Origin: Candidatus Doudnabacteria bacterium
GTDB lineage: Bacteria > Patescibacteriota > Doudnabacteria > UBA920 > 2-01-FULL-46-14
Assembly (NCBI GenBank): GCA_023246055.1
Contig: JAHFJD010000005.1
Coordinates: 1-38,607 of the forward strand
Length of the DNA: 38,607 nucleotides
Reading direction: 5' to 3'
How positions within the stretch are numbered: the first letter of the stretch is position 1; each line of letters opens with the position of its first letter. The notes under the pieces were generated by a model that saw nothing but the letters and a program-made list of their open reading frames with translations, searched no databases and was not told the origin of the DNA. Below, piece by piece: positions 1-38,607 of the stretch. Both the position numbers and the translations under genes were made by a program.

Positions 1-114
1 TTAGGCACCAAGGGTGCAAGAGGCCTCTGGCCCGAGGTCAAACGCTCGCCACGGGGGCAAACACGGGGCAACCCTTCGGCAAATCCTTCGACCCCGAGCT
101 CAGGACCGAGGGGC

Positions 115-240
115 TCAGGGCAAGACGGGTTGATCCTCTCGGCACTCGGCAAGCAATTGGTTCATTTGGGCTAAGATGACGGTGGGATATTTGTATTCTT
201 CCGCCCAATCAAACTTTCGAAAGTCATCAAGCAGGGCGAG
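115..240 (-). pseudogene. 3' end of an unidentified coding sequence (fragment)
   Basis: Read leftward, this stretch is an open frame of 41 codons ending in TGA at 115-117. The residues look protein-like (LALLDDFRKFDWAEEYKYP, then VILAQMNQLLAECREDQPVLP). Its upstream part runs into a strong hairpin and then the terminal inverted repeat of the 5-kb element, so no start exists nearby. I infer a gene tail cut off when the element arrived, but I recognise no family. Positions 1-114, downstream of the stop, hold nothing I can identify. Confidence 0.3.
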
Positions 241-285
241 CCAAAGAAAAAAAGATGAGTCTTGTGTTCATCTTTTTTTCTTTGG
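241..285. terminator. Bidirectional terminator-like hairpin
   Basis: CCAAAGAAAAAAAGATGA at 241-258 pairs perfectly with TCATCTTTTTTTCTTTGG at 268-285 across a 9-nt loop. The 18-bp stem has A- and T-runs on its two arms. It abuts the left end of the terminal inverted repeat and may insulate the element. Confidence 0.6.
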
Positions 286-410
286 CTCCCGAATTAAAGC
301 CCCCGCAAACTTTTGAAATTATCCTGCCAAATCTGATACACAAATCCAAGAAGCGAAATCTGAAATGACGCGCCCCGCCACTATTTTTCTGGGGATATGG
401 AGGCGGGGCG
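284..410 (+). repeat. Left terminal inverted repeat (127 bp)
   Basis: It begins GGCTCCCGAATTAAAGCC and ends GGAGGCGGGGCG, and matches the reverse complement of 5164-5290 over its full length apart from a few substitutions near its outer end and one near the inner end. It includes the 3' end of whatever flanked the insertion. No coding frame was found in it. Confidence 0.8.
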
Positions 411-413
411 GCA

Positions 414-452
414 GGCTTCGGCTTTTTGTTTTGGCGAAATTCGAGCGGGCTA
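414..452 (+). repeat. Left arm of cassette-1 inverted repeat (39 bp)
   Basis: The arm runs GGCTTCGGC ... GAGCGGGCTA and is the exact reverse complement of 2613-2651. It begins with GGCTTCGGC and ends with GGCTA, features shared with the otherwise different arms that bound cassette 2. Confidence 0.8.
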
Positions 453-530
453 AATAAGAAAATACCATAGTGTATTTTAGTATAACATTGTCCAGTAATA
501 CATCAAAATGCTAGAATGTGGATAATTATG
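453..530 (+). promoter_or_regulatory. Cassette-1 promoter/operator block
   Basis: Positions 453-492 are identical to 2721-2760 upstream of the second XRE operon. The block contains TACCATAGTGTA, whose ends form an inverted TAC/GTA pair, a candidate XRE operator. It runs into a promoter with -35 TTGTCC at 488-493 and -10 TAGAAT at 512-517, spacing 18. Predicted initiation near 524 leaves almost no leader before the ATG at 528. Confidence 0.6.
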
Positions 531-854
531 ATTACGAAGTTCAAATCTGACAAATACCGAAAAGCCCGAGGTGGTCACTCTCGTTTTTTAAATGTTCTTT
601 GTGAACATTGTGGCGCAAAAATCCTTGTTTACCAGAAAGACGGCCCCGGCCCATTAAAGCGTCTTTACTTGGATAGAATTTTTGCGCCAGAAAATTTTGC
701 AAATTTTCAAAAACTCTCAATAGGCAAAGTGCCGAATTTAGTTTGCTCGAAATGTAAAACTATTTTGGCTATTCCGTATATTTACCAAAAAGAACAAAGG
801 AAAGCGTTCCGTCTTTTTGTTGGCGCGGTCACTAAAAAGATTACAAAAATATGA
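528..854 (+). CDS. Small zinc-ribbon protein, first gene of cassette 1
   Basis: A 108-residue protein with two CxxC knuckles, CEHCGAK near residue 25 and CSKCKT near residue 73, as in a zinc ribbon. I do not recognise a named family. A longer reading starts at 516, but that ATG lies within the -10 box, so the ATG at 528 is the better start and the message would be nearly leaderless. The stop overlaps the start of the XRE gene (ATGA), implying translational coupling. It could be a nucleic-acid-binding partner of the cassette or an effector. Codon use is AT-rich, like the rest of the element. Confidence 0.65.
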   Translation: MITKFKSDKYRKARGGHSRFLNVLCEHCGAKILVYQKDGPGPLKRLYLDRIFAPENFANFQKLSIGKVPNLVCSKCKTILAIPYIYQKEQRKAFRLFVGAVTKKITKI

Positions 855-1054
855 ATCCAGCTTCAGAAAAATTAGGACAAAACATGAAGCGCATCCGAGC
901 GAAAAAGAAAATGTCGCAAGGTGATATTGCTCGCGCTTTAGAAGTAGATAGGGGTTATATTAGCAATATTGAGAATGGCAAGAAAAATCCTACCCTTGCG
1001 ACAATTCAAAAGTTAGCTGATGCGCTTAAAGTGTCTCCCAAAGATTTGTTATGA
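851..1054 (+). CDS. XRE-family HTH transcriptional regulator (copy 1)
   Basis: A 67-residue single-domain regulator. The helix-turn-helix runs through SQGDIARALEVDRGYISNIE and on to NGKKNPTLATI, the typical HTH_3 pattern (Q-x3-A-x6-Y-I-S-x-I-E). It is nearly identical to the regulator at 2800-3006. Both genes follow the same 40-bp upstream block, so the two proteins probably bind the same operator and cross-regulate both cassettes (inference). The start overlaps the previous stop and its own stop overlaps the methyltransferase start. Confidence 0.85.
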   Translation: MNPASEKLGQNMKRIRAKKKMSQGDIARALEVDRGYISNIENGKKNPTLATIQKLADALKVSPKDLL

Positions 1055-1677
1055 AATCTCAAAAAATATATTCCACAATAGGTCAGGTAACTTCCATTTA
1101 TGACTTTTTATCATCCGTCTCTGGTTATAAAAAATCGGTGGAATATTTCGTTTCTCAATTACCATTCCCAGAAGGTAGTTCTATAAAGGTTTTGGACGCA
1201 GGTTGTGGTACTGGATTGTATTCGTTTGTAGTATTAAAAAAATATCCAAATGCAAAAATTACTGCTTTTGATTTGAATGAAAAGTTAGTAAATTATGTTA
1301 GAGAAAAATCAATAAAAAATAAATTGAATGATAAAATTCGCACATTCACAGCAGATACCACAGGAGCACTTTCAGAAATTGAAAACGAAAAATTTGATTT
1401 AATAATAACTGCTGGAGTATTGGTTTATGTGCCACATGAAGAAACGGTTAAAAATCTTTCTCGTTTTCTAATTTCTGGCGGTTATTTTTTTAACATACCG
1501 AATCGAGACAGCACTTGGGGCAGATTTGTGTGTAAATTATACGATTGTAAACCATATCCAAAAACTGAAAATATTTCAGTTTTTGAGAAGAATGGGTTTA
1601 GTTTAGTAAAGAATATACAAGTGCCTAAAACTCCAGCAGCTTCGTTTAAGGATGCTCACATATTCAGAAAAGATTAA
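1051..1677 (+). CDS. Class I SAM-dependent methyltransferase
   Basis: A 208-residue protein with the Rossmann motif I VLDAGCGTGLYSFVV at about residues 47-61, an acidic residue at the end of strand 2 (ITAFDLN) and motif LIITAGVLVYVPHEE in the position usual for motif IV and following residues. The family binds S-adenosylmethionine and methylates small molecules, proteins or nucleic acids; the substrate cannot be told here. There is no DNA-methylase NPPY or DPPY motif, which argues against an adenine or N4-cytosine DNA methylase. It is translationally coupled to the XRE gene by an ATGA overlap. Confidence 0.75.
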   Translation: MKSQKIYSTIGQVTSIYDFLSSVSGYKKSVEYFVSQLPFPEGSSIKVLDAGCGTGLYSFVVLKKYPNAKITAFDLNEKLVNYVREKSIKNKLNDKIRTFTADTTGALSEIENEKFDLIITAGVLVYVPHEETVKNLSRFLISGGYFFNIPNRDSTWGRFVCKLYDCKPYPKTENISVFEKNGFSLVKNIQVPKTPAASFKDAHIFRKD

Positions 1678-1681
1678 AAAT

Positions 1682-2050
1682 ATGATTGGATTTATTCTCA
1701 ACATTCCTTATATGTTGATTGGACTAATAGTCGGGATATTTTCAATTCCATCTTCTGTTGAATTTAGAAAAAATCCCTACGCTATTGTTGTCAAAATAAA
1801 AAAATTTTGGTGGGTATTTGGATATATGAAAAATGCAAGAGCTATGGCCATAGGTCATGTTGTTCTCCTAAGCCCAAAAATTGAAGATCGGGATTTAGAG
1901 CACGAACTTGTCCACGTCCAACAGCATCAACGAATGCCCATAATTCAACCGATTCTTTACTACATTGAGTTATTTAGAAAAGGCTATCGTGATAATAAAT
2001 ACGAAGATGAGGCATACCGCGTTGCAGGTAATATTTACAGGGAAAAATAA
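1682..2050 (+). CDS. Small membrane protein with HExxH motif (putative zinc peptidase-like)
   Basis: A 122-residue protein with an N-terminal hydrophobic segment (MIGFILNIPYMLIGLIVGIF) and a central HELVHVQQH, matching the HExxH zinc-binding signature. A conserved acidic patch near the C-terminus (KYEDEAYRVAGN) could supply a third ligand. It is far shorter than most metallopeptidases, so activity is uncertain. I chose the ATG at 1682, five bases after the methyltransferase stop; an in-frame ATG at 1652 would overlap that gene. No Shine-Dalgarno sequence is visible, as throughout this element. Confidence 0.55.
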   Translation: MIGFILNIPYMLIGLIVGIFSIPSSVEFRKNPYAIVVKIKKFWWVFGYMKNARAMAIGHVVLLSPKIEDRDLEHELVHVQQHQRMPIIQPILYYIELFRKGYRDNKYEDEAYRVAGNIYREK

Positions 2051-2053
2051 TTT

Positions 2054-2611
2054 ATGACAAATAGCGATTTAGTAACAATTCTAAGTTTATTAATTGGAGT
2101 GTTGGGTCTAGTAGCGACTTTAGTCGGAACTTATTTGACTTACATTTCATTTGTAAATCCGATTAAACGATTCAATAAATATCTTAAGAATCCCGAAGAT
2201 TGGGAAAAGTTTATTGGAATTGAATCACACCTGTATTTTTATCGCCACAAGAAATATCCAAGTTTTCAAATTGTGATTGATTGGGATAGGTCTATTGTTG
2301 AAAATTTTCGCGAGGAGTGGATAAATGACTCTCTCTATCCTGACAAAACTAACAGTACTTCTTACTATGTACGGCTTGAGGCGAATGGAATGTTATTGGA
2401 CAAAGAAGTATTTGTTTCGCTAGATGGACATCGCTGGTTTGTGCCTGTACCGAAAATAGAAATGTCAAAAGTAAAAAGTGGTGAGAGAAATTTTTATTAT
2501 GATGCTCGACAAATTCAATTAGCAAAAATAGTTGGAAAGTACCACTTTGACGATAAAGATATTTACGGTTTTGCTAAAATACAAAGTAAACCGATTGAAA
2601 TCAGAGAATAA
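2054..2611 (+). CDS. Membrane-anchored protein of unknown function
   Basis: A 185-residue protein with one N-terminal transmembrane helix (about residues 8-30, LLIGVLGLVATLVGTYLTYI) and a soluble remainder with no motif I recognise. It is the last gene of cassette 1, three bases after the preceding stop, and its own stop sits directly before the right arm of the cassette inverted repeat. The topology resembles small membrane effectors or sensors found in defence operons, but that is only an analogy. Confidence 0.6.
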   Translation: MTNSDLVTILSLLIGVLGLVATLVGTYLTYISFVNPIKRFNKYLKNPEDWEKFIGIESHLYFYRHKKYPSFQIVIDWDRSIVENFREEWINDSLYPDKTNSTSYYVRLEANGMLLDKEVFVSLDGHRWFVPVPKIEMSKVKSGERNFYYDARQIQLAKIVGKYHFDDKDIYGFAKIQSKPIEIRE

Positions 2612-2612
2612 C

Positions 2613-2651
2613 TAGCCCGCTCGAATTTCGCCAAAACAAAAAGCCGAAGCC
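2613..2651 (-). repeat. Right arm of cassette-1 inverted repeat
   Basis: The exact reverse complement of 414-452. It begins two bases after the last gene of cassette 1 and runs into the GC-rich hairpin at 2643-2695. Confidence 0.8.
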
Positions 2652-2695
2652 CGCGCGGATTCCTCCCCAGACCCCTCCTCCGCGCGGGCTTCGGC
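2643..2695. terminator. Inter-cassette hairpin
   Basis: GCCGAAGCCCGCGCGGA (2643-2659) pairs perfectly with TCCGCGCGGGCTTCGGC (2679-2695) over a 19-nt loop. This 17-bp GC-rich stem is the junction between the right arm of cassette 1 and the left arm of cassette 2. It should stop transcription and could equally be a recombination structure. A less perfect relative lies at the far right end (5114-5155). Confidence 0.65.
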
Positions 2696-2720
2696 TTTCT
2701 GCTTTTCGGAATGGCGGCTA
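2687..2720 (+). repeat. Left arm of cassette-2 inverted repeat (34 bp)
   Basis: The arm runs GGCTTCGGCTTTCTG ... ATGGCGGCTA and is the exact reverse complement of 5084-5117. It shares the outer GGCTTCGGC and inner GGCTA with the cassette-1 arm but differs in the middle. Confidence 0.8.
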
Positions 2721-2799
2721 AATAAGAAAATACCATAGTGTATTTTAGTATAACATTGTCTTAAAGTATAGCAAAGTGTAAAATGTGAATAACTTAAAT
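2721..2799 (+). promoter_or_regulatory. Cassette-2 promoter/operator block
   Basis: The first 40 bases are identical to 453-492. -35 TTGTCT at 2756-2761 and -10 TAAAAT at 2779-2784 are separated by 17 bp. Initiation near 2791 would leave a leader of about nine bases before the ATG at 2800, with no Shine-Dalgarno site. Confidence 0.6.
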
Positions 2800-3006
2800 A
2801 TGGATAAAATTTCCGCACAACTTGGAAAAAATATGAAGCGCATCAGAGCAAAAAAGGAAATGTCGCAAGGTGATATTGCTCGCGCTTTAGATGTTGATAG
2901 GGGGTATATCAGCAATATTGAGAACGGGAAGAAAAATCCTACCCTTGCGACAGTTGCCAAAATAGCTAATGCGCTTGGCGTTTCGCCCGATGAGCTTTTG
3001 AAATAA
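2800..3006 (+). CDS. XRE-family HTH transcriptional regulator (copy 2)
   Basis: A 68-residue HTH protein from the ATG at 2800 (MDKISAQLGKN). A GTG at 2785 would extend it, but it overlaps the -10 box. The recognition region SQGDIARALDVDRGYISNIE is the same as in copy 1 apart from one conservative change, while the last helix differs more (ATVAKIANALGVSPDELLK). This suggests an unchanged operator and diverging partner contacts. It is the first gene of the reverse-transcriptase cassette and stops three bases before the RT start. Confidence 0.85.
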   Translation: MDKISAQLGKNMKRIRAKKEMSQGDIARALDVDRGYISNIENGKKNPTLATVAKIANALGVSPDELLK

Positions 3007-3009
3007 ATT

Positions 3010-4401
3010 ATGGACGATTTTAAAAAATTTAAGCAATATTTTAATAATGATTTTTGGCGGGCTTTTCAGGACAAGCAGTCATTTTTTAATATACCGAAAA
3101 CTAAAGCCGAGAAAGAAATTTTTGTAGAAAAATTATATAGAGAAATTGAGGAGCGGAGATATTATCCGTCTGTTCCTAGTTGCTATATTGACCGAGATAA
3201 AGGCAATGGCGTGACCAGAATTGTGCCAGTTTTTACGCTGAAAGATTATTGCGTTTATTATTACTGCATCAAAAAAATTGAGGACAAAATCGCTTATAAC
3301 CGCGTAGAAAATACTTTCGGTGGATGGACTTTGGGCGGTTTAATGAGAAAAGGCGAAGATGATGAGATGGAAAAAAGGCGGAAAAATTTTAACCGCTACG
3401 AAGATTTTGTCGCCGAACTTCACGGAATATCGGTTAGTGAGTATTCTTTCAATCCCGCGGCTTGGGCTAGGGCGTATGGAGATTTGAACGCGAAATTATA
3501 CGCTTCCGCCAAGTCGAGAAGTTTTAAATATGTTGCTGAGTTGGACATCGCCAATTATTATGACTCAATTCGCTTGGATATTTTGGAAATGCGTATCAGG
3601 GAGATCGTCAACGAAGAACACGCAGATATCGTCAGTTTGTTATTCCATTTTTTGAATTATTGGAACAGAAACACAAACCTATACAACAAGCAAACGGTCG
3701 GTATACCGCAAGACGCAATGGGCGACTGTTCGCGCATTCTTGCTAATTTTTATTTACAACCATACGACAAAATCGTTTTTGAATTATGCAAGCAAAACAA
3801 ATGCAAATACTTGAGATATGCCGACGACCAATTTCTTTTTGCAGAAGATAGAAACAAACTTCACATCTTGATATTTAAGGTATCTAAAAAGCTTAATTCA
3901 CTCGGCTTATCAGTCAATCAGAAAAAGGTTAAGGTGAGGACGACAGAAGATTTAATCAATAATCGGTCTTATAAGATTTTTGATTTGTTGAAAGAAGATA
4001 AAGACAGAAAAGATAAAAAGAAAGTTGAGCAATTTGTTGATTATTATCTTGATTTGCTGGATAAATCCGGGTTGGTAAATATAAAAGATAACGGAACACC
4101 ATTGTTAAATAAGGCCTTATTTTGCCCAGCTTTGAAAAGTATAGATTTTTCTAAAAAAACAAAATTAATGAGTTGTTATTTAGATGATGACTATCTAAAA
4201 AACGCGAGGGCAATTCATTTAGAAAAAATTTACAAATTGCTCGGCAAAAACGACAAGCAAGAATTTATCAAAAAATTAAACTCTCTTTCTCGAAAATTAA
4301 TCCACAACGCATTTCACTATGAACTTTTGAATTTCCACGAGAGAAATAAAATTGACAACCACCTTGTTTTAAAAAGGATAAAGAAACTGAGTAAGATATA
4401 A
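3010..4401 (+). CDS. Reverse transcriptase, retron/Abi/unknown-group-like
   Basis: A 463-residue protein. RT motifs appear in order: AELDIANYYDSI near residue 178 (motif 3 with catalytic Asp), VGIPQDAMGDCSRILANFYL near 230 (motif 4), KYLRYADDQFLF near 271 (motif 5, the YADD catalytic pair) and LGLSVNQKKVKV near 305 (motif 6). There is no maturase or endonuclease domain, so it is not a complete group II intron protein. The roughly 130-residue C-terminal extension is lysine-rich and unrecognised. No msr/msd-like structured RNA is apparent upstream, where an XRE gene sits instead, and no DGR-type template and variable repeats are seen. The best guess is a domesticated defence-type RT working with the adjacent membrane protein. 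Confidence 0.8.
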   Translation: MDDFKKFKQYFNNDFWRAFQDKQSFFNIPKTKAEKEIFVEKLYREIEERRYYPSVPSCYIDRDKGNGVTRIVPVFTLKDYCVYYYCIKKIEDKIAYNRVENTFGGWTLGGLMRKGEDDEMEKRRKNFNRYEDFVAELHGISVSEYSFNPAAWARAYGDLNAKLYASAKSRSFKYVAELDIANYYDSIRLDILEMRIREIVNEEHADIVSLLFHFLNYWNRNTNLYNKQTVGIPQDAMGDCSRILANFYLQPYDKIVFELCKQNKCKYLRYADDQFLFAEDRNKLHILIFKVSKKLNSLGLSVNQKKVKVRTTEDLINNRSYKIFDLLKEDKDRKDKKKVEQFVDYYLDLLDKSGLVNIKDNGTPLLNKALFCPALKSIDFSKKTKLMSCYLDDDYLKNARAIHLEKIYKLLGKNDKQEFIKKLNSLSRKLIHNAFHYELLNFHERNKIDNHLVLKRIKKLSKI

Positions 4402-4405
4402 ATTT

Positions 4406-5086
4406 ATGGCAAACTTTCAACACGCATATCTCATTGGAAACATATTTTTTCTGGCCGTTTGGTTGATACTTTTCCTATACCGCCGCGATTTGAGAAGAAA
4501 AATGTTGTTTCTGTCCCTGTTAATTGCTCCGATGGGGCCATTGTCCGAATTTTTCTATTTACGCGATTATTGGCAACCACAACTTTTTAATGGTTGGCTC
4601 ATTGGCGTAGAAGATTTAATCTTTGGTTTTGTAATCGGCGGAATCGCGGCGGTAATTTATGAAGAACTTTTTGGGAAAAAATATGCGAAGAGGCACCTTC
4701 CTGCACACCCAAAGTGGATGTTTGCGGTTGCACTCTTTGGAATTACTTGGATGTTTGTGGGAAATCTCGTCTTAGGTTTTAACTCAATCTATGTGTCCAC
4801 TTTGGGGTTTTTAATAATTGGTGCCTCTTTTCTATTTTTTCGCCATGATCTCTTGAAAGATGCATTATTTAGTGGATTATTAGTTGGTGGTTTGATGTTC
4901 TTATTTTATTTCGTGTTTAGTTTAATTTTTGATGGCATCATTCAAGAGTGGTGGATGTTAAAAAATATTTCTGGCATTATAATTTATGGTGCTCCGCTTG
5001 AAGAATTGATGTGGGGTTTTGGTTGGGGTTTTGTCGCTGGACCTGCATACGAATTTATAAACGGATTGAGGTTCAGAAAATCATAG
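4406..5086 (+). CDS. Multi-pass membrane protein with lycopene-cyclase-like domain
   Basis: A 226-residue protein with about seven hydrophobic segments. The motif GAPLEELMWGFGWGFVAGPA near the C-terminus and PLSEFFYLRDYW near residue 48 resemble the paired acidic motifs of CrtYc/CrtYd-type lycopene cyclase-domain proteins. No carotenoid genes are nearby and the gene sits five bases after a reverse transcriptase, so a pigment role is doubtful. A membrane effector of the RT system is an alternative. It is the last gene of cassette 2: its stop (TAG) overlaps the first bases of the right cassette arm. Confidence 0.6.
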   Translation: MANFQHAYLIGNIFFLAVWLILFLYRRDLRRKMLFLSLLIAPMGPLSEFFYLRDYWQPQLFNGWLIGVEDLIFGFVIGGIAAVIYEELFGKKYAKRHLPAHPKWMFAVALFGITWMFVGNLVLGFNSIYVSTLGFLIIGASFLFFRHDLLKDALFSGLLVGGLMFLFYFVFSLIFDGIIQEWWMLKNISGIIIYGAPLEELMWGFGWGFVAGPAYEFINGLRFRKS

Positions 5087-5117
5087 CCGCCATTCCGAAA
5101 AGCAGAAAGCCGAAGCC
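5084..5117 (-). repeat. Right arm of cassette-2 inverted repeat
   Basis: Perfect reverse complement of 2687-2720, starting at the stop codon of the membrane-protein gene. It is followed by an imperfect copy of the inter-cassette GC hairpin (about 5114-5155). Confidence 0.8.
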
Positions 5118-5163
5118 TGCGCGGATTCCTCCCCAGATCCCTCCTCCGCGCGGGCGAGTCCAT

Positions 5164-5290
5164 CGCCCCGCCTCCATATCCCCAGAAAAATAGTGGCGGA
5201 GCGCGTCATTTCAGATTTCGCTTCTTGGATTTGTGTATCAGATTTGGCAGGATAATTTCAAAAGTTTGTGAAGGCTTTAATTCGGGAGCC
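5164..5290 (-). repeat. Right terminal inverted repeat (127 bp)
   Basis: Reverse complement of 284-410 with a few substitutions. Its outer edge GGGAGCC merges into the small hairpin CCACGCTCAGCGTGG at 5289-5303. Confidence 0.8.
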
Positions 5291-5345
5291 ACGCTCAGCG
5301 TGGTTGTATCCCCGCTTAGCAGGCAAGCCAACAGACACCTTGAGC

Positions 5346-5384
5346 AAATAGAAAAACCACCTTTATTGTGTGGTTTTTCTATTT
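5346..5384. terminator. Terminator-like hairpin
   Basis: AAATAGAAAAACCAC (5346-5360) pairs with GTGGTTTTTCTATTT (5370-5384), a perfect 15-bp stem with a T-run on either strand. It lies between the element and the ArsR-type gene and resembles in design the hairpin that abuts the left end. Confidence 0.6.
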
Positions 5385-5440
5385 GGATTAAAATTTTATA
5401 ACGTATTACGTTTATGCTCTGCGCAATCAAAAAGACGCGG

Positions 5441-5487
5441 TGTACAATTCTACCGAATTGTACAGTGGCTGTATGTTATGATATGAT
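5441..5487 (+). promoter_or_regulatory. Palindromic operator O1 and leaderless promoter of the ArsR-type gene
   Basis: TGTACAATTC N4 GAATTGTACA at 5441-5464. The -35 TTGTAC (5458-5463) is part of the right half-site and the -10 TATGAT lies at 5482-5487 with 18-bp spacing. Transcription would begin at about the ATG (5494). A repressor bound here would cover the -35 box, fitting autoregulation. Confidence 0.65.
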
Positions 5488-5493
5488 GAATTT

Positions 5494-5766
5494 ATGAAAC
5501 GCTGGACACAAATTTTTAAGGCCTTAGCGAATATTAATCGGTTAAAAATCATCAACCTGCTTGCCAATGGCATGTCCCTGACTGTCACGCAGATTACCGA
5601 TGAGCTTGATATCTCTTTTCGGGGAACCTCGCGCCATTTGCTTCTCCTTCACGGTTTAGATATTCTCTCGAGCGTGGGCAGAAACGGACATGTCTTTTAT
5701 TCATACAACCGTAGCCTGCCGGGAGACGTAAAAAAAATTGTAGAAATTTTTTTGAAAGATGTTTGA
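5494..5766 (+). CDS. ArsR-family winged-helix transcriptional regulator
   Basis: A 90-residue protein with the ArsR HTH layout: KALANINRLKIINLLANG, then VTQITDELDISFRGTSRHLLLLHGLDIL, then a wing, SVGRNGHVFYSYN. The usual metal-binding ELCVCDL motif is absent, so the signal is unknown. It lies between two copies of the same palindrome (O1 upstream, O2 downstream), which argues for self-control and control of the following gene. The ATG at 5494 sits at the expected transcription start of its promoter, so the message is probably leaderless. Confidence 0.8.
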   Translation: MKRWTQIFKALANINRLKIINLLANGMSLTVTQITDELDISFRGTSRHLLLLHGLDILSSVGRNGHVFYSYNRSLPGDVKKIVEIFLKDV

Positions 5767-5780
5767 TTGCTTCTCGGACG

Positions 5781-5810
5781 CACTGTACAATTCGGTAGAA
5801 TTGTACAGTG
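5781..5810. promoter_or_regulatory. Palindromic operator O2
   Basis: CACTGTACAATTC GGTA GAATTGTACAGTG, a perfect 13-bp inverted repeat around a 4-bp centre, between the ArsR-type gene and the TSP3 gene. The nearest strong promoter for the TSP3 gene lies about 24 bp further on. Confidence 0.65.
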
Positions 5811-5833
5811 GCTGTGTTGAGGATGGAAACACG

Positions 5834-5862
5834 TTGATTTTTTTCAAAAATTATGTTATAAT
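5834..5862 (+). promoter_or_regulatory. Promoter of the TSP3 secreted protein
   Basis: -35 TTGATT (5834-5839), 17-bp spacer, consensus -10 TATAAT (5857-5862). It lies just downstream of operator O2, so binding at O2 could hinder polymerase. Confidence 0.6.
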
Positions 5863-5894
5863 TGCTATGGTGCTAAGGATTTGCTTCGCGAATA

Positions 5895-8171
5895 GTGTTG
5901 AAACAAAAACAAATTTTTATAGTATTAATTCTAAGCCTGCTGATCTCCCAGGATACAGCTTTTGTTTTTGCCCAGACGCTTGATGCGGTAACCCCTGCCC
6001 CATCAGATACCACCGCTCCGGTGATATCCGGCGTTGCAGTAACCTCCGTTGGTATAAATGAAGTTACTATTGTGTGGTCAACCGATGAAGCTGCTGTTTC
6101 TACCCTGGAATATGGCACGACCAATGCTTATGGTCAGTCTGCCGCCCTACCGGCAACGGCTCTCTTAGCTCATACCGCAACGCTCACCAGTCTCACCGCT
6201 GGCACAACATATCACTACTGCATCCATGCGACTGATGCAGTCGATAATAAATCCAGTTCCTGCGGACATACGTTCGCGGCCGAAGCACAAACAGCCACTG
6301 AACCGGTTATAGCCGATTCCGATAGTGATGGCGTTTCGGATACCGAAGAAATTGGTACCGAAGCAACTGAAGAATCCAGTCCGGAAGCCGATGTTACCGA
6401 TCCCGAAGCTTTCCCGGATACTGACAGTGATGGCATGCCAAATTATCTTGATACCGACGATGACGGCGACGGTATTCCTACCGAAACAGAAAATACCAAT
6501 GCCACAACAACGGCTAACACTACTGTCACAGAACCGGATGCTGACGCTGACTCTGTGCCAGACTATCTCGAACCGAACACCATGGACACAGACCACGACG
6601 GGACAACCAACAACCTTGATTCCGATGACGATAGCGACAGTGTGCCGACCATTGATGACGGCACGGTTACGGGTGACCCAGTTGAACCGGTTGACACTGA
6701 CAGTGATGGCACGCCAAATTATCTTGATACCGACGATGACGGCGACACAGTCCCAACAATAGATGAAGACACTGCTACTTCCACGGATTCGGCAAGCTCA
6801 CCGCAGGCTGATCCCACAACTGCAGACTCTGATGGCGATACTGTGCCTGATTATCTTGAACCAAACACGACTGATACTGACCGCGACGGCACTCCCAATG
6901 TGAGCGATCCGGACGATGATGGGGACAGTGTGCCGACGTCTGACGAAGTGATTACCGACACCTCTGACACGGATGCCGCTGTGGATGAATCAACTGTTGA
7001 TACCGATAGTGATGACATACCAAACGCGCTTGATCCCGACGATGACGGGGATGGAACATCTACTGTAAATGAAGACACTAATCACGGCGGCTCTGTCGTC
7101 AATGATGATACCGACGGCGATGGCATACCGAATTTTGAAGAACCAAATGACGTTGATACCGACCAGGACGGGGTAACCAACAACGCCGACAGTGATGATG
7201 ATGGCGATACGATCCCAACTCCACAAGAGACTGTGCAAGTTCCGGCTCCGGTAAGCTCTGGCGGAGGTGGTGGTGGATATTACTATAGGCCACCAATTGA
7301 CACTGATGGTAACGGAATTCCGGATTACCTTGATACCGATGACGACAAAGACGGTACTCCCACGAAAAACGAAAAGGGCGACAGCGACAAAGACACCCTG
7401 CCTGACTACAAAGAATCAAACACACGCGATCTGGACAAGGACGGCAAGAAAGATGCCGCGGACAATGAGGATGACGGTGATGGTATTTTAAGCAGACTTG
7501 ATTCCAATCCGTATTCCGATTCCTGCTATACTCCGGCTGAACTTGGTTACGCTGTGTATATTGTTTTGCCCAATCGCTCAAAGCGCATGGCCGGAAAATT
7601 TGCCAAAAAGACCGTCCTAGCTGACAATATCATCCGCTATGATTTCGAACTGGGCACGGACAATGATTTCAACGATCTTACAGTACGCGTAAACGACGAA
7701 GGCCACCGTTCATTTATCGCCACTATTATGAATTCACGGGTCGGCACACGCTATGCGGTACACCTACAAATTCTTGGCAACGGTGCAATAGAGAAAGATT
7801 TAACACTTTCGGGAAACCCGCGTTCTGCCGTGAACACGCCTCAGCGCATTATCGTTAACCAGTATCTTACCATTTGCGATGATCACGAAGACTTTTGCCC
7901 GGCTCACATTACCCAGTACATGAGAAAGAGCGCAAACAACGACCCAGTCGAGGTCAGCAAGCTCCAGTCATTCCTCCTTGAACAGGAAGGTCTTACAAAC
8001 ATACAGGTGAACGGAGTGTTTGATAATGCTACTGACGCCGCTGTGCGGGCATTCCAGGAAAGATATGTAAGTATTGTGCTAGGCCCTTGGGCGATCCAGA
8101 AAGGCACTGGCTACGTCTACCGCACCACGACCAAGCAAATCAATGATCTGCACTGTGCAGCCAAGAAATAA
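5895..8171 (+). CDS. Secreted thrombospondin type 3 repeat protein with peptidoglycan-binding domain
   Basis: A 758-residue protein. The signal peptide is about residues 1-26 (IFIVLILSLLISQ ... VFAQ). A fibronectin-III-like domain spans about 40-130 (TAPVISGVAVTSVGINEVTI). About 15 Asp-rich calcium-binding TSP3-type repeats follow, with the pattern DTDSDGTPNYLDTDDDGD. A Ser-Gly-rich hinge sits near residue 455. Then comes a DUF4114-like segment (FELGTDNDFNDLTVRV) and a C-terminal peptidoglycan-binding helix bundle (VSKLQSFLLEQEGL ... GVFDNATDAAVRAFQ). It is probably a calcium-stiffened stalk anchored in the cell wall. The start is GTG at 5895 or TTG at 5898, without a clear Shine-Dalgarno site. 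Confidence 0.85.
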   Translation: MLKQKQIFIVLILSLLISQDTAFVFAQTLDAVTPAPSDTTAPVISGVAVTSVGINEVTIVWSTDEAAVSTLEYGTTNAYGQSAALPATALLAHTATLTSLTAGTTYHYCIHATDAVDNKSSSCGHTFAAEAQTATEPVIADSDSDGVSDTEEIGTEATEESSPEADVTDPEAFPDTDSDGMPNYLDTDDDGDGIPTETENTNATTTANTTVTEPDADADSVPDYLEPNTMDTDHDGTTNNLDSDDDSDSVPTIDDGTVTGDPVEPVDTDSDGTPNYLDTDDDGDTVPTIDEDTATSTDSASSPQADPTTADSDGDTVPDYLEPNTTDTDRDGTPNVSDPDDDGDSVPTSDEVITDTSDTDAAVDESTVDTDSDDIPNALDPDDDGDGTSTVNEDTNHGGSVVNDDTDGDGIPNFEEPNDVDTDQDGVTNNADSDDDGDTIPTPQETVQVPAPVSSGGGGGGYYYRPPIDTDGNGIPDYLDTDDDKDGTPTKNEKGDSDKDTLPDYKESNTRDLDKDGKKDAADNEDDGDGILSRLDSNPYSDSCYTPAELGYAVYIVLPNRSKRMAGKFAKKTVLADNIIRYDFELGTDNDFNDLTVRVNDEGHRSFIATIMNSRVGTRYAVHLQILGNGAIEKDLTLSGNPRSAVNTPQRIIVNQYLTICDDHEDFCPAHITQYMRKSANNDPVEVSKLQSFLLEQEGLTNIQVNGVFDNATDAAVRAFQERYVSIVLGPWAIQKGTGYVYRTTTKQINDLHCAAKK

Positions 8172-8265
8172 TAATTTTGGCTAGTGTTTGGTTCTCCATA
8201 GAAGCGCCCCGCCAGAGGCGGGCGGGCAATCGCTTAAAATAACAGTTCTAAATTCTCGTACCGCG

Positions 8266-8295
8266 CACTATACAATTCACTAGAATTGTATAGTG
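8266..8295. promoter_or_regulatory. Palindromic operator O3
   Basis: CACTATACAATTC ACTA GAATTGTATAGTG is the same palindrome as O1 and O2 with one symmetric change per arm (GTAC to ATAC). It lies upstream of the YdeI-like gene. The rest of 8172-8371 holds only this and the second palindrome. Confidence 0.6.
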
Positions 8296-8304
8296 GCCCG
8301 CACT

Positions 8305-8340
8305 GTGTGGTATTACCATACTAGTATGGTAATACCACAC
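8305..8340. promoter_or_regulatory. Perfect 36-bp palindrome
   Basis: The left half GTGTGGTATTACCATACT is mirrored exactly by AGTATGGTAATACCACAC. Each half also contains the near-palindrome GGTATTACC, giving four quasi-repeats. It sits between O3 and the promoter region of the YdeI-like gene and is either a tetrameric repressor site or a cruciform-forming site. Confidence 0.6.
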
Positions 8341-8371
8341 GAATTTTTTGATATTGTGATACTATATACTC

Positions 8372-8638
8372 GTGAAAAATATAACAATAACCCAAAAGAA
8401 AATCTCCCCTGGCATGGTACACAAAATGCCGACGGATTTACGAAAAGTCCTTACTTCTTCTAAAAAAGCGCTTCAAGCGTGGGCGGATATCACGCCACTC
8501 GCGCGCAATGAGTGGACCTGCTGGGTTCTAAACGCCAAGCGGGTAGAGACGAGGAAGCGCCGGATCGAAAGAACGCGCACGGAGCTTATGAAAGGCATCC
8601 GCCGGCCGTGCTGCTGGGCCGGCTGCCCACATCGGTGA
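8372..8638 (+). CDS. Short YdeI/OmpD-associated family protein
   Basis: An 88-residue protein matching the C-terminal helix pair of the YdeI/OmpD-associated family: DITPLARNEWTCWVLNAKRV then ETRKRRIERTRTELMKG. It ends with a Cys/His cluster (RRPCCWAGCPHR) that could bind zinc. The GTG at 8372 is chosen as start; an internal ATG at 8414 is the alternative. Two palindromes lie directly upstream, suggesting regulation. The molecular role of the family is not settled. Confidence 0.65.
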   Translation: MKNITITQKKISPGMVHKMPTDLRKVLTSSKKALQAWADITPLARNEWTCWVLNAKRVETRKRRIERTRTELMKGIRRPCCWAGCPHR

Positions 8639-8679
8639 AATAATAGGTCATGTCCCCATTATTCGTTGAAGAAGGGGGG

Positions 8680-8996
8680 ATGTTAAAAGATAAAAACGAT
8701 GCCAGGCGAAAGCTGGCCAAAAAACTTTAAACATACCACGGGACCAATGCGGTCGTTCTGGCATTACCCCGAGGAGGCGTGGTTGTCGGTGAGGAAATCC
8801 GGAAAAAATAATTGTTGCGGTGCCTGTTGCTCCTCCTGAATCTACTGATGAAATCAGGGAATAAGGAGCTGATGATGTGGTTATGCTTGAACCATCGGAA
8901 GAATTCATGGGAGCGGTTGGGACGCATTCTCAAAATTTTGATCGGGTTGACGACGAGGAGGTTATTCGTCTGCTTCAGTATAGTTTGAATGAATAA
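8680..8996 (+). pseudogene. Decayed phosphoribosyltransferase gene
   Basis: Starting at ATG 8680 the frame reads MLKDKNDARRKLAKKL, stop, TYHGTNAVVLALPRGGVVVG, EEIRKK, stop. It then resumes in another frame with IVAVPVAPPESTDEIRE, stop, GADDVVMLEPSEEFMGAVG and ends EVIRLLQYSLNE. These pieces match, in order, the start, the LPRGG region and the C-terminal part of the PRTase-domain family, with the central catalytic portion deleted. Three internal stops and a frame change make it non-functional. Confidence 0.6.
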
Positions 8997-9021
8997 AATT
9001 TTCTGCTAAAATACATAATAC

Positions 9022-9111
9022 ATGAAGGGCTACAATACAAACCTCGAAAACTTTCTCTTGAAAACCATTTATTCGCTACCAAACGCGCTTAAAATAAACT
9101 GTAATTTATGA
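9022..9111 (+). CDS. Small ORF coupled to the DUF7670-like gene
   Basis: A 29-codon ORF (MKGYNTNLENFLLKTIYSLP ...) whose TGA overlaps the ATG of the next gene (ATGA). A TAAAAT -10 box lies at 9006-9011. It may be a leader peptide, or the remnant of a gene. I recognise no family. Confidence 0.3.
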   Translation: MKGYNTNLENFLLKTIYSLPNALKINCNL

Positions 9112-9440
9112 ACAAATTTCTCTTTTGGGCGCCACGCATCGCATCGCTTTTGTTTGTGGGGTTTTTATCAGTCTTTGCGTTTGATGTGTTTGGAGAATAC
9201 CAGGGGTGGCAAACTGTCCTTGCGTCGTTTATCCATCTCATTCCCTCCCTCGCTCTCTTAGTGCTGGTGCTGGTAGCGTGGAGATATGAGTTGGCTGGAG
9301 CGGCGGCATTTTTAGGACTTGCCCTGTTGTATGTTGGGATTGTCGGGTTGCATCAGCATTGGAGTTGATATGCAAGCATAGCAGTCCCCGCCGCAGTAGT
9401 TGGACTGCTCTACATCTACAGCTGGCTGCAAAAAAGGTGA
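9108..9440 (+). pseudogene. DUF7670-like small membrane protein with internal TGA
   Basis: The intact part encodes 86 residues with about three transmembrane helices (FLFWAPRIASLLFVGFLSVF, ASFIHLIPSLALLVLVLVAW, AAFLGLALLYVGIVGL) and stops at 9366-9368. The same frame continues at once with YASIAVPAAVVGLLYIYSW and LQKR to a TGA at 9438-9440, supplying what looks like the missing last helix. I therefore read it as a roughly 110-residue membrane protein cut by a nonsense mutation. The 86-residue product may still be made. Confidence 0.55.
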
Positions 9441-9485
9441 AAAGCCCCGCTGGTTGTGGGGACCTCCGGACAAATACAAACCTGA

Positions 9486-9659
9486 GCAGTAGTTTTTAGA
9501 GAAGTCACCACCACAAATTCCTTCGGCCAAGCGAGTTACACAGCTAATTTTGGCATAGTCTCCGCCAAAACGGTTTTTGATTTTTATGCTCTAAAGTTCC
9601 ACCTGAGCGACGAAGAATTTAAAAAAAGTAACACAAAAATTACATATTTAATTACGTAA
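9486..9659 (+). pseudogene. Possible gene fragment
   Basis: A 57-codon open frame without a start codon, reading AVVFREVTTTNSFGQASYTA ... FDFYALKFHLSDEEFKKSN to TAA at 9657-9659. The sequence looks protein-like but I recognise no family. Given the decayed genes on both sides it is probably the tail of another broken gene. Confidence 0.25.
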
Positions 9660-9692
9660 TTATTCCGACCGCCGCCTGTGCTCGCCCCCCTC

Positions 9693-9740
9693 CGTTGTAC
9701 AATTCGCGCGAATTGTACAACGGGTTTGATATATTAAACT
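9693..9740 (+). promoter_or_regulatory. Palindromic operator O4 and orphan promoter
   Basis: CGTTGTACAATTC GCGC GAATTGTACAACG is a perfect 30-bp palindrome (9693-9722) sharing the TGTACAATTC core. Its right half includes a TTGTAC -35 box (9713-9718), followed by a TATATTAAACT region at the right distance for a -10. The gene it served appears to have been broken by the IS630 insertion at 9791. Confidence 0.6.
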
Positions 9741-9846
9741 CTGTTAATGTGCCACGCAGATAGGTGAGTTACGGAATTGTTTTTTTATCCTACTGACCTT
9801 CACAAATCCCCTTTACTATATATCTTGAGTCTGCTACAATGCAGAC

Positions 9847-10335
9847 ATGAATACATTACATCCTAACCGAGCCTTGCCACCGCAAGAGCTTGAAGCGCGC
9901 CGCAAGACAGCGGCCCGGTATTTTAAGCAAGGAAAGACACGATATTGGGTATCCCGGCATTTCCAGGTCTCCCGGCCCGCTGCCAGCCAGTGGTATGCAC
10001 GATGGAAAGACGGCACCCTGGCCTCCCGCAAACCCGGGAAAAAAGAGAAGCTTGCTTCTGATCAGAAGAAGAAGCTTGCGGGAATCATTCTCAACAATCC
10101 CACCGACTACGGATACTCCACTCAATTGTGGACACTAGAGAGAATCACCGCAGTGGTCAAAAAGAAATTAAAAGTTGCATACAAACCCCGATCTCTGGCC
10201 CATATGCTTCATTCTCTGGGCTTTTCTTACCAAAAGCCTGAACAGCGGGCCAAAGAGCGAAATGAAACAAAGATTAAGACATGGATGACAAAAACGTGGC
10301 CAGCGCTTCTAAAAAAGGGGCTTCCCGCGCATTAA
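9847..10335 (+). CDS. IS630 transposase, upstream ORF (HTH part)
   Basis: A 162-residue N-terminal part with helix-turn-helix segments (KTAARYFKQGKTRYWVSRHF then QVSRPAASQWYARWKDG), as in IS630 orfA. Near its end, at 10311-10317, lies A AAA AAG in the zero frame, a classical -1 slippery heptamer. Slipping there joins this frame to the downstream catalytic ORF, as known for several IS families. Confidence 0.85.
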   Translation: MNTLHPNRALPPQELEARRKTAARYFKQGKTRYWVSRHFQVSRPAASQWYARWKDGTLASRKPGKKEKLASDQKKKLAGIILNNPTDYGYSTQLWTLERITAVVKKKLKVAYKPRSLAHMLHSLGFSYQKPEQRAKERNETKIKTWMTKTWPALLKKGLPAH

Positions 10336-10784
10336 CCTTTTGTTTTCTTGATGAATCAGGATTTTCAGAGAAACCGCCGATTAGAAAAACCTGGGGGAAG
10401 AAAGGACACACCCCGATCATCCAATCAACCGGATCCTGGAAATCTTTGTCAGTGACCGGCATTATCGCTACCAAAGCCAGCCGCAAGAAACCAAAGGCAT
10501 TTTTTACCGTGAAAAAAGGAGCTGTCCGGTCAGAGGATACCATGAGAACCCTGTCCCATCTCATTGAGAATCGGTTTGTCATGGTTGAACGGTTCCCCGC
10601 TTATGCTCCCGAGCTCAATCCCCAGGAATACCTCTGGTCAGCTGCCAAAGGCAAAGATATGGCTAACTTCTGCCCATACAAGGACAATGACCTGCATAGG
10701 CAAACAAAGAACAGTCTGAGGAGAATACAGAGAAACGAGAAGATCATTCAGGGAGCGCTTGCTAAATCGAAGTTATTTTTATAG
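10281..10784 (+). CDS. IS630 transposase, catalytic ORF with internal deletion
   Basis: It contains the first catalytic motif FCFLDESGFSEKPPIRKTWG and the third, ERFPAYAPELNPQEYLW. The usual middle motif (of the form WDGxPAHRS) is missing: TMRTLSHLI runs straight into ENRFVMVERF, about 25 residues short. The DDE triad is therefore incomplete. It is expressed by -1 frameshifting from the upstream ORF; the upstream in-frame ATG at 10281 is not needed as a start. Confidence 0.8.
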   Translation: MDDKNVASASKKGASRALTFCFLDESGFSEKPPIRKTWGKKGHTPIIQSTGSWKSLSVTGIIATKASRKKPKAFFTVKKGAVRSEDTMRTLSHLIENRFVMVERFPAYAPELNPQEYLWSAAKGKDMANFCPYKDNDLHRQTKNSLRRIQRNEKIIQGALAKSKLFL

Positions 10785-10810
10785 TAAAGGGGATTTGTGA
10801 AGGTCAGTAG

Positions 10811-11169
10811 ATATACTATGATGACTTTGATTTACCATGTTTTGAATACTGGGACCAATACGGTGCTGTATTGTATGGAAATATTTCAACTCTTTGGTAA
10901 TAGGTAAGGGCTGTGTGTTCGAATTCGAGCTATTTGGCGAACCCCTTGCTCCCGGCACTCAAAGAGACCTCACGTTTAAGGTAAAAATGATTGCCCCTCC
11001 CGCAACTGCAAAGACATTTACTCTATCGGCGAGAGCTGTGGCGGAGTATGATGGTCCCGGATATTACACTATAGAAAATAGCCCAGAGGTTGCAGATTTA
11101 TTTCCTGCCGACCTGGGCGTATCTAATGGCATAACCAGCGACCCGATCCAAATCGTGCTTCCGCAGTAA
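10811..11169 (+). pseudogene. 3' part of a secreted-type gene interrupted by IS630
   Basis: Directly after the right IS end the frame reads IYYDDFDLPCFEYWDQYGAV, LYGNISTLW, stop. The next frame continues from a TTG at 10894 with VIGKGCVFEFELFGEPLAPG ... and ends SDPIQIVLPQ at 11169. The second part looks like a beta-sandwich extracellular domain (EPLAPGTQRDLTFKVKMIAP). The gene seems to have lost its start to the IS and carries a frameshift near 10890. Confidence 0.45.
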
Positions 11170-11179
11170 TCACTATTTT

Positions 11180-12171
11180 GTGAACAGGAAAATTTCCGCG
11201 CTTCCTATATTTCTTCTGGTATTCATAGCTGCTCCTCTTGCTAGCCTTGCTCAAGATCAGCCGCCTTGCTCTGGAAGCGTGAGTATTACCGATCCCACCC
11301 AGGCCCATCCCGGCGTGTTGGCGGTTGTTTCCAATTCCGCCGAAGCGGCATTTACTGTAACCGGACCTGTCACATATCACGGCAGCGGATATTATTGGGT
11401 ACAGCAAGGGATACCCCCCGGCACCTATGCCATTACTTGGAGCGCGGTCGCAAGTTGCAGTACTCCATCTTCGGAAACGAAAGCCACTGATAGCCGCGGG
11501 TCAGTGGCATTTGCTGGCAACTACCAAACTGCGGATAATGCTACGACAAATCCATCCAATCCTCCGCCAGCTGGCGGACCCAGCCCCACTCAATCTACAG
11601 AGCCGACTCCTCCGCTACCGCCAACTCCAGCCCAACGACCAGCACAAAATTCAAGACCGGCAATCACTCCCCAGACGCCAACCGCTCCGCCCGCCACGAC
11701 TTCGCCGAAAATAACCAAGCCGGAAGGATTTTTCTCCCGTTTTTTCAGCTCCATAGCATCTTTTTTTAAAATTTATTCGGCAAAAAAAACAACCCGTCTC
11801 CATCGGACACAACCCTGGCAACATTGCAGGGCGCGTGGAATGTTGAACAAATTCTAATGTTTGACTCGACACTGAATTCGTTTAGGCAGATCGCCGGGGA
11901 GCGAAAGTATATAGAATTCAACGGCAATCAAGTGTGTGCTAATGGAACATACCTTCCCAATGGAAAACCGCTCGTCTGCGAGCATTATAATACATTCGGG
12001 ACCGAAGGAAATAAGATAATGAGCAGCAGCCTTCCGGCCGGCCAGGCCATTACCTTTCGTTTTATTGGAAAAAAATTGGAATTGACTATTGAGCCGGAAA
12101 ATAAAACTATCGCCCAGACGCAAAAAATATCCCTATCAAAAATAGAAAACTTTAAGCCGGAACCGCGCTAA
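11180..12171 (+). CDS. Secreted Pro-rich protein split by a frameshift at an A8 run
   Basis: From GTG 11180 there is a signal peptide (ISALPIFLLVFIAAPLASLA), a small beta-rich domain with two Cys, then a Pro/Thr-rich linker (about residues 125-185) and a hydrophobic segment FFSRFFSSIASFF. The frame then drifts into nonsense and stops at 11857. One base shifted, the frame continues sensibly: NPSPSDTTLATLQGAWNVEQ, ILMFDSTLNSFRQIAGERKY, to a stop at 12171. The switch falls at eight consecutive A residues (11782-11789). It could be a sequencing slip, a mutation, or slippage-based control. The C-terminal domain resembles lipocalin-like stress proteins but I cannot name it. Confidence 0.6.
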
Positions 12172-12249
12172 AAAAATCAGAAATAAGATGAACGTGGTCG
12201 CCACGAGCCGGATAACTGCAAACCAGATGTAAAACCCACGCTCTGCTCT

Positions 12250-12735
12250 TTAAACGACTGGATCCATGCTTTTCATACTCTCGCCGCCTTTAGGACGGAT
12301 GGGTTTTGATATATGACTTTCACGAGTTCTCTCGTACCGCCTCATATCTGGTTTGACTGACCTATTCACTCCCGATTTAATGTCCTCAACCGCTCTAATG
12401 CCTGAAAAGACTTCTCTCATTTCTGCCATGCCTTCCGCAGCCGCAGTTTGAGCAGGTTTGCCACTGGCCTGCGCTTCTCTGGCTATTTGTTCACCAGCTC
12501 TCACGACTCCCTCAAATATCTCCACCAATTCTCTAGCGTTTCTCAATGCCAGCTCTGGATTTCCCCCACCGCTGCCCACCAATTCCGGCAGATAGCTCAA
12601 ATACTCATGCGTGAGTTTAGGTGGAAGCTTTTTCGCCCGCTCTGCGAGCTCTTTGATCATTCGCTGTTTTTCATTGTCTTGTCTGCCTCCTCTTTCGTTG
12701 AATAGAAAACGCGCTGCTCGAGATTCTGCTCCCAT
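12250..12735 (-). CDS. Hypothetical helical protein
   Basis: A 161-residue, charged, Ala/Glu-rich and predicted mostly helical protein without signal peptide or membrane segment; Gly-rich patch VGSGGGN near residue 55. The start is supported by AAAGGA nine bases before the ATG. I do not recognise a family. It lies leftward after the nucleotidyltransferase gene, about 40 bases downstream of its stop. Confidence 0.55.
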   Translation of the reverse strand: MGAESRAARFLFNERGGRQDNEKQRMIKELAERAKKLPPKLTHEYLSYLPELVGSGGGNPELALRNARELVEIFEGVVRAGEQIAREAQASGKPAQTAAAEGMAEMREVFSGIRAVEDIKSGVNRSVKPDMRRYERTRESHISKPIRPKGGESMKSMDPVV

Positions 12736-12774
12736 ATGATTTGTTTCCTTTAAATTTTAATTGCTGTGATTGTA

Positions 12775-13659
12775 TCACAAAATCCGCTGTTTGTATAGAG
12801 ATAAAATCCGCTGGCCGCGGGAGCCGGGGTGAAATGACAGTTCCTCGTCGGACACCAATATATATTCCTGTCGGCGGACGCGGCTTTTTTGATAAAGCCC
12901 CAAGAAATAATTCAAAGGGGCGGCCAACGTAAAATCGAGAATAAGCTCCAAAATCTTCTGCCAGATACTAAAACGAAATGCAAAAAAAACTCCGTGCTTC
13001 TCCGGTTCCATCTGCGGCAGAAACTCCTTGACCCAGAGATTTTTCTGCCAAAATTGCTGCATCGCTCCCTCGCCCAAAACCGGCAGGAGACTCGCGTACT
13101 CCACCGCGGTATAGAGGTTGCGATCCTCGGTAATCTCTCGGTCTGCTACCAGGTAGTGGTTCAAACAAAACCGGTTGCTCACCTTCTCGTGGTGGCGTCT
13201 CTGGCCGAGCAGATGAAAATAAACCGAGACCAAGGTCCGCGCCAGCCAAATACGATTCGGCCGCGTCACGACGAGGAGATCAATGTCAGAGGCAGCCGTA
13301 CTATTGAGTAATGCTTGGGACCCGGAAATCGCCACCGCGCGCAGGTATGGCACGTGACAGAGAAATTTCAGGTATTTCTTGGTCTTATGAAAACGAACGA
13401 GAGTGGTGCGATAGCGTGATCTTCGCAATTTGATCAAGCTCTCGCGGCCGCGCAAAAAATACAGGCCATGTTGACCGGCCACCCTTTCTCGCAAATCACC
13501 CGAAAGACAATCTTCAATTTCTAGGAGCGCGGCCTGCTCCCCCAAATAATTTTTTATTTCCATCGCAGTCAAAGCCAAATCCTGCGCGTCAAAAAACGCC
13601 AACGTCTCAAAAACTGAATTTGTCAGCGTCGATTTCTCGCCAGTCATCGCTTGGCTCAT
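12775..13659 (-). CDS. Nucleotidyltransferase-domain protein
   Basis: A 294-residue protein with the polymerase-beta-like nucleotidyltransferase signature: ISGSQALLNSTAASDIDLLVVT near residue 112, with the G-S motif followed by D-x-D. An N-terminal winged-helix-like region (residues 10-80) precedes it. The C-terminal half is hydrophobic in places (FSIWQKILELILDFTLAAPL). Such proteins are found next to housekeeping genes in Patescibacteria; the substrate is unknown. It overlaps the end of the upstream gene by 53 bases; an alternative start is the ATG four codons on. Confidence 0.7.
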   Translation of the reverse strand: MSQAMTGEKSTLTNSVFETLAFFDAQDLALTAMEIKNYLGEQAALLEIEDCLSGDLRERVAGQHGLYFLRGRESLIKLRRSRYRTTLVRFHKTKKYLKFLCHVPYLRAVAISGSQALLNSTAASDIDLLVVTRPNRIWLARTLVSVYFHLLGQRRHHEKVSNRFCLNHYLVADREITEDRNLYTAVEYASLLPVLGEGAMQQFWQKNLWVKEFLPQMEPEKHGVFFAFRFSIWQKILELILDFTLAAPLNYFLGLYQKSRVRRQEYILVSDEELSFHPGSRGQRILSLYKQRIL

Positions 13660-13954
13660 CCCATTTAAAGGCTTTGAAAGTATTCACAGTCTCGCTGTCG
13701 GAAAATTTATATTCCACCCGCGCTCCGGTGCCGGCTCGATGGCTATAGTGGTATTGCTTGTCCTCCAGTTTTGCCTTATTGCCAAACTGCAGTTTGAGCC
13801 GCCCCAGCGGACTTGCAAAGATCATAAATTCCGCTTCGCCAATCTTCACTTCTCCCTCCCCGGTTTCAGCGAGCAAATCCTCGCGGCCTGTTTCTTCGAT
13901 AGTGAATTGCCGCTTAATATTTTCCTTAATTTGTTCCCACTTGTCAGGAGACAT
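13607..13954 (-). CDS. Hypothetical protein, 115 residues
   Basis: A soluble protein beginning MSPDKWEQIKENIKRQFTIE and continuing with a beta-rich region (IGEAEFMIFASPLGRLKLQF). It resembles small proteins of unknown function recurrent in candidate-phyla genomes. A TATATT -10 box lies a few bases before the ATG and TTGACA-like boxes precede it, so the message is close to leaderless. It is first in a leftward pair with the nucleotidyltransferase-domain gene. Confidence 0.6.
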   Translation of the reverse strand: MSPDKWEQIKENIKRQFTIEETGREDLLAETGEGEVKIGEAEFMIFASPLGRLKLQFGNKAKLEDKQYHYSHRAGTGARVEYKFSDSETVNTFKAFKWDEPSDDWREIDADKFSF

Positions 13955-14066
13955 AGTAATATAATGTCAAATGTCAAAACTCAAATGTCAAATCAAATCA
14001 CTGAAATTTAGTCATTTAATCATTAATGCATTGATTTAAAATTTGGACTTTGGCATTTGGATTTGC

Positions 14067-15044
14067 TTATTGCTGGCATTTCGGGCAAAAGCTCCCTGTC
14101 CTCCCTCCCAGTTTAACACTTTTTATCAGAGTTCCGCATTTTTTGCAACGCTGCCCATACCGGCCATAAACCATGTGCGCTCGGCCGTAGCGGCCTTCCG
14201 TGCCATCCACCTTGAAAAAATCCCCGACTGAAGAACCTTGGGCTTTGACTGCGGCGTTCAGCACTTTCGGTATCGCCTGAAAAATCGCCAAAAATTCAGG
14301 GCGGTGCAGCGAACGCAGTGTCCGCGCCGGTCGCACACCCGCCCAATATAAAATTTCATCCGAATAAATATTGCCAATGCCAGCGACAACTCGCGGATCC
14401 ATGAGAAATAGTTTGATAGAAAACTTTGGCCGGCGCTTGGCTTTGGCCCCGAGATATTCCATTGTCAGTTCTCGGGGTTCTGGACCGTATTCGGCGAGCT
14501 CGCGCACATTTTTTAGGTCTTCGTCTTGGACGAGACGCAAATACCCAAACTGCCGCATATCATTATAATAGAGGCGGGAGCCGTCAAAAAAAATAAAAAT
14601 CACATGAGTATATTTATGCGGCAGTACCTCGCGGCGAGCATTCGGGAGATTGAGAATTTTCATATTTTTTTTCTCGCCCTTCTTGGCAAACACCAGCTGA
14701 CCCGTCATTTTGAGGTGTACGAGCAATAACATCCGCGACCTCACTCGGTCCGCCGCGTGGCGGACTCCCCTCTCCGATATCGGAGAGGGGCTGGGGGTGA
14801 GGTTGCGAACCAGTTCCATTATCAACATCTTCGCTCTTCTCTTGATACTTATTATCCGGCATCCCCTTAACATCTCGCGGAATTCTTGCGCCTTTGCTTT
14901 ATCATTATTTCGAATATTGCTCACCACCTTGGGGCCCATGCTCACGATCTTGGGCAAACGAACAGTGACATCCGCAATTTTCTTGCCCACAATGGTTCGT
15001 TCTAATCCCCTTCTAATTGTCTCTACCTCTGGTAACTCTGGCAT
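14067..15044 (-). CDS. fpg (mutM): Formamidopyrimidine-DNA glycosylase
   Basis: A 325-residue bifunctional base-excision repair glycosylase removing oxidised purines. Visible are the catalytic N-terminus PELPEVE (Pro2, Glu3), the Lys of VHLKMTGQLVF, the helix-two-turn-helix GIGNIYSDEILYWAGVRPAR and the C-terminal zinc finger CKKCGTLIKSVKLGG ... FCPKCQQ. It is longer than the usual 270-280 residues partly because a 66-bp palindromic repeat is inserted in frame at 14738-14803, adding 22 residues before the RMLLLVHLKMTG segment. A second, different MPELPEVET coding stretch lies 81 bases upstream. Confidence 0.92.
   Translation of the reverse strand: MPELPEVETIRRGLERTIVGKKIADVTVRLPKIVSMGPKVVSNIRNNDKAKAQEFREMLRGCRIISIKRRAKMLIMELVRNLTPSPSPISERGVRHAADRVRSRMLLLVHLKMTGQLVFAKKGEKKNMKILNLPNARREVLPHKYTHVIFIFFDGSRLYYNDMRQFGYLRLVQDEDLKNVRELAEYGPEPRELTMEYLGAKAKRRPKFSIKLFLMDPRVVAGIGNIYSDEILYWAGVRPARTLRSLHRPEFLAIFQAIPKVLNAAVKAQGSSVGDFFKVDGTEGRYGRAHMVYGRYGQRCKKCGTLIKSVKLGGRTGSFCPKCQQ
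14738..14803. repeat. 66-bp palindromic repeat inserted in frame within fpg
   Basis: It is bounded by ACCTCAC and GTGAGGT and contains CCCCTCTCCGAT/ATCGGAGAGGGG and GTCCGCC/GGCGGAC hairpins. Its length is exactly 22 codons, so the gene stays open and gains LTPSPSPISERG plus an Arg-rich tail. Related hairpins occur in the VWA gene (about 36485-36522) and intergenically at 26720-26740. Confidence 0.65.
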
Positions 15045-15053
15045 AAGAATACT

Positions 15054-15125
15054 TTATAGCTTGCCCCGTAGTGACCAGTCTGACTGGTCTACTATCGGGG
15101 TTTCCACTTCTGGAAGTTCAGGCAT
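15054..15125 (-). other. Upstream ORF duplicating the Fpg N-terminus
   Basis: A 23-codon ORF MPELPEVETPIVDQSDWSLR ... ending TAA, nine bases before the fpg start. Its first nine residues are the same as those of Fpg but the codons differ at several third positions, so it is not a recent copy. It could be the stump of an older fpg allele replaced by recombination, or a regulatory upstream ORF. A GACCAGTC/GACTGGTC hairpin lies inside it. Confidence 0.5.
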
Positions 15126-15229
15126 ATTTGGCTTGTAGCTGGTAGCTGGTAGCTGGTAGAATAAACCTAAGATTCTGTCTATATTAGTATACAGCTTATT
15201 ACTTATAGCTTACCACTTACTGCTGATTT

Positions 15230-16732
15230 ATGACTTATCACACTATCTTAGAAAATCTGAAAAAAACATACATCCCGGCAGATATCAAACTGTTCGAGAA
15301 AGCTTACGATTTCGCCAAAGCCGCGCACGCGGGGCAAAAACGAAAATCTGGAGACGATTACATCACGCACAGTCTCGCGGTAGCCAATTACCTCGGCAAC
15401 CATCTGCACATGGATATCGACACACTAGTCGCTGGACTCCTCCATGATGTTCCAGAGGATACTACAGTTCCGCTGGCAGAGATCAAAAAAACTTTTGGCA
15501 AGGAAATTGCGTTCATGGTCGAGGGCATTACCAAACTCGGCAAAATCAAACTCCGAAACCAAAAAGACGAAACCTACATCGAAACTCTCCGCAAAATGTT
15601 TTTCAGCATGGCGGCGGATATTCGCGTAGTGCTCATCAAGCTGGCGGATCGCCTACATAATCTGCAGACTCTCTCGTTTTTGCCTCCGGAAAAACAGGAA
15701 CGGATCGCTCGTGAAACTCTCGAGGTTTATGCCCCGATCGCGGATCGCCTGGGGATGGGCGAGCTCAAAGGCGAGCTTGAGGATTTGAGTTTTATTTATG
15801 CCTACCCCAAAGAGCACGAGTGGCTGCGCGAACAGGGCGAGGTCCGCTTTGAGCAAATGCGCGAATACATAGAGAGAACAAAAAAAACCGTGCAAAAAGA
15901 ACTCAAAGAAGCCGGCATCAAAACAAATGGAATTCACGGCCGGGCCAAGCACCGTTATAGTCTCTACCAAAAACTGCTGCGCGCGCGGTACGGCCGGGAT
16001 ATAAACAAAATCTATGATCTCGTGGCCTTGCGCATCATCACACCCACCTTGGAAAACTGCTATGCCACGCTCGGGGTCCTGCATTCCAAATACAAACCCC
16101 TGCCCGGCCGCATCAAGGACTATATCGCATTTCCCAAACCCAACGGCTACCGCAGCATTCATACCACTGTGTTCGGACCCGAAGGGCGGATCATGGAGGT
16201 CCAAATCCGCACGCCGGAAATGCATTCCGAGGCCGAGTATGGCATTGCGGCTCACTGGGCTTATACTGAACGTGGCAAACCAGATTGGGGCTACAAGGTG
16301 CCAGAGCAGCTGGAGTGGGTGAGGGAGCTGCGGGATTGGCAAAAAGACATCGGCGGCAACCCCGATGATTTTATGGAAGCCCTGCACATTGACTTTTTCA
16401 AAAACCGGATCTTTATCTTTACGCCCCGCGGTGACGTGAAGGATCTTCCCGAAGGCGCCACTGCTCTCGATATGGCTTTTGCGGTGCACACCGGGCTTGG
16501 CCTGCATGCGCAAGGCGCCAAGATCAACGGCAAAATGGGCAAGCTCGCTGACGAACTGGAAAACGGCGATGTGGTGGAGATCATCAAAGCCCACCAAATC
16601 AATGTGTCCCGCGATTGGGTGAACATTGCCAAGACCTCGAGTGCCAGATCAAAAATCAAATCTTATCTCAAAGATCATTCCCGCGGCTGGGGTTTCCTCC
16701 CCGAGTTCCGGTTCATGAACCGAAAAAAATGA
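15230..16732 (+). CDS. rel: RelA/SpoT-type (p)ppGpp synthetase/hydrolase
   Basis: A 500-residue protein. The HD hydrolase domain occupies about residues 20-180 (YITHSLAVANYL, AGLLHDVPEDT, IKLADRLHNLQT), so the hydrolase residues are intact. The synthetase domain spans about 225-340 (RDINKIYDLVALRII, IKDYIAFPKPNGYRSIHTTV, EVQIRTPEMHSEAEYGIAAH). A TGS domain lies at about 390-450. The zinc-finger and ACT domains normally at the C-terminus are absent. It should make and degrade the stringent-response alarmone. Its last codons form part of a 51-bp repeat found again at 17383. Divergent from fpg; 15126-15229 holds AGCTGGT tandem repeats. Confidence 0.92.
   Translation: MTYHTILENLKKTYIPADIKLFEKAYDFAKAAHAGQKRKSGDDYITHSLAVANYLGNHLHMDIDTLVAGLLHDVPEDTTVPLAEIKKTFGKEIAFMVEGITKLGKIKLRNQKDETYIETLRKMFFSMAADIRVVLIKLADRLHNLQTLSFLPPEKQERIARETLEVYAPIADRLGMGELKGELEDLSFIYAYPKEHEWLREQGEVRFEQMREYIERTKKTVQKELKEAGIKTNGIHGRAKHRYSLYQKLLRARYGRDINKIYDLVALRIITPTLENCYATLGVLHSKYKPLPGRIKDYIAFPKPNGYRSIHTTVFGPEGRIMEVQIRTPEMHSEAEYGIAAHWAYTERGKPDWGYKVPEQLEWVRELRDWQKDIGGNPDDFMEALHIDFFKNRIFIFTPRGDVKDLPEGATALDMAFAVHTGLGLHAQGAKINGKMGKLADELENGDVVEIIKAHQINVSRDWVNIAKTSSARSKIKSYLKDHSRGWGFLPEFRFMNRKK
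16680..16730 (+). repeat. Direct repeat at the 3' end of rel (copy 1)
   Basis: 51 bp beginning CCCGCGGCTGGGGTTT and including the palindrome TTCGGTTCATGAACCGAA-like core; it encodes the last residues of Rel. Copy 2 at 17383-17433 differs at about four positions. Confidence 0.65.
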
Positions 16733-16751
16733 CCCGCCAATTCGGCGGGTC
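16731..16751 (+). terminator. Terminator-like hairpin after rel
   Basis: GACCCGCC AATT CGGCGGGTC forms a compact stem overlapping the rel stop codon. An A-run precedes it but no T-run follows on the plus strand, so its efficiency is uncertain. Confidence 0.5.
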
Positions 16752-16796
16752 ATCCCCGTCCGCCAAAGGCGGAGTGATCCAGTCTCTGCAGTCCTC

Positions 16797-16832
16797 TTGA
16801 CAAATGTATTAAAAATGTCTATATTTAATACA
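16797..16832 (+). promoter_or_regulatory. Promoter and operator of the RelB/YafQ-type module
   Basis: -35 TTGACA at 16797-16802 and -10 TATATT at 16820-16825, 17-bp spacer. TGTATTAAA (16805-16813) and TTTAATACA (16824-16832) form a perfect 9-bp inverted repeat overlapping the -10, as expected for an antitoxin autoregulation site. Confidence 0.7.
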
Positions 16833-16852
16833 AACCATTAATATTGAATCTC

Positions 16853-17119
16853 ATGAACACTACCCTTCACGTTACGATTGACAAACAAATTAAAGATAAA
16901 GCCCAAAAACTGGCTAAAGAAATCGGGCTGGATATTAGCACTATTGTCAAAGCCAGTTTACAGACCTTTGTGCAAACCGAGAGTTTTTACGTAGAAAAAA
17001 CTCATAAAATCACCCCGCGCTTGGCCGCTACTATTTCACTTTCTAGAAAAGAGTTAGCCAAGGGTAAGGCTTTCGGCCCCTTCACTGGCAAAGAACTGGA
17101 TGCTTTTTTGTTAAAATAA
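16853..17119 (+). CDS. RelB/DinJ-type antitoxin
   Basis: An 88-residue protein. The N-terminus MNTTLHVTIDKQIKDKAQKL then AKEIGLDISTIVKASLQTF is a ribbon-helix-helix DNA-binding fold of the RelB/DinJ type. The C-terminal part (GPFTGKELDAFLLK) is the toxin-wrapping region. I used ATG 16853; a TTG three codons earlier is less likely. The stop overlaps the toxin start as TAATG. The protein should neutralise the toxin and repress the operon through the 9-bp inverted repeat. Confidence 0.8.
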   Translation: MNTTLHVTIDKQIKDKAQKLAKEIGLDISTIVKASLQTFVQTESFYVEKTHKITPRLAATISLSRKELAKGKAFGPFTGKELDAFLLK

Positions 17120-17376
17120 TGCGTTATCTTGCAAGCAAGAAATTCAAAAAAAGCTTTGACCGACTTCCTAAATCCGTCAGACTACAGTTTATCAATCGCA
17201 GAAAACTTTTTGAATCCGAACCATACCACCCCCTGCTGCATAATCACTCATTGACAGGCCGATTTGCTGACTGCAGAAGCTTTAATGTCAATGGCGATGT
17301 TAGAATAATCTTTGCTTACATTGATGAAGGAACAGTTCATCTAATCGATATTGGCACGCACAGCCAACTTTATTGA
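17119..17376 (+). CDS. YafQ-type mRNA interferase toxin
   Basis: An 85-residue protein with the YafQ pattern: KKFKKSFDRLPKS, then EPYHPLLHNHSLTGRFADCR and GDVRIIFAYIDEGTVHLIDIGTHSQLY. The conserved His residues and the RIIF strand are those expected in a ribosome-dependent endoribonuclease of the RelE superfamily. Translation is coupled to the antitoxin. Confidence 0.85.
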   Translation: MRYLASKKFKKSFDRLPKSVRLQFINRRKLFESEPYHPLLHNHSLTGRFADCRSFNVNGDVRIIFAYIDEGTVHLIDIGTHSQLY

Positions 17377-17382
17377 TAATCC

Positions 17383-17433
17383 CCCGCGGCTGGGGTTTTT
17401 TCCCAGAGTTTCGGTTCATGAACCGAAAAAAAT
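17383..17433 (+). repeat. Direct repeat of the rel 3' end (copy 2)
   Basis: It repeats 16680-16730 with about four substitutions and keeps the CGGTTCATGAACCG palindrome and the A7 run. Together the two copies bracket the toxin-antitoxin module exactly. Copy 2 is followed by a terminator (17434-17466, AAACCCCAA ... TTGGGGTTTTT). Confidence 0.65.
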
Positions 17434-17466
17434 AAACCCCAACTCCACGAAGGAATTGGGGTTTTT
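17434..17466 (+). terminator. Rho-independent terminator after the YafQ-type module
   Basis: AAACCCCAACTCC pairs with GGAATTGGGGTTT with a short loop and is followed by T residues. It is the only textbook terminator associated with a plus-strand module here. Confidence 0.7.
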
Positions 17467-17490
17467 AAGTCTTTGCGCCCGTCCGCAATC

Positions 17491-17916
17491 TTACCGCTGC
17501 TTGGGCTTCGGGATTACCGGTGCCTGCGGACCGAACGCCGGGTCGCCGAGCTTTTCCAAGTAAGCTTTCATCACCGCTTCTTGATCGCGTGGCGGATTGT
17601 ACGCATCAACCCTGGCGGTCAGCCTGGTGAGCCGATCCTTGGTCTTCTGATCCGGCTTGTCGCCCGCAAGCTTTTTGGTGCGGTTCAGCTCCGCGGACAA
17701 ATCCAACCAGCTTTTTAACGCAGCGTCACTCGCCTTCAGATAGCGCAAGTAAGCTACATTAAGCTCCACGCCGCTTTTGACCGAGGCCTTCAGTTGGGCA
17801 AACGCCGCGTCCCGCTCGACCAGAACCGGCTGATGCTTCGCGAGCATTTTCTCCAGCGTAGCAAACGGGTCAGCGGTTTGAAAAAACAGAACAAACGCAA
17901 ACAGAACATTGAACAT
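17491..17916 (-). CDS. Small secreted helical protein
   Basis: A 141-residue protein with a signal-peptide-like N-terminus (MFNVLFAFVLFFQTADPF) and a charged helical remainder ending in PQAPVIPKPKQR. The start is fixed by a strong GAGGAGGT eight bases before the ATG. I recognise no family. Its leader contains CAAGATTGGCTCC, related to the leaders at 21961 and 22490. A hairpin at 17991-18027 (AGAAAGGAA ... TTCCTTTCT) separates it from the upstream gene. Confidence 0.55.
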   Translation of the reverse strand: MFNVLFAFVLFFQTADPFATLEKMLAKHQPVLVERDAAFAQLKASVKSGVELNVAYLRYLKASDAALKSWLDLSAELNRTKKLAGDKPDQKTKDRLTRLTARVDAYNPPRDQEAVMKAYLEKLGDPAFGPQAPVIPKPKQR

Positions 17917-18035
17917 TGTGAACCTCCTCTAGATTTGGAGCCAATCTTGAATCCTCATCTGTCTTAGGCGGATCGAGAACTCAAGAAAGGTGAGAAAGGA
18001 AATTGCAAATCGATTGCTATTCCTTTCTCTAGTAA

Positions 18036-18827
18036 CTATCTTTTGCGCTTCTTTTTCTGGGGCTTCTGTGGTCTGTCATGCCTCCGGCCTATGGCATAGA
18101 ATCGGCCGCTTACCGCTGCCACACCGCCGCCGACATCAACTGGCGGGACCAACGAGCCCGCTCCTTCATTTTGAAAATAGCGGCTCATGACTTCTCCCAA
18201 GTCTTGCGGAGTGATAGTGCTTCGCGGCATGAAAAAGGTGCAGGTCACGAGTACCGGAGCGCGCCTTTTGACAATCCTAGCCGCCTCTGTGATCCATTCT
18301 CGCCAGTTCCTGGACCAATGCATGCTGTTTAGGCAAAACACAAGGTCTGCAGAATGAGACGGAACAGAGGGCACACTTCTGGCATCGCTTTGGATAATTG
18401 TTACCCGATCTGCAATACCAAGAGTAGCTGCGATCGCTCTTGCTCGATCAAGCATTCCTTGCGAGTGATCAACGAGCGTGAATCGATAACCAGTTTGAGT
18501 AGCAAGCCACAGCTCATAGGAAGCTGGACCGCATCCCAGCGACACAATGTGAGACGCATCAGGCAATCTTTTTACATGTCTGATGATGTGAACAATAGTC
18601 GCAAGTTGGAACGCCAAATTTTCGTAAGCTCCGTAGACCCGCGAAACATCATCCTGGTATGCAATCATTTCCTGGTCTGATGCAGCAATATTGGCATAGC
18701 CGCGACGCTTGTCATCGATCATGGTCAAAGCCGCTTCCCGCGTTAATGTTTGTTGTTCCGGGAAATGTGTCTGCCAGAAAGCCAAAAAATCTTCCAAAGC
18801 TTCTTCGGTAATGATAGTGTTTAGCAT
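18036..18827 (-). CDS. SAM-dependent methyltransferase
   Basis: A 263-residue class I methyltransferase: motif I HIVSLGCGPASYELWLAT at about residue 93, motif II FTLVDHSQGMLDRARAIA, and SADLVFCLNSMHWSRNWREW as the motif IV region. The pattern resembles UbiE/type-11 small-molecule methyltransferases. AGGGGG precedes the ATG. It is a stand-alone minus-strand gene between toxin-antitoxin modules. The C-terminus is unusually basic (RPQKPQKKKRKR), perhaps an appended or read-through tail. 18828-19045 upstream contains nothing I can identify. Confidence 0.75.
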   Translation of the reverse strand: MLNTIITEEALEDFLAFWQTHFPEQQTLTREAALTMIDDKRRGYANIAASDQEMIAYQDDVSRVYGAYENLAFQLATIVHIIRHVKRLPDASHIVSLGCGPASYELWLATQTGYRFTLVDHSQGMLDRARAIAATLGIADRVTIIQSDARSVPSVPSHSADLVFCLNSMHWSRNWREWITEAARIVKRRAPVLVTCTFFMPRSTITPQDLGEVMSRYFQNEGAGSLVPPVDVGGGVAAVSGRFYAIGRRHDRPQKPQKKKRKR

Positions 18828-19045
18828 GATTCCCCCTAATATTTGCGAACAAATAAGGACGCCGTGCGTCCTCTGAAATTCTCTTAAATTGTCCGACTAT
18901 ACAATAGCACCTTTTCCGGAAACTGTCCAGCCTGCCAGCCTCTGACAGGGGCCGAGATTTAAAGAGGACGCTAAAAATCCCAGGCCTCTTGCCTTTGACC
19001 GACAGACTGAACACTTCCCGCAAAAATATTGAAATAAAATCCGAA

Positions 19046-19079
19046 TTGACATTCGCACTTCATCTGATAAAATAGATTT
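19046..19079 (+). promoter_or_regulatory. Leaderless promoter of toxin-antitoxin module 2
   Basis: -35 TTGACA (19046-19051), 16-bp spacer, -10 TAAAAT (19068-19073). The antitoxin ATG follows six bases after the -10 box, at the expected initiation site. Confidence 0.7.
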
Positions 19080-19295
19080 ATGAATCACTCCGCGGAAACA
19101 ATCAAAGATGAAATATCGAGCCTGCGTAGCGAGGTAGCTGTGCTTCGGTCTATAATCATTGGCTTTCTGGGAGAAGATCGCGAGGGCCGATACCGACAAG
19201 AGTTTGTGAAAAAAACCTTGAAAGCCGCAAAAGAGAAACCGGGTTTTGCCTTTAGAAGCGCCGGAGAATTTTTGAAACAACTCAAGAACATCTAA
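19080..19295 (+). CDS. Antitoxin of RelE-type module 2
   Basis: A 71-residue protein: helical N-terminus (ETIKDEISSLRSEVAVLRSI) and basic C-terminus (FAFRSAGEFLKQLKNI). I know no precise family, but size, position and the TAATG overlap with a RelE-type toxin identify the role. The promoter makes a leaderless message. Confidence 0.7.
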   Translation: MNHSAETIKDEISSLRSEVAVLRSIIIGFLGEDREGRYRQEFVKKTLKAAKEKPGFAFRSAGEFLKQLKNI

Positions 19296-19555
19296 TGCAG
19301 CTTGTTTACAGCGCCGGTTTTCTCAAGTCGCTTTCCCGATTTCCGGACAAGATTCAAAAGAAAACCGCCTCTCTGCTTATGATTTTGCAAAATAATCCGT
19401 TTCACCCCCTGCTTCATACCAAGAAACTCACCGGCGCGCTTGCCGGATTTTTTTCTTTCCGCATCACCCGAGATTACCGGATAATTTTCGAGTTTGCAGA
19501 CCCCAACACTATCCGTCTCATTCGCGCAGCAAACCGCAAAGAAATTTACCGCTGA
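19295..19555 (+). CDS. RelE/ParE-superfamily toxin (module 2)
   Basis: An 86-residue toxin: YSAGFLKSLSRFPDKIQKKT, NPFHPLLHTKKLTGALAGFF, then SFRITRDYRIIFEF and a C-terminal RAANRKEIYR. The FRITRDYRIIF strand and terminal basic residues are typical of this superfamily of ribosome-dependent RNases. A boxA-like motif and structured repeat follow directly. Confidence 0.85.
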   Translation: MQLVYSAGFLKSLSRFPDKIQKKTASLLMILQNNPFHPLLHTKKLTGALAGFFSFRITRDYRIIFEFADPNTIRLIRAANRKEIYR

Positions 19556-19643
19556 TTTTCAAAGAGCCATTTTAGAGAGATTCATTTTCATCTCTCTTCT
19601 GGAGGGAAAATGTTTTTTTACATTTCCGTCCCAGAAGAAAGAT
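19554..19643 (-). repeat. Junction element S1: boxA-like motif plus short imperfect hairpin
   Basis: Minus-strand boxA-like GGCTCTTTGAAAATC (19556-19570) and a hairpin at 19590-19643 with arms ATCTCTCTTCTGGAG and CCCAGAAGAAAGAT around a T-rich loop. It lacks the 101-bp insertion present in the copies at 25061 and 30103, so it gives the ancestral form. Confidence 0.6.
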
Positions 19644-19659
19644 AAATGCGGAAATGCAA

Positions 19660-19762
19660 TTGACAGGTCGCGGCTTTACGGATTAAACTATCGTTATGTA
19701 CCCCGTTAGAAATGTCTGCGGTTTCAACGGCGGCGCATAATTAACCATTTATTTCTAACGGG
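19660..19762 (+). promoter_or_regulatory. Promoter, 14-codon leader ORF and hairpin before hicB
   Basis: -35 TTGACA at 19660-19665 and -10 TAAACT at 19684-19689. A leader ORF MYPVRNVCGFNGGA lies at 19696-19740. CCCGTTAGAAAT (19702-19713) and ATTTCTAACGGG (19751-19762) form a perfect 12-bp stem whose 3' arm touches the hicB ATG. Nearly the same 100 bases precede the DUF433 antitoxin at 30381. Confidence 0.7.
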
Positions 19763-19993
19763 ATGAAAAACCTGTATTACAATCTCATTTTTCAACCAGA
19801 ACCAGAAGGCGGTTTTACTGTAATTGTTCCGGCCTTGCCTGGATGCATTACCTATGGAAAAAATCTGGAAGAGGCAAAGGATATGGCGTCAGACGCTATC
19901 AAGGGATACATTGCCAGTCTGCGCAAAGACCGCGAGCGGATTCCCACTGACGAGAAAAGCTTTATCAGCTCCGTTCAGGTGCATGTCGCCTAA
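19763..19993 (+). CDS. hicB: HicB-family antitoxin
   Basis: A 76-residue antitoxin with the HicB half-RNase-H fold: YYNLIFQPEPEGGFTVIVPA, LPGCITYGKNLEEAKDMASD, AIKGYIASL. It is shorter than HicB proteins with a separate DNA-binding domain, so autoregulation may depend on the leader instead. It overlaps the toxin start by 11 bases. Confidence 0.85.
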   Translation: MKNLYYNLIFQPEPEGGFTVIVPALPGCITYGKNLEEAKDMASDAIKGYIASLRKDRERIPTDEKSFISSVQVHVA

Positions 19994-20198
19994 ACTGCAG
20001 GCTCTGAACTCGAAACAAGTCATCAAAATCCTCAAGCTTCATGGCTTTCGGCTGGATCACACCACTGGAAGTCATTTTATTTTCTACCAGCCGGAAACCA
20101 AACGACGGGTCACAGTTCCGTACCATACCAAAGATCTGCCAAAAGGCACCCTGCTCTCCATATTGAAACAGGCTGATATTTCCAGAGATGAATTGTAA
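19983..20198 (+). CDS. hicA: HicA-family mRNA interferase toxin
   Basis: A 71-residue toxin from the ATG at 19983: SKQVIKILKLHGFRLDHTTG, SHFIFYQPETKRRVTVPYHT, KDLPKGTLLSILKQADIS. The His of GSH is the catalytic residue of the double-stranded-RBD-like fold. It overlaps hicB. Downstream (20199-20425) there is no gene, only a boxA-like motif and two common hairpins. Confidence 0.85.
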   Translation: MSPKLQALNSKQVIKILKLHGFRLDHTTGSHFIFYQPETKRRVTVPYHTKDLPKGTLLSILKQADISRDEL

Positions 20199-20270
20199 TG
20201 CGACTCTCGTTTCCGGAAATCCTGATCAATAAAACGCGAGAGGGCTTTTCGCCGCGGTGTATTGTTTTTT

Positions 20271-20316
20271 GATTGTGAAAGTGCTAATCCCGTCCGCCCT
20301 GGGCGGACTGGGGAAC
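20271..20316 (-). repeat. boxA-like motif and GTCCGCC hairpin repeat
   Basis: Minus-strand GCACTTTCACAATC (20271-20284), a weaker boxA match with the same AATCAAAAAAC continuation, then GCTAATCCCGTCCGCC/GGGCGGAC, which is repeated at 23150-23180. Confidence 0.4.
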
Positions 20317-20425
20317 CAATTTCGGAAACGCTACATGCTGGATTCCCGCTTGCGCGGGAATGACAGAAAGTACTGTCCCCGAAAAAGGTCCCGTCATAAA
20401 CGACAGGACAAATGCGGTGAGGCGG

Positions 20426-20854
20426 TTAACTATGGCAGTCCATAAAATCGCCCTGATAGTTAACTTCCAAAACCTCGCGCAGATTTTCCGGCAAAGAGTT
20501 GATGGCCCGCAGAGCCCAGCCTGACATCACATCCACACGGACTTTCTTGAATCCGCGTTTGACACATCGCCTGACTGCGGCTTTCATAATCGTCTTACCG
20601 TAGCCCTGCCGGCGATGGTCCGGATGAACATACAGCGCCACAATCGTTGGCTGTCCGTAATTTTTCTCGCCGCGCGGTGCAATTGTAGCTACACCGACAA
20701 TTTTCCCTTCCGTCATTCCGGCAATCACCTCGTCACAGCAATAAATCCTGTCTCCGGAAAGTAAACTGCCGACGTTCATGTGATCTCTGCGAAATAACTC
20801 TTCGTCACGCATCCAAACGTGGAGCTCGTCTTTGAAAATCCGCTTGCATTTCAT
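20426..20854 (-). CDS. GNAT-family N-acetyltransferase
   Basis: A 142-residue protein with acetyl-CoA-binding motif A, VALYVHPDHRRQGYGKTIMK (R-x-x-G-x-G), at about residues 72-91 and a preceding strand VGVATIAPRGE. Acceptor unknown. AAGGGGG lies just before the ATG. It is a single minus-strand gene between plus-strand toxin-antitoxin modules, a common kind of cargo in cassette arrays. Confidence 0.85.
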   Translation of the reverse strand: MKCKRIFKDELHVWMRDEELFRRDHMNVGSLLSGDRIYCCDEVIAGMTEGKIVGVATIAPRGEKNYGQPTIVALYVHPDHRRQGYGKTIMKAAVRRCVKRGFKKVRVDVMSGWALRAINSLPENLREVLEVNYQGDFMDCHS

Positions 20855-20960
20855 AAGTCCCCCTTATGGTTATTGCTATTAATTATCGTTTTTGCTTTTC
20901 ATCCCTCTTCTGGAACAAGGATGAATTACCCCGCCGACCTGTGACTAGATGGATAGTAAA

Positions 20961-20989
20961 TTGACATGAGCCATTCATTTCCGTATATT
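20961..20989 (+). promoter_or_regulatory. Leaderless promoter of PIN module 1
   Basis: TTGACA at 20961-20966, 17-bp spacer, TATATT at 20984-20989, ATG at 20996, i.e. at the expected transcription start. Confidence 0.7.
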
Positions 20990-20995
20990 AAATTT

Positions 20996-21166
20996 ATGAA
21001 TGGATCAATCATCAAAACTAATCGGGCTAAACCTCAACTTTACCAAGTTAAACGTGACCTGACCGCCTGGAAATCGATTCAAGGAATGTGGAAGAAAAAA
21101 CGGGTGGCAGATCCTGTAGCTTGGCAGAGAAAAATCCGCAAAGAATGGGAACGTGGCTTGGTTTAA
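20996..21166 (+). CDS. Antitoxin of PIN-domain module 1
   Basis: A 56-residue basic protein (MNGSIIKTNRAKPQLYQVKR ... WKKKRVADPVAWQRKIRKEW). An in-frame ATG at 20966 lies in the -35 box and cannot be the start. The family is not named, but the position nine bases before a PIN gene and the small Trp-rich C-terminus fit a VapB-like antitoxin. Confidence 0.65.
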   Translation: MNGSIIKTNRAKPQLYQVKRDLTAWKSIQGMWKKKRVADPVAWQRKIRKEWERGLV

Positions 21167-21175
21167 CCTGTCCTG

Positions 21176-21541
21176 ATGTTTACTCTTGACACGAACATTC
21201 TCATCTACTACTCTGCCGGCGACGAAAAGGTCGCTGCTTTTTTGCACCGCAATCGGGAACAGATTTTCTATCTGCCCACGATAGCGGCAGCGGAGTTTCT
21301 TTCTCATCCTCGGCTGGACGCTGAAACTACCGCGCTGTTCAAAATCTTCCTCACCCAAACCATTCCCATTGGCCTCGATCTCGGTCTGGCAGAACGCGCG
21401 GCCCAGATCCGTCGGCTTTACGGGTTGAAGCTTGCCGATGCGGTCATTGCCGCGACCGCAGCCTTGACAAAATCCAGTCTGGTCACGAGAAATGTTCGAG
21501 ACTTTCGCAAGATCAAAGAACTTCCACTCATCGAGATCTAA
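21176..21541 (+). CDS. PIN-domain (VapC-like) ribonuclease toxin
   Basis: A 121-residue PIN domain: first acidic residue in FTLDTNILIYYSAG, second in AAAEFLSHP, third in LKLADAVIAATAAL and the terminal TRNVRDFRKI. These form the Mg2+ site of VapC endoribonucleases, many of which cleave tRNA or rRNA. Ends with LPLIEI. Confidence 0.88.
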   Translation: MFTLDTNILIYYSAGDEKVAAFLHRNREQIFYLPTIAAAEFLSHPRLDAETTALFKIFLTQTIPIGLDLGLAERAAQIRRLYGLKLADAVIAATAALTKSSLVTRNVRDFRKIKELPLIEI

Positions 21542-21677
21542 TTTTTAAAAGAACTCAGTGAGAAAACCATATTCTAATTTTCTCAAGCAAACTCTTTTAA
21601 CTTGCTTCCCAATGCTTGATCGGGTAGTATTAACTTGGAAGGACCCTTTTAATTCCATAAACAGGATTTCTAACGAG

Positions 21678-21866
21678 ATGAATCAGCAAACCATTTTTGA
21701 AAAAATCTTGGATATTGAATCAGAGCTTCAGAAACTGAAGCTGGAGGCGTATTTACAGTTGCCGAAGAAACAGAGAGGGACCTCGAAATATTCCGAAAGG
21801 TCTGTGCTGAACGCGGTTCGACTGTCCAGAAACCGTGTCTGGCAGAAGCGTTACGTCGCTGCCTGA
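21678..21866 (+). CDS. Orphan antitoxin-like small protein
   Basis: A 62-residue protein from ATG 21678: MNQQTIFEKILDIESELQKL, KLEAYLQLPKKQRG, then SERSVLNAVRLSRNRVWQKR. The coiled start followed by an EAYLQLPKK motif and C-terminal NAVRxxRNxxWQKRY resembles small antitoxin-type proteins of candidate phyla. No toxin follows: the next bases are a truncated minus-strand gene. The start is preceded by ATTTCTAACGAG, nearly the hairpin arm found before hicB. Confidence 0.4.
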   Translation: MNQQTIFEKILDIESELQKLKLEAYLQLPKKQRGTSKYSERSVLNAVRLSRNRVWQKRYVAA

Positions 21867-21945
21867 AAGCGCTCGGGAGCGCAAAAAACGGGTTGGTTAT
21901 TGTCGCAAACATTTCCCTGACAACGTACTTGATAAAAAACAACAT
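21864..21945 (-). pseudogene. 5' stump of a gene paralogous to the one at 22041-22466
   Basis: From ATG 21945, after GAGGAGG, the sequence reads MLFFIKYVVREMFATITNPF then FALPSAFRQ, close to IYILLVCDLAREILGGLANP then FLSLPAAFQ in the neighbour. The likeness stops near 21864, where the opposite-strand ORF ends. The frame stays open to 21670 but that tail overlaps the plus-strand gene and looks random. Confidence 0.5.
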
Positions 21946-22040
21946 AGTTCCTCCTCAATTTTCCAATCTTCAATCCGCGAACCATTCGCGAATTAGAGAA
22001 AGGGAAGGAGCAATTCATCCTGAAATGCTCCTCACTTTGG

Positions 22041-22466
22041 TCACGGCCTTAACCTCCTTTTCAGCATGACCCATCGGTAATGCCAAGGGCGCTGCCTTTT
22101 CCATTCCTTGTCGGAATATGCAAACAATGGCAACAGCCAGTTGGCAAACCCACTGGCGTCATACCCCGGATTTTCTTCCTTGATCCGGTCTATTTCTTGC
22201 AGAGAAAGAATGACCTTGTGCCCTCTTGCCATTGTAGCCCAGTAAGCCATTGACCCCTCTAATTTTTCAGGCCCATAAATGCCGAGCCTGTGGTCTCTGG
22301 CAACCTCTCGCTGTTTCCATCGGAAATTCGCGGCATATTCCCAAGCCTTAAAAAACGACTCGTGTTCCTGTCGTCCCTGGAAAGCGGCGGGAAGCGAAAG
22401 GAAAGGATTGGCAAGTCCGCCGAGGATTTCCCTGGCCAAATCACAAACCAACAAAATATAAATCAT
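22041..22466 (-). CDS. Hypothetical protein with N-terminal hydrophobic segment
   Basis: A 141-residue protein from ATG 22466 just after AGGAGGAGAT; the frame opens earlier but that Shine-Dalgarno site fixes the start. N-terminus MIYILLVCDLAREILGGLAN is amphipathic to hydrophobic; the remainder is Trp- and Arg-rich (KAWEYAANFRWKQREVARDH, KEWKRQRPWHYRWVMLKRR). No family recognised. A truncated paralogue lies at 21945. Confidence 0.55.
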   Translation of the reverse strand: MIYILLVCDLAREILGGLANPFLSLPAAFQGRQEHESFFKAWEYAANFRWKQREVARDHRLGIYGPEKLEGSMAYWATMARGHKVILSLQEIDRIKEENPGYDASGFANWLLPLFAYSDKEWKRQRPWHYRWVMLKRRLRP

Positions 22467-22512
22467 ATCTCCTCCTAAAAATTCTTTTTCCAATCTTGAG
22501 TCAGTTTTTGTT

Positions 22513-22560
22513 TGATTGTAAAAGAGCGAACCCCGCAGTGACGCAAAGCGTCTGTTTTGG
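22513..22560 (-). promoter_or_regulatory. boxA-like motif and hairpin in the leader of the 22466 gene
   Basis: Minus-strand GCTCTTTTACAATC at 22513-22526 followed by AAACAAAAAC. Upstream on that strand lies an ACCCC/GGGGT hairpin with a nested GACGC/GCGTC stem (about 22531-22562). Confidence 0.5.
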
Positions 22561-22640
22561 GGTCTTGAGTTTTCAACCCAAGCATTTATTTTTGTGAGTT
22601 AAAACAAATGTCTGAATTGAAACCGGCAAGTTCCAAAGGT

Positions 22641-22669
22641 TTGACAGATATTCAAAAAAAATCTATGCT
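22641..22669 (+). promoter_or_regulatory. Leaderless promoter of HicAB module 2
   Basis: TTGACA 22641-22646, 17-bp spacer, TATGCT 22664-22669, ATG at 22676. Confidence 0.65.
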
Positions 22670-22675
22670 GAAGTC

Positions 22676-22906
22676 ATGAACTATTATTCTTACCGTATAA
22701 TCATTGAGCCTGATGAGAACAATACCTTTCATGGATTTGTGCCGGCCTTGCCCGGCTGTCATACCTGGGGCGGGTCGTTGGAAGAAACCCGTACAAATAT
22801 GCGCGACGCCATTGACGTCTTTTTGCGCAGTCTGAAGGCTGATGGCGAACCCATACCGGAAGATAAAGGCGTGGAAATCGTGGAAACTGTGACGGCCCCT
22901 GCCTGA
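22676..22906 (+). CDS. hicB: HicB-family antitoxin (module 2)
   Basis: A 76-residue HicB: YYSYRIIIEPDENNTFHGFV, PALPGCHTWGGSLEETRTNM, RDAIDVFLRSL. Related to the 19763 protein but only moderately similar, and it lacks the 14-codon leader and hairpin. Expressed from a near-leaderless promoter. Confidence 0.87.
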   Translation: MNYYSYRIIIEPDENNTFHGFVPALPGCHTWGGSLEETRTNMRDAIDVFLRSLKADGEPIPEDKGVEIVETVTAPA

Positions 22907-22908
22907 CT

Positions 22909-23139
22909 ATGACCAAACTGCCGGTAATCAAAGATCGAATATTGATCCAGGTTTTGAAAAAACTTGGATTTTTTGAACATCCGGAAACCGGAAGCTCGCA
23001 CCTCGTCTTCAAACATCCCGACGGCCGCCGCACTACTGTGGCCAGGCACTCCGGAAAAGATATTCCCCGCGGCACCCTGCGCGCCATTCTCCGGGACATC
23101 AATATTTCTATTGATGAATTCAACATGCTTTTACACTAA
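22909..23139 (+). CDS. hicA: HicA-family toxin (module 2)
   Basis: A 76-residue HicA: IQVLKKLGFFEHPETGSSHL, VFKHPDGRRTTVARHSGKDI, PRGTLRAILRDINISIDEF. Catalytic His in GSSH. It begins two bases after the antitoxin stop. Confidence 0.87.
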   Translation: MTKLPVIKDRILIQVLKKLGFFEHPETGSSHLVFKHPDGRRTTVARHSGKDIPRGTLRAILRDINISIDEFNMLLH

Positions 23140-23140
23140 T

Positions 23141-23342
23141 TTCAAAACGCTAATCCCGTCCGCCCTGGGCGGACTGGGAAACGTTAGAGAGTAAATGCTC
23201 TCTTCTGGAGCAAGGATTAGGATTAAGTAGGAGAGTCCCCCTCTTTCTAAGATTCCCTAGAAAGAGGGGGATCTTAACCTCATCCCTGCCCCGGAAGAGA
23301 GGAGGAAGGCAGCCGCGAATGCAACTGGCGACGCCTTCCTCC
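23141..23342 (-). repeat. Junction element E1
   Basis: Weak boxA remnant at 23141-23151. Imperfect hairpin arms are CTCTCTTCTGGAGCAAGGAT (23198-23217) and ATCCCTGCCCCGGAAGAGAG (23282-23301). The loop carries a private hairpin (CCCCCTCTTTCTA / AGAAAGAGGGGG type). A second hairpin GGAGGAAGGC / GCCTTCCTCC lies at 23301-23342, just past the end of the 23351 gene. Confidence 0.65.
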
Positions 23343-23350
23343 AAAAAATT

Positions 23351-23908
23351 TCAATCCTCCATTGGTTTTTTGGAAACGAACTCCTTCCACGCCTGTTCCG
23401 CCTCAGAGCGGAACATCAACATAGAAATGGGAGGCTCCCCAGTCTCGTCAACTGCCCATTCGGGCACAGGCAGATCGACTATATCCTCAACCAGCCGGAG
23501 TGGCTGGTCAGGCACAGCCTGGAGCATGATCGCCTCCAGATCTTTCCCCAGTTCCGAACCGGCCTCCATGCGAGATCCAAAACTGGTCCCGGTCCAACCA
23601 GCTTGGATGCTAACATGGGTCGCGCCAAGCACGGGTAAATAAATTCCATTTTCCCCGCGCTCACCTATAACCTCCCGCATCACCTCAACGTAGTCGAAGT
23701 GATGCACTGTCGCCCCCTTTTCAAAAACCATATCCTGCGCGTTGGGGGGAAGGGGCGTGTAGCCGAAGGCTGCGGGCTGGAGTTCGAAAACCAGCCCCGC
23801 CGCACGAAACTTTTCAACGACCTCGGCAAACGTAAACCGAGGCCGCTGTTCTAAACCATCCAAAGCCTTTTTAACTGCGGCCGCGACTTTTTTACTCATC
23901 TTACTCAT
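23351..23908 (-). CDS. Hypothetical protein, 185 residues
   Basis: A soluble protein with basic helical N-terminus (SKKVAAAVKKALDGLEQRPR), a central region with VLGATHVSIQAGWTGTSFGS and an acidic C-terminal half. AGGAG precedes the ATG. No family recognised. A small hairpin ATTCCCAA/TTGGGAAT lies in its leader at 23922-23938; the remainder of 23909-24091 has no gene I can support. Confidence 0.5.
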   Translation of the reverse strand: MSKMSKKVAAAVKKALDGLEQRPRFTFAEVVEKFRAAGLVFELQPAAFGYTPLPPNAQDMVFEKGATVHHFDYVEVMREVIGERGENGIYLPVLGATHVSIQAGWTGTSFGSRMEAGSELGKDLEAIMLQAVPDQPLRLVEDIVDLPVPEWAVDETGEPPISMLMFRSEAEQAWKEFVSKKPMED

Positions 23909-24091
23909 AATTTTTCTCCTATTCCCAAGTTGGGAATCGCTTCTTCTATTCCGGCAGAGAGCCGGAAAACAGCGAAAGGGAAAAACAACCCAAAAAAATC
24001 CTACAACATTTGCTCGATTGGCAAAAAGAGCCTTTCCGCCGCATTTCTGACAACCCCGAGGAAAAGGGGTAAATCATGGTTTGAACGTACC

Positions 24092-24976
24092 TCATTTCCC
24101 CTCCCCAAGGAAGTTTTTGACAAAACTCAAGACTTCCTCGTGATTGGGATAGCCGCCCCAGTAAGCGGTTTCCCCTGTTTTGCCCAGGCCGGAGCCGCCG
24201 TTCCAGCCTTCAAACTTTTCTTTCAGCGAAGCGCACAGCGCGCCGTCGCCAAAAAAGTTTGCCTCGCCGTCGCCGGAAAGGATGAGGAGTTGGTCATACT
24301 GGCCAAACATCCTGTCGGCCACGGTGGCGGTCTTGGAGTGGCTCATTTTTACAATCGTGAGCCGCCCCTCAACCGCCTTCTCGGCGATCGCCCGCAGGCC
24401 TTCGGCTTCCTGGTCCGGGGTGATGCCTTGCGCGGCGCGATCAAAAGCCCGCACCCGGTCCACTTCCTCGGCTGTGGCGACAATCGCCAGCATGCCGGGA
24501 ATGTACCGGGCGTCGTTGGCGGCCACGAGCTCGATCCAGCGGCGGGTCGCGGCCGAAAAATTCAGCACTTGCCGGATTTGGGCGGCGGAAACTTTGCCAT
24601 CCTCGCCCCCAGACTCGTTCAACCTCTCCGCCCACCTATCCAAAAAAGCAATTACCTGGGTGAGCGAAGCCGCTTCGCCAGCGCGGGCGAAATGGTGGTC
24701 AATGAGCACCGGGATTGGCGCGCCCTCTGGCCAATCCTTGACCCCGCATTCTACGAAAACGACTACAGGATCGCCCTCGATGGTGACCCGTTTTGTCGGG
24801 TAGCCTTCCCGACTGCCGGTTATCTCGACCACCTCCAGGCCGAGATCGGCCGGACTGAATTCTTTTTGACCCCAGCCTTTGACCGGCTGGAGCCACTCGA
24901 TACCCGCGGCGGAGAGAATGTTTTTTACAACTACCATCTCCCCGTCGTTGCCGCCGCAGACTGCTTTTATTTTCAT
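24092..24976 (-). CDS. Divergent DHH-superfamily phosphoesterase-like protein
   Basis: A 294-residue protein. VLIDHHFARAGEAASLTQVI near residue 110 gives the DHH-type signature; VAANDARYIPGMLA near 170 could supply a further metal-binding Asp. The C-terminal part has LLILSGDGEANFFGDGALCA then GGSGLGKTGETAYWGGYPN, like the Gly-rich substrate-binding DHHA1 domain. The N-terminus (CGGNDGEMVVVKNILSAAG) lacks a standard D-x-D motif, so activity is uncertain. AAGGAG lies before the ATG. Upstream is the conserved leader with CCCGACGGCATTCGGG hairpin and boxA-like motif. Confidence 0.55.
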   Translation of the reverse strand: MKIKAVCGGNDGEMVVVKNILSAAGIEWLQPVKGWGQKEFSPADLGLEVVEITGSREGYPTKRVTIEGDPVVVFVECGVKDWPEGAPIPVLIDHHFARAGEAASLTQVIAFLDRWAERLNESGGEDGKVSAAQIRQVLNFSAATRRWIELVAANDARYIPGMLAIVATAEEVDRVRAFDRAAQGITPDQEAEGLRAIAEKAVEGRLTIVKMSHSKTATVADRMFGQYDQLLILSGDGEANFFGDGALCASLKEKFEGWNGGSGLGKTGETAYWGGYPNHEEVLSFVKNFLGEGK

Positions 24977-25025
24977 TTTTCACTCCTTGCCCGAATGCCG
25001 TCGGGACCGCGGTTGTTTTGTTTTT

Positions 25026-25113
25026 GATTGACAAAGAACAATTTAGAGAGATTCGTTTTCATCTCTCTTCTGGAGGGGAAATGTTTTTTCCATTTCCATC
25101 CCGGAAGAAAGAT
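25026..25113 (-). repeat. Junction element S2: boxA-like motif plus hairpin
   Basis: Minus-strand TGTTCTTTGTCAATC (25026-25040), then the hairpin with arms starting ATCTCTCTTCTGGAG (25061) and ending CCCGGAAGAAAGAT (25113), loop GGGGAAATG/CATTTCC. The 24976 gene starts 50 bases downstream on the minus strand. Confidence 0.65.
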
Positions 25114-25116
25114 AAA

Positions 25117-25217
25117 TCCCGCACCTTTCGAGCCTGGGGTATTGAACCCCGCTGAAAGTCAATTCTGCTTCCTCATCCCCGCGGCAAGCCGCTCACGTTT
25201 TCGGGAAAGGTGCGGGA
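25117..25217. mobile_element. 101-bp MITE-like insertion
   Basis: Ends TCCCGCACCTTTC and GAAAGGTGCGGGA are inverted repeats; TAAA flanks it on both sides. The same 101-bp sequence sits at 30160-30260, while the equivalent position near 19644 is empty. It has internal palindromes and no ORF. Confidence 0.6.
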
Positions 25218-25231
25218 TAAATGCAGAAATA

Positions 25232-25270
25232 CAATTGACAGGTCCCGGCTTTACGGATTAAACTATCGTT
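25232..25270 (+). promoter_or_regulatory. Duplicated antitoxin promoter (copy at 25 kb)
   Basis: TTGACA followed by the same spacer as at 19660 with one change, then TAAACT. Here the ATG at the transcription start is the antitoxin itself, not a leader peptide. Confidence 0.65.
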
Positions 25271-25522
25271 ATGAAGGAAATTACTACTGCCAGAATAAAA
25301 GACAATACCCTGACACTTCCCAAGACAGCGACAAAGAACTGGCGCAATGCTGATATTGCTGTTAGCGTGTCAGAAGACACCATTATTCTGAAGAGGGTCG
25401 CAAAGCCCAATTTCTGGGAGACTTGGCGGAAGTTGAAAAAATCGGGCCGCGCGGTCAATCAGAAAGATGTTGACAATGCGGTGAAATGGGCGAGAAGCAA
25501 AACTTATGCGGGTGGTACTTGA
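25271..25522 (+). CDS. AbrB-like antitoxin of PIN module 2
   Basis: An 83-residue protein whose N-terminus (TTARIKDNTLTLPKTATKNW, then AVSVSEDTIILKRV) has the swapped-hairpin AbrB/MazE pattern with L-P. The C-terminal helix (VNQKDVDNAVKWARSKTY) should bind the toxin. It overlaps the PIN gene by 17 bases. Confidence 0.75.
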   Translation: MKEITTARIKDNTLTLPKTATKNWRNADIAVSVSEDTIILKRVAKPNFWETWRKLKKSGRAVNQKDVDNAVKWARSKTYAGGT

Positions 25523-25916
25523 TACCAACGTTCTGATCTCGGCATTGCTCTGGAGAAAACGAAGCTGGGAAATTTTTCGCCTCGCTTCGTCTGGTAAAAT
25601 AATCATCTGTACATCGCGGGAAATTCTTCAGGAGTTTTCCCGTGTTTTATTTTACCCGCATATCTCTGCCCGGCTCCAAAAGGTTGGCAAGACCCCATCT
25701 ATGGTGACCGATGAGCTCCTGGCCGCAACCTCATACTATGACCAAACTCCCACAATTTTTCTGATTACCGAAGACCCTTCTGATAATGCCATTCTCGCCT
25801 GCGCCGCTGCTGCAAAACCAGATTTTATCATCTCCGGTGATCGGCACCTGCTCAAACTGAAAAATTTTCAGGGAATTCCAATAGTCGCCCCAGCACAATT
25901 CCTGAAACAGTCTTAA
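25506..25916 (+). CDS. PIN-domain toxin (module 2)
   Basis: A 136-residue PIN_3-type domain: MRVVLDTNVLISALLWRKRS (first Asp), SREILQEFSRVLFYP (Glu), EDPSDNAILACAAAAKPDFI (Asp pair) and SGDRHLLKLKNFQGIPI. Complete acidic site. Putative RNase. Confidence 0.88.
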   Translation: MRVVLDTNVLISALLWRKRSWEIFRLASSGKIIICTSREILQEFSRVLFYPHISARLQKVGKTPSMVTDELLAATSYYDQTPTIFLITEDPSDNAILACAAAAKPDFIISGDRHLLKLKNFQGIPIVAPAQFLKQS

Positions 25917-26033
25917 ATTTTCAAAGAACAATTTAGAGAGATTCGTTTTCATCCCTCTTCTGGAGCAAAAATTCATTCCTGCGCCAAAAGAAGGTCGGAC
26001 GAAGAGTGAAGAGTAAACACTCTTCGTCCGGTG
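25917..26033 (-). repeat. Junction element S3 (degenerate)
   Basis: Minus-strand TGTTCTTTGAAAAT (25917-25930), degenerate hairpin arms (CTCTTCTGGAGCA, CCTGCGCCAAAAGAAG) and a private hairpin GGACGAAGAGTG/CACTCTTCGTCC (about 26000-26033). 26034-26243 has small inverted repeats but no gene I can support. Confidence 0.5.
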
Positions 26034-26243
26034 CTCTTTGTTTTTCGCCCTTCAAATCTTTTGAAGAACGAATGGCAATCCATTGCCGGCAAATTCACCG
26101 CCTCCTCGCCCCTTATCCTCGGTCCGCGTTGCGCGGCATAGGTCTCAAGGTTTGGGACAAGTCATTCGCAATCCTTTGCGAAAGGAGCGCTGGGCGCTCA
26201 CGGCTGTTCGGCGCCTGCCACGCGCCGCGACCGCCTTTATAGG

Positions 26244-26618
26244 TCAGGAGTCAAAGGCCTTGTCCAGGAAATATTGGGCGCATTCTTCCGCCCTCATTTC
26301 TTTCAAGGACAAGGTTTCATCCGAACTCCAGGAATCGTCTCGGACGCAGCCAGCGCCATACTCTTCCTTGTAAAGAGTAAACGCTAACGGCCTGCCGATC
26401 CTGAATTTCAGACGCCTGGCTACTGCCTTAAAGGCTACTATGGCATCGGGCTCGTCGGTCCAAATGCCATAATGGGTCGTGGTATAATAGTCCTTCGCGG
26501 CGTCATACCCGCTGCGGCTACGACTCTCAAGGACAATCATCCACACCCGGCCTTCACCTAAAAACTCCGTTGCTGTTTTCAGCAACGCGAGCTTTAGGAC
26601 AGGCTTCAGGTCTGCCAT
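26244..26618 (-). CDS. Hypothetical protein, 124 residues
   Basis: A soluble protein: MADLKPVLKLALLKTATEFL ... YDAAKDYYTTTHYGIWTDEP ... and a C-terminal helix (LKEMRAEECAQYFLDKAF). GGAGGAG is present upstream of the ATG. No family recognised. Cassette-type single gene. Confidence 0.5.
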   Translation of the reverse strand: MADLKPVLKLALLKTATEFLGEGRVWMIVLESRSRSGYDAAKDYYTTTHYGIWTDEPDAIVAFKAVARRLKFRIGRPLAFTLYKEEYGAGCVRDDSWSSDETLSLKEMRAEECAQYFLDKAFDS

Positions 26619-26798
26619 TCCACACTCCTCCTTTCTTTGGCGTCAGAGTCAATCCCGCGAATCTGGCGATCCGCAAAAAAGCCCTTAGTGCCGTGGAGGA
26701 CTTTGCCCCCTCTTTGCTTCCTCTCCCCTTGCGGGAGAGGATTGAGGTGAGGGGTAAAATCCTCCACAGCACTGCCTGTTTTAAGAGAGAGTTTTAAT

Positions 26799-27016
26799 CT
26801 CTCTTCTCGACAGGAAAAATTTAAGTAGGAGAGCCCTTACCTCTACCCGCTCTATTCCCCTCCTCGTGCTGTGTCCGCCGAAGCCTCGGCGTAGGCTGGG
26901 AGGAGGCCCGCCCGCCTGGACTTCGTCCAAGCGAAGTCGGGCGGGGGCTAGGGGAGGTTAAAGATAAAAGTCTTAAATTTTCCTGCCGGGAAGAGAGGGG
27001 GTCGAAGGTGCAAATT
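26799..27016 (-). repeat. Junction element E2 with large loop insert
   Basis: Arms CTCTCTTCTCGACAGGAAAA and TTTTCCTGCCGGGAAGAGAG are nearly complementary and extend through TTTAAG/CTTAAA (ends at 26997). The loop contains CCTCCCCTAGCC-type inverted repeats and a GCCCGCC stem. The second hairpin here is GGGGTCGAA/TTCGACCCC instead of the GGAGGAAG type. No clear boxA copy. Confidence 0.6.
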
Positions 27017-27160
27017 CGACCCCACGAAACTTATAAAATCCTCCGTATGATTTCTTTCCTCTTTTATTCCCCTTGCCGCGAAAGTTGTCTCGGCTCGGTT
27101 CCGACTCGAGGAGAGCCGGTTTCCGCCTTGCGGGCAGAACGGTATCGTCTATCGCGAGGG

Positions 27161-27310
27161 TTAACCGCCGTTTCGGTACACCTCCTGCGCCTTGATCCTT
27201 GCTGCAGGAAAACTTTCAAATTCCCTGCAACTCTCACCTGGACCAAAGAACTCGCCGACTATCTTAACCTGCATACGCAGTGTCAGAGGATAGCGACTGG
27301 GTTTCTCCAT
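27161..27310 (-). CDS. Possible small protein, 49 residues
   Basis: From ATG 27310: MEKPSRYPLTLRMQVKIVGE, FFGPGESCREFESFPAARIK, stop at 27161. A GGAGG lies 20-odd bases upstream, rather far. It fills the otherwise empty 27017-27346 interval and follows the 27347 gene closely. It may be a remnant. Confidence 0.35.
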   Translation of the reverse strand: MEKPSRYPLTLRMQVKIVGEFFGPGESCREFESFPAARIKAQEVYRNGG

Positions 27311-27346
27311 TGCTGGAGGGTGACCCCGTAGATATTTCCTCCGGAG

Positions 27347-27775
27347 TTATTCTACTACTTCAAAATTCTCCGGATTGCTACCGCCCAGATCAGTCCCTTT
27401 TGGGACTAACATTTTTATCCTCATAGAATCGTCCATGACTCTATGAAAATAGAGAAATGTCAGCTCCCGATAATTGCACCTCTCATGGCTGCAATCAAAG
27501 GACTCCCAGACCGACTGGAGCGGTTTTTTGCCGCATCCAAGGAGCCGAGATGTAAGCTCCTCATCGCGTTCGATTATGATCTCATCGCACGATGAGGCTG
27601 TTTCCAACTCCCCGGGCGTCAAATCCGAGGGATAACGGTGTTTTTGCCCGATGGGCTGATTTGCCAACGGGGCGAAAACAATCTCATACCCTCCGCAGCC
27701 TTCAAACAGGCTACGAAGCGTATCCTTTTCATCAACAGACGGCTCCTGATCAAGGAGCCAAGCAATCTTTTTCAT
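27347..27775 (-). CDS. Hypothetical protein, 142 residues
   Basis: A soluble protein with a Rossmann-like start (KKIAWLLDQEPSVDEKDTLR, SLFEGCGGYEIVFAPLAN) and several Cys. No family named. GAGGAGGG lies six bases before the ATG. Its leader is the best-preserved copy of the conserved unit: boxA-like motif, A-rich tract, CGACGGCATTCGGGC hairpin, Shine-Dalgarno site. Confidence 0.55.
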   Translation of the reverse strand: MKKIAWLLDQEPSVDEKDTLRSLFEGCGGYEIVFAPLANQPIGQKHRYPSDLTPGELETASSCDEIIIERDEELTSRLLGCGKKPLQSVWESFDCSHERCNYRELTFLYFHRVMDDSMRIKMLVPKGTDLGGSNPENFEVVE

Positions 27776-27824
27776 CTGACCCTCCTCTGCCCGAATGCCG
27801 TCGGCGCCGCGGGTTTTGTTTTTT

Positions 27825-27998
27825 GATTGTCAAAGAACAATTTGAGAGATAAATCATCTCTCTTCTGGAGCAAGGATCAAGATTAAGTAGGAGAGTCCAG
27901 CCCCAGTTTTTTGAAACTGGGGCTGGGTCTTAACCTCATCCCTGCCCCGGAAGAGAGGAGGAAGGCAGTCGCGAATGCAACTGGCGACGGCTTCCTCC
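27825..27998 (-). repeat. Junction element E3 (best-preserved copy)
   Basis: On the minus strand in order: GGAGGAAGCCGTCGC/GCGACTGCCTTCCTCC hairpin (27957-27998); CTCTCTTCCGGGGCAGGGAT and ATCCTTGCTCCAGAAGAGAG arms (27938-27957 and 27858-27877) around a CAGCCCCAGTTT/AAACTGGGGCTG loop hairpin; GAGAGAT/ATCTCTC hairpin; boxA-like TGTTCTTTGACAATC (27825-27839). Confidence 0.7.
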
Positions 27999-28016
27999 GA
28001 AAAGTTTGGCCGAGAA

Positions 28017-28778
28017 TTAAATTGTCTTTACTTCAATTCTCGAGCCGATTTTTTTTGAGAGATCTTTTATGTTTTGGCCGCCGCGGCCAATGACGAGCCC
28101 TACCAGGTCTTTCGGGACCCGGATCACAGAGCCCAGGCGCACTATCAGCGCGGCCGTGTGATGGGCACTCCCGTGGACCATGAGGACGTGGTATCCAGCT
28201 GGACACTCACCGGTCCGAGTATCCAAAGCCCTGCCGAGTAGGGTCAGGTCAAATCCGCTGACCTTGGCCACGTCGCGGCCAGCCATCAGCCGCTCGGTTT
28301 CCCGGACAATGTCTGCGTTCCGCTCTTCCTGCCAAATCTTCTGGCAGGCAAGTTGGGAATTGGGGTCGCCGACCTCAATCTCTACCTGCTCATCGGAGCA
28401 AGAGATGATTACGGGCGACACCCAGTGAAAATTATTGTCCCTTATGTCTGCCTTCTTGGCAACCACCTTGACCTTGGGGAGGGCAAGGTGGATCGAATTA
28501 CGGCTTTTGACCGTACTTCTTCCCCTGTACTCGATCCCCTCCGCAAATCCTTCCCGGACGCACCGCTCCGCGGCGCGGAAGGGGTAATAATTGTACACCC
28601 CCAGGTGGTCCGGATTTTCGCCGACGTACCGGGCAACTCTTAGAGCCTCCCGGTCTTCGTCAAAAAAGGGGTTGTCGTCGGGCCATACAACTTCCAGATC
28701 CAGCCTTAAGACTGGTCTGGTCTCGGTTTTGAGGTAGACCACCTTGGTCACCTCGTCTAACAAAAAGGTTTTTGTCAT
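28017..28778 (-). CDS. KH-domain protein
   Basis: A 253-residue protein from ATG 28778 (MTKTFLLDEVTKVVYLKTET); AGGAGG lies just before it, and the open frame upstream is leader sequence. The C-terminus VPKDLVGLVIGRGGQNIKDL then SKKIGSRIEVKTI is a type I KH RNA-binding domain with the GRGG loop. The N-terminal 200 residues are unrecognised; they contain VIISCSDEQVEIEVGD and YHVLMVHGSAHHTAALIV. Possibly an RNA-binding regulator. Confidence 0.65.
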   Translation of the reverse strand: MTKTFLLDEVTKVVYLKTETRPVLRLDLEVVWPDDNPFFDEDREALRVARYVGENPDHLGVYNYYPFRAAERCVREGFAEGIEYRGRSTVKSRNSIHLALPKVKVVAKKADIRDNNFHWVSPVIISCSDEQVEIEVGDPNSQLACQKIWQEERNADIVRETERLMAGRDVAKVSGFDLTLLGRALDTRTGECPAGYHVLMVHGSAHHTAALIVRLGSVIRVPKDLVGLVIGRGGQNIKDLSKKIGSRIEVKTI

Positions 28779-29346
28779 TCTCCTCCTTCTTGCCCGAATG
28801 CCGTCGGCGCCGCGGGTTTTGTTTTTTGATTGTCGCGGAGGCGAATTCGACAGGATCGAGTACCTGTTCGAACTGGTCCTTGTAAACCTCCGCGAACCCA
28901 ATGGGATCCGTTCCGTTTTTGGCGATTTGCGGAAGCCATTTTGCAAGCTCCTGCGCCCCCAGCTTCCTCGCCTCATGGTCCCCCTCGTAGCCGATGACCT
29001 TGAAGACATTCATTGTCTCAAGATCGACCGGCGCATTTCTCATATCCACGAGATGTCCTATTTCGTGGAAGAGAATCATCCAAAATTTTGATCGCATGTA
29101 CACCCATTTTATGGGGATTACGATCTCAAAATTTGGTCCAGGAACTTTTACATGGGTATGCGCCAAAGCGTCCCCCTGGGGCAACCCCCACCATAAGGGG
29201 AAACGCAGCATTGCCCCGTAGTGACGGGCAATTGCTTTGGAAAGCCGGAAAGCTCGGACAGCTTCCGGCAATTGGTGCAACCTTTTTCTTAACGTACCCG
29301 GCTTTCGCGACGGGTAAAAAAACAAGATCCACAATATTTTTATCAC
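28660..29346 (-). CDS. Zinc metallopeptidase-like protein whose 3' end runs into the next leader
   Basis: Starts with GTG 29346 after GGAGGGAAA. It carries WMILFHEIGHLVDMR, an HExxH motif, with downstream Glu residues (YEGDHEARKLGAQELAKW) that could be the third ligand. From about residue 170 (ASATIKKQNPRRRRHSGKKE) the sequence is translated leader DNA: the frame passes through the A-rich tract and GCATTCGGGC hairpin and overlaps the KH gene by over 100 bases. The natural C-terminus appears lost at a junction near 28834, where the boxA motif is also cut. Confidence 0.65.
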   Translation of the reverse strand: MIKILWILFFYPSRKPGTLRKRLHQLPEAVRAFRLSKAIARHYGAMLRFPLWWGLPQGDALAHTHVKVPGPNFEIVIPIKWVYMRSKFWMILFHEIGHLVDMRNAPVDLETMNVFKVIGYEGDHEARKLGAQELAKWLPQIAKNGTDPIGFAEVYKDQFEQVLDPVEFASATIKKQNPRRRRHSGKKEENDKNLFVRRGDQGGLPQNRDQTSLKAGSGSCMARRQPLF

Positions 29347-29395
29347 TTTCCCTCCAATGCCCGAATGCCGTCGGGACCGCGGTTGTTTTGGTTTT

Positions 29396-29568
29396 GATTG
29401 TCAAAGAACAATTTGAGAGATAAATCATCTCTCTTCTGGAGCAAGGATCAAGATTAAGTAGGAGAGTCCAGCCCCAGTTTTTTGAAACTGGGGCTGGGTC
29501 TTAACCTCATCCCTGCCCCGGAAGAGAGGAAGAAGGTAGTGGCTGTGCAGGCCACTGTCCTTCCTCCA
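29396..29568 (-). repeat. Junction element E4
   Basis: Almost identical to E3 over boxA (29396-29410), the long arms (29429-29448, 29509-29528) and the CAGCCCCAGTTT loop hairpin. The terminal hairpin differs: its inner stem is AGTGGC/GCCACT within GGAAGAAGG/CCTTCCTCC. Confidence 0.7.
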
Positions 29569-29577
29569 AAAAAACTA

Positions 29578-30021
29578 CTAGTCCTCCTTCAGCCATTGGG
29601 TGAGCCATTCTGGCTCAATCCCCGCCTCACGGCAAACGGCCCCGATTACGGAGTCGTTATCATAAAACACCCGCCCTGTTGGATGTCCGTTAATAACATT
29701 CCCCGGCCCATCAATGGGCAGGGTGTTGAGGACGAATACCGCTTTTTTCCATTGGAGATGAGCCTGGTCGTAATGGAACTCCGGCTCATACGTCCAATTT
29801 CCTACTTGAGATCCTGGGCAGTAGGCCAGCTGCCTATGGCTCAGTCGAACGGATCCCTCCTGCGTCTTTGTAGCGGCTGAAAAGATCTGTCCGATCTCTC
29901 CCTGCTGCAATTGAGCGAGGATCTCCACATGGAGGTCCTCCCGACGGTGGGAAACCTCGATGGTACCACACGTAGCCGCTCCGCGAGCAGCGGCTTTTTT
30001 TATCAATCTTTCTTTTCTCAT
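29578..30021 (-). CDS. Hypothetical protein, 147 residues
   Basis: From ATG 30021, preceded by GGAGGAGA: MRKERLIKKAAARGAATCGT ... EDLHVEILAQLQQGEIGQIF ... GVIGAV-type C-terminus ending EPEWLTQWLKED. The open frame extends upstream to 30105, but that part is leader. No family recognised. Single minus-strand cassette gene. Confidence 0.5.
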   Translation of the reverse strand: MRKERLIKKAAARGAATCGTIEVSHRREDLHVEILAQLQQGEIGQIFSAATKTQEGSVRLSHRQLAYCPGSQVGNWTYEPEFHYDQAHLQWKKAVFVLNTLPIDGPGNVINGHPTGRVFYDNDSVIGAVCREAGIEPEWLTQWLKED

Positions 30022-30071
30022 TCTCTTCTCCTCCGCAGTTTTGCGAGATGCGGCGCTCGGTTTTTGTTTTT

Positions 30072-30155
30072 GATTGTAAAGGTGCCTAGAGAGATTCATT
30101 TTCATCCCTCTTCTGGAGGGGAAATGTTTTTTCCATTTCCATCCCGGAAGAAAGA
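30072..30155 (-). repeat. Junction element S4
   Basis: boxA-like GCACCTTTACAATC (30072-30085) and the short hairpin with CTTCTGGAGGGGAAATG / CATTTCCATCCCGGAAG arms, as in S2. Confidence 0.6.
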
Positions 30156-30159
30156 TTTA

Positions 30160-30260
30160 TCCCGCACCTTTCGAGCCTGGGGTATTGAACCCCGCTGAAA
30201 ATCTATTCTGCTTCCTCATCCCCGCGGCAAGCCGCTCACGTTTTCGGGAAAGGTGCGGGA
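30160..30260. mobile_element. 101-bp MITE-like insertion (second copy)
   Basis: Same length and nearly the same sequence as 25117-25217, including the TCCCGCACCTTTC/GAAAGGTGCGGGA ends. The left flank reads TTTA instead of TAAA. Confidence 0.6.
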
Positions 30261-30278
30261 TAAATGCAGAAATACAAT

Positions 30279-30380
30279 TGACAGGTCGCGGCTTTACGGA
30301 TTAAACTATCGTTATGTACCCCGTTAGAAATGTCTGCAGTTTCAACGGCGGCGCATAATTAACCATTTATTTCTAACGGG
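30279..30380 (+). promoter_or_regulatory. Promoter, 14-codon leader ORF and hairpin before the DUF433 antitoxin
   Basis: Same TTGACA/TAAACT promoter as at 19660, leader ORF MYPVRNVCSFNGGA (30314-30358), and CCCGTTAGAAAT (30320-30331) with ATTTCTAACGGG (30369-30380) directly before the ATG. Only one base differs in the leader ORF (Gly to Ser). Confidence 0.7.
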
Positions 30381-30611
30381 ATGAAAGAACGAATTATCAT
30401 TGATCCAAAAATCCTGGTTGGCAAGCCGGTTGTCAAAGGCACGAGGATCCCCGTGACTCTGATCATCAATTTGCTGGCTCACGGATACACGGTAGACCGT
30501 ATCATTGAAGCCTACCCGGTTTTGACGCGTGAGGATATTGATGCGGCGCTCTCTTACACGGAAAAGCGTCTGGATCGCGAAGAAGTTCATGCTTTTCCCG
30601 CGGAAGCATAA
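30381..30611 (+). CDS. DUF433-family antitoxin
   Basis: A 76-residue protein: IIDPKILVGKPVVKGTRIPV, TLIINLLAHGYTVDRIIEAY, PVLTREDIDAALSYTEKR. This is the DUF433 (VapB-like, wHTH) family usually paired with DUF5615 PIN-like toxins; such a toxin, truncated, follows. Confidence 0.85.
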   Translation: MKERIIIDPKILVGKPVVKGTRIPVTLIINLLAHGYTVDRIIEAYPVLTREDIDAALSYTEKRLDREEVHAFPAEA

Positions 30612-30631
30612 TCAAGCTTACTTGCGACCTC

Positions 30632-30763
30632 ATGCTCCGCTTCCTGCTCGATGCCAATCTCTCGCCTGAAACTGCTGTCTTTCTCCGCCAGCAGTTTTCT
30701 TTTGATGTGACGAGTTTGCTGGAAAGGAAGCGAGCCGGGTTACCTACGAATTCAAAAGATTGA
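30632..30763 (+). pseudogene. Truncated DUF5615 PIN-like toxin
   Basis: A 43-codon ORF MLRFLLDANLSPETAVFLRQ, QFSFDVTSLLERKRAGLP, stop. The first Asp motif (LLDANLSP) is that of DUF5615, which normally runs to about 110 residues. The stop codon lies within the TTGACA -35 box of the next module, so the insertion of that module probably cut the gene. The DUF433 antitoxin is therefore without a working toxin here. Confidence 0.6.
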
Positions 30764-30787
30764 CATTTATTCATCGCCTGTTAAAAT
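30760..30787 (+). promoter_or_regulatory. Leaderless promoter of module 8
   Basis: TTGACA 30760-30765, 16-bp spacer, TAAAAT 30782-30787, ATG at 30794. Confidence 0.7.
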
Positions 30788-30793
30788 AAATCC

Positions 30794-31024
30794 ATGCGTA
30801 CAGTGACTATTAATCTTTCTAAACAAACTACGGAGAAGCTCCGCCACTTGGCTTTGCGCTATGGTTTTTCCATACCAGAACTCTCTGCTCGAATTCTTGA
30901 GGGAATTAGTTCCGAATTTCCTCCCGAACGGCTGGCTGATTATCAACATCCCGAAAGACTTCGCGCGTCTCTGAAACGGGCCCTTGCTGATTTTAAAGCT
31001 GGACGAATTTCGGAAACCCTGTGA
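30794..31024 (+). CDS. Ribbon-helix-helix antitoxin (module 8)
   Basis: A 76-residue protein: RTVTINLSKQTTEKLRHLAL, RYGFSIPELSARILEGISSE is a ribbon-helix-helix fold. The C-terminal helix (ERLRASLKRALADFKAGR) should bind the toxin. GTGA overlap with the toxin start. Confidence 0.78.
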   Translation: MRTVTINLSKQTTEKLRHLALRYGFSIPELSARILEGISSEFPPERLADYQHPERLRASLKRALADFKAGRISETL

Positions 31025-31278
31025 AGCTGCTCTATGCCGATGAATTCCGTAAACAATCACGAAAACTGCCGATGGACGCGCAAAGACTTTACCAAAAGCA
31101 GGAGATAATTTTTCGACAAAATTGGAAGGATCCCCGTCTGCATGTCAAAAAACTCATAGACCATCCCAATGCTTTTTCTTTCCGCATCACACGCCGCTGG
31201 CGCGTGATTTTTATTTTCGCCGCAGAAGATACCGCGCTGTTTCTCAGCATCGGTCACCGCAAAGACGTTTATCGCTGA
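31021..31278 (+). CDS. RelE/ParE-superfamily toxin (module 8)
   Basis: An 85-residue protein from GTG 31021: LLYADEFRKQSRKLPMDAQR, LHVKKLIDHPNAFSFRITRR, WRVIFIF and terminal SIGHRKDVYR. Same fold as the 19295 toxin. Confidence 0.85.
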   Translation: MKLLYADEFRKQSRKLPMDAQRLYQKQEIIFRQNWKDPRLHVKKLIDHPNAFSFRITRRWRVIFIFAAEDTALFLSIGHRKDVYR

Positions 31279-31300
31279 TCCCCGATCGCGGTCGAGGACA

Positions 31301-31470
31301 AATTTTCAAAGAACAATTTGAGAGATAAATCATCTCTCTTCTGGAGCAAGGATAAATTACCTGCCCACCGAAGCTCAAAGAGCGTAGGCGGGAGTAGGAG
31401 ATATAACTGATCCCTGCCCCGGAAGAGAGGAGGAAGGCAGTCGCGAATGCAACTGGCGACGCCTTCCCCT
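31301..31470 (-). repeat. Junction element E5
   Basis: boxA-like TGTTCTTTGAAAATT (31301-31315), close to the Bacillus rrn form. Arms 31334-31353 and 31410-31429. The loop cargo differs (GCCCACCGAAGCTC / GCGTAGGCGGG). Terminal hairpin GGAGGAAGGC/GCCTTCC. Confidence 0.65.
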
Positions 31471-31480
31471 CAAAAATTTA

Positions 31481-31789
31481 CTAATCCTCCTTATAATTGC
31501 GTGAAGCTTGTTCGTCTGAATTGATTAGTTCAGACGCCACTGCGCGCTTCAGACGCAATGCCGGAGTATTCACTCTCGGGCGGCCCTGCTCTTCCGGAAG
31601 AGCTGTGTCCGCTATCCGTCCTGAAAGACTTCAGATGACTTTGTTTGGTTATCACCCCAAACTCCATCACCAAATAGTCCATGCTTTCAGGAAAGTTCCA
31701 AGAACGTATTCTTAGAACCGGTTCCGCGCTTATGGACGCGGCCGAAGACAGAATCCGAAAAATTGCTTTCGCGGAGCGTCTTCTTTCGT
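31481..31789 (-). pseudogene. Degenerate coding remnant
   Basis: Read leftward, one frame gives EPVLRIRSWNFPESMDYLVM then EFGVITKQSHLK; the next frame continues SLSGRIADTALPEEQGRPRV then NTPALRLKRAVASELINSDE and ends YKED, stop at 31481. The stop position relative to element E5 matches that of neighbouring cassettes. Probably a frameshifted single-gene cassette. No family recognised. Confidence 0.3.
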
Positions 31790-31796
31790 GACATAA

Positions 31797-31826
31797 TACC
31801 CTGCTATTTTAGTAGCAAGGTATTTA
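31797..31826 (-). terminator. Hairpin after the 31827 gene
   Basis: AATACCTTGCTA / TAGCAGGGTATT pair around CTAAAA, directly after the stop. No strong T-run. Confidence 0.45.
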
Positions 31827-32174
31827 CTAATCTCTTGGTTTTTCTACAACCGAAAACCAAGGCTGGAGAAATTTTTCAATCCTCTCCCCCTTTTCCCAAT
31901 CAAGTCCGGCAACTTGATAGAATACCGGACTGGGAATAACCTTGTCAGCGATACTGACAAGGTCGTAAAAACCATTGTCAGCCCGCAGAATCAGAATTTC
32001 TGACCCCTGGGGGGCACTCCCCATCAGGTCAAAAAATTCCTTATTTTTTCCCGCGAACTCCGGGTTGCACGTGCTAAAATCCAGCACTCGACCCGCCACA
32101 GGATTTTGCAGCGGCGGAGGGACGGGGACCACCGCACCGGAAAAAATCCTTTTAATGAACCGTAGCAGCTTCAT
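31827..32174 (-). CDS. Hypothetical protein, 115 residues
   Basis: From ATG 32174 preceded by GGGGGAGGAG: MKLLRFIKRIFSGAVVPVPP, PPLQNPVAGRVLDFS, ... SEILILRADNGFYDLVSIAD. The amphipathic N-terminus and Pro-rich stretch suggest membrane association. No family recognised. It has an unusually long leader (32175-32340) with ATAAAATTTT/AAAATTTTAT arms before the boxA-like motif. Confidence 0.5.
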   Translation of the reverse strand: MKLLRFIKRIFSGAVVPVPPPLQNPVAGRVLDFSTCNPEFAGKNKEFFDLMGSAPQGSEILILRADNGFYDLVSIADKVIPSPVFYQVAGLDWEKGERIEKFLQPWFSVVEKPRD

Positions 32175-32331
32175 GCGATTCTCCTCCCCCACCTGCTTCT
32201 TGCGAAGTTCAGGTATTCCATAGCCGGAGAGCTATAAAATTTTAGGGGCATCTTCTTTTCTTGCGAAAAGAAACCTACCTACTAATTTAATAGGTAAATC
32301 TCTTTCCGCAAAATTTTATATCGTCCTTATT

Positions 32332-32597
32332 AAATTTCAAAGAACTGTTTTTATTTTTTCCTGTTCTGGAACGGAAAGAGTTTTCCATCCCACAAGAGAG
32401 ACACATTGCATAGACAGGATAGCTGTATCTCTCTTCTCGACAGGAAAAATTTAAGTAGGAGAGCCTTTACCTCTATCCGCTCTATTCCCCTCCTCGTGAG
32501 GAGGGGCTAGGGGAGGTTAAAGATAAAAGTCTTAAATTTTCCTGCCGGGAAGAGAGGAGGAAGGCAGTGGCTGTGCAGGCCACTGTCCTTCCTCCAA
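32332..32597 (-). repeat. Junction element E6
   Basis: boxA-like AGTTCTTTGAAATTT (32332-32346), an extra partial hairpin (CCTGTTCTGGAACGG), long arms CTCTCTTCTCGACAGG... (from 32429) and ...CCTGCCGGGAAGAGAG (to 32556) with CCTCCCC loop cargo like E2, and a GGAGGAAGGCAGTGGC/GCCACTGTCCTTCCTCC terminal hairpin (32556-32597). Confidence 0.65.
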
Positions 32598-32666
32598 AAT
32601 TTGCTATTTAACGGATAGCTCCGTCCTCCTTGGAACTATTGACTGGATCCCTGCCTTCGCAGGGAT

Positions 32667-32697
32667 GAACAACCCTACGCGGGGTTGTTCATTTTTT
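32667..32697 (+). terminator. Terminator-like hairpin at the end of the MoxR operon
   Basis: GAACAACCC (32667-32675) and GGGTTGTTC (32682-32690) followed by six T on the plus strand. On the minus strand it directly follows the stop of the 884-residue gene; the T-run favours termination of plus-strand transcripts. Confidence 0.5.
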
Positions 32698-35343
32698 CTT
32701 TTCTACCAGGCCGGCCTTCTTGAGGGCTTCGGCCATGGTCCCGAGTCCGCTGCCTTGAATCGGCGGCTCGGCGATGGAAGCATCTTGCTTCCTTTCGTTT
32801 TTTATTTTTGCGGCAGCCAGCTTCAATTTCTTGAGGCTGGCTTCAGCCTCCGCGAGTTTTACCTCCAGCTCTTTGCTCTGGCTATCCAGGTCTTTGGGAC
32901 CAAGGACTGCCTTTGCAAAGTAGCCGAAAGTTTTCTGCTTCTGACCTCCGCCCATGGGCCGCAAAAACCCTTCAAACAGACGGAGTTGGGCCGAGCTCCG
33001 TGGCCTCACCCGCACCAGCACATCGCGGCTGGCTTCCGTGACCCGCTGGCTTTCAGCCGAAAACGAATCCAGAACCAGCTTCACCTGATGGCCAGCCGCT
33101 GTGTCGTAGAGCGGACCGCATGCCAGGCTCTCCTGCCCTTTGGAAGTTTCCTTCACAAAGCGGGGAACCAGAAATACAGTGCCATTCTCCACCGGAGCGC
33201 TGGCATGCTTGGCATCTTGCCGGGCCAGCCACTCCTCCTCGGCTCGGGCGTACTCTGTAGCGGCGGTTTCCTTCTCATGGTCAAGGGCCATAAGATCGCC
33301 GCGCAGAAGTTCCACCTCTTCTTTTGCTTTTCGCACCGCTTTGGCTTCTTTGCCTGTGAAGCGGTACGGCCCGACCACGATTTCCCCGTTCTCACCGATT
33401 TCCGTTTCCCATTGGGTCACATCAATCGGCAGATTGGAGCGCATCTCGCTGTCGAGCTCTGCTTCCTGGCCTTGGAAATCCCGATGGTAAGCAGTGGTAA
33501 ATGTCACCATGCCAACCTTCGAGAGATCCCAGCCAGTGCCGCGGCCTGTGAAGTAAAATCTGGTGTCTTCTTCCAGATGCTTCACAGATTCCACCTGCAT
33601 GGGTGTAATCCCCACGGCAGGCGACGGCCGCAAGTGTACCTGCCACCTCTCGGTGTTGCGATAGCCATAATCATCATGCTCATGGCTAATCACAACCCGA
33701 TCAGTTGGCAGGTCCCCGAATTTGCCGTCATCTCGAGCTTCGGCAGTTCCGTCCGGCAGCACGCACCATACGTGCACCGCGATGCGGCTGCGGCTGCTCA
33801 TCGGGACGCGCACATCCGGCCAGATTTCTCCGGCGTCAATGCGCGCCTGCCGCGTCTCGCGCAAATACCGAATCTCCCGCATCTTCGCGAGAGCTGCGGC
33901 ATAGTCCTGCTTGTCATTCTGCAGGATTTCTGCCACTGTTTTGACCTCGCTTGCGTCCTCGCCCAATTGCTCGGCAAGGAGTTTATGCTCCGCAAGCGCC
34001 GCGATCCGATCCGTCTCGGACCCGCGGAGACGGTCGGCAGCAACTTTTACCAGACTGGTTTTCACCAGATCTCCCAGTAGCGGCGGCAGCCCTTTAGCCT
34101 CACCGTTTACCTGGGTGCTTTGATAAAAGTCGCCCCTCTCTCCTCGTGGCCCTTCGACAAGCCACGCCGCCATTTCTACGAGTCCATTGCCCGAAGCTTG
34201 CGGCAGGAACTGGAGAATTTGGAACGCGGCCGGGGCAAGCTTGGTGGCGTAGACGCCGTCCTCGCAGAAATAGTACCAGCCGTAGCCAGACCATTTCCGC
34301 AAGAAGTCGTCCTTTCGCCAATCTGAAGTGAGATGATCCAAAGTTGCCTTCAGAATCGCCTCACCCGCTTCCCGAGGAAGCGCTTGCCCTGCGCAGAGTT
34401 TTTTTGCTTCTTCTGCGATTGCCTTGCGGCTTTCGCGAGAGAAGCTTGTTTCAATGATGTACTCTGCGCTTTCGTACGGCTGGCATTTGTCGCAGACCAG
34501 CCGACCCGCGAGATTTGCCACGCGGGATTTTTTTTGGCACCGGACGCAGGTTTCCTCGTTCCGGCAGAGTTCGCATTTGCCGTAACCGTCAGGAATCTGT
34601 CCGTCGCGCCGCTTACGTCCGCAGACACACACCGGGTACTGCGACTGTACCTCGGCCTGAACCCACGCCGGCAACTTGCCCCACACAGAATTCTCACGGA
34701 CAAAGTCCGTGTCAGTATGATAGCAATCTGCCGTGAGCGTCCAGGTGTCCTGGTAGGCGGCTTCAAGCTTGCGAGGCTCAAGGTCGCCACCCCAAACCCT
34801 CACCCGGAGAATGGACAAATTCTCCTGCCCTGACCGCTCTTCGCGAGCACTCGTTTCTTTGAGGCCAATCTTAGCCTCATAAGTGATGTGCTCCGCGAGC
34901 GTGGGAATTTTTGTAACCTGCTCCTTCAATATGACTGAAGAAGCGAGGTCATTTCCCCACACCACTACGCGGTCAGTGCGAGTGCTCGCGCGATCCTGAT
35001 ACTCGCGGGTTTCGAGCGTTCGGGTTTCCACCACCCCTTCCTCGCTGGTTTGACCCAGCCAGTCAGTGGCAATAGTTACCCGGCTCGCTGTGCCGTCGCC
35101 GTTGTCTTTCCAGCTTTCGCTGTACTCGGGCGGCGCCGGGACCCCGCGGTATAAATCCACTCCGCGCTTGTCCTGCCTGCCAGTGTCGACGAGCTTCACG
35201 CGGACGCTCTGCCCCACCGGAGCGCTACTCGGTAAAAACACGAGATAGCGGCTCCGGCCGGCAATAAACGTCGCGATCGGCTGGCCTTTTTGGTTACCCT
35301 CCTCGGCTTGGAGGGTAACAATGTTTCCGTGATACTCTGCCAT
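32689..35343 (-). CDS. Large zinc-ribbon/coiled-coil protein, third gene of the MoxR-VWA operon
   Basis: An 884-residue protein from ATG 35343, after AAAGGAGGGG. The N-terminal region (about 1-230) is beta-rich (YHGNIVTLQAEEGNQKGQPI). A Cys cluster follows at about 242-295: VCVCGRKRR, CELCRNEETCVRCQKK, LVCDKCQPYE, enough for two or three zinc ribbons. The middle is mixed; coiled coils lie near 650-700 (REKEEVELLRGD-type heptads) and 810-845 (LEVKLAEAEASLKKLKLAAA). No known domain recognised. It starts 12 bases after the VWA stop, so the ATPase, VWA protein and this one probably act together. Confidence 0.65.
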   Translation of the reverse strand: MAEYHGNIVTLQAEEGNQKGQPIATFIAGRSRYLVFLPSSAPVGQSVRVKLVDTGRQDKRGVDLYRGVPAPPEYSESWKDNGDGTASRVTIATDWLGQTSEEGVVETRTLETREYQDRASTRTDRVVVWGNDLASSVILKEQVTKIPTLAEHITYEAKIGLKETSAREERSGQENLSILRVRVWGGDLEPRKLEAAYQDTWTLTADCYHTDTDFVRENSVWGKLPAWVQAEVQSQYPVCVCGRKRRDGQIPDGYGKCELCRNEETCVRCQKKSRVANLAGRLVCDKCQPYESAEYIIETSFSRESRKAIAEEAKKLCAGQALPREAGEAILKATLDHLTSDWRKDDFLRKWSGYGWYYFCEDGVYATKLAPAAFQILQFLPQASGNGLVEMAAWLVEGPRGERGDFYQSTQVNGEAKGLPPLLGDLVKTSLVKVAADRLRGSETDRIAALAEHKLLAEQLGEDASEVKTVAEILQNDKQDYAAALAKMREIRYLRETRQARIDAGEIWPDVRVPMSSRSRIAVHVWCVLPDGTAEARDDGKFGDLPTDRVVISHEHDDYGYRNTERWQVHLRPSPAVGITPMQVESVKHLEEDTRFYFTGRGTGWDLSKVGMVTFTTAYHRDFQGQEAELDSEMRSNLPIDVTQWETEIGENGEIVVGPYRFTGKEAKAVRKAKEEVELLRGDLMALDHEKETAATEYARAEEEWLARQDAKHASAPVENGTVFLVPRFVKETSKGQESLACGPLYDTAAGHQVKLVLDSFSAESQRVTEASRDVLVRVRPRSSAQLRLFEGFLRPMGGGQKQKTFGYFAKAVLGPKDLDSQSKELEVKLAEAEASLKKLKLAAAKIKNERKQDASIAEPPIQGSGLGTMAEALKKAGLVEKKK

Positions 35344-35355
35344 TGTTCCCCTCCT

Positions 35356-37077
35356 TTAGAGGTGGCGGATCAGTTTGCTTTCAGCCTCCTCCGCTGTAAA
35401 GGCTGAAGCTTTCTCTACACGATCCGAGAAACTGCGAACAGTCGCGTCCGCGCTTGAGCCAACATCACACAAAACTGTGATGACATTAAACTCCAGCGCT
35501 TTCTTGGCCGCCCGAAATTCCCGGAGGAAACCATCTGACACCGCGCACTCGCCGTCTGTGATGAAACAGATGTCGGCTTTTTTAAGGCCTTGTTTCTGAA
35601 TCATCTCCAGAGCTTTGCGTAGCGGTCTCTCAAAGTCCGTACCGCCTCCGGCGCGGGACTCTACGAGCTCCAGCATCTGCTCGGCAGCGATCCGTCCTTG
35701 CGGATACACTTTCGAGCTCCGAACTGCGGAGTCAAAAAGTATCCAGCCGAACGACCGCTTCTGGAGCCTGGCATAGTGCGCCAGAGACAATACCACTGCC
35801 TTGGCCCATTGTTGCTTTGCCCCATCCATTGAACCGGATCCGTCTTCGCAGACAATCACCGGTCCATGACCGAGCTTGGCCCGCGTTTTCTGCCCCGAGA
35901 GCCGCAACTCGCCGCGCGTCCAACGTTGAAGCGCCTTAACGCGAAGAGCTGGATGAATCAGAGCCACGAGCTCCGAGCGATGCGCGCGTTTCAGGTCCCG
36001 ACCGGTTTCCACAGTCGTAACCCGCGCGCCCTCACCCGCAATCTTCTGCCGGGCTTTTCTTGCCGCGATCTTCCGTATGCGGCCGAGAATCTCCGCAAAC
36101 CTCTTGAGGTTGGGGTTGCGCTTCATGCGCTCTACAATCCCCAAAATTTCGGGGATGCTTTTGCGGTGAAGCTCTCCCTCCTCAAGTCCCCAGGCTTCAA
36201 TAGTGCTCGATACTTCCTGCACTTTGGCCTGGGCGTCTTTCGCGGCTTGCAAACCAATGCGAGCCAACTCGCGGAGTTTTTCATCCGCTTGCTGGCTGCC
36301 CGGTTTGCCGAGCAATTGCTCTGCGAGCTGTTCCGCCTTCGCTTGGGCTGCGGCTTTTTTATCCGCCATAGCTTTAGCGACGGCGGACGCATCAGCGGCC
36401 TGCTCTGCCAGCTGATTCGCAATCGCCTTGGCCTGGTCAGCAGACATCTGCCCGCGACCGCCTGATGGCTGGCCACCCTGTCTTTCTCCCTCGCCCCTTA
36501 CGGGAGAGGGTTGGGGAGAGGTCGAATTCCCCCCCTGTCCCGCCGCTTGGGCCGCATCCTTGTCCGCCATAGCTTTAGCGGCGGCGGACGCCAACTGCTG
36601 TGCCGCATTCGCATTGGCCTGTGCCTCTTGCGCCTGCTGACCCGCATCATTGGCTTCGGCCTGTTGCTTCGCCAGCTCCTGGAGTTTCTCCTTGTCCTCT
36701 TGAGGAACCATCACAATGACGCTTTCGCCCATCGAAATAGTTCCGAGAACCGATTGAAGCTCCCGAAGCTGGGTCTGCCCGTGGAGTTCCTGGAAAGCCG
36801 ATGTTGCCATGGCTTGTCCGAGGAGCTCCTTCCAGTAGCGGCGGTCCGGATTTACTTCTTCGCGCATCCCTGGCTCCGGCGACCAGAGGGTGTTATAGAG
36901 ATCCAGAAGCGATCCCTCGATTCCCGGCAGGGCCTTTGCGCCCTTTTCTTCGAGTTCCGGAATCGTGGGGACTGCCTCCCGGTGACGGAGGAAACGCTGT
37001 GCCGTGAAGGCATCCGCGTCCGTCACCGCAAGAGACAAAATCTCCTGCCGCGTCAGCGGCTTCACCTTCACTGCCAT
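35356..37077 (-). CDS. VWA-domain protein, ViaA-like partner of MoxR ATPase
   Basis: A 573-residue protein. The C-terminal VWA domain (about 390-570) has an intact metal-ion-dependent adhesion site: CEDGSGSMDGAKQQW (D-x-S-x-S), AGGGTDFERPL (Thr) and ICFITDGECAVSDG (Asp). The N-terminal half is helical, with a long Ala/Gln/Lys-rich coiled coil (about 130-300) interrupted by a Pro/Gly-rich stretch (STSPQPSPVRGEGERQGG) matching a palindromic repeat in the DNA. VWA proteins of this architecture work with MoxR ATPases as in RavA-ViaA. Its Shine-Dalgarno site AGGAGG is within the last codons of the ATPase gene. Confidence 0.8.
   Translation of the reverse strand: MAVKVKPLTRQEILSLAVTDADAFTAQRFLRHREAVPTIPELEEKGAKALPGIEGSLLDLYNTLWSPEPGMREEVNPDRRYWKELLGQAMATSAFQELHGQTQLRELQSVLGTISMGESVIVMVPQEDKEKLQELAKQQAEANDAGQQAQEAQANANAAQQLASAAAKAMADKDAAQAAGQGGNSTSPQPSPVRGEGERQGGQPSGGRGQMSADQAKAIANQLAEQAADASAVAKAMADKKAAAQAKAEQLAEQLLGKPGSQQADEKLRELARIGLQAAKDAQAKVQEVSSTIEAWGLEEGELHRKSIPEILGIVERMKRNPNLKRFAEILGRIRKIAARKARQKIAGEGARVTTVETGRDLKRAHRSELVALIHPALRVKALQRWTRGELRLSGQKTRAKLGHGPVIVCEDGSGSMDGAKQQWAKAVVLSLAHYARLQKRSFGWILFDSAVRSSKVYPQGRIAAEQMLELVESRAGGGTDFERPLRKALEMIQKQGLKKADICFITDGECAVSDGFLREFRAAKKALEFNVITVLCDVGSSADATVRSFSDRVEKASAFTAEEAESKLIRHL
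36485..36522. repeat. Palindromic repeat inside the VWA gene
   Basis: CCCTCGCCCCTTACGGGAGA/GGGTTGGGGAGAGG is the same CTCTCCC/GGGAGAG hairpin type as at 14767-14790 and 26720-26740, again read through in frame. Confidence 0.5.
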
Positions 37078-37078
37078 A

Positions 37079-38302
37079 CTACTTCCCTCCTGGAGCTTTC
37101 GCCCCGGTTACGACCGCAATAACATCCGCCTTAACCGCCTCAACCTGTTTAAGCAGGTCAGCGATCGCCGCAGACATCACGCCATCGGCTGCCTCACCCT
37201 TGAGGCGATTCAGTTCCGTAAGCGCAGTCTCACACTGGGTGATGGCCTGCACTCCTTTTCCTCGGTCGCCGCCGCGGACAACTTCCACTGTTCCCGAAGG
37301 AGACAGTAGCGCGTCCACGGCTTCCTGCGCGTCTGTGAGTGGGGTGCGAGTGTAACGCGCGAGCTTCCCTTTAAGAACAGGGATTTGCTCTGGCGTATCC
37401 CACAACAGCCACTCCAAAACCGCGAGGTCGGCCTTACTAACGACCGTTCTGCCCGCCAACAGCGCGTTGGCTTGCATCACGTCAAACAGCCGGCCGAAAC
37501 GGCGGTCGTCATCCCACGCCCATTTGAAATCAGACGCAGTCTCGTCCACCAATTCCTGAAGGATATCCAGGGTGGTGTTGACAATCTCGTCCGAAACTCC
37601 AACGAGCTTGCGGGCCTGCCGCAGAACTCCCACCTCTTCGAGCGTGAGTTCTACCGAGGCAGTACTTCCGCCTTTTGGGGCAGTGTAGTACCGCAGTCGC
37701 GCCCCAATCATGGCCTGCTTGCCCGCGCGATCAAGCGATTTCAGGTACACGCGAATGGTCTCACGCGACCAGTTCGCGCCCAAGTTATCGTCTTGACCCG
37801 GGACTTCGTTCGACGCGCCCAGTGAGGTCAGAAGGGGCGTCTGAACCATTCGTCCCTCATGCCGGATGCCATCGCCTTTGGTAAGGTCAATGACAGCATG
37901 AAGGATAGTTGGCGACTGCGCTTTGTACTTCTCGTCAAAAAAAATGACGTGTGCAGTCGCTGCTTTCCCGAGCTTCTCGCGAACGCGAATGTGTTTCGCG
38001 CCGCTTTCGTCAACGGACTCCACAATTTCCGTGCCGTCAACGAGCATCTGCTCGGGGGACCCTACGTTCGGCACCAACTCGTCCCAAAAAACGAGACCCT
38101 TGATGCACCGAACAACCGAACGAATGGTTCCGGTTTTGTCAATTCCGAAACCACCGAGGAAGAAGGCCGGACGACCGGTGATGAGCGATAACCAAAACGC
38201 TTTCACCATGTCGCCGCGCTGGATGTGCGCGGCCAGCACTTCTTCCGTAATGCTCTGGATTTTCGCCGCCAGAGCCACGGCCTGTTTCAGAATTTCAGAC
38301 AT
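37079..38302 (-). CDS. MoxR/RavA-type AAA+ ATPase
   Basis: A 407-residue protein from ATG 38302 (MSEILKQAVALAAKIQSITE), preceded by GGAGGGAAA. AFFLGGFGIDKTGTIRS is the Walker A loop in the RavA-like G-x-x-G-x-x-K-T form; AHVIFFDEKYKAQSPTILHA is Walker B; TPLLTSLGASNEVPGQDDNL is sensor 1. The C-terminal lid is helical. MoxR ATPases remodel partner proteins, commonly with a VWA adaptor. The Asp before the P-loop Lys is unusual for the family. Confidence 0.82.
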   Translation of the reverse strand: MSEILKQAVALAAKIQSITEEVLAAHIQRGDMVKAFWLSLITGRPAFFLGGFGIDKTGTIRSVVRCIKGLVFWDELVPNVGSPEQMLVDGTEIVESVDESGAKHIRVREKLGKAATAHVIFFDEKYKAQSPTILHAVIDLTKGDGIRHEGRMVQTPLLTSLGASNEVPGQDDNLGANWSRETIRVYLKSLDRAGKQAMIGARLRYYTAPKGGSTASVELTLEEVGVLRQARKLVGVSDEIVNTTLDILQELVDETASDFKWAWDDDRRFGRLFDVMQANALLAGRTVVSKADLAVLEWLLWDTPEQIPVLKGKLARYTRTPLTDAQEAVDALLSPSGTVEVVRGGDRGKGVQAITQCETALTELNRLKGEAADGVMSAAIADLLKQVEAVKADVIAVVTGAKAPGGK

Positions 38303-38445
38303 TTTCCCTCCTTGCCCCGACTCGCGCCGAGGCGTGGGTTGTTTCAATCGGTTCAGTGTGATGAGGCGTTCCACGCAAATGACAATTCATCTGCGCTTCG
38401 CGCCCCGGATAGTTCTTGCCCGCCAAAGCCTCGCGCGTAGGCGGG

Positions 38446-38607
38446 TCAATCGGTGAATCCTTCGCCGGGGAAAAACTCCATGCTTGGCACCCGGCGAACT
38501 TTTTCGAACGCCACAAACCGGTATCCCTGGCCGTGGACTCTCCACTCGGCCTGGGCTCTCGGCACCTCTTCTACCACTGCGACATAGGGATATAATCCCT
38601 GCTCGCA
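38446..38607 (-). CDS. Partial CDS at the window edge
   Basis: The last 53 codons of a leftward gene whose start lies beyond the window: CEQGLYPYVAVVEEVPRAQA, EWRVHGQGYRFVAFEKVRRV, PSMEFFPGEGFTD, TGA at 38446-38448. It is separated from the ATPase start by 143 bases with a GC hairpin. No family can be assigned from this piece. Confidence 0.5.
   Translation of the reverse strand, partial: CEQGLYPYVAVVEEVPRAQAEWRVHGQGYRFVAFEKVRRVPSMEFFPGEGFTD

Follow-up and report, generated by a model that had tools for sequence, protein, structure and literature searches.

A palindrome-bracketed ArsR-like regulator gene in Patescibacteria and its putative operators

Why should an operator be kept just behind a regulator gene as well as in front of it? 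The question is posed by a 38,607-nucleotide stretch of DNA from a Candidatus Doudnabacteria bacterium (the window; contig C52 of genome G000), in which the gene of a 90-aa ArsR-like protein lies between two near-identical palindromes. An earlier note on the window had proposed that these two palindromes and two further copies form an ArsR-type regulon. We followed the palindrome through the genome of the window (1.16 Mb, 67 contigs) and through homologues of the regulator in other genomes.

Palindromes and regulator gene in the window

The four near-identical palindromes are real, the pattern giving four matches in the window vs none in 100 shuffles, and the claim that two of them flank the regulator gene holds as well, the 90-aa gene at 5494-5766 lying between those at 5441 and 5784. 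Exact copies of TGTACAATTC-N4-GAATTGTACA occur at 5441-5464 (centre TACC), 5784-5807 (GGTA) and 9696-9719 (GCGC), and the variant TATACAATTC-ACTA-GAATTGTATA at 8269-8292 carries a change that is compensated on both arms. Perfect symmetry spans 24 bp at 5441, 30 bp at both 5781-5810 and 8266-8295, and 32 bp at 9692-9723. A genome-wide search, set beforehand as a test, showed the palindrome to be rare: G000 contains nine exact copies of TACAATTC-N4-GAATTGTA, one or two mismatches give no further site, and the three matches found with three mismatches are at the same level as the two in a reversed control. The wider core CAATTC-N4-GAATTG yields a tenth site, on contig C16, where it adjoins a second ArsR-like gene of this genome (52% identical).

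Table 1 Features of the window around the regulator gene
Feature	Position	Strand	Basis and remarks
Upstream operator palindrome (putative), centre TACC	5441..5464	.	Pattern scan; right half overlaps arsR -35; same place and same centre at the G002 orthologue
arsR promoter TGTACA-17-TATGAT, extended -10 (TG)	5459..5487	+	Promoter scan
ArsR/SmtB-like winged-helix regulator, 90 aa, recognition helix ISFRGTSRHL, no Cys	5494..5766	+	Pfam HTH_5 2e-6
Downstream operator palindrome (putative), centre GGTA, inverted copy of upstream	5781..5810	.	Pair conserved in G002 and in 36/44 homologues
Promoter TTGATT-17-TATAAT of TSP3/PG-binding gene	5834..5862	+	Promoter scan; downstream palindrome ends about 24 bp upstream
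Secreted protein, fn3-like, TSP3-type repeat, PG_binding_1, 758 aa, possible target	5895..8171	+	Pfam
Solo palindrome, compensated variant TATACAATTC-ACTA-GAATTGTATA	8266..8295	.	Pattern scan, arm covariation
OmdA/YdeI-like protein, downstream of 8269 site	8372..8638	+	Pfam OmdA 7.5e-16
Solo palindrome, centre GCGC, perfect 32 bp	9692..9723	.	Pattern scan
72-bp copy (90%) of site and bipA leader; intact version at G000:C38	9696..9767	+	Sequence match; BipA by Pfam
Insertion sequence (HTH_33 and DDE-like ORFs, two frames), truncates whatever followed the 9696 site	9797..10801	+	Sequence, HTH_33

The protein encoded between the first two palindromes matches Pfam HTH_5 above cut-off and scores below the cut-off of HTH_metalloreg, the NCBIfam metalloregulator model. 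Its closest solved relatives by sequence are CzrA, PagR, SmtB and HlyU, and its AlphaFold2 model (pLDDT 94.7) finds HlyU, CzrA and CadC as best PDB matches in Foldseek (TM about 0.8), so that a winged helix-turn-helix fold of the ArsR/SmtB type is predicted. The earlier note was right that the known metal-binding motif is lacking: the 90 residues hold no metal- or thiol-sensing residues, with no Cys and no visible metal site. Since ArsR members that do not sense metal exist, this absence rules out the metalloregulator subgroup only.

The upstream palindrome covers the -35 box of arsR both in the window and in G002, the closest relative to carry an orthologue (74%), whose promoter reads TTGTAC-N17-TATGGT. 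The proposal that the right half-site supplies the -35 box stands at 5441 but is unconvincing at 9693, where the promoter scan found no promoter. Over all homologues, a -10 box near the upstream site has a frequency of 0.53 vs 0.43 in shuffles, which is not significant. Because the palindrome lies over the arsR -35, its binding should shut off arsR, which would then be negatively autoregulated via the upstream operator.

Two neighbouring features of the window may be recorded here. A second, different perfect palindrome, GTGTGGTATTACCATACTAGTATGGTAATACCACAC, lies at 8304-8341, some 10 bp beyond the 8269 site, and is followed by a T-run; it may be a terminator or the operator of another regulator. 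At 2785-4401, a Cro/C1-type HTH gene is directly followed by a reverse transcriptase gene (RVT_1, 463 aa, with weak matches to group II, retron and DRT models) and then by a lycopene-cyclase-like gene.

Homologues and the recognition helix

Homologues were chosen by protein similarity alone, without use of the palindrome. Twenty patescibacterial homologues came from named genomes; the G002 and G003 genes appear among them a second time, and one record with the label Spirochaetia is probably a mis-binned contig. Further ones were added from the same class and from another class, for a total of 44 genes in the clade. An ATTC-N4-GAAT palindrome lies 27-119 bp upstream of the gene in 42 of the 44, and a second one, between 19 bp before and 73 bp after the stop codon, occurs in 36, a count limited by one contig that stops 26 bp behind the gene and exclusive of extra downstream sites in G051 C1 and G062, which are asymmetric and below threshold. 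Among 14 ordinary ArsR genes of the same class (helix ISxPLASQH and others), matches were found upstream of two and downstream of one (Fisher 9e-9 and 8e-7, respectively, for rows that are not independent). At the G002 orthologue, a TACC palindrome precedes the gene and a GGTA palindrome follows it. The pair is also present at new genes found after the rule had been seen, in G441, G470, G575 and two G051 copies. The palindrome does therefore occur at orthologues of the regulator, as the earlier note had suggested checking.

The longer form ACAATTC-N4-GAATTGT occurs in only five of 49 genomes of the class, four of which carry a close homologue. Across 380 genomes of the phylum the core is rare, and most symmetric-centred matches fall in genomes known to hold a homologue; such matches also occur in G293, G234, G392 and G039, which were not searched for a close homologue, the ArsR matches in G039 being distant only. 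G039 contains a 52-bp perfect palindrome (L346:1421-1472) with the core CAATTC-GTAC-GAATTG and 20 further paired bases per side beyond ATTC-N4-GAAT, and no ArsR homologue lies within about 1.4 kb of it. In G001, rated 100% complete, an orphan TACC palindrome with 20-bp arms is kept at L088:3009-3052 despite no detectable ArsR homologue of this clade; in an empty-site comparison its flanks align in pieces only. In G051 (Jorgensenbacteria), a different small winged-HTH gene (L126:4280-4549) is bracketed by the perfect palindromes CAACAYTCYAACATTC..GAATGTTRGARTGTTG, with palindromes at 4264, 4581 and 5398, so that bracketing may reach beyond the ArsR clade. A search of open-access papers found no description of a palindrome-bracketed arsR arrangement.

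The arms are complementary out to -7/-8 from CAATTC and not further, which defines a 30-bp site of 13-4-13 layout whose half-sites resemble CAYTnnMCAATTC. Where the sites of a genome differ, the two arms of a site agree with each other more often than they do after exchange of arms between sites (0 of 5000 permutations scored as high), and two half-site types are mixed within some sites of G053, G049 and G051; perfect pairing is therefore not required. This arm covariation suits a dimer reading two half-sites, and the symmetry may owe something to template-switching repair of quasi-palindromes as well.

The four central bases vary with residues 47-48 of the recognition helix. With Lys-His (TS-K-H) the centre is GCGC at 29 of 34 sites, with Asn-His (TS-N-H) it is CATA or CATG at 18 of 18, and with Lys-Asn (AS-K-N) it is GCCC at all six; TS-R-H helices go with TACC, AACC or GCAC, and TS-R-N helices mostly with TATA. 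The usual preferences are Lys or Arg with G and Asn with A. The rule also separates paralogues of the same genome (GCGC for G051 C1 and CATA for C2; GCGC for G056 C15 and CATA for C39). Against this, GCGC centres are combined in G000 and G002 with arms of the TACC-type regulator. A tree that leaves out the helix columns shows eight changes of residue 47 and ten of the centre; because only three independent pairs fall on supported branches, the sign test is unpowered and the association is statistically inseparable from shared descent. As it stands, the association of residue 47 with the centre points to sequence-specific binding by a dimer of the regulator. Together with the homologue association and the site over the arsR -35, this helix link supports the claim of a protein-binding site with an ArsR-like binder, and on these sequence grounds the ArsR-like protein is very probably what binds the palindromes.

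The putative downstream operator, the solo sites and rival explanations

The downstream site persists even with a convergent neighbour (G003, G063, G053, and comF in G035 and G022), and the genes next to it are not conserved; it thus belongs to the regulator unit, of which it is a fixed part, and not to its neighbour. Intrinsic terminators were considered for the downstream sites and rejected, since TTTT follows only one of 34. The centres of the two operators are about 297-459 bp apart and, worked out by hand from the coordinates, share no common helical phase. Looping and a roadblock are the foremost candidates for what the downstream site would do.

Solo sites in G000 mostly precede genes, namely those of the TSP3 stalk, queuosine salvage, bipA (C38) and the OmdA protein (8269 site); of the others, one lies between convergent genes (C65) and one at a contig end. 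At 5784, C7:139 and C7:2577 a -35 box follows 27-32 bp behind the last base of the CAATTC-N4-GAATTG core, a spacing that suits an activator; both C7 sites are followed by TTGCCT-17-TATGAT, as read from the sequence. As for the IS-disrupted gene of the earlier note, the site at 9696 stands on an IS-truncated 72-bp copy (90%) of the bipA leader and is probably a duplicated leader, not an independent target.

Outside G000, solo sites are found within coding genes or between convergent ones, and the genomes have no targets in common, a point that the earlier note had wished to see checked. Operator-type 30-bp palindromes occur inside the genes of UvrC, IleRS, RsmI, ComEC, TsaE and an alpha/beta hydrolase (L103, L101, L109, L115, L116 and L120). 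A length comparison with relatives took in two of these six, RsmI (+1 aa) and TsaE (0); as neither protein is lengthened beyond one codon, the palindromes there arose in place. Sites in coding genes are the main difficulty: they weaken a pure promoter regulon and do not fit an insertion element either. The proposed regulon is therefore plausible in G000, where most solo sites precede genes, but it is not conserved, its targets being unshared and some sites lying in coding sequence or between convergent genes.

Of the rival explanations, the least unlikely treats palindrome-arsR-palindrome, about 350 bp long, as a minimal cassette that is mobile or has moved horizontally; the palindromes would be its ends and the solo copies its footprints. 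The unit is indeed patchy (7 of 384 genomes of one class), its occurrences have no neighbours in common, and several genomes hold two paralogous units. In L294 the two palindromes form an inverted repeat whose inner arms differ from the outer ones, the match between the two G059 copies ends at the downstream palindrome, and an orf240-P-arsR-P unit lies between tRNA and comF in G035 and G022 and is absent there in G036, G037, G038, G040, G041 and G042. Yet there is no transposase and no target duplication, the palindromes in RsmI and TsaE added no length, the flanks differ and are nevertheless each self-complementary, and no homologue was found in viral contigs; we regard a cassette as unlikely. 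Viral origin of the regulator was considered separately and rejected, with no homologue in IMG/VR. The unit between tRNA and comF (G022 L309:2100-3480 and G035 L139) includes an extra ORF of about 240 aa, and in G022 it has palindromes at both ends plus the middle. In G053 (L112, L113) palindromes lie within longer dispersed repeats, two sites having 85 bp or more of upstream sequence in common.

The palindromes might alternatively be the few parS-like sites of a chromosome-organising DNA-binding protein, placed regardless of promoters. As with parS, the sites are few and near-perfect, here 1-10 per genome, with no graded weaker sites in the genome of the window; several lie, without insertion, inside housekeeping genes (the six named above), and one G002 site is 83 bp before parB. 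This reading is very improbable, as the system is sporadic in the group and always brackets its own gene, most sites are intergenic, and the regulator has an ArsR-type fold, with no partner ATPase adjoining it and neither the ParA nor the CTPase of parS/ParB. That the palindromes are RNA hairpins (terminators or processing signals) and not DNA operators is hardly credible, for although arms covary within sites and some reach 18-20 bp, the upstream site of the window overlaps a -35 box and is not transcribed, T-runs are as scarce as stated, mixed half-sites break the pairing in G053 and G049, and the centre follows a protein residue.

Proposed mechanism and significance

We consider it likely that the whole is explained by an ArsR/SmtB-fold dimer with 13-4-13 operators, autoregulation, a two-sided unit and scattered operators; the analysis establishes the sites, how they pair with the gene, the covariation and the predicted fold, while binding, autorepression and looping or a roadblock are what we infer. 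The dimer would bind 30-bp operators, each half made up of CAYTnnMCAATTC and two centre bases; in the recognition helix (TS-X47-H48), residue 47 would read the centre and adjacent residues the flanks. Occupancy of the operator on its own -35 would give negative autoregulation. The 3' operator, as part of the same unit, would probably serve looping or cooperative self-repression, or else block transcription through the locus. A few more operators would be scattered on the chromosome, in G000 ahead of the TSP3 stalk, the queuosine-salvage gene, bipA and others, three of them in a position compatible with activation. A bolder version, which we hold to be improbable, makes palindrome-arsR-palindrome the smallest genetic unit of its kind able to maintain itself, moving as a cassette between patescibacterial genomes and imposing operator sites on the host chromosome, even in essential coding genes, without insertion.

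The proposed regulator resembles the ArsR/SmtB repressors (CzrA, SmtB, CadC, PagR, HlyU) in fold, size, winged helix, palindromic operators (there of the 12-2-12 kind) and autoregulation. As is usual in that family, a palindrome lies over the regulator's own promoter in the window, and the upstream site is found in 42 of 44 homologues. It differs in having no metal site or Cys, a 13-4-13 operator with the core CAATTC...GAATTG, a second operator 3' of the gene and no resistance operon. Reading of bases by helix-4 residues has been shown for NolR Gln56 and proposed for RexT Lys50, and RexT binds ATTCG-N15-CGAAT (PMC8960804). Recognition-helix residues would read bases here too, position 47 not necessarily being the counterpart of Gln56 or Lys50; unlike in RexT, sites with a GCGC centre have just 2 bp between ATTCG and CGAAT, and the redox Cys is absent. 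REP/RAYT units and Rickettsia palindromic elements likewise have palindromes flanking a gene and solo palindromes elsewhere, also in coding genes. In contrast to REP/RAYT, no HUH nuclease (Y1 transposase) is present, only the 90-aa winged-HTH gene between the palindromes, and in contrast to the Rickettsia elements the tested coding sites contain no in-frame insertion.

Almost nothing is known of the transcription factors and operators of uncultured Patescibacteria. Here sequence alone suffices to match a regulator family to its DNA sites, and the family offers a simple, testable code (residue 47 vs centre), an unusual two-sided operator layout, and natural variants ready for a study of ArsR specificity. 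The new part is the recurrence of this two-sided layout together with a readable specificity code.

Follow-up and report, generated by a model that had tools for sequence, protein, structure and literature searches.

A gene array of ~34 kb in a small, ultrareduced bacterium (Candidatus Doudnabacteria), apparently served by a single promoter, carries at its junctions a repeated motif whose identification as boxA is supported by its match to the rRNA leader of the same genome. In all, ~21 boxA-like sites lie within ~31 kb, whatever the orientation of the genes. It is on balance probable that this repeated boxA of the Nus system keeps RNA polymerase processive on a very long, hairpin-rich transcript. 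The sequence analysed, here called the window, is a stretch of 38,607 nt and is predicted to be the downstream two-thirds of one ~34-kb minus-strand transcription unit.

Distribution of the motif

With up to three mismatches allowed, the pattern TGTTCTTTGACAATC is found nine times in the window, where 1.44 matches would be expected, and none of 100 shuffled sequences reaches nine. Seven of the nine are array junctions, every one on the minus strand. The match is exact at 27825 and 29396, with one mismatch at 25026, two at 25916 and 31301, and three at 19554 and 22514. Compared directly with the pattern, the sites at 20271, 30072 and 32332 differ at four or more positions. An earlier sequence-only reading had placed the motif at minus-strand junctions, as these counts bear out, and had described truncated copies at 23141 and 28828, both of which are indeed remnants. 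Degenerate copies are those at 20271, 30072, 23141 and 44289 (composite coordinates, see below). The site at 21541 was absent from that reading, and nine additional junction sites lie beyond the window on contig C17. All copies face the same way, as had been claimed: the 7-mer GTTCTTT occurs 19 times on the minus strand and never on the plus strand of composite 17.4–51.2 kb (shuffles: mean 3.4, maximum 8).

Most copies had been thought to lie before single genes. This holds for about half, which lead a minus-strand gene; for the others, the nearest feature is an opposite-strand gene, usually of a toxin-antitoxin pair, whose 3' end is 12–156 nt away, and for this reason the copies appear to mark the transcript rather than the gene. 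Several copies are 61–73 nt upstream of a start codon. The hairpin noted earlier ahead of boxA is present in most copies, including all nine array junctions that were folded, and is boxB-like in lying just upstream of boxA, as in rrn leaders. Its sequence, however, differs between junction types. The core is retained while the flanks on both sides vary, including in copies with unrelated hairpins.

Table 1. Features of the window, in window coordinates
Position	Strand	Feature	Context
17434..17464	-	Strong intrinsic terminator	13-bp stem and T-run; ends the minus-strand unit downstream
19080..19555	+	RelE/ParE-like toxin-antitoxin pair	Own promoter TTGACA/TAAAAT
19554..19567	-	boxA-like GCTCTTTGAAAATC	Adjoins RelE/ParE-like gene (+) stop
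19763..20198	+	HicBA pair	
20271..20284	-	boxA-like GCACTTTCACAATC	Hairpin TCCGCCC/GGGCGGA ahead
21541..21554	-	boxA-like GTTCTTTTAAAAAT	Adjoins PIN gene (+) stop
22514..22527	-	boxA-like GCTCTTTTACAATC	Other hairpin (GACGC/GCGTC) ahead
22676..23139	+	HicBA pair	Unstructured RNA
23136..23149	-	Degenerate copy GCGTTTTGAAATTA	HicA (+) 3' end
24092..24976	-	294-aa protein, PADLOC models C3a116 and DHH_CorA	Hyperstructured coding RNA
25026..25039	-	boxA GTTCTTTGTCAATC	Minus CDS 63 nt on
25271..25916	+	PIN-domain toxin-antitoxin pair	Unstructured RNA
25916..25929	-	boxA GTTCTTTGAAAATT	Adjoins PIN toxin gene (+) stop
26619..27346	-	Untranslated, 728 nt	Very strong fold: z -12.5 minus, -6.4 plus
27825..27838	-	boxA GTTCTTTGACAATC	Hairpin ahead; minus CDS 63 nt on
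28017..28778	-	KH-domain protein	Hyperstructured coding RNA by dinucleotide and synonymous tests
28791..28834	-	Truncated leader copy	boxA core missing
29396..29409	-	boxA GTTCTTTGACAATC	Hairpin GAGAGAT/ATCTCTC ahead; minus CDS 63 nt on
30072..30085	-	Divergent boxA-like GCACCTTTACAATC	Minus CDS 67 nt on
31301..31314	-	boxA-like GTTCTTTGAAAATT	36 nt from ParDE-like pair (+) 3' end
31482..31826	-	Untranslated, structured, 345 nt	z -6.5
32332..32345	-	boxA-like GTTCTTTGAAATTT	
32689..38374	-	884-aa, vWA (35356-37077) and MoxR-type ATPase (37079-38374) proteins	Hyperstructured coding RNA

Match to the rRNA leader

The 16S leader of the same genome carries GTCCGACTTGTCGGACCAGATCTTTGACAATTGAATAGTG, with a hairpin followed by TCTTTGACAAT, and the best array copies share TCTTTGACAAT with it. 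The leader hairpin is present in the centroid fold and absent from the minimum free energy structure. The rRNA leaders of relatives (GTTCTTTGGCAATT, GTTCTTTAACAGCT and GCACCTTAACAGTT) show the same variation as is seen among the array copies. A boxA matrix trained solely on rRNA leaders of the order (nine sites, aligned by hand) recovers, at scores of at least 12.8, seven array sites on the minus strand and none on the plus strand, where shuffled sequences give a mean of 0.45 and a maximum of 3. Its top site in 58 kb is GTTCTTTAACAATT, at the head of an operon containing Csx3-AAA. Across 597 kb of the genome, the matrix also yields 16 scattered matches at or above 12.8. Every site in the array's own leader scores 5.6 or less, and the first array boxA (composite 50057), which scores below 5.6, is identified by its GTTCTTTT core and hairpin. 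NusB is encoded (PF01029 at C36:13957, E 4.5e-35), whereas the Rho model TIGR00767 picks up only F1-ATPase subunits in the 92.8% complete genome. The rRNA boxA identity proposed from the sequence alone thus agrees with the host's own leader, the rRNA-trained matrix and the presence of NusB.

The predicted transcription unit

The end of the window overlaps contig C17 (L218), of which positions 1–120 are identical to window positions 38488–38607, and an ORF of ~122 codons runs across the overlap. Composite coordinates join C17 to the window contig (C52) by this 120-nt overlap; composite 38375–38816 is coding, though one gap list entered it as non-coding. A strong minus-strand promoter occurs at C17:12627–12599, divergent from the gene for a TrmB-type regulator, and is followed on its 3' side by a structured untranslated leader of ~1.1 kb. 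A promoter scan of 15.2–35 kb, at a threshold of at least 10/12, gives nine plus-strand promoters and one on the minus strand. All boxA copies lie on the minus strand inside the predicted promoter-terminator unit, and the single strong minus-strand promoter and single terminal terminator fit read-through. The downstream end of the array may be a separate transcription unit, because the minus-strand genes at 18.0–22.5 kb are unstructured or only weakly structured.

The earlier reading had transcription pass strong hairpins between cassettes, but most of these do not qualify as intrinsic terminators of minus-strand transcripts; in most, the T-run is missing on either strand. TTTGACA was likewise rejected as a promoter, a fitting -10 element being missing at most junctions.

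Folding of the coding RNA

Most of the minus-strand mRNA is hyperstructured, a feature absent from the sequence-only reading. Most minus-strand coding regions fold far better than their synonymous-codon permutations (z of -3 to -16), while toxin-antitoxin, flanking and housekeeping genes have z near zero in the same comparison. All 13 genes retested beat each of 24 permutations, and sense exceeds antisense (p=0.0005). Besides the genes at 18.0–22.5 kb, the minus-strand gene at 29.6 kb is an exception. Four regions that are off start or frame (31827–32172, C17:1669–2386, a 139-aa product in G128, and G096 8708–9019) are left out of the synonymous evidence, the Csx3-AAA gene of G269 is counted only from an in-frame retest, and the genome-wide fold scan used a fixed standard deviation. 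Searching the window with Rfam gave no bacterial RNA family at a threshold as loose as E<=1. Computationally, then, most of the minus-strand message is folded beyond the needs of protein or codon usage. The purpose is most likely stability, perhaps including protection against RNases that cut single strands.

Other genomes

At the DNA level, the copies have no match among 48 relatives of the order and none in viral contigs, where a vWA search also returned nothing. A 30-nt exact pattern is absent from the genome contigs searched; a 17-nt pattern gives many single matches, many of them apparently coding or chance, and no arrays. In 380 sampled genomes of the phylum, GTTCTTTGANAAT occurs nine times in the host's own genome and at most five times in any other, so that none has as many copies. 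Four other genomes of Patescibacteria have Csx3-AAA operons with the same type of promoter and with coding RNA that is likewise structured, though less strongly in one of them. The leaders of these operons contain a boxA-like site in three genomes: G269 (score 18.2, 0 of 300 shuffles), G042 (P=0.027) and G128 (score 12.2, without shuffle control). Plus-strand boxA-like matches in G042, at 6754 and 7368, run against the gene direction and were set aside.

Proposed function and alternatives

Transcription would start at C17:12627–12599, cross the leader and stop at 17434. Along the way boxA recurs at nearly every junction, usually preceded directly by a small hairpin, as it is in the 16S leader, and each boxA RNA could load NusB-S10 onto RNA polymerase. 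The modified polymerase would then pass terminator-like hairpins, sites of pausing and long stretches that are not translated, its read-through including antisense of the opposite-strand toxin-antitoxin genes, and repetition of boxA would renew the modification. Rho is the usual target of rRNA antitermination. Since Rho was not found in this genome, the benefit of boxA would have to be against intrinsic pausing or termination, and the role of Nus factors without Rho can be asked in this host.

Integron arrays have hairpin junctions facing the same way, toxin-antitoxin pairs, ORFans and mostly promoterless genes. The present array shares these traits, and the core could be an integron-like recombination site, incidentally similar to boxA, with cassettes swapped at hairpin and core. 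The common direction of all copies, the constant core between changing flanks, the cassette-like toxin-antitoxin pairs and ORFans, and near-identical flanks around unrelated genes (D1 97%, D4 98%, D8 98%) are as expected of such a site. It is nevertheless unlikely. No IntI-type integrase was found in the 92.8% complete genome, where the two Phage_integrase matches (a XerC/D-like ORF beside clpB and a partial phage-type integrase) lie away from the array, and the junction core, by inspection, is GTTCTTTGA rather than the GTTRRRY/RYYYAAC of attC; integron/attC cassettes were rejected on these grounds. Recombination also leaves the likeness to the host's own rRNA leader without explanation, and the same signals are present in the large Csx3-MoxR-vWA operon and in the leader, where cassette-like ends are missing.

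Alternatively, boxA might repress translation or expression of the next gene, as known non-rRNA sites do at E. coli suhB and a Citrobacter ParE-like toxin gene (PMC5725501). The spacing of several copies ahead of start codons would suit this role, which is quite improbable given that some half of the copies are found at opposite-strand 3' ends with no minus-strand gene closely following, and that the published suhB effect involves Rho, which was not found here. A functionless intergenic repeat, duplicated and spread by recombination between hairpins, would account for the long flanks common to several copies but is very unlikely, as the core persists amid unrelated hairpins and downstream sequence, the independent rRNA matrix recovers array sites, and boxA-like sites recur in other genomes, in the leaders of related operons.

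A broader extension of the processivity reading is possible though doubtful: that Patescibacteria have an undescribed class of RNA-armoured operons combining a TrmB-type regulator, a strong TTGACA/GGTATA promoter, a long structured leader, boxA and coding RNA selected to be double-stranded. Such operons would include genes for Csx3-AAA, MoxR, vWA, HD and radical SAM proteins and ORFans. Their messages might outlast RelE, HicA and PIN toxins and type III CRISPR effectors, single-strand-cutting RNases that destroy other mRNA; boxA would let polymerase transcribe the hairpin-dense RNA, and read-through on the minus strand would in addition cover embedded toxin-antitoxin genes with antisense RNA. 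The tight folding hints at a regulon for defence or stress that resists RNases.

Comparison with known systems

In rRNA operons a boxB-boxA-boxC leader directs antitermination by the Nus complex (PMC10250234, PMC4807359, PMC6614801). The array resembles it in having a hairpin and then TCTTTGACAAT, long, structured and partly untranslated RNA downstream, and NusB; it differs in being protein-coding, in its ~21 copies against one per rRNA leader, in lacking at its junctions the rRNA element AATAGTGA that follows boxA, and in a host where Rho was not found. The earlier reading knew of no description, for such arrays, of this use outside rRNA operons; boxA outside rRNA is itself published for the 5' UTRs of suhB and a ParE-like toxin gene, with at most seven per gamma-proteobacterial genome (PMC5725501). 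Those sites likewise lie outside rRNA, toxin-antitoxin genes included, but are single repressor sites, whereas boxA in the array is repeated along one unit and in many cases runs antisense to toxin-antitoxin genes. BoxA in the leaders of CRISPR arrays reportedly prevents Rho termination. There too the transcription of a long untranslated array is guarded; here the array is one of genes, and boxA is internal and repeated.

RfaH is a processive antiterminator of specific operons. The same mode of action is found in LoaP and in further NusG paralogs (PMC12691694). The aim of reading through long operons is similar, with boxA at each junction as the signal here; the array proteins that were searched include no NusG paralog of the LoaP/RfaH type. 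Repeated boxA on hyperstructured mRNAs appears to be new, and no description was found of the combination of a one-promoter array, boxA junctions and tightly folded messages. BoxA would here be a repeated processivity signal on a ~34-kb protein-coding unit, where elsewhere it occurs as single sites.

RNA viruses have ordered RNA structure on a genome scale, their coding RNA being much more tightly folded than synonymous controls over stretches of kilobases. The coding RNA of the array likewise exceeds synonymous controls across kilobases, and protein-coding chromosomal operons seem to have been selected for RNA structure over such lengths. Unlike in the viruses, the folding belongs to bacterial chromosomal operons, is biased to the sense strand and occurs in particular operons only.

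Contig join and junction motif

Contig C52, which is the window, comes from a genome of 1.16 Mb that is 92.8% complete. Contig C17 opens with the final 120 bases of the window, and the overlap is crossed by an ORF about 122 codons long; therefore C17 continues the window. Composite coordinates are those of the window, then C17 position + 38487.

The 15-mer TGTTCTTTGACAATC, with at most three mismatches, has nine matches in the window against 1.44 expected, a number reached in 0 of 100 shuffles. Seven of the nine are at array junctions, every one on the minus strand, so the repeated motif that the sequence-only reading had proposed for ten minus-strand junctions is real and above chance. At its coordinates, two copies are exact and most others close, with three loose and two reduced to remnants. 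This observation is confirmed and extended by an overlooked site in the window and nine more on C17. Across composite 17.4–51.2 kb, GTTCTTT occurs 19 times on the minus strand and never on the plus. Most copies had been said to precede genes. This holds for 10 of the 21 listed sites, which lie 61–173 nt ahead of a minus-strand start codon, but not for the other 11. Each of these is near the 3' end of a gene on the opposite strand, 12–156 nt away, and most of those genes are toxin-antitoxin. Placement thus tracks the minus-strand transcript rather than its genes.

Identity of the motif

Sequence comparison suggests that the motif is likely boxA, the Nus antitermination signal of rRNA leaders. 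The resemblance extends to the same genome's 16S leader (GTCCGACTTGTCGGACCAGATCTTTGACAATTGAATAGTG), which has a hairpin and then TCTTTGACAAT. rRNA leaders elsewhere in the order (GTTCTTTGGCAATT in G003, GTTCTTTAACAGCT in G028, GCACCTTAACAGTT in G038) vary as the array copies do. A matrix trained solely on nine rRNA leaders, aligned by hand, was used to scan 58 kb. At scores of at least 12.8 it finds seven array sites, all minus, and none on the plus strand (shuffles: mean 0.45, maximum 3), with 16 scattered matches across 597 kb of the same genome. The hairpin noted earlier ahead of the motif is present, GAGAGAT/ATCTCTC being one of several sequences (also TCCGCCC/GGGCGGA, GACGC/GCGTC and GCGAGAAA/TTTCTCGC). 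NusB is encoded in the genome; Rho was not found in the 92.8% complete assembly with TIGR00767, to which F1-ATPase alpha and beta responded. The 16S rRNA gene itself is broken by long insertions and split across contigs C19 (L053) and C2 (L219).

Predicted transcription unit

Between 15.2 and 35 kb of the window, promoter-like sites matching at least 10 of 12 positions number nine on the plus strand, largely ahead of toxin-antitoxin genes, and one on the minus. The predicted unit is about 34 kb long. Its genes include Csx3-AAA, a second Csx3-type AAA protein, HD, MoxR, vWA, radical SAM and KH, and one whose product resembles C3a116/DHH_CorA.

Features of the array and its predicted transcription unit
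Feature	Position or length	Remarks
Strong predicted promoter, minus strand	C17:12627-12599	divergent from TrmB-type regulator
TrmB-type regulator gene	C17:13173-13973	PF01978
Leader after C17 promoter	~1.1 kb	first boxA-like site close to its end, composite 50057
Top matrix site in 58 kb, GTTCTTTAACAATT	42361	head of operon containing Csx3-AAA
Loose junction copies	20271, 30072, 32332	
Remnant junction copies	23141, 28828	
Additional junction site	21541-21554	
Strongest minus-strand terminator	17464-17434	predicted
Hyperstructured region, minus strand	window 23000-38607 + L218 (C17):1-12600	composite 23-51 kb; most coding and untranslated RNA

The array promoter and the TrmB gene are separated by a gene for a 23S rRNA intervening-sequence protein (PF05635; L218:12770-13138, plus). 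Just past the terminator, copies of a 56-nt repeat (16680-16735 and 17383-17438, 89% identical, with palindrome GGTTCATGAACC) flank a YafQ-like toxin-antitoxin pair.

Hyperstructured messages

Untranslated array stretches fold very strongly (551 nt, z -8.1; 345 nt, z -6.5; 728 nt, z -12.5 for the minus strand, -6.4 for the plus). Because array coding controls likewise gave extreme folds, genes were tested singly by synonymous-codon permutation, which holds protein and codon counts fixed. Minus-strand array genes reach z -3 to -16 (884-aa gene -16.2, HD -8.8, AAA -7.4, vWA -7.3), apart from those at 18.0–22.5 kb and 29.6 kb, where structure is weak or absent. Plus-strand toxin-antitoxin genes give -1.5 to +0.2, and neighbouring and housekeeping genes are near 0, except XerD (-3.1). 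On retest, all 13 genes lay beyond all 24 synonymous permutations. The fold gain was larger on the sense strand, at -6.9 kcal/100 nt, than on the antisense, at -4.7 (Wilcoxon p=0.0005); this asymmetry speaks for RNA over DNA. Windows at z<=-2 on a strand make up 74% of the array against 16% of a 597-kb sample of the genome, and dinucleotide and synonymous-codon controls both show the hyperstructure.

A second locus of this genome (L293 on C24, 14430-16240, minus) has a promoter of like type, TTGACG...GGTATATACT, and strongly folding stretches; at 14835-15788 it encodes a 317-aa, apparently secreted protein with collagen-like Gly-X-Y repeats.

Csx3-AAA operons in other genomes

Csx3-AAA has matches in six other genomes among 380 of the phylum. 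Operons were compared in G042, of the same order, and the more distant G096, G128 and G269. All four have a TTGACA/TATA-type promoter ahead of a long leader, strongly structured in G042 and G269. A divergent TrmB homologue occurs in G042, G269 and G128 and was not found in G096. Coding RNA is hyperstructured in G042, G269 and G096; in G128 two genes are, and the Csx3 genes weakly so. The leaders carry boxA-like sites in G269 (score 18.2, 0/300 shuffles), G042 (P=0.027) and G128 (score 12.2, without shuffle control), and G096 has only TCTTAACAATTAG ahead of its Csx3 gene. Many-fold boxA repetition was found only in the array's own genome among the 380 sampled.

In three genomes the TrmB regulator is arranged tail to tail with a large protein (L218:13948-17259, minus; L267:3628-6099, minus; L269:5081-7513, plus). 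The copies on L267 and L269 are homologues of each other (26%, E 2e-55); that on L218 matches over a short stretch only (E 2e-6).

Possible mechanism and precedents

The sequence itself shows the similarity to boxA, the strand bias, the architecture of the unit and RNA folding in excess of coding needs. The boxA RNA may load NusB–S10, by which polymerase would stay processive through RNA rich in hairpins, some of it untranslated or antisense, with repeated copies renewing processivity. As no Rho was found, the target of antitermination would be intrinsic pausing or termination. RelE, HicA and PIN families cut RNA, and since the array embeds such genes along with Csx3-type proteins, RNase resistance is our preferred candidate reason for the tight folding.

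boxA occurs in CRISPR leaders. Outside rRNA it is already established at suhB and a ParE-like toxin gene in Citrobacter; gamma-proteobacterial genomes have 0–7 putative non-rRNA sites each, and those tested repress (PMC5725501). No description of boxA arrays or hyperstructured bacterial coding operons was found in searches of open-licence papers, and the novelty lies in repeated boxA use along a unit of hyperstructured messages.

Elsewhere in the window, a reverse transcriptase gene (RVT_1; 3010-4401, plus) is followed by one whose protein matches Lycopene_cyc (4406-5086, plus); the pair might be a candidate diversity-generating retroelement.
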